Assembly: GCA_012522735.1 (NCBI GenBank)
Contig: JAAYJU010000125.1
Span: forward strand, 1 to 33,575
Direction: 5' to 3'
Origin: Clostridiales bacterium
GTDB taxonomy: Bacteria; Bacillota; Clostridia; Lachnospirales; Lachnospiraceae
Length of the DNA stretch: 33,575 nt
Part shown: piece after piece, positions 1-33,575 of the stretch
How positions within the stretch are numbered: the stretch's first letter is position 1
Layout: every line of letters starts with the position of its first letter
Program-made: the position numbers and the translations under genes
Notes under the pieces: model-generated
Seen by the model: the letters and a program-made list of their open reading frames with translations, nothing else
Told to the model about the DNA's origin: nothing
Databases searched by the model: none

Positions 1-401
1 GAAGATTTAATGCATGTATAATTGCATTTGTTATAAATTATGCGGCATATTTCGGTGAAATTTTTAGAGGCGGTATAGCTGCTATTCCCAAGGGACAATA
101 TGAGGCCGCTAAGGTTTTAGGATATAGTAAATTTCAGACCTTTATGAGAATTATACTGCCACAGGTTATAAAACATGTTATGCCTGCTACAGGAAATGAA
201 TTTATGACCCTGGTTAAGGACACATCTTTAGCACAGGTTATATCTGTAGCCGAGATTTACAATGTGGCAACGAATGCAGGTGCTAGATATTTTTCCACGG
301 TACCGCTTATAGTGGCGGGTATCTTCTATCTTGTGATGAATACCATAGTGGAGATGTCATTTAAATTAATTGAAAAGAAGCTTGACTATTATAGAACCTA
401 A
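1..401 (+). CDS. Amino acid ABC transporter permease (3' part, gene runs off the window)
   Basis: This is the C-terminal part of a HisM/GlnP-type permease that forms the membrane channel for polar amino acid uptake. The reading frame is open from base 3, with no start codon that fits a full gene, so the 5' end lies outside the window. The cytoplasmic EAA loop, which docks on the ATPase, is visible as EAAKVLGYSKFQTFMRIILPQ-like sequence around bases 102-167. It is preceded by FGEIFRGGIAAIPKGQ, typical of this family. A last membrane segment (VPLIVAGIFYLVMNTIVEM) precedes a short basic tail. The ATPase gene follows 77 bp downstream on the same strand, which supports a transporter operon. The specific amino acid is not readable here because the binding protein is not in the window. 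Confidence 0.9.
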   Translation, partial: RFNACIIAFVINYAAYFGEIFRGGIAAIPKGQYEAAKVLGYSKFQTFMRIILPQVIKHVMPATGNEFMTLVKDTSLAQVISVAEIYNVATNAGARYFSTVPLIVAGIFYLVMNTIVEMSFKLIEKKLDYYRT

Positions 402-415
402 GAAGTAAGAAAATT

Positions 416-439
416 TCATAGACAAATGTGTGTCTATGA
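416..439 (+). other. Intercistronic hairpin between permease and ATPase genes
   Basis: A perfect 9-bp inverted repeat, TCATAGACA / TGTCTATGA, surrounds a 6-nt loop. No T-run follows, so it is not an obvious intrinsic terminator. An mRNA stabilising or processing role is inferred. Confidence 0.55.
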
Positions 440-478
440 TACAAAGATTTATACAATAAAGAAAGGCATGGTCTTAAT

Positions 479-1237
479 ATGCTATTAGTTGCAGAGAATA
501 TAAAAAAGAAATTTGATAGTGAAAATGTACTTGAGGATATGAGCCTAGAGGTAAAAGAAGGGGAAGTGGTAGTAATAATCGGCCCCTCCGGTTCTGGTAA
601 ATCTACTTTGCTTCGCTGTCTTACCCAGCTTGAACAGGTGGATAGCGGAAGAGTCGAGATAGACGGTAAGCTTATGGTAGACACTATAAATGGGAAAGCT
701 CAATATGCCGATTCTAATAAGCTTCATGAGATTCTTCTTGATGTGGGACTAGTTTTTCAGAATTTTAATCTTTTTCCTCATTACTCGGTACTAAAGAATA
801 TTGTGGATGCACAGATTAAGGTGCTAAAAAGAGGCAAGAAGGACGCTACACATATAGCCATAGAGCTTCTTAAGAAGATGAACCTTGCCGATAGGGGGGA
901 TGCTTATCCTTGCGAGCTATCAGGAGGGCAGCAACAGCGTATAGCCATAGCAAGAGCACTTGCGCTTAATCCCAAGATACTATTCTTTGATGAACCTACA
1001 TCAGCCTTAGATCCTGAGCTAACCGGAGAAATCCTAAAGGTTATTAGAGACCTTGCCAGGGAGAATATGACCATGGTTATAGTTACCCATGAGATGGCAT
1101 TTGCAAGAGAGGTGGCTGACAGGGTTATATTTATGGACAACGGCTTAGTTGTTGAAGAGGGAACACCGGAAGAGCTCTTTGGTAATTCAATTAATCAAAG
1201 GACAAAGGATTTCCTACAAAGATATTCAGAAAGCTAA
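479..1237 (+). CDS. Polar amino acid ABC transporter ATP-binding protein (GlnQ/HisP type)
   Basis: This is the cytoplasmic ATPase that powers the adjacent amino acid permease. All ABC motifs are intact in the 252 residues: Walker [10 protein letters not shown] at 35-43, Q-loop Gln94 (VFQNFNLFP), signature LSGGQQQR at 147-154, Walker B ILFFDEP at 167-173, D-loop SALD and switch His204 (VTHEM). Its length fits the GlnQ/HisP family. Residues 65-85 form a slightly longer loop after the first beta strands than in the most compact family members. An AGAAAGG ribosome binding site lies at about 461-467. A terminator follows directly, so this is the last gene of its operon. Confidence 0.95.
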
Positions 1238-1250
1238 TATTTGTATAAAC

Positions 1251-1312
1251 AAAGCCTGATCAAGGTAATAGCAAAGCTTTAAGCTCTTATGACAAGTGCT
1301 TGAGGCTTTTTT
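1251..1312 (+). terminator. Rho-independent terminator of the amino acid ABC operon
   Basis: AAAGCCT (1251-1257) pairs with AGGCTTT (1303-1309), extended inside by CAAG (1261-1264) with CTTG (1299-1302) across a GAT bulge. The stem runs into a TTTTTT tract at 1307-1312. The loop is long (about 34 nt). Confidence 0.65.
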
Positions 1313-1393
1313 GTTCAAGGTTTAAGCGTAAATGTAGAATAATTAAGATTGATGTAAAAAAGCATTTAAAATATGTAAGTTAAATGCTTAACA

Positions 1394-1422
1394 TTGTTAA
1401 TAAAAAAGGTGAATGCTATAAT
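1394..1422 (+). promoter_or_regulatory. Extended -10 sigma-A promoter for the malate genes
   Basis: -35 TTGTTA (1394-1399), a 17-bp spacer, then -10 TATAAT (1417-1422) preceded by TGC at 1414-1416, which is an extended -10. It lies about 90 bp before the Ldh2-type gene. Confidence 0.75.
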
Positions 1423-1426
1423 TGAT

Positions 1427-1438
1427 ATTCTTAAGAAT
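1427..1438. promoter_or_regulatory. Perfect palindrome at the predicted transcription start (possible operator)
   Basis: ATTCTTAAGAAT is a perfect 12-bp palindrome that starts 5 bp after the -10 box at 1417-1422, so it spans the expected start site. A bound repressor there would block initiation. The operator role is inferred. Confidence 0.4.
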
Positions 1439-1512
1439 CAGTATAAAATATGCTAGTTCTTATTCTTACAGTTCATTTCATATTATCAATTATCTAGCAG
1501 GAGGTAAGAAAT

Positions 1513-2625
1513 ATGGCTAAGAAAACAAATGTTGTTGGTTGGAGTTTAATAACAGAATTTGTTACAGAGATTTTTGTTAAGTATGGTATTCCCAAAGAAG
1601 ATGCAAAAATATGTGCAGATGTATTACTTAAGTCTGATAAGTGGGGTATCGAATCACATGGTGTCAATCGTTTTAAGCCTATTTATTTGGATCGTATTAA
1701 GTCAGGGATTCAAAAACCTGTAACAGAGTTTGAAATATTAAAGGAAACTGCAACAACAGCTGTTGTGGATGGACATCTTGGTATGGGGCAAGTAATTGGT
1801 TACAAGGCAATGAATTTGGCTATTGAAAAGGCTAAAAAATACGGTATGGGTATGGTAGCTGTACGTAATTCCACCCATTACGGGATTGCTGGTTATTATA
1901 CCGCTATGGCTGCTGAAAGTGGTTGTATAGGTATAACAGGTACAAATGCAAGGCCATCTATAGCTCCGACATTTGGAGTGGAGAACATGCTAGGTACTAA
2001 TCCCCTGACCTTTGGAATGCCAACAGATGAAGAGTTCCCCTTTATACTAGACTGCGCAACTTCTATTATACAAAGAGGAAGAATCGAGTATTTTTCACGT
2101 ATAGGAAAATCTACACCTGCAGGTACGGTTATTGGAAGAGACGGAAAAGCAAAAACAGATACAGATCAGATTTTGAAGGATTTGAATACAGGGGAAGCAG
2201 CATTAGCACCTCTTGGTGGTATTGGTGAGGAACTTGCAGGCTATAAGGGCTATGGATATGCAACTGTGGTTGAAATCTTATCAGCGGCGCTACAGCAGGG
2301 TGCATTCTTGCACGCCTTATCTGGTATAGATAAGGATGGCAATAAGATACCTATGCCTCTTGGACATTTCTTCATAGCGATAGATACCGAGGCATTTATG
2401 GGGTTAGATGAGTTTAAAAAGACCTGTGGCAATATATTGAGGGAATTAAGGGATTCAGAGAAGGCTCCCGGTGAGGAAAGAATATATACTGCAGGGGAAA
2501 AGGAATATATTGTATGGCAAGAACGCAAAGATAGTGGTGTTCCTATTAATGAAGCAGTTCAAAAAGAATTAATACAGTTACGTGATGAATTCGGCTTAAA
2601 TAAGTATGTTTTTCCTTTTGAATAG
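1513..2625 (+). CDS. Ldh2-family malate/L-lactate-type dehydrogenase
   Basis: This NAD(P)-dependent 2-hydroxyacid dehydrogenase belongs to the Ldh_2 superfamily (malate dehydrogenase YlbC/ComC, AllD, DlgD), which is unrelated in fold to classical LDH/MDH. It has 370 residues, near the family norm. Visible family signatures are SDKWGIESHGVNR around His49, RNSTHYGIAGYY around His122 (catalytic His region), the NARPSIAPTFG loop, and the LGTNPLTFGMP segment at about 158-168. The start has an AGGAGG site at 1499-1504, 8 bp upstream. The next gene, malic enzyme, lies 66 bp downstream with no terminator between. This suggests malate as substrate or product: oxaloacetate reduction to malate or malate oxidation, then oxidative decarboxylation. 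Lactate, ureidoglycolate or a sugar-derived 2-keto acid remain possible. Confidence 0.88.
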   Translation: MAKKTNVVGWSLITEFVTEIFVKYGIPKEDAKICADVLLKSDKWGIESHGVNRFKPIYLDRIKSGIQKPVTEFEILKETATTAVVDGHLGMGQVIGYKAMNLAIEKAKKYGMGMVAVRNSTHYGIAGYYTAMAAESGCIGITGTNARPSIAPTFGVENMLGTNPLTFGMPTDEEFPFILDCATSIIQRGRIEYFSRIGKSTPAGTVIGRDGKAKTDTDQILKDLNTGEAALAPLGGIGEELAGYKGYGYATVVEILSAALQQGAFLHALSGIDKDGNKIPMPLGHFFIAIDTEAFMGLDEFKKTCGNILRELRDSEKAPGEERIYTAGEKEYIVWQERKDSGVPINEAVQKELIQLRDEFGLNKYVFPFE

Positions 2626-2691
2626 GATACTTTATTAATGAATGAGACTTATTATTTGTAAACTAATACATGATAACAGAAGGGAGACCAC

Positions 2692-3864
2692 ATGGACATT
2701 AAAAAGAAATCTCTTGAGATGCATTATGATTGGAAAGGTAAAATCGAGATAGTATCTCGAGCAAGTATAAAAACACAAGAGGATTTATCTATGGCATATA
2801 CACCAGGTGTTGCTGAACCCTGTATGGTGATACATAATAATTATTCAAAATCCTTCGAATTAACACGTAGAGGCAATTTGGTTGCAGTTATAACAGATGG
2901 AACAGCAGTTCTTGGTCTCGGTGACATTGGACCAGAGGCAGGTATGCCAGTTATGGAAGGAAAATGTGCTTTATTTAAGGAGTTTGCTGATGTAGATGCA
3001 TTTCCAATCTGCCTACGTACGAAGGATTTAGATGAATTAGTTAGAACTATTTATTTGATGTCAGGAAGCTTTGGCGGAATAAATCTTGAGGATATTGCCG
3101 CTCCTCGTTGCTTTGAGTTAGAAAGAAGGCTAAAAGAAATATGTGATATTCCTGTATTCCATGACGATCAGCATGGTACAGCTATTGTTGTGGGTGCAGC
3201 ACTAATCAATGCATTGAAAATAGTTAAAAAGGACATTGCTAAGGTGAAAGCTGTTATAAATGGAGCCGGATCAGCTGGTATCGCTATTGCTAAACATCTA
3301 TTAAATCTCGGAGTTAATGACATTATTATGGTTGATCGTTTTGGTGTTATATGCGAAGATATGGAAGAGCTAAATCCTACACAGAAGGAAATATCAAAGA
3401 TGACCAATAAATCACAACTGAAGGGTAATCTTGAAGTAGCTTTGAATAATGCAGATGTGTTTATAGGAGTATCTGTTCCTAATGTATTAAGTAAGGATAT
3501 GATAAAATCCATGTCATCAGATTCAATTGTATTTGCTATGGCTAATCCTATACCGGAGATAATGCCAGATATGGCAAAGGAAGCCGGAGCACGGATAGTT
3601 GGAACAGGACGTTCTGATTTCCCTAATCAGATTAACAATGTCTTGGCATTTCCGGGAATCTTTAGAGGTGCACTAGATTGTCGTGCAACTACTATTAATG
3701 AAGAAATGAAAGTAGCTGCATCCTATGCAATTTCTAATTTGGTAGCAGAGGAAGACCTGAATGAGGAGTATATTATACCTAATGCCTTGGATAAGCGAGT
3801 AAGTAAGGCTGTGGCTGAGTCAGTAATTAAGATAGCTAAAGAAACAAATGTTGCAAGAATATAA
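2692..3864 (+). CDS. NAD(P)-dependent malic enzyme
   Basis: This cytoplasmic enzyme decarboxylates malate to pyruvate and CO2. Its 390 residues match the short bacterial malic enzymes, without a C-terminal phosphotransacetylase domain. The catalytic Tyr36 lies in AYTPGVAEP and Lys91 in GMPVMEGK. The metal-binding region reads [12 protein letters not shown] and FHDDQHGTA, and the Rossmann loop reads GAGSAGIA. The AANPIPEI-like segment ([11 protein letters not shown]) and the [10 protein letters not shown] motif near residue 310 are also standard. An AAGGGAGA ribosome binding site precedes the ATG. It is co-transcribed with the Ldh2-type gene, and the pair would link malate and pyruvate and shift reducing equivalents. 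Confidence 0.94.
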
Positions 3865-3891
3865 TACCTACTAAACATAAGAATAAAAATT

Positions 3892-3920
3892 TCACCGCCA
3901 GAAATTAGGCGGTGATTTTA
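3892..3920 (+). terminator. Rho-independent terminator after malic enzyme
   Basis: A perfect 8-bp GC-rich stem, TCACCGCC (3892-3899) / GGCGGTGA (3908-3915), with an 8-nt loop, is followed by TTTTA. Confidence 0.88.
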
Positions 3921-3924
3921 TATG

Positions 3925-3972
3925 TAAAATACATATAAAATATGAGTATTAGTTGCTATTTTATGTATTTTA
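3925..3972. repeat. AT-rich inverted repeat behind the terminator
   Basis: The arm at 3925-3942 (TAAAATACATATAAAATA) pairs with 3957-3972 (TATTTTATGTATTTTA). The arms match except for two extra bases on the left. The element lies between the malic enzyme terminator and the promoter of the sugar operon, so it could be a second weak terminator or a regulator site. Confidence 0.5.
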
Positions 3973-3983
3973 GCACAATATTA

Positions 3984-4012
3984 TTGTTTGACTTACTTTA
4001 TAATGATATGAT
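3984..4012 (+). promoter_or_regulatory. Probable promoter of the sugar-utilisation operon
   Basis: -35 TTGTTT (3984-3989), a 17-bp spacer, -10 TATGAT (4007-4012). This gives a leader of about 120 nt before the aldo/keto reductase gene. A second TATAAT at 4059-4064 lacks a convincing -35 box. Confidence 0.45.
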
Positions 4013-4139
4013 TTCGGTGAACATTTAGAGGATATGAAAGTATGATTTATTCATTATGTATAATATCTTTCAATTTTAAAGATCTGAATGTATTTCTAAA
4101 TATTATAACTAAAACGATAATAATGTAAGGAGGAGTTAT

Positions 4140-5090
4140 ATGCGCTATAAACAGCTTGGTGACAGTAATTTAAAGGTTTCTGAAATAACAGTAGGTACAT
4201 GGGCTATTGGTGGACAAGGTTGGGGTGATGTAGATAAGGAATCATCCATTGCTGCCATACGTGAGATGCTAGATAATGGTGTGAACATTATTGATACAGC
4301 ACCAATCTATGGACTCGGACATGCTGAAGAGGTTGTAGCAGAAGCCATAAAGGGCTACAAAAGAGAAGACATCATTATATCTACAAAATGCGGCCTTAGT
4401 TGGGGTGAGCAATATGCACCCGCTTATACAAAAAAGGATATGACCAGAGGAGAGGTTATTAGAGGTTGTGAAGAATCTCTTAAGCGCCTTGATACTGATT
4501 ATATTGATATTATGTTTATTCATTGGCCTGATATGGTAACTCCTATTGAGGAGCCACTAGAGGCTTTAGAGGAATTAAAGAAGCAAGGTAAAATAAGACA
4601 TATAGGCTTATCAAATTTCTCGGTGGAGGATACTGAAAAAGCTAATGGAATAACTAAGATAGCAACAATTCAACCACAATTTTCTATGGTACATCAGGGA
4701 AGTTTACCTGAGATGGAAGCTTCAAAACAGTTAGGTATTGGAACAATGACATATGGCTCCTTGGGAGCTGGTATACTTACAGGTGCATTTCGTTCACTAC
4801 CTAATTTTGAACCTAATGATACACGACTTCATTTTTATGACTTCTTCACTGAACCAAAATTTAGCAGGGTTATGAAGCTTCTTGAAAAGATGGATGTCAT
4901 AAGTAAAGAAAGAGGAGTTCCATTATCACAGATTGCAATTAACTGGAATACCCAAAACCCATTAGTTGATACAGCCTTATTAGGGGTTAGAAATGTAGAG
5001 CAGGCTAAAGAAAACTGCGCTGCAATGAAATGGAAGCTTACAGGCGAAGAGATTTCAATGCTTAATAGAGCAATTAAGGAAACGCTTTAA
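4140..5090 (+). CDS. Aldo/keto reductase
   Basis: This NAD(P)H-dependent TIM-barrel reductase acts on aldehydes or ketoses in the cytoplasm. The catalytic tetrad is complete: Asp52 and Tyr57 (IDTAPIYG), Lys83 (ISTKCG) and His128 (FIHWPD). At 316 residues it is the normal length. The strand-8 cofactor region LLGVRNVEQAKEN near the C-terminus is present. The start is set by AAGGAGG at 4128-4134. It is the first gene of the sugar operon, followed 45 bp later by the glycosidase. In this setting it may reduce the aldehyde made by the aldolase (for example glyceraldehyde to glycerol, which the glycerol kinase at the other end could use) or reduce a sugar. Substrate is inferred only. Confidence 0.92.
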   Translation: MRYKQLGDSNLKVSEITVGTWAIGGQGWGDVDKESSIAAIREMLDNGVNIIDTAPIYGLGHAEEVVAEAIKGYKREDIIISTKCGLSWGEQYAPAYTKKDMTRGEVIRGCEESLKRLDTDYIDIMFIHWPDMVTPIEEPLEALEELKKQGKIRHIGLSNFSVEDTEKANGITKIATIQPQFSMVHQGSLPEMEASKQLGIGTMTYGSLGAGILTGAFRSLPNFEPNDTRLHFYDFFTEPKFSRVMKLLEKMDVISKERGVPLSQIAINWNTQNPLVDTALLGVRNVEQAKENCAAMKWKLTGEEISMLNRAIKETL

Positions 5091-5135
5091 TGGTTTGCTT
5101 AGACTAATATAATAACATTCAAGGAGGTAATTTGC

Positions 5136-6746
5136 ATGAAAAGCATTTTTAAGGTAAACGGAAAGCCCTTTTTTACTATTGGCGGCCAAACTCATAACTC
5201 AAGTACTTATTCCGAAGATGTTATGAAAAAAGCATGGCTTGGTATTGAGGCATTGGGACTAAATACTATTGCTGCACCGATATGTTGGGGACAGATTGAG
5301 CCTGAAGAGGATTTGTTTGATTTTTCTCAGATCGATATGATTTTAGATGGTGCAAGAAAACGCAATGTAAAGGTAGTTCTTTTATGGTTTGGTACTTGGA
5401 AGAATGGAACATCTCATTATGTGCCAAAATGGGTAAAGACACAGAAAGAAAGATTTGTATGGGCTGAGACAGCACAGAACATCAGAACCAGGACATTGTC
5501 ACCTTTATGCGAAGCTACTAAAGAGGCTGATAAAAAAGCCTACCTTAAGGTGATAGAGTATCTTAAAAAAGTGAATACAGATGATGTTGTGTTATCAGTT
5601 CAAATTGAAAATGAGCCGGGATCTATCGGTACTCCAAGAGATTATTCTAAACTTGGTGAAACGGCATTTAGCAGTAATATTCCCGAGGAATTATATGATT
5701 GGCTTGAGAAGCTATCAGATTGTCCTATAAAGAGATTTTGGACAGAAAACGGCTCTCAGAAAAACGGAACATGGGAAGAGGTTTTTGGTATCGAAGCTTC
5801 CCCAATATTTACTTCATATTACACCGCTATTTATATTAACGAAATATCAAAGGCGGGTAAAGAGATATATGATATTCCTACCTATGTCAATGTATGGATA
5901 GGTGAGATGTATCAACAAATAGCCGGAGTTGATTACCCATCAGGTGGACCAACAACTAAAACTATTGACTTGTGGAAGTTCCTTACTCCTGATATTGATG
6001 CGATTTGTCCGGATATATATCTTCAGGATTATATAACATTTGATGCTCTTTGTGAAGCTTACAGCAGAGATGATAATATCTTCTACATTCCTGAATCTGC
6101 TCCTTCTGTTATGAATGCTCTTAATGTATTTATGGCTATTGAAAAACATAATCTATCAGGTATTCATACCTTTGGTATAGACTCTGTAGTAGATAAGGAT
6201 GGAGTATTACTAGAAGGAGCCAGAGAGTGGGCAAATACCGCTAAGATACTAAGCAGTGCAAGACCTTTAATAGAAAAATATCTAGGTACTGGAAAAATAT
6301 ATGCTGTTGCTCAGTTTGAAGGTTCTTCTGGTCAATCGTTTGACTTTGGTGATTACATAGGAAAAGTGACATATAGTATGCCATTGGACAAGCAATTTGC
6401 TACAAATTCATGGGGCTTTATGGATACCTATCATAGAGAACCTGAATATTTCAATGTAAGAGGTAAGGGACTAATTATATATGAAGGCAATGGTAGTTTT
6501 TATCTCGCAGGTGAGGGTTATAAGCTAGTTCTAATCAAAAAAGATACAATTGAGGGAATGACTACAGGCGTCAGGCAATCTGTATTTCTAAACACGAGAC
6601 ATCAGGAATATCTAAGTGTTTCCGAAGGATATTTTGATGAAGATGACAATTTCATTACAGTCAAAGAAAGATGTGGAGATGAATCTGATTTGGGTCTGTG
6701 GGTACACCATGATATTGGTGTGGTTCATGTACAAATGGACAATTAA
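5136..6746 (+). CDS. GH42/GH35-like glycoside hydrolase with DUF5597-type C-terminus (beta-galactosidase-like)
   Basis: This is a retaining clan GH-A hydrolase of 536 residues. The N-terminal TIM barrel shows GLNTIAAPICWGQIEPEE (about 41-58), LLWFGTWKNGTSHYVPKWV (about 82-100) and LSPLCEATKEADKKA. Two likely catalytic glutamates are Glu160 in VQIENEPGS (acid/base) and Glu320 in FYIPESAPS (nucleophile). These blocks match the proteobacterial beta-galactosidases that carry a DUF5597 domain, and the C-terminal 150 residues correspond to that beta-rich domain. There is no signal peptide or membrane segment, so it should act on imported oligosaccharides. AAGGAGG precedes the ATG, and the permease gene follows 27 bp downstream. 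Beta-galactosidase activity is a family-based inference; other beta-glycosides are possible. Confidence 0.85.
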   Translation: MKSIFKVNGKPFFTIGGQTHNSSTYSEDVMKKAWLGIEALGLNTIAAPICWGQIEPEEDLFDFSQIDMILDGARKRNVKVVLLWFGTWKNGTSHYVPKWVKTQKERFVWAETAQNIRTRTLSPLCEATKEADKKAYLKVIEYLKKVNTDDVVLSVQIENEPGSIGTPRDYSKLGETAFSSNIPEELYDWLEKLSDCPIKRFWTENGSQKNGTWEEVFGIEASPIFTSYYTAIYINEISKAGKEIYDIPTYVNVWIGEMYQQIAGVDYPSGGPTTKTIDLWKFLTPDIDAICPDIYLQDYITFDALCEAYSRDDNIFYIPESAPSVMNALNVFMAIEKHNLSGIHTFGIDSVVDKDGVLLEGAREWANTAKILSSARPLIEKYLGTGKIYAVAQFEGSSGQSFDFGDYIGKVTYSMPLDKQFATNSWGFMDTYHREPEYFNVRGKGLIIYEGNGSFYLAGEGYKLVLIKKDTIEGMTTGVRQSVFLNTRHQEYLSVSEGYFDEDDNFITVKERCGDESDLGLWVHHDIGVVHVQMDN

Positions 6747-6773
6747 CTCAATCCAAAATTTAGGAGACGAAGC

Positions 6774-7640
6774 ATGAAAAAGAAAATGAATCTAAATCAT
6801 CGAAGTATATCAAGATATGTATTTTTATTACCTGGCTTTTGTTTCTTTTCATTCGCAGTGTTAATACCCTTTTTAATGGGTGTTAACATTGCCTTTACAG
6901 ATTGGAATGGTATTACAAAAGATTATACCTATGTGTTCTTAGATAATTTCATAAGTATCTTTAAAGATACAAGAGTTTCAGCCCCAATAGCGAACTCTAT
7001 TAAATATGCGGTGCTAGGAACGGTTGGAGGTAATGTCCTATCCTTATCCCTTGCGATGTTAATAAACCATAAGACAGGTAAGTTAAGTAAGATGGCAAGA
7101 GTTATTTTTTTTACACCGGTATGTATTAGTGCAATTTTAACATCATTTTTGTGGGGCTTTATATATCGAGAAGTATTTCCACAGCTATTTGGAATAAAAA
7201 GCTTACTCGGTAATAGGACATGGGCTATTCCGGCAATCACAGCTATGGGCCTATGGAACGGTTCGGGTATAAATATGCTCATATATTTCTCGGGACTTAA
7301 AAACATACCAACTGATCTGTATGAAGCAGCTGTAGTGGATGGAGCCAATGTGTGGCAAAAGTTTAGAAAGATTACCTTACCTTTATTAACACCATCCTTT
7401 ACTGTATGTATTACATTGACTCTAACAGCATGGTTCAGAGAGTTTGCAATGACTTTGTCAGCGACCGGCGGAGGTCCGGCAGGAGCCTCACGTACTATAT
7501 CAATTTATATTTTTGAGAATCTATATGAATATTATAAAGCAGGATATGGACAGGCAGTTGCGTTACTATTTGCCTTATTCCTCGTAGTTGTAGGGTGTTC
7601 TGTATCGAGGTTTTTCCGTAAGAGGGAGGTGGAATTATAG
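6774..7640 (+). CDS. Sugar ABC transporter permease (MalF/UgpA type)
   Basis: This is one of two inner-membrane channel subunits of a CUT1-type oligosaccharide importer. The 288 residues show six predicted membrane segments, beginning with VFLLPGFCFFSFAVLIPFL at 16-34. The cytoplasmic EAA loop EAAVVDGANVWQKFRKITLP is at about 184-203. After the family's first helix comes the MGVNIAFTDWNG segment that is typical of UgpA/MsmF proteins. An AGGAGACG ribosome binding site precedes the ATG. The stop codon TAG shares its G with the GTG start of the second permease, so the two are translationally coupled. The periplasm-side partner is the lipoprotein encoded at 9633. Confidence 0.95.
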   Translation: MKKKMNLNHRSISRYVFLLPGFCFFSFAVLIPFLMGVNIAFTDWNGITKDYTYVFLDNFISIFKDTRVSAPIANSIKYAVLGTVGGNVLSLSLAMLINHKTGKLSKMARVIFFTPVCISAILTSFLWGFIYREVFPQLFGIKSLLGNRTWAIPAITAMGLWNGSGINMLIYFSGLKNIPTDLYEAAVVDGANVWQKFRKITLPLLTPSFTVCITLTLTAWFREFAMTLSATGGGPAGASRTISIYIFENLYEYYKAGYGQAVALLFALFLVVVGCSVSRFFRKREVEL

Positions 7641-8500
7641 TGGAGGCTGTTATTGAGATAAAAAGGAGAAAAAAAATCAAGGTTAGTACTATAGTAGCAG
7701 CGATAATAACCATTGTATTTGTTCTTATATTTCTATTTCCCATAGTACTTGCCATACTGACCTCCTTCAAGACACCCTTGGAGACAGCCGAGTCGATATT
7801 AAGCTTACCCAAGCAAATTAATTTCAATAATTATATTGAAGGCATGAAAAGAAGTAACTTCTTTAGAGCAATGATAAACTCTTGTATAACCACATTTCCT
7901 TCTGTAGCACTAATAGTGATTTGTGCTTCTATGGGAGGATATACAATAGCAAGAAATAGTGCTGTAAGTAGAATTGTTAAATCAATGGATACTGTTTATT
8001 TAGCTTCCTTAATGATTCCATTTCAGATATTGATGATACCATTATACAAAATATATAAGACTTTACAATTGCAGAACTCATTATTTGGTATGATTCTTGT
8101 TCTCACGGGTACCAGTATAGCTTATTCCACCTTTCTTTATGTTGGATTTGCAAAATCTATACCCAAAGAGCTCGAAGAGGCTGCTTTAATTGATGGGTGC
8201 GGTCCCTATAGAGCATTTATTAAAATCGTATTTCCCTTACTAAAGCCTATAACAGCTACAGTTTCTGCACTACATATAATGTGGCTGTGGAATGATTTTA
8301 ATATGGCACTCATTATACTTCAAAAGGAAGAAATGCGTACATTAACTGTTAAGCAGTATTACTTCTTCGGAGAACATACAGCAGATTATGGAATGGCATT
8401 TGCAGCTTCGATAGTTAGTATGCTTCCGATATTATTATTCTTTATAGCGATGCAAAAGCACTTGGTTGAAGGAATTTCAGCCGGAGCAGTTAAGGCTTAA
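7640..8500 (+). CDS. Sugar ABC transporter permease (MalG/UgpE type)
   Basis: This is the second channel subunit of the CUT1 sugar importer, with 286 residues. The N-terminal helix is at about 16-41 (STIVAAIITIVFVLIFLFP onward). The MalG-type EAA loop EAALIDGCGPYRAFIKIVFP is at about 180-199, followed by the LWNDFN motif of this subfamily. Translation starts at GTG 7640, which overlaps the stop of the first permease by one base; GGGAGGTGG just upstream serves as the ribosome binding site. No ATPase gene is present in the cluster. CUT1 importers of Firmicutes often share a single MsmX/UgpC-type ATPase encoded elsewhere, so this is expected rather than a defect. Confidence 0.95.
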   Translation: MEAVIEIKRRKKIKVSTIVAAIITIVFVLIFLFPIVLAILTSFKTPLETAESILSLPKQINFNNYIEGMKRSNFFRAMINSCITTFPSVALIVICASMGGYTIARNSAVSRIVKSMDTVYLASLMIPFQILMIPLYKIYKTLQLQNSLFGMILVLTGTSIAYSTFLYVGFAKSIPKELEEAALIDGCGPYRAFIKIVFPLLKPITATVSALHIMWLWNDFNMALIILQKEEMRTLTVKQYYFFGEHTADYGMAFAASIVSMLPILLFFIAMQKHLVEGISAGAVKA

Positions 8501-8537
8501 TATGTATTAGTTACTTATAAGTATATGAGAGGAATGG

Positions 8538-9506
8538 ATGTATATGGATTACTATGACATTATAGGACTAGGAACACCAGTCAAGGATTTACTTATTACT
8601 ATAGATGATATGCCTGTAAGAGATTCTGCGATAATGATAAATGACTACAGTAGTCAAGGTGGCGGTAAGGTGAGTACAGCAATGGTGGCAGCCGCCAGAT
8701 TAGGTGCAAAGGTTTCAATGTGTGGTGTCGTTGGTAGTGATAGCAAGGGTGAATTCATTATTGAGGATTTTAAGAGACATGGCATTGATGTAAGTCATAT
8801 GGTAATAGATGAAGGAAAAACCAGTGTATACTGCCTATGTATAGCCGAGAAGGAGACTCAGACAAGAAGGTTCTTTGGTAAAGCAGGAACAGCAAGAATG
8901 CTTGCTCTTGAAGACATGGATTATGATTACCTTAAATCTGCAAAAATAATTCATGTTGAGAGCGGTAACAATGTAATAAGGAATGCAGTAGAATTTGCCA
9001 AAAAGGAAGGGGTAACTGTATCCATTGATGCAGACAATTATACAGAGGAAATAGAGAATATGGAGCATCTTATAGATATATTTATTGCTTCAGAGTTTTA
9101 TTATAAGAAAAGGTTTCCTTCCCTTAGTCATGAAGAAGGATTAGCGTGTCTAGCAGAAAAAGGATGTAAGATAGCTATCTTCACCTTGGGTTCAAGAGGC
9201 TGCGTTGGATTGTATAACAATGAATATTTTAGCTTTCCTGCATTTACAGGACTAAATATAATCGATACAACAGGAGCTGGAGATGTGTTTCATGGAGCAT
9301 ACTTATCCGCTTATCTTAAAGGAATTGATCCTAAGGAATGTGCCAGAGTTGCCAGTGCAGTCTCGGCAATAAAATGTACAAGAATAGGCGGAAGGTCCGG
9401 TATTCCTGACTGGGATATGACAAGAAGCTTTCTAGATAATAACCAAATAGTAAATGAAGAAACACTTGATAAGAGAGTGGACTTCTACAGAAGCAAGGTT
9501 TTTTGA
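8538..9506 (+). CDS. PfkB-family carbohydrate kinase
   Basis: This is a ribokinase-fold sugar kinase of about 320 residues. The N-terminal signature Gly-Gly-Gly at 41-43 (SSQGGGKVSTA) binds the sugar. The C-terminal PfkB signature DTTGAGDVFHGAY holds the catalytic base Asp249 and the anion hole. The ADP-binding TLGSRGCV strand is present. Two starts are possible: ATG 8538 lies only 4 nt after the GAGAGGA site (8527-8533), while the in-frame ATG 8544 has a more normal 10-nt spacing, so the protein may begin MDYYDIIGLG. It sits between the permease and binding-protein genes. It probably phosphorylates the ketose formed by the isomerase at 16680. Whether the phosphate goes on C1 or C6 cannot be told. 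Confidence 0.92.
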   Translation: MYMDYYDIIGLGTPVKDLLITIDDMPVRDSAIMINDYSSQGGGKVSTAMVAAARLGAKVSMCGVVGSDSKGEFIIEDFKRHGIDVSHMVIDEGKTSVYCLCIAEKETQTRRFFGKAGTARMLALEDMDYDYLKSAKIIHVESGNNVIRNAVEFAKKEGVTVSIDADNYTEEIENMEHLIDIFIASEFYYKKRFPSLSHEEGLACLAEKGCKIAIFTLGSRGCVGLYNNEYFSFPAFTGLNIIDTTGAGDVFHGAYLSAYLKGIDPKECARVASAVSAIKCTRIGGRSGIPDWDMTRSFLDNNQIVNEETLDKRVDFYRSKVF

Positions 9507-9556
9507 TAATATAAATATTAATTTTGCTCTTGTATTGGGCTACATAATAATTTAAA

Positions 9557-9586
9557 TTAAGGGTAATGAGAAACATAAACCCTTAA
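9557..9586 (+). other. Intercistronic hairpin before the binding-protein gene
   Basis: TTAAGGGT (9557-9564) pairs with ACCCTTAA (9579-9586) around a 14-nt loop, in the 126-bp gap between the kinase and binding-protein genes. No T-run follows. Such a hairpin could raise binding-protein mRNA stability relative to upstream genes (inference). Confidence 0.5.
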
Positions 9587-9632
9587 ATATAAATTGCTAT
9601 AAATCATAACATAAACTTAAGGAGGAAAAGGT

Positions 9633-10982
9633 ATGAAAAGGAAATTGTTTGTATTGCTTTTATGCTGCTTGATGATAATGAGTAGTGTATTAGTAGGATG
9701 TAAGAAATCTGATAATGGTGATGTAAACAAAACAGATGATAACAAGAAAACAGAGTCTAAAGACACAGAGTCTAAAGACACAAATTCTAAAAGTTCAGAC
9801 ACCAAAAATGAAAAAACAACTATTACATGGCTTCATCATTTCCAAGAAGCAGGCATTCAGGAATGGTTGAATACTGTTGTTAAAACTTTTACGGAAGCTA
9901 ATCCGGATGTTGAAGTTCTTGTTGAAGTTGCTGGTGCAGACAACTACTCACAATTATTAAAAACAAAAATTGCATCAGATGATGCCCCTATGATATTTGA
10001 CTTATCAAATATTAGAGAATATCAAAATTATGTAGAAGCAGATCACCTTTATGATATTGGCGGCTTTGATTGCATAGCTGATATTGAGCCTGCTATGCTT
10101 CCAGCCGGACAGTATAATGGTGTCCAATATGGCATTCCTATCGATCAAACAGCATTTTGCGTGACCTATAATGAAGAAATCTTCAACGAGCTTAATTTGC
10201 AGGTTCCTACTACTATTTCTGAGATGCATGATGTATGCCAGAAATTAATTGATAATGGATATGATCCGTTTAACGCATCTATGGCTGAACAGTGGTGCAT
10301 GAATATTAATTATAATGTAATCTTAAGTCCATATTGCTTGATGGATGATAAGCAGTGGTATGTTGATAAGATGAACCTTACATCAAACTTCTCTGATGAT
10401 GAGAATTTTAAAAAAGCCTTTGAAACATTTGCAGGTTTGAAGCCTTACTGGGGCAATGATCCATTTGGTACTACCTGGGATGCAGAGCAGAATGCTTTAG
10501 CTGCTAAGAAAAGTGCTATGGTAGTAAATGGTTCTTGGACAGTTGATGGTGTCATGGGTAAAAACCCTGATATGAGCTTAAGAATCTTTGCTATGCCATC
10601 TTCGGAAGATCCTAAAGATGCTACTATGGTTATGAATGCAGGAAGTCAGTTGGTAGTCTATAATAGCTCAGATCCCGATAAGCTGGATGCAGCAGAAAGA
10701 CTATATAATCATATATATTCGCAAGAATCTGGTAAGCTTTTTGCAGATTTAGCATTTAGAATGTCGACAGTAAAAGGCGTAGACCTTACAGGCTCAGCCG
10801 CTATGAACGATATTGGTGTATATCCTGATGACCAGGTTTACATGTCAATGGGAGTAGAGACATTCACAGGAGAGTATGCTACCTTATTCCTTGACACAGT
10901 TCAGGGTCATCTGATGGAAAGTACATTTGATGTTGATGCTATGGCAAAAGCACTTGACAAAGCCTTTTCTGCTATTCAATAA
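9633..10982 (+). CDS. Extracellular sugar-binding lipoprotein of the ABC importer
   Basis: This is a family 1 solute-binding protein of 449 residues that captures sugars outside the cell and delivers them to the two permeases. A lipoprotein signal peptide is clear: basic MKRK, a hydrophobic stretch 5-19, and the lipobox LVGC with Cys23 as the lipidated residue. Residues 24-65 form a Lys/Asp/Ser/Thr-rich linker that includes a repeated ESKDT unit. The mature domain starts near TITWLHHFQEAG and contains the family blocks GVQYGIPIDQTAFCVTYN and KKSAMVVNGSWTVDG. AAGGAGG lies at 9619-9625. The ligand is probably an oligosaccharide, given two intracellular glycosidases in the same operon. Confidence 0.94.
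   Translation: MKRKLFVLLLCCLMIMSSVLVGCKKSDNGDVNKTDDNKKTESKDTESKDTNSKSSDTKNEKTTITWLHHFQEAGIQEWLNTVVKTFTEANPDVEVLVEVAGADNYSQLLKTKIASDDAPMIFDLSNIREYQNYVEADHLYDIGGFDCIADIEPAMLPAGQYNGVQYGIPIDQTAFCVTYNEEIFNELNLQVPTTISEMHDVCQKLIDNGYDPFNASMAEQWCMNINYNVILSPYCLMDDKQWYVDKMNLTSNFSDDENFKKAFETFAGLKPYWGNDPFGTTWDAEQNALAAKKSAMVVNGSWTVDGVMGKNPDMSLRIFAMPSSEDPKDATMVMNAGSQLVVYNSSDPDKLDAAERLYNHIYSQESGKLFADLAFRMSTVKGVDLTGSAAMNDIGVYPDDQVYMSMGVETFTGEYATLFLDTVQGHLMESTFDVDAMAKALDKAFSAIQ
9750..9794 (+). repeat. 15-bp tandem repeat encoding the lipoprotein linker
   Basis: Two identical copies of ACAGAGTCTAAAGAC (9750-9764 and 9765-9779) are followed by a degenerate third (9780-9794). They encode TESKD units in the linker after the lipidated cysteine, where length variation should be tolerated. 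Confidence 0.8.
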
Positions 10983-10998
10983 TCAATATTCTTATTCA

Positions 10999-11073
10999 GG
11001 GGGACTGGTTCTATTGAGTAAGTGCGCTTTATGCATAATAAGCATAAAAACACTAAAACAGAAGCAGTCCTCC
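10999..11073 (+). other. Nested RNA hairpins between the binding-protein and glycosidase genes
   Basis: The outer stem pairs GGGGGACTG (10999-11007) with CAGTCCTCC (11065-11073), 9 bp with one G-U pair. The inner stem pairs TTTATGC (11028-11034) with GCATAAA (11042-11048). The downstream TTATTGTATT is only moderately T-rich. It may be a partial terminator or a processing and stability element that lowers glycosidase expression relative to the binding protein. Confidence 0.5.
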
Positions 11074-11111
11074 TTATTGTATTAATTCATCATAGAACGG
11101 AGGTATACATA

Positions 11112-13121
11112 ATGCATGAAATAAATCTAAATAACATAAGTGTAAGACTAGATGATTATGGTATTTATAAAGTATTTCAGAAAGAACAACTGATAATTTC
11201 TGCATATAGTCATGCAGAAACTGTTGATAGACGAATAATATCTACAAGGGATTCATCTCTAATTGAATGCACAAGTGAGAAGATAAATAATGAGATAGGC
11301 TCCGGACTTAGTCTTAAGGCTCTTTATAAGGATTCATCAGAGCTTTATTTGGAGATAATAATATCAATATATGAAGAGCAATTTATATCAGTACAAGCTA
11401 TTCTTAGCAAAAAAGGGACAAATGCTTCTACCCGTCTGATTACTCCCATAGCCATGATACCGCCAACCACAGAATGTCCTGAGGAGATAAGAACTCATAA
11501 AACACGTATGCTATTGGTTCCATATGATAATGATATGTGGGCCAGATATGAGGTTGTTCCATTAAGACCGGGACGTATAAGTAATGATGTATCGGTCTTA
11601 TTTGATCCAGAAAGCTACACTGGATTGCTAATAGGAGCAGTTGATTTTAACACTTGGAAAAATGCAATAGAATGTTCTGCCTATGATGCCAGAACAATTG
11701 ATGTATATAGCGGAGCTGCACATGCAGAAACTCATGACATCTGTTCCCATGGTGCTGTAACAGGTGAGAAGGTTGCTTCGTCACGGTTTGTTATCATGTA
11801 TGCTAATGATGTAAGAGACTCTTTAGAAAGGTATGCCAATATATGTAATAAGGTTAAGCCCCATCTTCCATGGGATGAGGGAGTAATATTTGGATGGAAT
11901 AGCTTTTCAGGCTTGGCATCACGCCTTTCTGCTGAAAATTATGAAACTGCAGGAGACTTTTTATATGAGGAGCTTATGCCAAACTCATATGGTAATGATG
12001 GAGTTACGTATGTTAATTTCGATGCACTATGGTGGAGAATCCCTGAAGATATTATGCTAAAGATTGTAAAGAAATTTCATGATAGAGGGCAAAAGGTTGG
12101 TATATATGCAGCACCATTTGCATATTACGGATCGAATTTTAAGGCTGATCCTTCCGAACCTATACCTGGCTTTGAACCTCACACATATTCAGAAATTCTA
12201 CTTCATGATGAGAAAGGAAATATTCTACCTAAAATAGATAATAGTCTGCCTATGGATGTTACCCATCCGATATGGGAAAAACTGATGGAAAAAAAGCTTG
12301 AGGATTTTGTTCGTTGGGGCTTTGACTATGTGAAACTTGATTTTCTAAGCCATGGTGGAGTAGAAGGAGTAAGATATGATAAATCATGTATGACAGGAAG
12401 ACAGGCTCTAGAACGAGGTTATTCCTTTATAACTAGAAGATTATCACCTGAAAAAATCGGTAGACCGTTTTTTATTAGCCTATCTATAGCACCACTATTT
12501 CCTCATTCCTACGGACATGCCAGACGCATATCCTGTGATTCCTTTGGACATATACTTGATACAGAGTATGAGCTGAATGCTTTGACCTATGGATGGTGGC
12601 AAAACAGGCATCTTTATCAATTTACAGATCCTGACCACGCAACCCTTTATAAGAGCTTTGAGAGTCCTGAAATTACCTCAATACAGGAAGCTAGGTCAAG
12701 ATATACTTCGGCTACAATATCCGGAACTGTAATTCTACTAAGTGAAGATTTTGGACCCGATGTTGGACCTAATAATAGTGCTAAAATGCATGAAGAAGCC
12801 AGAACTAGAGTTAAGGCCATCGCTACTAATCCTGAAATTAATAATATTGCTAGAATTGGAAAGGCATTTCGTCCTCTAGAGCTTGATGGAGTTAAAGCAT
12901 CAGAAGCATATTATTTATCTCATGAAGGGCATATATATCTAGCCTTATTTAATTTTGAAGATAGAAAAGCAGAAAAGAAAGTTAATATCAGAGATGTTGG
13001 ACTAGATAAATCCATAAAAGCGATTGAATTATGGCAAAATAAAACTTATACAATACATGATAATATGCTTACAGTTGAACTAGATGGATGTGATGCAGCT
13101 TTATTTGAAATATTTAGATGA
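11112..13121 (+). CDS. Clan GH-D glycoside hydrolase, GH36/GH27 alpha-galactosidase-like
   Basis: This large cytoplasmic glycosidase has 669 residues from the chosen start. It has an N-terminal beta-sandwich (about 1-245), a TIM barrel (about 255-580, opening with GVIFGWNSF) and a C-terminal beta domain. The likely nucleophile is Asp410 in WGFDYVKLDFLSHGG, which matches the YxKxD motif of GH36/GH27. The likely acid/base is Asp476 in HARRISCDSFG. I chose ATG 11112 because GGAGG lies at 11099-11103; an upstream in-frame GTG at 11022 falls inside the hairpin region and has no such site. There is no signal peptide. Alpha-galactosidase is the best guess from the clan, but the exact family and sugar are uncertain. 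It ends 30 bp from the convergent response regulator gene. Confidence 0.8.
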   Translation: MHEINLNNISVRLDDYGIYKVFQKEQLIISAYSHAETVDRRIISTRDSSLIECTSEKINNEIGSGLSLKALYKDSSELYLEIIISIYEEQFISVQAILSKKGTNASTRLITPIAMIPPTTECPEEIRTHKTRMLLVPYDNDMWARYEVVPLRPGRISNDVSVLFDPESYTGLLIGAVDFNTWKNAIECSAYDARTIDVYSGAAHAETHDICSHGAVTGEKVASSRFVIMYANDVRDSLERYANICNKVKPHLPWDEGVIFGWNSFSGLASRLSAENYETAGDFLYEELMPNSYGNDGVTYVNFDALWWRIPEDIMLKIVKKFHDRGQKVGIYAAPFAYYGSNFKADPSEPIPGFEPHTYSEILLHDEKGNILPKIDNSLPMDVTHPIWEKLMEKKLEDFVRWGFDYVKLDFLSHGGVEGVRYDKSCMTGRQALERGYSFITRRLSPEKIGRPFFISLSIAPLFPHSYGHARRISCDSFGHILDTEYELNALTYGWWQNRHLYQFTDPDHATLYKSFESPEITSIQEARSRYTSATISGTVILLSEDFGPDVGPNNSAKMHEEARTRVKAIATNPEINNIARIGKAFRPLELDGVKASEAYYLSHEGHIYLALFNFEDRKAEKKVNIRDVGLDKSIKAIELWQNKTYTIHDNMLTVELDGCDAALFEIFR

Positions 13122-13151
13122 TTCTATAGTAGCGGTAGTATTTCTAAAGAA

Positions 13152-13889
13152 CTAAAGATTAAAAAGTAACTTAAATTCTGCAATATAAGATCTACTTACG
13201 GGTATTTCTTCATCACTACCCTTAATGCGTATATTATAAGTTGAGTTGAACATTGGATAAATAGATTCAACCTTGTTGATATTAATTAGATAACCTCGGT
13301 GACATCTATACCAACCGAAGCCCTTGAGCTTATCTTCCCAGTAGTTCATGTTGTGCTTCAATATGTATTCACAGTTTTGTGTGTGCAGAAGAATATCTCG
13401 CTGCATGATTTTAATGAATAACCCATCACTTGAATCTGTAACGACATATCTATTCTTATATAAACCTGTTATCTTAACAACATCCTTATCATCTTTCTGG
13501 TCTGTTGTATCTACTTGTGTAATGGATGAATTTATATGATGACAAAGCTTATCTATTGTACGCTTAAGCTTAGATGTAGTTACAGGCTTTAATATATAGT
13601 CAAAAGCATTAACTCTAAATGCGTCGAGGGCATATATATCATAAGCCGTTATAAATACTGTTTTAATATTTGGATTGATATTATATGCCTTTTCGGCCAT
13701 CTCCATTCCATTCACATTAGGCATAGCAATATCAACAAAAATAGCATCTATATAAAGCTTGCCTAGCTGTTCAACTGCATCCAGTGAGTTTGTCGTCTCG
13801 TAAACAATTTCGATTTCTGAAAACTGCTTTAAAATGTACTTTAGATTATCGAGAACTAACTGTTCGTCATCAACTATCATTATCTTCAT
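13152..13889 (-). CDS. LytTR-family response regulator
   Basis: This two-component response regulator binds DNA through a LytTR domain. The receiver domain spans about 1-120, with acidic residues in MIVDDEQ, phosphoacceptor Asp53 (AIFVDIAMPN), Thr82 region (VFITAYD) and Lys102 (YILKPV), all intact. The LytTR domain covers about 145-245 and has the typical GWYRCHRGYLININKVESI core and the VSRSY ending. AAAGGAG lies just upstream on the minus strand. It is 19 bp downstream of the LytS-type kinase gene and surely its partner. It probably controls the flanking sugar genes, as LytS/LytTR pairs next to carbon-source genes often do, though no LytTR direct repeats could be identified by eye. Confidence 0.94.
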   Translation of the reverse strand: MKIMIVDDEQLVLDNLKYILKQFSEIEIVYETTNSLDAVEQLGKLYIDAIFVDIAMPNVNGMEMAEKAYNINPNIKTVFITAYDIYALDAFRVNAFDYILKPVTTSKLKRTIDKLCHHINSSITQVDTTDQKDDKDVVKITGLYKNRYVVTDSSDGLFIKIMQRDILLHTQNCEYILKHNMNYWEDKLKGFGWYRCHRGYLININKVESIYPMFNSTYNIRIKGSDEEIPVSRSYIAEFKLLFNL

Positions 13890-13908
13890 TGCACTTCTCC
13901 TTTTCTGT

Positions 13909-16467
13909 TTATAAATCGTATTGTATGGGTATCTTAAAAGCTACTGTAGTTCCGATATTAACACTACTTTCAATATGAAGCTCTTGATTGTAATAAATCA
14001 AAAGACGTTTCCTAAGATTGCTTAGCCCGATAGAATTAGTGTTTTGCCCATTCATAACCTCATCGATACGTTCAGGGGACATTCCTATACCATCATCCTT
14101 TACTTGAATTTCTACATAATCTCCCTTAGCCCTGACATCAACTGAAATGTTAAGAATCTTATGCTTGTTGATACTATGCTTTATGGAATTTTCAACTATT
14201 GGTTCAATTAATAGAGGTAATATCAAGCATTCATCTGGACAATCTTTATTTATATGATATTGTATAGCTTCTCCAAATCTTGCCTTTTCAATTTCAAGAT
14301 ACGAAATTATTAAATCAATTTCTCTATAAATAGGAATATAAGTGTATAACTCGCCAGCAAATAAGCTACCTCTTAAATAATCGCTGAAATTTGATAGAAG
14401 ATTATAAGCCTTCATAGGTTGCTCCAAACATAGTTGCATTATAGTACTCATGGTATTAAATATAAAATGCGGATTCATCTGAGACTGTAGAAAATCCAGC
14501 CGTGACTTTAATGCAGATTCAACAGATTTTTTCAGCATAATAAGAGAGTAAATTTTTTGTATAAATTCCTTTTGAGAAAATGGTGTAACTAGAACATCAT
14601 TAACATTATCCAATATATTTTCATTCTGTATTTGAACAGAGGATTTCTTAATTAAAATAATCGGAAGCTGGCCTAATGAGTAATTCTTTCTTATATATTC
14701 GCTTAGTTCATATCCAGTCATATTCAAAAATGTTGAACCGATTATTACCAGACTTATATTTGTATTTTTATCTATATAGCTTAATGCATCCATACCGGTA
14801 GAAAATACCTTAAGCTTATATGGCTCATATTTCAAATAGGATTTAATTAATTCTATTTGTTCCGGCATAGTGCTTACTAAGACAATCTTTGTCTTATCAG
14901 ATATTTCTGATGGTGGTTCATAAGGGTTATTAGTTGATGTTACTTCTGTTGAATTATCAACCCATACAGGAAGGGTATATTCAATTTCGAGTACTTTCCT
15001 TGAATTTATCCTCATACTAGTTGAGCTTTGATGCATATGAAGGATATTTTTTGCTATTACTAGGGGAAGGTCTTCTTCGTGAGAAATGTAGTCAATATAT
15101 TTCTTTTTGTTGATTACTCTTTTAAATTTGTTTATTAGTCTAATTTTATTAGTATCGGTATTTATTCTCATTCTAACATAGATAAAATCATTATTATGTC
15201 TACTTGATATATCTATGGTATTACCTGCATTAAAATCATTTAGTGTAAATAAAAGGGTCTCATTAGCCTGCATTAGTAGATATGGATCGCCAATGATATA
15301 TATATTTTCATCAATCTCTATATTGATATTGTTAGACAGATTGTTGCTTTCATTGGCGATTTCACTGATAGCGCTTTCTAATATAGTCTTCATACTGATT
15401 TTAACTCTTTCAGGCTTAATCTGGTTACCTGTTAACATTCTATAGGAACTAATATCATTAATATGATTTTTTAAGTTATAAACCTCATGATTCAAATCTC
15501 TTAATATATCTTCCTGCTTGGAGTTCAAGCTACCTATACTTTTATTCATTATCATGTTATTAAGATAATCAATTTTATTAATTGGTGTATAGCAATACTT
15601 AATAATCAATTCGGTTATTTCCGTTTTATGCCTAGTTAAATCTTGAATCCTTCTATTGGAGACTCTTCCGAATAATAAGCCTAATCGATAATTTTGAAAG
15701 AAACAAAAAAATTGTAATGTGACATATATACAGAATAGTAAGAGAAAGCTTTTTGTATAAAATTTGTGCACTGAAGAAAAAACATCTAACTTATACCATG
15801 AAATAAGATATAAAACAAAAAGAGAAAAAAGACTAAAAGGTATAATGAGCCATTGAGATGGCTTATCTCTATATCTTAAGATACTTATACATATATATAA
15901 TGTTAAAATCAATATTATAAAGAAAAAAGTCTTCAGAACTTCCAAGGCTACTAAAGGCTTAACCATTACAACAGAAATTGAGAGTATGATTCCAATAATG
16001 AAGAGTAATGTTTTATATATATCTACATACTTAATCTTAGTTTGTTCTAATAAAATACTATAGACACAGACAATAAACATGATAAGAAAAACATCGCCAC
16101 TTTTAGTCCATATTTTTGCAGCCTTGGTTCCAGCATAGAACAATGTATCTGTTTCCCATATAGTAGTAATAACACCGGCGGATAAGAAGAACAGTCTTGC
16201 ATATTTAAGAAAAGAGACAATTTCATAAGAAAATATATAAAGCAAGATACAGCAGATACCTAAGACACATAGAATCACCGACATAACAAGTTTTGTGAGT
16301 AGCTGATTTATTATACTATTTGCAGCAAGAAGATTTTTATTTACATATAGGGAGTATTTGAATAAATTTATCTGCTTATTAATTACAAAAATAATTAGAA
16401 ATACAGTCCAGATCATAAATAATAATGTAAGTATATTTTGGAATATTTTCACTCGAGTGTTTTTCAT
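13909..16467 (-). CDS. LytS/YesM-type sensor histidine kinase with internal degenerate kinase and receiver modules
   Basis: This is an 852-residue membrane sensor. The N-terminal 260 residues hold about eight hydrophobic segments (for example 10-30, 60-80, 125-140, 153-170, 180-197, 206-224 and 240-258), with a small extracytoplasmic stretch at 31-59. Residues 275-505 resemble a HisKA/HATPase pair but are degenerate: the H-box aligns as KYCYTPI, with Lys290 in place of His, and no glycine-rich ATP box is seen. Residues 526-645 are receiver-like but have Gly577 at the phosphoacceptor position, no acidic pair, and TPF instead of the Lys-Pro motif. Residues 650-850 are a normal His_kinase/HATPase module: His667 in QMNPHFIFN, Asn760 in PIVENSIKHS and DDGIGMS at 791-797. 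It lies upstream of its response regulator. The ligand may be a sugar. Confidence 0.9.
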   Translation of the reverse strand: MKNTRVKIFQNILTLLFMIWTVFLIIFVINKQINLFKYSLYVNKNLLAANSIINQLLTKLVMSVILCVLGICCILLYIFSYEIVSFLKYARLFFLSAGVITTIWETDTLFYAGTKAAKIWTKSGDVFLIMFIVCVYSILLEQTKIKYVDIYKTLLFIIGIILSISVVMVKPLVALEVLKTFFFIILILTLYICISILRYRDKPSQWLIIPFSLFSLFVLYLISWYKLDVFSSVHKFYTKSFLLLFCIYVTLQFFCFFQNYRLGLLFGRVSNRRIQDLTRHKTEITELIIKYCYTPINKIDYLNNMIMNKSIGSLNSKQEDILRDLNHEVYNLKNHINDISSYRMLTGNQIKPERVKISMKTILESAISEIANESNNLSNNINIEIDENIYIIGDPYLLMQANETLLFTLNDFNAGNTIDISSRHNNDFIYVRMRINTDTNKIRLINKFKRVINKKKYIDYISHEEDLPLVIAKNILHMHQSSTSMRINSRKVLEIEYTLPVWVDNSTEVTSTNNPYEPPSEISDKTKIVLVSTMPEQIELIKSYLKYEPYKLKVFSTGMDALSYIDKNTNISLVIIGSTFLNMTGYELSEYIRKNYSLGQLPIILIKKSSVQIQNENILDNVNDVLVTPFSQKEFIQKIYSLIMLKKSVESALKSRLDFLQSQMNPHFIFNTMSTIMQLCLEQPMKAYNLLSNFSDYLRGSLFAGELYTYIPIYREIDLIISYLEIEKARFGEAIQYHINKDCPDECLILPLLIEPIVENSIKHSINKHKILNISVDVRAKGDYVEIQVKDDGIGMSPERIDEVMNGQNTNSIGLSNLRKRLLIYYNQELHIESSVNIGTTVAFKIPIQYDL

Positions 16468-16490
16468 AATCTCACCTAAATTCAGCCATA

Positions 16491-16519
16491 ATTACACTTC
16501 AGTACCTGAATTATGTAAT
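16491..16519. promoter_or_regulatory. Dyad in the kinase/isomerase regulatory region (possible operator)
   Basis: The core TTCAGTACCTGAA (16498-16510) is a perfect 5-3-5 dyad. Outer ATTAC (16491-16495) and GTAAT (16515-16519) add imperfect symmetry. It lies just upstream of the rightward -35 box and inside the leader of the leftward kinase transcript, so a bound protein could affect both. Confidence 0.45.
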
Positions 16520-16547
16520 TTGTACAATATAAATTTACACATATAAT
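16520..16547 (+). promoter_or_regulatory. Rightward promoter for the isomerase operon
   Basis: -35 TTGTAC (16520-16525), a 16-bp spacer, -10 TATAAT (16542-16547). The start is expected near 16554, giving a leader of about 125 nt. It fully overlaps the leftward kinase promoter. Confidence 0.6.
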
Positions 16548-16576
16548 ATTATATATTAAAATTTTATATGAGTCAA
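16548..16576 (-). promoter_or_regulatory. Leftward promoter for the sensor kinase and response regulator
   Basis: On the minus strand, -35 TTGACT (plus-strand 16571-16576), a 17-bp spacer, -10 TATAAT (plus-strand 16548-16553). This is a near-consensus sigma-A promoter about 80 bp before the kinase start. Confidence 0.7.
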
Positions 16577-16607
16577 GCAAATAAGCCCTTTGAGCAAGGG
16601 CTCATAT
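16566..16607 (+). other. Hairpin in the isomerase operon leader
   Basis: ATATGAG (16566-16572) can pair with CTCATAT (16601-16607), and inside it AGCCCT (16584-16589) with AGGGCT (16597-16602). The two stems share two bases, so they compete partly. No T-run follows. It lies in the transcribed leader, 57 bp before the ribosome binding site. Confidence 0.45.
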
Positions 16608-16679
16608 GCACAAAAAACTATAAAAATAGATGTATTTACTGTGTCTTTTTTTATGAATATGACAAGGAGGATGTGCCCT

Positions 16680-18119
16680 ATGATTACTTTTCAAAAACCA
16701 AAATTTAAATTAGGTGTTGCTCCAACAAGGAGAGATATGTGGTTCAATCAGCATACCACAGATAATAAGAATGCTATTATGAACTTAATGAATAAGTTTT
16801 CTGAAAAATATGATTTTGAGTTAGTTACTATTGAGGGATTAGAGTTTGAAGATAAGACATTTACCTTCGGTAGTAGAACTATTCATGTAGATGCTGATGA
16901 TTTTATGACTGATTATGCTGATGCCAAGTTAATTGCTACATATTTTAAGGAGCAGGAGATTAATGCTTTATTTGTTCCATTCTGTAATTTTGGTCAGGAA
17001 GACGCCGTAGCAAGACTAGCATATGAACTTAAACTTCCTACATTACTTTGGGGTGCTAGAGATGTTGCACCAGAGGGATTAGGGATGAGACCAACAGATA
17101 CACAATGCGGTATGTTTGCATGTAGTAAAGTACTGTTAAGATATGGTGTTAAATTTACATATATAGAAAATTGTCACATAAGTGATGATGTATTTGAAAA
17201 GGACTTTGAGAAGTTCTTGAGTGTAGCCCGTGTCGTAAATAGTTTTAATAATCTACGTATTGGGCAGATAAGTGTTAGACCACAACAGTTTTTGAGTGTG
17301 ATGGTTAATGAAGCAGAATTGCTTGAAAAATTCGGCATAGAGTTGGTAACTATATCAGGAACAGAGTTGGTCAATGTTATTAATGGTATTATAGAAAACG
17401 AGCAGGATCAAATAGATGAATTGGTTGCAGATATTGAAAAAACTCTTGATCTATCACAGCTTAAGGATAAGAAAAAAACTGTGGCAGCTATTGAGCTTGG
17501 ATTTATGAAAATTGCCAAAAAGTATGGATGCAATGCACTTGCTAGTGATTGTTGGCATGTAATAAGGAATGCATTTGGTGTAGCTCCTTGTTTCATATTT
17601 GGTGATTTGCATGATAGAGGACTTCCTACTGCATGTGAGCTTGACATTCATGCGGCTATAGTTAGTGTAATGGCTACTGCGGCTACTGCTTATAAAGAAC
17701 CTGCTTTTGTAGCTGATCTTACATTACGTCACCCTCAAAAGGATAATGTAGAGCTACTGTGGCACTGCGGTCCATTTGCTAAGGCATTGAAAAAAGAAGG
17801 CGTTAATGGATATGTAGTTGAGGGTGGACAAGGATTCTACCCATTAAAACATGGAGATCTTACAGTACTTAGATTTGATGGACTTAATGGCGATTATAGT
17901 TGCTTTGTTGGTGTAGGTAAATCTATTGAGGGTCCTGAGACTAACGGTAATTATGTATGGCTTGAGGTAGATGACTGGGTTAAATGGGAGAAGAAATTCA
18001 TATATGGACCCTATATACATCATGTTGTAGGATTATTTGGAGACTACTCAGAGGTATTTAAAGAGGCTTGTAGATATATCGGTATTAATTATGATACTCC
18101 AGAGCTCCCCCTATTTTAA
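16680..18119 (+). CDS. L-fucose/L-arabinose isomerase-family protein
   Basis: This predicted cytoplasmic aldose-ketose isomerase has 479 residues. It shows the FucI/AraA-like organisation: an N-terminal Rossmann-like domain, a middle domain, and a C-terminal metal-dependent part. Recognisable blocks are VAAIELGFMKIAKKYGCNALASDCW and the LPTACELDIHAAI segment that resembles the FucI-type PxxCExDxxGA motif (Glu metal ligand), plus HCGPFAK. I chose ATG 16680 because AAGGAGG lies at 16664-16670, nine bases upstream; in-frame starts at 16590 and 16671 lack suitable spacing. It is the first gene of the rightward operon. Enzymes of this superfamily can isomerise D-galactose to D-tagatose, but fucose, arabinose or another sugar is possible. 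Confidence 0.85.
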   Translation: MITFQKPKFKLGVAPTRRDMWFNQHTTDNKNAIMNLMNKFSEKYDFELVTIEGLEFEDKTFTFGSRTIHVDADDFMTDYADAKLIATYFKEQEINALFVPFCNFGQEDAVARLAYELKLPTLLWGARDVAPEGLGMRPTDTQCGMFACSKVLLRYGVKFTYIENCHISDDVFEKDFEKFLSVARVVNSFNNLRIGQISVRPQQFLSVMVNEAELLEKFGIELVTISGTELVNVINGIIENEQDQIDELVADIEKTLDLSQLKDKKKTVAAIELGFMKIAKKYGCNALASDCWHVIRNAFGVAPCFIFGDLHDRGLPTACELDIHAAIVSVMATAATAYKEPAFVADLTLRHPQKDNVELLWHCGPFAKALKKEGVNGYVVEGGQGFYPLKHGDLTVLRFDGLNGDYSCFVGVGKSIEGPETNGNYVWLEVDDWVKWEKKFIYGPYIHHVVGLFGDYSEVFKEACRYIGINYDTPELPLF

Positions 18120-18154
18120 TATAAATGTTTTAGTAAGGCCAAGTACTATGGAAT

Positions 18155-18193
18155 ATACACACGATATATCTGTTTTAATATCGTGTGTATAAT
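18155..18193. promoter_or_regulatory. Long inverted repeat with a TATAAT in its right arm (operator-like)
   Basis: ATACACACGATAT (18155-18167) pairs perfectly with ATATCGTGTGTAT (18178-18190) around a 10-nt spacer; one more T-A pair extends it. TATAAT at 18188-18193 overlaps the right arm. No T-run follows and no good -35 is seen. It may be an operator at an internal promoter or an mRNA hairpin between the isomerase and aldolase genes. Confidence 0.55.
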
Positions 18194-18252
18194 TCTGAAC
18201 TCTATAAGTTTTATTACAGATATTAATTTATATACAGAAAGGACGTTCAATT

Positions 18253-19101
18253 ATGGCACTTGAAAAGGTTAGAGATATATTAAAAGAAGCTGATCAGAAT
18301 AAAACAGCTATACTTGCATTTGATGCCTTTGATTATAACACTATTTATGCAGCTATTAAAGGAGCAGGGGCGGTTAACAAACCTATAATAATTATGCTTT
18401 ATCCATCAATGAACAAAATAATATCCTTAGGTACTTTTGCTGCAACAGTTAAGGATATTGCTAGAGAGGTAAGTGTTCCAGTAGGTCTTCATCTTGATCA
18501 TTGTAGTGACTATGATTTTATTATCACCGCTATAAGAGAAGGCTTTACTTCGGTAATGGCAGATGGATCTTCACTTCCTTTTGTTGATAATATTAGTTTT
18601 ACTAATAGTGTTGTTAAAACGGCTAAAATTTTTGATGTAGATGTAGAGGGTGAGTTGGGTATGGTTGGAGTGGCAGCAAATACAGATGATTATTTTAATA
18701 CTGACAAATATACAACTCCCGAGCAAGCACAAATTTTTGCTAGCGAAACCGGAGTCGCTTCTCTTGCAATAGCAATTGGTAGTGCACATGGTGTATATAA
18801 GGAAGAACCTAAATTAGATATTGAAAGGCTTAAGGAGATAGATGCTGCTACTAGTGTACCACTAGTACTACATGGAGGTAGTGGTATTCCAGAAAAGCAA
18901 TTAATTGAAGCTTTTAAGAATGGTATTAACAAATTCAATATCGGTACAGAATTTTTTGCATTAACTGCTAAATTATCTAAGGACTTCTACAATGATTCTC
19001 AATTATCAGCTAATCCATTAGCTTCTTATTCTTATATACGTGAAAACCTACAAAAGTATATTGAAGATAAATTAGTGCTTACAACTATGACATGTAGATA
19101 A
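18253..19101 (+). CDS. Class II ketose (bis)phosphate aldolase (FbaA/GatY type)
   Basis: This zinc-dependent aldolase of 282 residues cleaves a phosphorylated ketose to DHAP and an aldehyde. Catalytic Asp82 and zinc ligand His83 lie in VGLHLDHCSD. The second metal and loop region reads VEGELGMVG. Further zinc ligands are expected in GSAHGVY and VLHGGSGIP, and the phosphate loop reads NKFNIGTEF. The size and motifs place it with FBA, tagatose-bisphosphate aldolases GatY/KbaY and related enzymes. Strict identification of the substrate is not possible. AAAGGACG precedes the ATG, though the gap from the isomerase gene is 133 bp with an inverted repeat. Its partner genes here, an isomerase and a PfkB kinase, imply a ketose-phosphate from the imported sugar rather than glycolytic FBP. 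Confidence 0.92.
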   Translation: MALEKVRDILKEADQNKTAILAFDAFDYNTIYAAIKGAGAVNKPIIIMLYPSMNKIISLGTFAATVKDIAREVSVPVGLHLDHCSDYDFIITAIREGFTSVMADGSSLPFVDNISFTNSVVKTAKIFDVDVEGELGMVGVAANTDDYFNTDKYTTPEQAQIFASETGVASLAIAIGSAHGVYKEEPKLDIERLKEIDAATSVPLVLHGGSGIPEKQLIEAFKNGINKFNIGTEFFALTAKLSKDFYNDSQLSANPLASYSYIRENLQKYIEDKLVLTTMTCR

Positions 19102-19134
19102 TCAAAACAATTACTTAAGATTGGATGTGTACAC

Positions 19135-20394
19135 ATGGAACAATTAAGCAACAAAGGATTTAAAAGTATGGCTATAATACTTATTGCAACAAATACTTTG
19201 GTATATATATCAAGTTCTTTATATGCACCATTTTTAGGAGCGTATTATACGGAAAGGGGAGTAACTGCCTCGGAAATAGGTATACTTATGGCAATAGGTC
19301 CCCTGATTGCCATACTAATTCAGCCTTTATGGGCTGGGCTTAGTGACAGGACAGGTCGTAGAAAGGATGTACTATCACTAATAATTCTGGGTTGTGCAAT
19401 CTCCATCAATTCATATTATTTAGGCAATAATTTCTTTGGATATTTTATAGCCACTATATTATTTACCATATTTTCAACATCAATGGTACCTTTAAGCGAT
19501 GCCATTCTGGTGGATCTATCGGAGAAGATAAAATTTAAGTTTTCTTATGTTAGATTAGGAGGTACGTTAGGCTATGCTTTAACTGTTTATATTGCAGGTA
19601 GGGTTTTAAAATATTATCCTTCAGCATTGTTTGCGATGGCATCCATAAGCTATCTAATTATGATGTTCGTAGTCAGAAGATTACCTAGTAAAGAGAGAGA
19701 AAACAGTCTAGGTGGGTCAGGTCAAAAACCTTTAGATATTGAGGAAGTTGAAGAAGCTAGACATGAAAAAAGGACTAAGAGAGAACGTAGTAGGATATTT
19801 ATGAATAACGATATTGTATTTGTATTGCTTTTTGCCTTTGTAACCCATTTGGGCTTATATTTTGGAATAGGATTTATGGGTGTATACTTAATTGAATTAG
19901 GCTATGATCAATCAATTATTGGTATGCTAAATACAATATCTGCATTAAGTGAGGTACCAATTCTACTTTGCATACATAAGCTTATAAAAAGATTTGGCAC
20001 TATGAGAATTATAGCTTTTTCTGGTATTATGGCAGGAGTAAGAATATTACTTATTTCTGGTGGTTCTCTTCCAACAATCATTATTTCACAGATGCTCCAA
20101 AGCGTAACTTATATGACAACTTATTACTGTTCTGTGACATATATCAATCAAAATGTGGAACCAATGCATCGTTCTAAAGGCCAGGGAATACTAACAATCA
20201 CTCAGGCGGGCTTAGGAAGTATAATGGGAATGATTTTAGGTGGACGAGTTATAGAGGCTATTGGTATGCGTCAATCCTACATAGTGGTGGGATGTGTGAT
20301 TGTAGGAGTATCCTTTGTTACTATTCTTATTTATATAATTTATAATAAGCTTAGATCTAGAAATTTGATTAATGAAATGGAGAATATAAAATGA
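19135..20394 (+). CDS. MFS transporter (MFS_1-like / NHS-LacY-like)
   Basis: This 12-helix secondary transporter has 419 residues. Membrane segments begin at about residue 13, and loop 2-3 carries GLSDRTGRRKD, the classic MFS signature. A polar central loop at about 185-222 (rich in Arg, Lys, Glu) separates the two six-helix halves. The family relates to sugar or nucleoside proton symporters. The annotated ATG 19135 has no clear ribosome binding site; in-frame ATG 19168 follows AAAGGA (19153-19158) at a good distance, so the protein may be 11 residues shorter. It lies between the aldolase and the cupin, which it overlaps by 4 bp. It could take up free monosaccharide alongside the ABC importer, or export a product. 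Confidence 0.88.
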   Translation: MEQLSNKGFKSMAIILIATNTLVYISSSLYAPFLGAYYTERGVTASEIGILMAIGPLIAILIQPLWAGLSDRTGRRKDVLSLIILGCAISINSYYLGNNFFGYFIATILFTIFSTSMVPLSDAILVDLSEKIKFKFSYVRLGGTLGYALTVYIAGRVLKYYPSALFAMASISYLIMMFVVRRLPSKERENSLGGSGQKPLDIEEVEEARHEKRTKRERSRIFMNNDIVFVLLFAFVTHLGLYFGIGFMGVYLIELGYDQSIIGMLNTISALSEVPILLCIHKLIKRFGTMRIIAFSGIMAGVRILLISGGSLPTIIISQMLQSVTYMTTYYCSVTYINQNVEPMHRSKGQGILTITQAGLGSIMGMILGGRVIEAIGMRQSYIVVGCVIVGVSFVTILIYIIYNKLRSRNLINEMENIK

Positions 20395-20906
20395 GAAAAA
20401 TAAATGTGCAGAAACTAACAATTGAAAATTTTAAAAGATATGGAACTTTTCAAAACCTTTTAGATGTTGAGGCCTTGGCAGTGACATCAATTGTGTCATC
20501 AATTGATGCGAGCTTTTTCCCTGATTTAGTATCATTTGATTATGGTAATACAATAAATCCAACCGTTTCAATATGCCTAGCAAAAAAAACAGAAAAAAAT
20601 ATAGTTCAGTTCTTAGAGTATCACCAGTATACTAATGAAGGGCTTATTCCTCTGGATGGAGACATTATAATATGTGTTGGAACACCTCCGCTCTATGGAA
20701 AGATGTCAGTGGATAATTTAGAGGCCTTCTTAATTCCTAAAGGAACTCTAGTAAAGCTTAATGCATATATAGTCCATGGACCACAGTTTTCTGTTGATAC
20801 AGATAAAGTGCATGTAGTGTGTATGCTAGCAGGTAGAACCTTTAAAAATGATATGGTTTTTGAACTATTTCAAAATGACGATGATAAGGCCGTAATAGAG
20901 CTATAA
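20391..20906 (+). CDS. Small AllA-like (ureidoglycolate lyase-fold) cupin, DUF4867-like
   Basis: This 171-residue cytoplasmic protein has no signal or membrane segment. Three blocks resemble ureidoglycolate lyase AllA: LTIENFKRYG near the N-terminus, VQFLEYHQYTNEGLIPLDGDIIICV in the middle, and LEAFLIPKGTLVKLNAYIVHGPQF near 120-145. They follow the same order and spacing as AllA, which implies a bicupin-like barrel with a metal site around the conserved histidines (YHQY and VHGP). No purine or allantoin genes are near, so ureidoglycolate is an unlikely substrate. It overlaps the MFS stop by 4 bp (ATGA), so the two are coupled, and the aldose 1-epimerase follows. A sugar isomerase, epimerase or binding role is plausible but unproven. 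Confidence 0.7.
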   Translation: MRKINVQKLTIENFKRYGTFQNLLDVEALAVTSIVSSIDASFFPDLVSFDYGNTINPTVSICLAKKTEKNIVQFLEYHQYTNEGLIPLDGDIIICVGTPPLYGKMSVDNLEAFLIPKGTLVKLNAYIVHGPQFSVDTDKVHVVCMLAGRTFKNDMVFELFQNDDDKAVIEL

Positions 20907-20932
20907 ACCATCAGTGGATCTAGGAGGTAGTT

Positions 20933-21985
20933 ATGTATATAGAACAGAAAAATTTTGGCTACTTAAGTAATGGTGACGAAGTAATCCTGTATAAGCTAAG
21001 TAATTCAAATGGTATAACTGTTGATATAATTTCTCTTGGAGGAATCATTAAGAGTATTGTATTACCTGACAAGAATAAAGAGCTTGCAGATGTTGTGCTT
21101 GGACAAGACTCACTTACAGACTATCTTACTAGACCCGCGTGTTCTGGAGCTATTATAGGGAGATGTGCAAATCGAATTTCAGGAGGAGCATATACTTATA
21201 ATGATAAGGTAATTGAACTGGAAAAAAACTATGGTAGTGACACCTTACATAGCGCAAGTGGATGCTATGCCATGAAAAATTTTGTAGGAGAAACCTTTAT
21301 TGAAGCAGATAGGATAGGAGTAATATTATATCTGAAAGACGATGGTGAAGGTGGCTTTCCGGGATGCGTAGAATTATGGGTTACTTATAGTTTAGATAAA
21401 GAAGGAAGGCTGTCAATACATTATAAGGCTGTGCCTTCTGAAGATACTGTTATTAATATAACCAATCATGCTTATTTTAATTTAGCAGGAGATTCTTCGG
21501 GACCAATCAATAATCATATACTAAAGCTAGAAGCGGATTATTATCTTCCTAATGATAAGAGAGGAATGCCAACAGGTGAAATATTGAAGGTTAATAAAAC
21601 ACCTTTAGATTTTATAGATGAAAAGCCTATTGGAAGAGAAATAAACTCAGTTTATACTCAGATTGCTTTGTTTGGTGGTTATGATCATAGCTACTGTATT
21701 AGGGGGAGAGGGCTTAGAAAGGCAGCTACAGTTATGCATAAGGAAAGCGGTAGGACCATGGTTGTATATACTGACCTTCCGGCTTTACAGTTTTATACGG
21801 CTAATATGTTACCAGAAAACTTTCTTGGTAAGAATGGTGCTGTATATAAGAGGCATCAAGGCTTTTGTCTTGAAACGCAGCATTACCCTAATGCTGTAAA
21901 TTATTCACAGTTTCCTAGCCCCTTTTATAAGGCAGGTGAGGTGTTTGACTCTCAAACCATTTTCCGCTTTTTTGTGAAGGAATGA
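20933..21985 (+). CDS. galM: Aldose 1-epimerase (galactose mutarotase)
   Basis: This enzyme interconverts alpha and beta anomers of galactose, glucose and related aldoses in the cytoplasm. Its 350 residues are the usual length. It shows the NRISGGAYTYN substrate loop, a catalytic His179 in NITNHAYFNLAG, His106 in TLHSAS, GGYDHSYC, and the C-terminal GFCLETQHYPNAVN block, which holds the general-base Glu. AGGAGG lies at 20922-20927. In this operon it would supply the right anomer to the isomerase after the glycosidases release their sugar, and it is one of the reasons to suspect a galactose-type substrate. Confidence 0.94.
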   Translation: MYIEQKNFGYLSNGDEVILYKLSNSNGITVDIISLGGIIKSIVLPDKNKELADVVLGQDSLTDYLTRPACSGAIIGRCANRISGGAYTYNDKVIELEKNYGSDTLHSASGCYAMKNFVGETFIEADRIGVILYLKDDGEGGFPGCVELWVTYSLDKEGRLSIHYKAVPSEDTVINITNHAYFNLAGDSSGPINNHILKLEADYYLPNDKRGMPTGEILKVNKTPLDFIDEKPIGREINSVYTQIALFGGYDHSYCIRGRGLRKAATVMHKESGRTMVVYTDLPALQFYTANMLPENFLGKNGAVYKRHQGFCLETQHYPNAVNYSQFPSPFYKAGEVFDSQTIFRFFVKE

Positions 21986-22012
21986 AATTGACTTAAGGAG
22001 GAGGAACTGATT

Positions 22013-23509
22013 ATGAAGCAGTATGTTATGGCACTGGATCAGGGGACAACCAGTTCAAGATGTATCATATATGACAGACAAGGTAAAATCTGTAGTGTTG
22101 GGCAGAAGGAGATTAAGCAGTATTATCCTCAATCGGGCTGGGTGGAACATGATCCTCTTGAAATATGGAATAGTCAGATTAATGTTGCTAAGCAAGCCAT
22201 GGAAAAGATTAATATTACAGCAGATAATATAGCTGCCATAGGTATTACAAATCAAAGAGAAACTACTGTTGTATGGGATAAAAGATCAGGTAAGCCTATA
22301 TATAATGCAATTGTTTGGCAGTGTAGAAGAACTGCATATATGATAGATGAATTAACTAAGGATGGCTATGGTGAGTATATTAAAAAGACAACAGGCTTAA
22401 TCCCTGATGCATATTTTTCAGCTAGTAAATTAAAATGGATTCTTGATAGGATAGATGGAGCAAGAGAAGAGGCAAGTAGAGGAAATCTACTATTTGGTAC
22501 AATTGAAACATGGCTCATATGGAATCTTACAAATGGTAAATCATTTGTTACTGATTATTCTAATGCATCAAGAACTATGCTTTTTGATATATACAAACTA
22601 AACTGGGATAAGGAGCTACTTAAGAAAAATGATATTCCCGAGGAAATGCTACCTACCCCAAGACCTTCAAGTTGCATATACGGTTATACTGATAAAGAGA
22701 TATTTGGTGGTGAAATTCCGGTATCCGGAGCGGCAGGGGACCAACAAGCGGCTCTTTTTGGACAGTGCTGTTTTGAAGCTGGAGATACAAAGATTACATA
22801 TGGAACAGGTGGATTCCTTCTGTCTAATCAAGGAAAGAATCCTATTATTTCGAATTCGGGCCTTATTACAACAATTGCGGCTAGCAAACCAAATGAAGTG
22901 AAATATGCTCTTGAAGGAAGTATATTTATGGCAGGAGCATCGGTTCAATGGCTTAGAGATGAATTACGTCTAATAAATAGTGCAGAAGAAACTGAGAGCT
23001 TGGCATTGTCGGTAAATGACACCAATGGGGTATATTTAGTACCTGCATTTACTGGTATTGGGGCACCGTATTGGAATCCATATGGAAGAGGAACTATAGT
23101 TGGATTAACTAGAGGTACAAAAAAAGAACATTTTACAAGAGCTGTTTTAGAATCTATTGCATACAGAGTCAATGACGTGATTATGGCTATGGAGAATGAT
23201 ACAGGAAAAAAGATAAATAAGCTTAAAGCTGATGGTGGAGCCTCATCTAATAGATTTCTTATGCAATTTCAATCTGATATCAGTAATATTGGCGTGTATC
23301 GTCCAAAGAGTATTGAAACAACCTCATTAGGCGCCGCATATCTAGCAGGCTTAGCTGTTGGCTATTGGGATAATACTGAGGAACTAAAAGAAAATTCAAA
23401 ATTGTATGATGTTTTTAATCCTCAGATGGAAGGGGATAAAGCCGCTAATTTACTTAAAGGATGGAATAAAGCAATAAATACTGCAATACATTGGTCAGAA
23501 AACAAATAG
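22013..23509 (+). CDS. glpK: Glycerol kinase
   Basis: This FGGY kinase converts glycerol to sn-glycerol 3-phosphate in the cytoplasm. Its 498 residues match GlpK. Family hallmarks are complete: [13 protein letters not shown] at the N-terminus, [11 protein letters not shown] (glycerol-binding Arg/Glu), [24 protein letters not shown] (catalytic Asp), TYGTGGF, and [32 protein letters not shown] lies at 21995-22004. No glpF or glpD is seen nearby, unlike a normal glycerol operon. The setting at the end of a sugar operon, with an aldolase and an aldo/keto reductase, suggests it may salvage glycerol made from glyceraldehyde. DHA or another triose could also be phosphorylated. Confidence 0.95.
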
Positions 23510-23514
23510 AAGTT

Positions 23515-23530
23515 ATAGCAACAATGCTAT
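23515..23530 (+). other. Small hairpin after glpK
   Basis: ATAGCA / TGCTAT, 6 bp with a 4-nt loop, lies just after the glpK stop. No T-run follows, so termination here is uncertain. Confidence 0.35.
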
Positions 23531-23589
23531 GACAACCAAAACATATCTGGTAAACTTATGATTAAGCTTCGATATATAAGAGTTTCTTT

Positions 23590-23618
23590 TACAATTCACC
23601 TAATAAAGGTAAATTGTA
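23590..23618. promoter_or_regulatory. Operator-like dyad upstream of the nitroreductase gene
   Basis: TACAATTCACCT (23590-23601) and AGGTAAATTGTA (23607-23618) form a 12-bp dyad with one mismatch and a 5-bp centre. It ends 10 bp before the AAGGAGG site, where a bound MarR- or TetR-type repressor could block expression. The regulator class is a guess. Confidence 0.5.
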
Positions 23619-23640
23619 CATAAACTTAAGGAGGAAACAA

Positions 23641-24147
23641 ATGGATATAATTTTTAACAGGAGAAGTATTCGGAGATATAAGAAACAAGCTGTGGAACAG
23701 GTAAAGATAGAAAGGCTCCTTAAGGCAGCTATGCAAGCGCCTTCTGCTGCTAACCAACAACCGTGGGAATTTATCGTTGTTCAGAGTAAAGAAAGCCTTC
23801 GGAAACTTGCTGAAATAAGTCAATATTCAAAGATGGTAGTTGATGCTCCATTAGCCTTAGTTCTTCTGGGTAATAAAGATAGAATGAAATCTCAAAGACA
23901 TTGGGAACAGGACATGGCAGCGTCTGCTCAGAATATCCTTCTGGAAGCAGTTCATCTTGGACTGGGAGGAGTATGGATTGGCGTTGCACCTTTGCAGGAC
24001 AAAATGGACATTGTATCTAAACAGTATGAATTAGAAGATAGACTGAGTCCATTCTGTGTTATATCGATTGGATACCCTGATGAAGGGCAGGAGCACAAAT
24101 TCGTGGACAGGTTTGATCCTGAGAGAATTCATTATGAAAAGTATTAA
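23641..24147 (+). CDS. Nitroreductase-family flavoprotein
   Basis: This is a small FMN-dependent NAD(P)H oxidoreductase of 168 residues. The N-terminal FMN-binding signature NRRSIRRYKKQ is clear, followed by APSAANQQPWEFIVV and the C-terminal glycine-rich LGLGGVWIGVAP block and SIGYPDEGQ. The start at ATG 23641 is set by AAGGAGG (23628-23634); a TTG in frame at 23614 lies inside the operator-like dyad and is unlikely. It is separated from glpK by 131 bp. Activity on nitroaromatics, quinones or another electron acceptor is family-level inference. Its monocistronic position and dyad suggest stress- or substrate-responsive control. Confidence 0.92.
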   Translation: MDIIFNRRSIRRYKKQAVEQVKIERLLKAAMQAPSAANQQPWEFIVVQSKESLRKLAEISQYSKMVVDAPLALVLLGNKDRMKSQRHWEQDMAASAQNILLEAVHLGLGGVWIGVAPLQDKMDIVSKQYELEDRLSPFCVISIGYPDEGQEHKFVDRFDPERIHYEKY

Positions 24148-24172
24148 GTCAATCAAGGAATAGGTCAAATGA

Positions 24173-24307
24173 TCGTTTTCAGTAACACCCTTCTTACATG
24201 GTGCCGAAGGATTGCAATTATTTACAGCAAATCCAGAAAAAACAAGGGTTGAGTATAAAGGTACGAAAACCAAGAAAATAACGCTTGCAAATATTCCCAC
24301 AGTTTGA
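24173..24307 (+). pseudogene. Possible remnant of a coding region (44 codons, no start)
   Basis: Between the nitroreductase and rimP genes, one frame reads an orderly peptide that includes VTPFLHGAEGLQLFTANPEK and VEYKGTKTKKITLANIPTV, ending at TGA 24305-24307. Stops lie just upstream at 24161 and 24170, and there is no start codon or ribosome binding site. The composition looks coding-like rather than random. It could be a decayed gene end; I do not recognise the family. It overlaps the rimP promoter. Confidence 0.25.
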
Positions 24308-24313
24308 TATAAT
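24285..24313 (+). promoter_or_regulatory. Promoter of the rimP-nusA-infB operon
   Basis: -35 TTGCAA (24285-24290), a 17-bp spacer, -10 TATAAT (24308-24313) with TGA at 24305-24307, an extended -10. It lies about 100 bp before rimP. Confidence 0.78.
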
Positions 24314-24344
24314 AACATATGTGCAAAATGATAAGACTAAGAAG

Positions 24345-24364
24345 GAGTGGACGCGAGTCCACTC
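24345..24364 (+). promoter_or_regulatory. rimP leader hairpin with GNRA-type tetraloop
   Basis: GAGTGGAC (24345-24352) and GTCCACTC (24357-24364) form a perfect 8-bp stem capped by GCGA. It is followed by TTATGTTTTGTT, a broken T-tract. Its position about 25-30 nt after the predicted transcription start and before rimP suggests an attenuator or leader structure; similar hairpins are, to my recollection, common before rimP in Firmicutes. Confidence 0.6.
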
Positions 24365-24416
24365 TTATGTTTTGTTAACGAAGGTTAATGTTTTTTAGCA
24401 AGAAAGAAGGTATAAG

Positions 24417-24884
24417 ATGGCAAAACACGAGGTATATGAAAATAAGACTGAAAAACTGTTAGAGCCTATACTTACAGAGAATAATTTCGAATTGTATGAT
24501 GTGGAATATGTGAAGGAAGGCAGCAATTGGTATCTTCGGGCTTTCATTGATAAGGAAGGCGGAATTAACGTAAACGATTGTGAACTTGTCAGCAGAAAGC
24601 TGAGTGATTTGCTGGATAAAGAGGATTTTATCCCTGATGCTTATATTCTTGAAGTAAGTTCACCGGGTCTTGGCAGACAATTGAAGAAGGATAAGCACTT
24701 TGAAAGAAGTATCGGTGAGGAAGTAGAGATAAAGCTCTACAAGCCCATTAATAAACAGAAGGAATGGGTTGGTATATTGATAGGTTATAATGCTGATTCG
24801 CTTATTATAGAGATTGATGAGCAAGATCAGATGGAGATATTAAGGAAAGATATTGCAATGGTCAGATTGACCTTTGATTTTTAA
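24417..24884 (+). CDS. rimP: Ribosome maturation factor RimP
   Basis: This is a 30S assembly factor of 155 residues. It contains the N-terminal alpha/beta domain (ELYDVEYVKEGSNWYLRAFIDKEGG-type blocks) and the DAYILEVSSPGLGRQLKKDKHF core that is diagnostic for RimP, followed by the C-terminal SH3-like domain (about 90-155). An AGAAAGAAGG site lies at 24401-24410. It is the first gene of the long translation/RNA operon and is followed by nusA after 85 bp. Confidence 0.96.
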   Translation: MAKHEVYENKTEKLLEPILTENNFELYDVEYVKEGSNWYLRAFIDKEGGINVNDCELVSRKLSDLLDKEDFIPDAYILEVSSPGLGRQLKKDKHFERSIGEEVEIKLYKPINKQKEWVGILIGYNADSLIIEIDEQDQMEILRKDIAMVRLTFDF

Positions 24885-24900
24885 GAATTTATCGAAAGTA

Positions 24901-24968
24901 TATTATTAGAGAGGGAGCTAAATTGCTCCGTGATAGTTAGTAGAAAGTTTATTATTAGAGAGGAGCAA
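24901..24968 (+). promoter_or_regulatory. Duplicated Shine-Dalgarno region with an anti-SD between (nusA leader)
   Basis: TATTATTAGAGAGG(G)AGC occurs twice, at 24901-24918 and at 24950-24966. Between them TTGCTCC (24923-24929) can pair with the first GGAGC (24914-24918, 6-nt loop) or with GGAGCAA of the true nusA site (24962-24968, 7 bp). Only the second copy serves a start codon. The arrangement could form two mutually exclusive structures. Confidence 0.5.
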
Positions 24969-24969
24969 T

Positions 24970-26019
24970 ATGATGGATGCGAACAGGGAACTGATTGATG
25001 CTTTAAACCAGATTGAGAGGGAAAAGGATATAAGTAAGGAAGTCTTACTTGATGCCCTTGAGAATTCTTTGGTTGCAGCATGCAAGAATAATTTTGGCAG
25101 GGCAGATAATATTAAGGTTAATATTGATCGCGTTACAGGAGCGGTCTTTGTCTATGCCATGAAGGAAGTAGTAGAGGAAGTTACAGACCCCGTTACGCAG
25201 ATTAGCCTGGCTCAGGCCAAGATGAAGGATATTGATATTGATCTAGGCGATATGGTTAGTATCGAGGTTACTCCTAAGAACTTCGGCCGCATTGCCGCAC
25301 AGAAAGCAAAACAGGTTGTAGTTCAGAAAATCCGCGAAGAAGAAAGAAAGGTACTGTATCAGCAGTACAGCAGTAAGGAAAGAGATATTGTTACCGGTAT
25401 CGTACAACGATATGTAGGAAATAATGTTAGTATAAATCTTGGTAAGGTGGATGCCCTACTTAATGAAAATGAACAGGTCAGGGGCGAAATATTCCGTCCC
25501 ACAGACCGCATTAAGCTATATGTTCTTGAGGTAAAGGATACACCCAAGGGGCCACGTATTTTAGTGTCTAGAACTCATCCTGAATTGGTCAAGCGATTAT
25601 TCGAATATGAGGTTACCGAAATCCAGGATGGCACAGTTGAAATAATGAGCATTGCCAGAGAAGCAGGCTCTAGAACTAAAATGGCAGTATATAGTAACAA
25701 TCCAAATGTGGATGCAGTGGGTGCATGTGTAGGCGTCAATGGCTCCAGAGTAAATGCCATTGTTTATGAGCTAAGAGATGAGAAGATCGATATTATTAAT
25801 TGGTCTGATGATCCTGCTCAGCTAATTGAAAATGCTCTAAGCCCAGCCAAGGTTGTATCTGTTATGGTTGATGAAGAGCAAAAAAGTGCAAGGGTTATCG
25901 TTCCAGACTATCAGCTGTCACTCGCAATCGGTAAGGAAGGTCAGAATGCTAGACTTGCCGCGAAGCTGACAGGATATAAGATAGATATTAAGAGCGAATC
26001 TCAGAGCATGGGATATTAA
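24970..26019 (+). CDS. nusA: Transcription termination/antitermination factor NusA
   Basis: NusA binds RNA polymerase and nascent RNA to modulate pausing, termination and antitermination. This copy has 349 residues: N-terminal RNAP-binding domain (about 1-125, starting MMDANRELIDALNQIEREK), S1 domain (about 130-200), KH1 (about 225-280) and KH2 (about 295-345, with SLAIGKEGQNARLAAKLTG). It ends soon after KH2 and has no C-terminal acidic repeats, as is usual for Firmicutes. GAGAGGAGC ends a few bases before the ATG ATG start pair; the second ATG (24973) is also possible. The next gene, ylxR, begins 14 bp later. Confidence 0.97.
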   Translation: MMDANRELIDALNQIEREKDISKEVLLDALENSLVAACKNNFGRADNIKVNIDRVTGAVFVYAMKEVVEEVTDPVTQISLAQAKMKDIDIDLGDMVSIEVTPKNFGRIAAQKAKQVVVQKIREEERKVLYQQYSSKERDIVTGIVQRYVGNNVSINLGKVDALLNENEQVRGEIFRPTDRIKLYVLEVKDTPKGPRILVSRTHPELVKRLFEYEVTEIQDGTVEIMSIAREAGSRTKMAVYSNNPNVDAVGACVGVNGSRVNAIVYELRDEKIDIINWSDDPAQLIENALSPAKVVSVMVDEEQKSARVIVPDYQLSLAIGKEGQNARLAAKLTGYKIDIKSESQSMGY

Positions 26020-26033
26020 GGATGTGATTATGG

Positions 26034-26321
26034 ATGGCAAAGAAAATACCATTAAGAGTATGTACCGGATGTGGTGAATCAAAATCCAAGAAGGAAATGA
26101 TTAGAGTAGTAAAGACTCCTGAGAAAGAGATTGTTTTGGATGCGACAGGAAAGAAGAACGGCAGAGGCGCTTATATTTGCTGTTCTATAGACTGCCTGCG
26201 CAAATCAATAAAGACCAAGGGCCTGGAGCGTTCATTAAGGGTAGAGATTCCAGGTGAGCTTCTGGATACTTTAGAAAAGGAGTTGGTTTCACTTGAATCC
26301 GGAAATAAAAAAGGTATTTAG
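26034..26321 (+). CDS. rnpM: YlxR/RnpM family RNase P-associated RNA-binding protein
   Basis: This small basic protein of 95 residues belongs to the DUF448/YlxR family, whose Bacillus member was shown to bind RNA and modulate RNase P. The two CxxC-type knuckles are visible: CTGCGE at 10-15 and CCSIDC near 50-55, together with NGRGAYIC and the C-terminal R-rich part. It sits in the conserved nusA-ylxR-ylxQ-infB order. Its 3' end overlaps ylxQ by 29 bp, so the two are translationally coupled. Confidence 0.95.
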   Translation: MAKKIPLRVCTGCGESKSKKEMIRVVKTPEKEIVLDATGKKNGRGAYICCSIDCLRKSIKTKGLERSLRVEIPGELLDTLEKELVSLESGNKKGI

Positions 26322-26607
26322 CCTTATTGGCATTGCAACAAAATCCAATAATATAGCAAGTGGTGAATTTCAAACTGAAAAGGCGGTGAAGGAGCATAAA
26401 GCAGCCTTAGTCATTGTTGCTGAAGATGCATCGGATAATACGAAGAAAATGTTTAGGAATATGTGTACTTATCATAGGGTCCCGATATATTTTTGGGGTT
26501 CCAAGAACGAGCTTGGTCACTCTATGGGAAAAGAATTTCGAGCTTCTTTGGCAGTATTGGATAAAGGATTGGCAGAAGAGATTGAAAAGCAACTTAAAAT
26601 GATGTAG
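26293..26607 (+). CDS. ylxQ: YlxQ, L7Ae/L30e-family RNA-binding protein
   Basis: This is a 104-residue ribosomal L7Ae-like protein, predicted to bind kink-turn RNA. The core reads [37 protein letters not shown] and [20 protein letters not shown], which fits the family. The start is a TTG at 26293 (translated Met), chosen because AAAAGGAG lies at 26275-26282 within ylxR, 10 bases upstream. The gene overlaps ylxR by 29 bp and lies 25 bp before infB, as in Bacillus. Confidence 0.94.
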
Positions 26608-26632
26608 TGAGATTAACGGAGGTAGTAAGTAT

Positions 26633-29600
26633 ATGGCAAAAATGAAAGTGTTTGAAGTAAAGAATTTAATAAATGAAAAGCATCATGGGAATATCGAGAG
26701 TAAGGATATTCAGAATTTCCTTGAGAAGAGTTTGGGCGTAAAGAAGACTCATAGTAGTAATCTTGAGGACCATGAAGTAAAGGCTGTTAAGGAGCATTTT
26801 GTTCCATCGGCAAAGAAAACTTCCGAAACTCCTGCAACAAATAAGGTGCGTTCTGCAAGTCATAATAGTGAAATGGGCAAGGAGCTAACAGGTGGGAAGA
26901 AACCAGCGGTACCTGCTAAGCAAGGTCAAGGACAAAGACCAGATGGCATGACCAGATCTGATGGACTGACCAGACCCGATGGGCCTGTCCAGGGACAAGG
27001 CAAAGGTCAGGGCCAAGGGCAGAGAAGACCGGACGGGCAGGTAAGACCGGACGGACAGGCGAGACCTCAGTCAAGACCACCACAGGGAGGACCACAGGGT
27101 TATCCAGCTCAGGGTCAAGGTAGACCTCAGTCAAGACCAGCTCAGAGAACTCAGACTTATCATGCCGGTGGTAGTAGACCCGATGGCATGACCACCAGAC
27201 CTGATGGATATGGACAGGGTCAAGGTCAGGGAAGGCCTGGGGGTATGAGACCTGCTGGACAGAGGGGACCACAAGGAATGAGACAAGATGGACAGAGGGG
27301 ACAACAGGGAATGAGACAAGATGGACAAAGGGGACCACAAGGAATGAGACAAGATGGAATAACCAGACCTGTTGGGCTTAGCCAGGGTCAAGGGGGACCG
27401 CAGGGACAAAGACCTTACGGTCAAGGTGCGCCCAGAGGACAGCAACAGAGTCAGGGTCAAGCTTATCAGGGGTCGCAAAGAGGCGGAAGACCTAACCAAG
27501 GCGCAGGAATGAGACCTGATGGAATGACCAGAGCCGATGGGTCAGGTCAAGGTTATCAAGGTAGACCCGGGGGACAACAGGGCCGTTATCCAGCTGGCGG
27601 AAGAGACGCAAGGCCAGATCAGGGAGGACGTCAGGGCTCATATCAGGATAACAGAAGAGGTCAGGCTTATCAAGGCAGACCTGATAGATCAGGTCAAGGG
27701 CAAGGTAGACCAAGTGGTCCAAGACCCGGTGGATATAATACCGGTGGACCTTATAGTAATCAAGGAAATTATCAGAGACCGCAAGGCGGCCAAGGAGGCC
27801 AAAGAGGCGGCTATAATAATAGAGGCTTTGAAACCTTTAACAAGGATGAGGATGATAAGCCTGCATATGGCAACAGATCCCAACCTGGAAGGAGAGGGGC
27901 TGGATCCCAAAGACCTAATGAAAGAAAAGATTTTGACCAAAAGATTCTCGACCAGAAGGTGGCTGAGAAGAACGATAACAGAAGAAATCGTGACAGAATG
28001 AACAAGGATAAGCAATACAGAGACAGGAACGTATCACAGCGTGATAAGGATGATATGAGCAATATTGCTCCTAAAAAGGGACAATTTATTAAGCCAAAGC
28101 CCGTAGTTGTAGAAAAAGAAGAGATTAAGGTAATCACTATACCTGAGGTTTTAACTATTAAAGAGCTTGCAGACAAGATGAGAATACCTGGCGCTGCATT
28201 GATTAAGAAGCTCTTCCTTGCAGGTCAGGTTGTTACCATTAATCAGGAAATAACATATGAAGAAGCTGAGGAGATAGCATTAGAGTACGACATTATTAGT
28301 GAGAAGGAAATTCTGGTAAATGAAGTAGAAGAGCTATTAAAGGAAGAAGATGAGGATGAGGCTGATATGGTTAAGCGTCCTCCGGTTGTCTGCGTTATGG
28401 GTCACGTTGACCATGGTAAGACATCTCTTCTTGATGCTATCAGACATGCAAATGTCACTTCAAGAGAAGCCGGTGGAATCACTCAGCATATCGGTGCTTA
28501 CATTGTAGAGATTAAGGGTGAAAAGATTACCTTCTTAGATACACCTGGACATGAAGCCTTTACTTCTATGCGTATGAGGGGTGCTCAGGCTACGGATATC
28601 GCAATTCTTGTGGTTGCCGCCGATGATGGTGTTATGCCTCAGACAGTTGAGGCTATTAGCCATGCGAAAGCAGCCGGTGTTAAGATTATTGTTGCAATTA
28701 ATAAGATAGATAAGCCCAGTGCAAATGTGGAACGTGTTAAGCAGGAGCTTACAGAGCATGAATTAATAGCAGAGGACTGGGGCGGAGATACTATATTTGT
28801 TCCGGTTTCTGCCCATACTAAGGAGGGTATCGAACATCTTTTAGAGATGATACTTCTGACCGCAGAGATGGAGGAGCTTAAGGCTAATCCCAATCGAACT
28901 GCAAGAGGTCTTGTAATTGAGGCCGAGCTTGATAAGGGAAGAGGTCCTGTGGCTACCATCCTTGTGCAAAAGGGTACTTTAAGGGTAGGCGACAATATCG
29001 TGGTGGGATCCTCTTATGGTAAGGTCCGTGCGATGATAGATGATAAGGGAAGAAGAGCCGAAGAAGCCGGTCCTTCTACTCCTGTAGAAATATTAGGATT
29101 GAATTCTGTACCTGATGTCGGTGAGATATTTATGTCAACAGAAAGTGAAAAGGAATCCAGAACTATATCAGAAGCCTTTATTACACAGGGTAAGGAAAAG
29201 CTGATATCAGATACTAAGGCTAAATTATCCCTTGACGGTCTATTCTCACAGATTCAAGCCGGTAATATTAAGGAGCTAAATCTAATCATTAAAGCTGATG
29301 TACAGGGCTCGGTAGAGGCTATGAAGCAAAGCCTTCTAAAGCTTAGTAATGATGAGGTTGCTGTACGTGTAATCCATGGTGGCGTCGGTGCTATCAATGA
29401 ATCCGATGTTATTCTGGCTTCTACTTCAAATGGTATTATAATTGGATTTAATGTTAAGCCCGATACCCGTGCCAAGGAGATAGCTGAATATGAAAATGTT
29501 GACATAAAGCTGTATCGTGTCATATATAATGCAATCAACGATGTTGAAGCGGCCATGAAGGGACTTCTCGATCCTGTATATGAGGAGAAGATTATCGGTC

Positions 29601-29875
29601 ATGCAGAGGTTCGTCAGATTTTCAAGGCATCAGGCCTAGGCACCATCGCAGGTTCTTATGTTCTGGATGGAAAGATTACCAGAGGTTGTAAGGTGCGCAT
29701 TTATAGGGATAATGAGCTTATTCATGAAGGCGCTCTCGGTTCTCTTAAGAGATTCCAGGATGACGTAAAGGAAGTTGCTGCCGGCTATGAATGTGGTCTT
29801 GTCTTTGATAAATTTAATGATGTGAAAGAAGAAGATAAGGTTGAATTCTATGTAATGGTAGAGGTTCCCAGATAA
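26633..29875 (+). CDS. infB: Translation initiation factor IF-2, with very long Gly/Gln/Arg-rich N-terminal region
   Basis: IF-2 is the GTPase that joins initiator tRNA and the 50S subunit during initiation. The protein has 1080 residues, against about 716 in Bacillus. Residues 3-50 are a first IF2_N domain. Residues about 96-450 are low complexity, built from Arg-Pro-Asp-Gly, Gly-Gln-Gly-Gln and Arg-Gln-Asp-Gly units, then a charged stretch. A second IF2_N domain follows at about 503-560. The GTPase is complete: G1 GHVDHGKT at 590-597, G3 DTPGHE from 636, G4 NKID at 690-693. Domains II, III and IV follow and end normally. GGAGG lies upstream of the ATG. The extra length is all in the disordered arm. 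Confidence 0.97.
27257..27355 (+). repeat. Three tandem 33-bp repeats inside infB
   Basis: Units at 27257-27289, 27290-27322 and 27323-27355 each encode GQRG(P/Q)QGMRQD. They differ at only a few bases, which indicates recent duplication within the low-complexity arm of IF-2. Confidence 0.9.
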
Positions 29876-29923
29876 TCTATCCTTCAGGCTTGCATTATCC
29901 AAGGCAAATTTATGCCCTATAAA

Positions 29924-29948
29924 ACATGAAAATCAAAGATTTTCATGT
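29924..29948 (+). other. Intercistronic hairpin between infB and rbfA
   Basis: ACATGAAAATC (29924-29934) and GATTTTCATGT (29938-29948) form a perfect 11-bp stem with an AAA loop. No T-run follows; AGAAGG comes next, so it can be read as an mRNA processing or stability element, or as a structure that hides nearby translation signals. Confidence 0.6.
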
Positions 29949-29986
29949 AGAAGGTTTGCAGAATGTTAGAAAGGTATGGTTTATAT

Positions 29987-30427
29987 ATGAGGAAAAACAG
30001 TATTAAGAACACCAGAATTAATGGTGAGGTAAAGAAAGAGCTTAGCATTTTAATTAACAGGGAGATTAAGGATCCTAGAATTAATCCTATGACCACTGTA
30101 ATTGATGTTGAGGTAGCTCCTGATTTGAAGACGGCAAAGGTATATATCAGCGTTATGGGAGATGAGGAATCTAAGAAAGAAACCTACCAAGGATTAAAAA
30201 GTGCGGCTTCCTACATGCGCGGCCAATTAGCAAGAAACCTGAATTTAAGAAATACGCCTGAGTTAACATTTATTATAGATGATTCCATTGAATATGGTGT
30301 GAATATGTCTAAATTGATTGATGAAATTAATTCGAAATCCTCAGGATATACAGATGAAGTTGATGATGAAATCGATGATGAAGTCGATGATGAAGTCGAT
30401 AATGATGAAGTCAATGATGAAGCATAG
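29987..30427 (+). CDS. rbfA: Ribosome-binding factor A
   Basis: RbfA is a KH-like 30S maturation factor. From ATG 29987 it has 146 residues, starting MRKNSIKNTRINGEVKKELS, which matches how family members begin; AGAAAGG (29968-29974) lies 12 bases upstream. The alternative in-frame ATG 29963 follows AGAAGG and would add eight residues, so the start is not certain. The core blocks REIKDPRI, VTDVEV-like VIDVEVAPDLKTAKVYISV and LNLRNTPELTFIIDDSIEYG are intact. The last 24 residues are an Asp/Glu/Val acidic tail encoded by 12-bp repeats, longer than in most homologues. Confidence 0.95.
   Translation: MRKNSIKNTRINGEVKKELSILINREIKDPRINPMTTVIDVEVAPDLKTAKVYISVMGDEESKKETYQGLKSAASYMRGQLARNLNLRNTPELTFIIDDSIEYGVNMSKLIDEINSKSSGYTDEVDDEIDDEVDDEVDNDEVNDEA
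30353..30424 (+). repeat. 12-bp tandem repeat encoding the acidic tail of RbfA
   Basis: Four near-identical GATGAAGTCGAT-type units run from 30353 to 30400, followed by two degenerate ones after an inserted AAT. They encode DEVD repeats and look like slippage-prone DNA. Confidence 0.85.
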
Positions 30428-30478
30428 GTTGAGTATTATAAAACAGATGAGGAAACCTGTCTTGAAAGGATATAAGCT

Positions 30479-31456
30479 ATGAGCATTTTTAATTTGGATA
30501 TACTAGAACAAGAATTAACAGGTGCTAAGAAGATTGCTATTACCGGTCATATTAGACCGGACGGTGATTGCATCGGATCCTGCAGTGCGCTTTATCAATA
30601 CCTAATTGAGTGTAAGAAGGAACTGAATATTGAACAGGTTGATGTCTATCTTGAGACATTTGGCCAGGAATATAATATCCTTTCCGGAATTGACAAGATC
30701 AGGCATAGGTTTGATTATGATGATACCTATGATGTAATGATAACGCTTGATTGTAGCAGTCTGGACAGACTTGGGCATTCCATAAGGTATTTTGAGACCG
30801 CCAAAAGAACAATATGTATAGATCATCATATTACAAATGATAACTTCGCTGATGTAAATCATGTGGTTGCCGATGCTTCATCCACTTGCGAGGTTATATA
30901 TGACTTACTGGTTGATAGCAGGATAACCAAGGAAATTGCCAAGAGCCTCTATATTGGTATTGTTCATGATACTGGTATATTCAGACATGTAAGTACATCC
31001 GGTAAGACGATGGAGATCGCTGCAAGCTTAATAAGAAAGGGTATTGATTTTACCAAGCTGATAGATGAGACATTTACCCAAAAAACCTATGCTCAGATGC
31101 AGATTATGGGACGTGCTCTTATGGAAAGTGTCCTATATATGGATGGCAAATTAATAGCGTCAAGTATAAGTCTAGATACTATGAAGCTTTATGAAGTGAC
31201 TCATACGGATCTGGATGGAATTATTGATCAGCTTCGTACAGCTAAGGGTACTGAAGTGGCTATGTTCATTTATGAGACTGAGGAAGGTGACAACAAGATT
31301 AGTCTTAGATCAAATGGCCGTGTGAATGTAAGTGAGATTGCTAGATCCTTTGGCGGTGGCGGACATGTCAAGGCGGCGGGCTGTAGTATGGAGGGCACTG
31401 CCATCGATGCCATAGCTAAAATCATTCCTCATATTGAGGCACAGCTTATAAATTAG
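30479..31456 (+). CDS. nrnA: DHH/DHHA1 phosphoesterase, NrnA-type nanoRNase / pAp phosphatase
   Basis: This is a bifunctional enzyme that degrades very short oligoribonucleotides and dephosphorylates pAp. Its 325 residues have the NrnA layout. Metal-binding motifs are GHIRPDGD (His24, Asp28, Asp30), ITLDCSS (Asp91), and CIDHHITN (Asp115, His116, His117). The DHHA1 domain carries FGGGGHVKAAG near the C-terminus. A ribosome binding site is GAAAGGA just upstream. It lies between rbfA and truB, the usual Firmicute position for this gene. Confidence 0.94.
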   Translation: MSIFNLDILEQELTGAKKIAITGHIRPDGDCIGSCSALYQYLIECKKELNIEQVDVYLETFGQEYNILSGIDKIRHRFDYDDTYDVMITLDCSSLDRLGHSIRYFETAKRTICIDHHITNDNFADVNHVVADASSTCEVIYDLLVDSRITKEIAKSLYIGIVHDTGIFRHVSTSGKTMEIAASLIRKGIDFTKLIDETFTQKTYAQMQIMGRALMESVLYMDGKLIASSISLDTMKLYEVTHTDLDGIIDQLRTAKGTEVAMFIYETEEGDNKISLRSNGRVNVSEIARSFGGGGHVKAAGCSMEGTAIDAIAKIIPHIEAQLIN

Positions 31457-31470
31457 GTGGACTGATAGTA

Positions 31471-32460
31471 TTGATTAACGGAATTATAAATATATATAAG
31501 GAAAAAGGATATACCTCTCATGATGTTGTTGCAAAAATGAGGGGTATATTAAGAATAAAGAAAATTGGTCATACGGGAACATTGGACCCGGATGCTGAGG
31601 GCGTTTTGCCTGTATGCATAGGTAAGGCAACCAAGGTGGTAGACTTAATTGTTGAAAAGGATAAAACATATGAGGCCATTCTTAAGCTTGGCATAGTTAC
31701 TGATACGCAGGATATGACAGGGGAAATTCTTAGGAACTCTTCGGTAGATGTAAGCTTAGACCAGATAACCGAGGTTGTAGAGAGCTTTATCGGAGGGTAT
31801 GATCAAATTCCTCCCATGTATTCCGCGCTGAAGGTAGAGGGAAAGAAGCTATACGAGCTTGCAAGGCAGGGCAAGGAGATTGAAAGAAAGCCCAGATGGG
31901 TGGATATTCATAATATACAGATTCTCGAATATGACTCCCTAGAATATGAGGTTAGACTACGTATCGTCTGTGGCAAGGGCACCTATATTCGAACTCTTCT
32001 TTACGATATAGGTGAAATTCTTGGATGCGGCGGTACTATGAAGACCCTTATTCGTAGCAGAGTCGGAGGCTTTGAGGTTAAGAATTCATTGAGGCTGAGC
32101 CAGGTTGAGCAGCATGTAAGTCAGGGAACCTTAGGAAATTATCTTATTAAGGTAGATGATATGTTCCTATCGTATCCTTCTGTGATTGTGAATGAAAAAT
32201 ATGATAAGCTTATTTATAATGGGAATTCATTTAGGTTGGAGCATTTAGATAATATTGAGGAATTTAATGAGGATATCGTTCATAATAATGATGACGAGCA
32301 AAATAATGAGCTTATTTTATATAATGATGATATTTTAAGTAGTGAGATAATAAATACAAATGTTTTCGTTCGGGTATATGACTCGAAGGGTGTTTTTATT
32401 GGTATTTATCGTTACGACAAGATAGATAAAATATTTCATACTGAAAAGATGTTTTTGTAA
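31471..32460 (+). CDS. truB: tRNA pseudouridine synthase B
   Basis: TruB makes pseudouridine-55 in the T-loop of tRNAs. It has 329 residues starting at TTG 31471, with TAGGTGGA ending about 9 bases upstream. The catalytic Asp39 sits in GHTGTLDPDAEGVLPV, and the later KTYEAILKLG, YSALKVEGKKLYELAR and CGKGTYIRTLLYDIG blocks are typical. The C-terminal domain contains a long acidic, Asn-rich insertion around residues 263-290 (NIEEFNEDIVHNNDDEQNNE), beyond the usual PUA-like region. Confidence 0.95.
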   Translation: MINGIINIYKEKGYTSHDVVAKMRGILRIKKIGHTGTLDPDAEGVLPVCIGKATKVVDLIVEKDKTYEAILKLGIVTDTQDMTGEILRNSSVDVSLDQITEVVESFIGGYDQIPPMYSALKVEGKKLYELARQGKEIERKPRWVDIHNIQILEYDSLEYEVRLRIVCGKGTYIRTLLYDIGEILGCGGTMKTLIRSRVGGFEVKNSLRLSQVEQHVSQGTLGNYLIKVDDMFLSYPSVIVNEKYDKLIYNGNSFRLEHLDNIEEFNEDIVHNNDDEQNNELILYNDDILSSEIINTNVFVRVYDSKGVFIGIYRYDKIDKIFHTEKMFL

Positions 32461-32477
32461 GATTACCGGAGGATTAG

Positions 32478-33395
32478 ATGGAATATATATCAGAAAATAC
32501 GGATTTTAAATTGAAAAATACAGCAGTAACACTTGGTAAATTCGATGGTCTTCATCAGGGGCACAGGTTGCTGATTGATGAGGTCTTGTCACTAAAGGGG
32601 CAAGGCTATAGAGCTGTAATGTTTACATTTTCATATCACCCCTATAATCTATTTTCGGACAATGAGCTTAAGCTTATATTTACCGAGGAAGAGAAAAGGG
32701 CAAGGCTTGAAACACTTGGGATGGATGTATTGATATCCTATCCATTTACACATGAAACTAAGAATATTGAGCCAGAGGATTTTATAAAGGAAATCCTTGT
32801 GGAAAAGCTCGATGTCAAGGTGATTGTGGTGGGTAATGATTTTAGGTTTGGTAAAAATCGCAGAGGCGATTTGGACATGCTTAAGGCTATGGAAGCAGTC
32901 TATGGCTATAGAGTTATTTCCTTAGAGAAGAAGCGTTGGAGGAATACAATAATCAGCAGCTCAACCATAAGGCAGGAGCTGGCTAAGGGTAACATGGAGG
33001 ATGTAAATGAAATGCTTGGGCAGCCTTACTATATTCATGGTAGGGTTCTTCACGGTAGAAAGATAGGCAGGACCTTAGGAATGCCTACGACTAATCTTAC
33101 ACCTAGCACAAATAAGCTTTTACCTCCCTGCGGCGTATATGCATCAAGAACTATTATCGACGGAGTATCATATCCCGGTATGACTAATATAGGATATAAG
33201 CCGACAGTCGGTGCCGAAAAGCGTAAGGGTGTTGAGACATATATCTATGATTTTGACAGGGATTTGTATGATCAGGAGATAGATGTGGAGATTCTGACCT
33301 ATGAAAGACCAGAGTTGAGATTTGATAATCTGGAGGATTTAAGGCTTAAGATGGAAGAGGATTTGGCCTTTGGTAGGGAATACTTTGGGATTTAG
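32478..33395 (+). CDS. ribF: Bifunctional riboflavin kinase / FAD synthetase
   Basis: RibF phosphorylates riboflavin to FMN and adenylates it to FAD. Its 305 residues are the usual length. The N-terminal nucleotidyltransferase domain has GKFDGLHQGHR at 20-30, VVGNDFRFGKNRRGD near 112-131, and SSSTIRQELAKG. The C-terminal flavokinase domain, from about 180, has GRVLHGRKIGRTLGMPTTNL. ATG is preceded by GGAGG. It is the last gene in the window; the following 180 bp hold only a weak hairpin (GCTGCT/AGCAG-type, then TTTTT at about 33485) and no recognisable gene. Confidence 0.95.
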   Translation: MEYISENTDFKLKNTAVTLGKFDGLHQGHRLLIDEVLSLKGQGYRAVMFTFSYHPYNLFSDNELKLIFTEEEKRARLETLGMDVLISYPFTHETKNIEPEDFIKEILVEKLDVKVIVVGNDFRFGKNRRGDLDMLKAMEAVYGYRVISLEKKRWRNTIISSSTIRQELAKGNMEDVNEMLGQPYYIHGRVLHGRKIGRTLGMPTTNLTPSTNKLLPPCGVYASRTIIDGVSYPGMTNIGYKPTVGAEKRKGVETYIYDFDRDLYDQEIDVEILTYERPELRFDNLEDLRLKMEEDLAFGREYFGI

Positions 33396-33575
33396 TACTT
33401 GAGTTTCCGTAAATTGCACTTTGAAAACGAATAAACCTAACTAAAATACCTGTGTGCTGCTTTTTGTAAGATTTATATGAGCAGTTTTTGAAGTAGAGGC
33501 ACTTTAATAAGCCCCGCTGAACCGGACTTTATGAGAAGTATTTTTCTATCTATTTAACAGATTAGCTTAAAGCGA

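Follow-up and report, generated by a model that had tools for sequence, protein, structure and literature searches.

Among the closest described counterparts of the locus examined here are the sulfo-EMP (YihS, YihV and YihT) and sulfo-EMP2 (SqvD, SqvB, SqiK and SqiA) pathways of sulfoglycolysis. The parts of the latter include a class II aldolase and the AllA-like SqvB, whilst its kinase, SqiK, is of the PfkA type (PMC9594981). Further comparisons are offered by the D-apiose transketolase pathway, composed of the isomerase apsI, a kinase and a split transketolase (aptA and aptB), and by the tagatose-6-phosphate and tagatose-bisphosphate pathways (LacABCD and GatYZ). The E. coli ydj cluster encodes the reductase YdjG, the PfkB kinase YdjH and the class II aldolase YdjI; it acts on long-chain uronate-type sugars and is not known to have an AraA-fold isomerase or glycosidases. 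Catabolism of L-fucose and L-rhamnose pairs a 1-kinase with a 1-phosphate aldolase; among PfkB kinases there are 6-kinases as well.

Organisation of the locus

The window is the whole 33,575 nt stretch of DNA analysed, from a Clostridiales bacterium. It contains two gene blocks, 4140-13121 and 16680-23509, on either side of a divergent two-component system of the LytS/LytTR type (Table 1). The first encodes an aldo-keto reductase (AKR), a GH35/DUF5597 glycosidase, an ABC importer without its ATPase, a PfkB kinase and a clan GH-D-like protein; the second encodes an isomerase, a class II aldolase, an MFS transporter, a SqvB/AllA-like cupin, GalM and GlpK. The genes named in the preliminary description are real, and domain matches bear out its two-component system as a minus-strand LytTR response regulator and LytS-type kinase, but its list lacked the AKR, MFS, cupin and GlpK genes. 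Both blocks are probably regulated by the two-component system. The consensus scan that gave the hairpin in Table 1 found four terminator-like sites, against 8.7 expected from shuffles.

Table 1. Features of the locus, in window coordinates
Feature	Position	Strand	Basis or remark
Terminator-like hairpin, both strands	3892..3915	.	consensus scan only; between malic enzyme (upstream) and first block
Aldo-keto reductase, YdjG-like, proposed reducer of aldolase-made aldehyde	4140..5090	+	PF00248, 259 bits
GH35-type glycosidase with DUF5597, proposed beta-galactosidase-type	5136..6746	+	NF051902 and PDB 8z47 matches
ABC sugar permease, UgpA/MalF type	6774..7640	+	PF00528; Diplocloster counterpart 69-70% identical
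ABC sugar permease, UgpE/MalG type	7640..8500	+	PF00528; Diplocloster counterpart 69-70% identical
PfkB-family kinase, proposed ketose 1-kinase	8538..9506	+	PF00294, 153 bits
Extracellular sugar-binding protein	9633..10982	+	PF13416/PF01547
Clan GH-D-like protein, alpha-galactosidase/beta-L-arabinopyranosidase-like	11022..13121	+	PF17801 and GH27 PDB match; likelier start ~11112
LytTR response regulator	13152..13889	-	PF00072 and PF04397
Membrane sensor kinase	13909..16467	-	kinase-like stretch, receiver, LytS-type His_kinase and HATPase; hydrophobic N-terminus (by eye)
Predicted aldose isomerase, AraA/FucI fold, unassigned family	16680..18119	+	fold match; mechanical ORF starts at TTG 16590
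Class II aldolase, proposed ketose-1-phosphate aldolase	18253..19101	+	PF01116, 258 bits
MFS sugar transporter, LacY/MFS_1-like	19135..20394	+	domain match
AllA/SqvB-like cupin, ureidoglycolate lyase/DUF4867 kin	20391..20906	+	PF04115, 28.5 bits (cut-off 23)
Aldose 1-epimerase GalM	20933..21985	+	PF01263, 249 bits
Glycerol kinase GlpK, proposed glycerol salvage	22013..23509	+	TIGR01311, 699 bits (equivalog cut-off 590)

From the gene content, fold, family relations and co-occurrence observed directly, we infer every reaction of a pathway in which glycosides are imported and cleaved and the freed aldose is catabolised by a ketose-1-phosphate route, a reading to which we give a probability of about 0.6. 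The GH35-type and GH-D-like enzymes would free the aldose, and GalM, perhaps with the cupin, would supply it in the right form. The AraA-fold, putatively metal-dependent isomerase would convert it to a ketose, the PfkB kinase would place a phosphate on carbon 1, and the class II aldolase would split the phosphorylated ketose into DHAP and an aldehyde, which the AKR may reduce. Were the ketose an ordinary hexulose, the aldehyde would be glyceraldehyde, and the glycerol made from it could be phosphorylated by the operon's own GlpK. Our first guess at the substrate is a galacto-configured sugar (galactose, D-fucose or L-arabinose).

The isomerase

The isomerase had been called FucI/AraA-like, rightly so: its structure model (pLDDT 94) firmly supports an AraA/FucI fold. 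Translation probably starts at the ATG at 16680, rather than at the TTG at 16590, given an aaggagg at 16664-16670. Residues E327, D353, H369 and H455, presumably the metal ligands, are identical in 71/71 grouped rows and also fall among the invariant columns of a 41-sequence alignment. Database records call its kin the 'L-fucose/L-arabinose isomerase family'.

Its only NCBIfam match is SftI (NF048012), at 87 bits against an equivalog cut-off of 700; none of the 290 genomes of the order passes that cut-off, the SftI-like tier reaching at most 419 bits. The 20 rows of this tier, themselves below the SftI cut-off, are parted from the window isomerase clade with 100/100 support, the branch between them measuring 2.92 changes per column, and five pocket residues of the window clade (R25, E114, Q149, R357 and H358) differ in all 20. 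The nearest branch consists of transketolase-linked isomerases, which are 38-44% identical and have the same pocket residues among those compared. This branch is probably that of the D-apiose pathway, from which the window differs in having an aldolase and a PfkB kinase; domain matches revealed no transketolase among the locus proteins.

The kinase and aldolase

The kinase and the class II aldolase were likewise correctly identified, and both lend support to the idea, raised earlier because there is only one PfkB kinase, of a ketose-1-phosphate in place of a 1,6-bisphosphate. The nearest solved kinase is the sulfofructose 1-kinase YihV (7ag6), with 120 bits from the single sequence; a ten-sequence profile gave YihV 172 bits, against 137 for ribokinase, 132 for YdjH and 118 for ketohexokinase. 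A 'prokaryotic ketohexokinase' (PF25270) sits in the cluster at two related loci (L034 and L047). From its kinship with YihV and ketohexokinase, the window kinase may be specific for position 1.

No [DN]PR[KYFRW] motif occurs in any of 47 cluster aldolases, a set that includes the window's own and four short fragments. In the class II fructose-bisphosphate aldolases 7ncc and 4to8, the only two references in which the motif was seen, the position is held by DPRK, the arginine of which we take to bind the C6 phosphate. Counting against the ketose-1-phosphate, the window aldolase passes TIGR00167, the subfamily model for 'ketose-bisphosphate aldolase', with 218.2 bits against a cut-off of 215.6, a margin of 2.6; the model is broad, and a pass does not decide the substrate.

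The PDB matches of the kinase and aldolase include YdjH and YdjI, and the locus shares with the ydj cluster the same trio of families; however, the AKR, whose best NCBIfam match is YdjG (NF049922), scores 193 bits against a cut-off of 550.

Glycosidases, importer and accessory proteins

The protein first described as a DUF5597 beta-galactosidase-like enzyme is present as a GH35-type/DUF5597 protein. It scores 427 bits with the GH35 model NF051902 (cut-off 500) and 27.9 bits with Pfam GH35 (cut-off 27), and its best PDB match is a beta-galactosidase (E 3e-84), with whose PENE and IPEA motifs its IENE and IPES, presumably catalytic, align. The supposed GH-D alpha-galactosidase is a putative GH-D-like protein, its only domain match being Melibiase_C (24.0 bits, cut-off 22.9) and its PDB hit, a GH27 beta-L-arabinopyranosidase chain, being weak (E 0.0057); the structure model is poor (pLDDT 46). 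Two homologues occur among the related loci (L062 and L087), each within the same module.

The importer is as previously reported, with two CUT1-type permeases, a solute-binding protein and no ATPase among the domain matches of the first block's proteins. GalM, also confirmed, exceeds the cut-off of the 'galactose-1-epimerase' model NF008277 (246 bits against 240) and falls below that of TIGR02636 (277 against 398), whilst the cupin is under the cut-off of PF16161 (21 bits against 28.7). GlpK starts 27 bp after GalM; a second copy in the genome, on contig C237, is 66% identical.

Recurrence of the module

Mapping the gene neighbours of isomerase homologues, a check proposed in the preliminary description, revealed that the module recurs. 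In 57 of 79 named loci, 35 of which have both, an aldolase- or PfkB-labelled gene lies within 9 kb of the isomerase and on its strand, some labels being loose as they are best BLAST hits with E up to 1e-5. Near these 57 isomerases are AKR (24), MFS (16), cupin (15) and GalM (14) genes; none has a GlpK-labelled gene nearby, and one (L076) has another FGGY kinase. It spans Lachnospiraceae, Oscillospiraceae, spirochaetes and Chloroflexota, and the glycosidases next to the module vary. Neighbours of the relatives include sulfatases and GH116, DUF2961, GH2, GH4, GH5 or GH97 proteins; as these differ between relatives, one common sugar is not implied. This variety, the presence of an AKR in only 24/57, the lack of GlpK, a Roseburia locus (L079) with no labelled aldolase and the TIGR00167 pass are among the points weighed against the ketose-1-phosphate route.

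Candidate substrates

The same route might serve a 6-deoxy hexose or pentose such as D-fucose, D-quinovose or L-arabinose, itself a case of the ketose-1-phosphate reading, with lactaldehyde or glycolaldehyde reduced to a diol by the AKR and GlpK then unrelated. We regard this as a candidate at less than even odds, in keeping with the L-fucose and L-rhamnose pattern, the YdjG-like reductase and the lack of GlpK near the 57 relatives. It sits less well with the closeness of GlpK to GalM in the window operon, and none of the locus proteins is known to be specific for 6-deoxysugars.

Rather unlikely is the route first proposed, from D-galactose through D-tagatose to a tagatose phosphate, beside or replacing the Leloir pathway; its tagatose-1-phosphate form is again a case of the ketose-1-phosphate reading, and the odds overlap. 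The series of isomerase, sugar kinase and class II aldolase fed by glycosidases and importer stands, and agrees with galactose in the AraA fold, the GH35-type enzyme closest to beta-galactosidases, the GH-D-like protein and the NF008277 and TIGR00167 passes, whilst the AKR and GlpK would round off the tagatose-1-phosphate branch via glycerol. Galactose and tagatose are nevertheless not supported as stated. The reported absence of galK, galT and galE holds for the locus but not for the genome (2.82 Mb in 259 contigs, 92% complete), where a galK truncated after 204 codons runs off the end of contig C31 and galE (462 bits) lies on C240; this is not an organism made Leloir-independent by loss of galK and galE. 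In favour of the tagatose route, neither PF01087 nor TIGR01239 found galT in the genome; it could lie at the contig break inside galK, and owing to that break the Leloir pathway may be complete. The kinase scores 18.6 bits with the tagatose-6-phosphate kinase model NF010033 (cut-off 469) and 67 with a tagatose kinase model (cut-off 420), and the aldolase 208 with the tagatose-bisphosphate equivalog TIGR01858 (cut-off 444); the relatives' varied neighbours also tell against galactose. With LacABCD and GatYZ the locus shares a GatY/KbaY-superfamily aldolase and galactose-type glycosidases, but it lacks LacA/LacB, a LacC-level kinase score and the DPRK-type motif, and its isomerisation is proposed at the free-sugar level. 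Galactose or tagatose is one possible substrate, as are L-arabinose, D-fucose, a different hexose or a sugar modified at position 6.

An operon of sulfo-EMP or EMP2 type for sulfoquinovose or another sulfosugar is improbable. It would equate the isomerase with SqvD/SftI, the cupin with SqvB and the AKR with sulfolactaldehyde reductase, the kinase being YihV-like and the aldolase SqiA-like. The likeness extends to a FucI-superfamily isomerase with SftI as its sole NCBIfam match, a kinase nearest to a sulfofructose kinase, an aldehyde reducer, and the class II aldolase and AllA-like SqvB of sulfo-EMP2. However, the isomerase falls far short of the SftI cut-off and belongs to a clade of its own whose pocket residues differ, and the kinase is PfkB rather than PfkA-type like SqiK. 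YihV K27, N109 and R138, which we take to be the sulfonate residues, face A31, F112 or K115, and S142 in the window kinase. No GH31 protein (sulfoquinovosidase) is among the locus proteins; tblastn with six queries found GH31 in 4/79 related loci. The pathway parts are distant relatives of the enzymes that degrade sulfoquinovose, a sulfur-containing sugar of plants, and are apparently meant for another sugar.

Unity of the locus and wider distribution

In two Diplocloster genomes (loci L057 and L058), AKR, isomerase, aldolase, GH35, both permease, PfkB and solute-binding protein genes follow in that order in one tight operon, with spacings of at most 32 bp or overlaps, adjoining a similar two-component system on the opposite strand; this joining of both blocks' genes upholds the earlier view of the split locus as one functional unit. 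That two unrelated operons flank the system by chance is very improbable: the isomerase block comes with a transporter and mutarotase of its own, and at three isomerase loci (L055, L056 and L115) no kinase or aldolase is labelled in the stretch examined, but the Diplocloster operons, and the Roseburia locus L079 with genes of both blocks close together, if no labelled aldolase, argue otherwise.

More speculatively, and at less than even odds, the ketose-1-phosphate route may be part of a widespread and so far undescribed scheme that runs parallel to sulfoglycolysis but handles a sugar without a sulfonate. In it, a new AraA-fold isomerase family with its own invariant pocket would feed either a YihV-like 1-kinase, class II ketose-1-phosphate aldolase and reductase (the window branch) or a split transketolase (the sister branch, probably for D-apiose), giving EMP-like and TK-like versions as in sulfoglycolysis; in this genome, salvage of the C3 aldehyde would run via glycerol and a dedicated GlpK. 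If so, sulfoglycolysis-like kinase and aldolase parts serve another sugar in a pathway that recurs in bacteria of several phyla, and its first committed enzyme, the kin of which are so far named only at family level, would offer a free-sugar isomerase to try for rare-ketose production. Assigning the isomerase substrate would help to annotate many clusters: in one scan, 434 stretches encoded a relative, some of these outside clusters of this sort.

Organisation of the locus

The source genome comprises 2.82 Mb in 259 contigs, and the locus consists of two plus-strand gene blocks with a minus-strand two-component system between them. Downstream of the aldolase, the genes of block 2 overlap or are spaced by no more than 33 bp. 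A hairpin that is terminator-like when read on either strand separates block 1 from an upstream malic enzyme gene, whilst on the 3' side lie a nitroreductase gene and then the rimP-nusA-rnpM-ylxQ-infB-rbfA-nrnA-truB-ribF group.

Features of the locus and its surroundings
Feature	Positions	Strand	Content
Ldh_2-family dehydrogenase and malic enzyme	1513-3864		adjacent genes, upstream of hairpin
Hairpin	3892-3915		terminator-like
Locus	4140-23509		two blocks and two-component system
Block 1		plus	aldo-keto reductase (AKR), GH35/DUF5597 glycosidase, two ABC permeases, PfkB kinase, solute-binding protein (SBP), GH-D-like protein
GH-D-like protein	11022-13121	plus	699 residues
Sensor kinase	13909-16467	minus	two kinase-like parts
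Isomerase	16680-18119	plus	first gene of block 2
Block 2		plus	isomerase, class II aldolase, MFS transporter, AllA/SqvB-like cupin, GalM, GlpK
Part of infB	26001-28000		GC up to 0.467, strong AT skew

In the sensor kinase, an N-terminal HisKA-like stretch is followed by a receiver domain and a LytS-type kinase core; this stretch gives a weak Pfam match in the counterparts from Diplocloster modestus and D. agilis. Three intergenic stretches checked for LytTR-site repeats contained only a single 9-nt pair, and a promoter scan found no excess (93 sites versus 96 expected). The Ldh_2 protein, for which the best model was 'L-sulfolactate dehydrogenase' (266 bits, cut-off 500), was left out of the pathway because the malic enzyme gene and the terminator-like hairpin intervene. 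The compositionally unusual stretch of infB falls within the N-terminal part of the encoded IF-2 (1080 residues).

Conservation of the gene set

The preliminary description proposed a pathway split around the two-component system, and this is borne out by D. modestus and D. agilis, in which genes of both blocks are combined in one operon, ordered AKR, isomerase, aldolase, GH35, two permeases, PfkB and SBP with spacings of at most 32 bp; on the opposite strand adjoin a response regulator (49% identical to that of the window) and a kinase (37-38%). Ten genes form the core common to the window and Diplocloster, relative to which the GH-D-like protein, MFS transporter, cupin, GalM and GlpK are accessory. 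A Roseburia MAG also has a cluster of kinase, regulator, GH35, permeases, SBP, MFS, AKR, isomerase, PfkB, cupin and GalM, with small unlabelled frames interspersed and no aldolase label among the genes of the cluster. Judged from sequence, the two blocks flanking the two-component system are one unit.

A scan of species genomes with alignment A2 as query confirmed 434 stretches, the best 80 of which were retained, giving 79 loci. These are mainly from Lachnospiraceae and other Clostridia, with a minority from spirochaetes, Chloroflexota, Thermotogae, one planctomycete and one Lentisphaeria bacterium. Mapping the neighbours of the isomerase homologues, as the preliminary description had suggested, placed an aldolase- or PfkB-labelled gene on the same strand within 9 kb in 57 of these 79 loci, labels being best BLAST matches at E up to 1e-5 (some loose, some at 22-27% identity) and many contigs ending early. 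Within these 57 loci, again from the best 80 of 434 stretches, an aldolase was found in 47, PfkB in 44 and both in 35; further neighbours were AKR (24), MFS (16), cupin (15) and GalM (14), and glycosidases were GH35 (6), GH2 (6), GH27-like (2), GH4 (2) and GH5 (2). The locus is real, conserved and coherent. A description of a cluster of PfkB, class II aldolase and AraA-fold isomerase was not recognised among the titles and abstract openings of the open-licence literature.

At a threshold of 1e-15, isomerase matches were found in 129 of 295 genomes from the window's order; besides the window, 27 rows score at least 330 bits, followed by a fragment at 242 bits and then values of 130 or below. 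No relative was found in viral contigs. In a tree of 72 rows selected from the available loci, those nearest the source genome's isomerase are from Lachnospiraceae, and five of 30 aldolase- or kinase-linked rows fall outside the window's 30-row clade. Among the nearest isomerases (56-61% identical), those at L055 (9980-11425), L056 (9986-11425) and L115 (2781-4241) lack a labelled kinase or aldolase; by eye, all three adjoin a sugar-1-phosphate nucleotidyltransferase-like gene, and those of L055 and L115 also an RNase H-like gene. Two different isomerases of the window clade occur at L115 (the other at 11744-13132), L081 (including 15387-16772) and L094, suggesting more than one substrate. A relative 40% identical to the window isomerase is present in a 2.9 Mb, almost unannotated Listeria monocytogenes record filed as a plasmid.

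A candidate ketose-1-phosphate route

The succession of isomerase, kinase and aldolase reactions is likely to be correct in outline (probability roughly 0.6). Whether the single PfkB kinase implies a ketose-1-phosphate had been raised in the preliminary description; on balance, sequence comparisons favour cleavage of such a compound to DHAP and an aldehyde, the kinase being YihV-like and the aldolase without a DPRK-type motif. A ten-sequence profile of cluster kinases matched the sulfofructose 1-kinase YihV first in the PDB (172 bits), ahead of ribokinase (137), YdjH (132) and ketohexokinase (118), and the clusters at L034 and L047 contain a PF25270 'prokaryotic ketohexokinase'. The window aldolase retains the class II core, but [DN]PR[KYFRW] occurs in the C-terminal part of none of 47 cluster aldolases (the window's and four short fragments included), whereas the reference sequences 7ncc and 4to8 have DPRK at the aligned position, the arginine of which presumably holds the C6 phosphate. 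Counting against a ketose-1-phosphate, the window aldolase narrowly passes the broad ketose-bisphosphate model TIGR00167 (218.2 bits, cut-off 215.6); the best aldolase matches in the PDB (148, 144, 143, 142 and 141 bits) are not discriminating.

Block 1 begins with a YdjG-type AKR, and GlpK, 27 bp downstream of GalM, exceeds its equivalog cut-off (699 versus 590 bits). Were the aldehyde glyceraldehyde, its reduction to glycerol by the AKR and phosphorylation to glycerol-3-phosphate by GlpK would account for both genes. No GlpK-labelled gene was found near the isomerase in the 57 relatives (best 80 of 434 stretches; BLAST labels). The source genome has a second GlpK on another contig (L135, 6923-8449; 66% identical to the window copy), beside which no glycerol facilitator was recognised by eye. 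At L090 and L100, a different dehydrogenase-like protein, Fe-ADH-like by eye, is encoded beside isomerase and aldolase.

The sugar substrate

A galacto-configured sugar is a possible substrate, given a GH35-type enzyme closest to beta-galactosidases, the GH-D-like protein of block 1, a GalM exceeding the cut-off of a galactose-1-epimerase model and the AraA fold of the isomerase. Against D-galactose specifically, galK and galE, described earlier as missing, are both encoded in the source genome; galT was not found there, though a contig ends inside galK. Of the alpha-galactosidase-like assignment in block 1, a weak GH-D likeness stands: Melibiase_C is the sole Pfam match (24.0 bits, cut-off 22.9). 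Across a 290-genome sample of the order, the 289 genomes besides the source genome gave no match to this protein, and its two relatives among the available loci (L062 and L087) both lie within an isomerase-kinase-aldolase module. A poor AlphaFold model from three input sequences (pLDDT 46) had a GH-D-type alpha-galactosaminidase and a beta-L-arabinopyranosidase among its Foldseek matches, at TM of about 0.2.

Different members of the module may serve different sugars. At seven Eisenbergiella-type loci (L060, L061, L063-L067), sulfatases accompany the aldolase-kinase-isomerase set, several with DUF2961, a possible sign that the sugar used at these loci is sulfated or furanosidic. A family census of neighbours covered 78 sequences (76 from 142 unlabelled neighbours) and the 25 commonest of 80 families; other families at the relatives, among the matches listed, were GH116, DUF2961, GH97, GH43 and GH13. 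The GH4 protein at L047 is nearest to 6-phospho-beta-glucosidases, then alpha-galacturonidase.

A sister branch of isomerases (L037, L040, L175-L177, L183 and L185) is found with a split transketolase and a GlpK-like FGGY kinase, and probably represents the D-apiose pathway, the enzymes of which were reportedly described by Carter et al. Three genomes, all from the same genus, encode a PF13204 apiosidase within the operon; this family was absent from five genomes with transketolase-linked loci (G001, G050, G131, G190 and G208), and among 27 genomes with a close isomerase it was present in 14 at 1e-10 and in 11 above 200 bits. The gene set adjoins an RbsABC-type importer in Monoglobus pectinilyticus. 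According to PMC13001218, the genes for D-apiose use encode a kinase (aplK), transketolases (aptA and aptB) and an isomerase (apsI). Since apulose lacks an ordinary retro-aldol route to DHAP, the window branch likely acts on a sugar other than D-apiose.

Sulfoglycolysis, towards which the window's isomerase, kinase and cupin each pointed, is ruled against as first choice by scores relative to cut-offs, the isomerase tree and the pocket residues. K27, N109 and R138 of YihV, the presumed sulfonate contacts, align in the window kinase with A31, with F112 or K115 depending on which of two alignments is used, and with S142; across 42 kinases, the window's included, none of columns 31, 112 and 142 has a conserved K, N or R. 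GH31 occurs at four of the 79 related loci (best 80 of 434 stretches); its presence anywhere in 40 of 47 whole genomes of relatives, searched from 50 of the 57 loci, is uninformative about cluster content. Kin of DUF4867/SqvB are placed by an extract of PMC11968277 in both sulfoglycolytic and other ketose clusters, including those of PF02952 with FGGY kinases.
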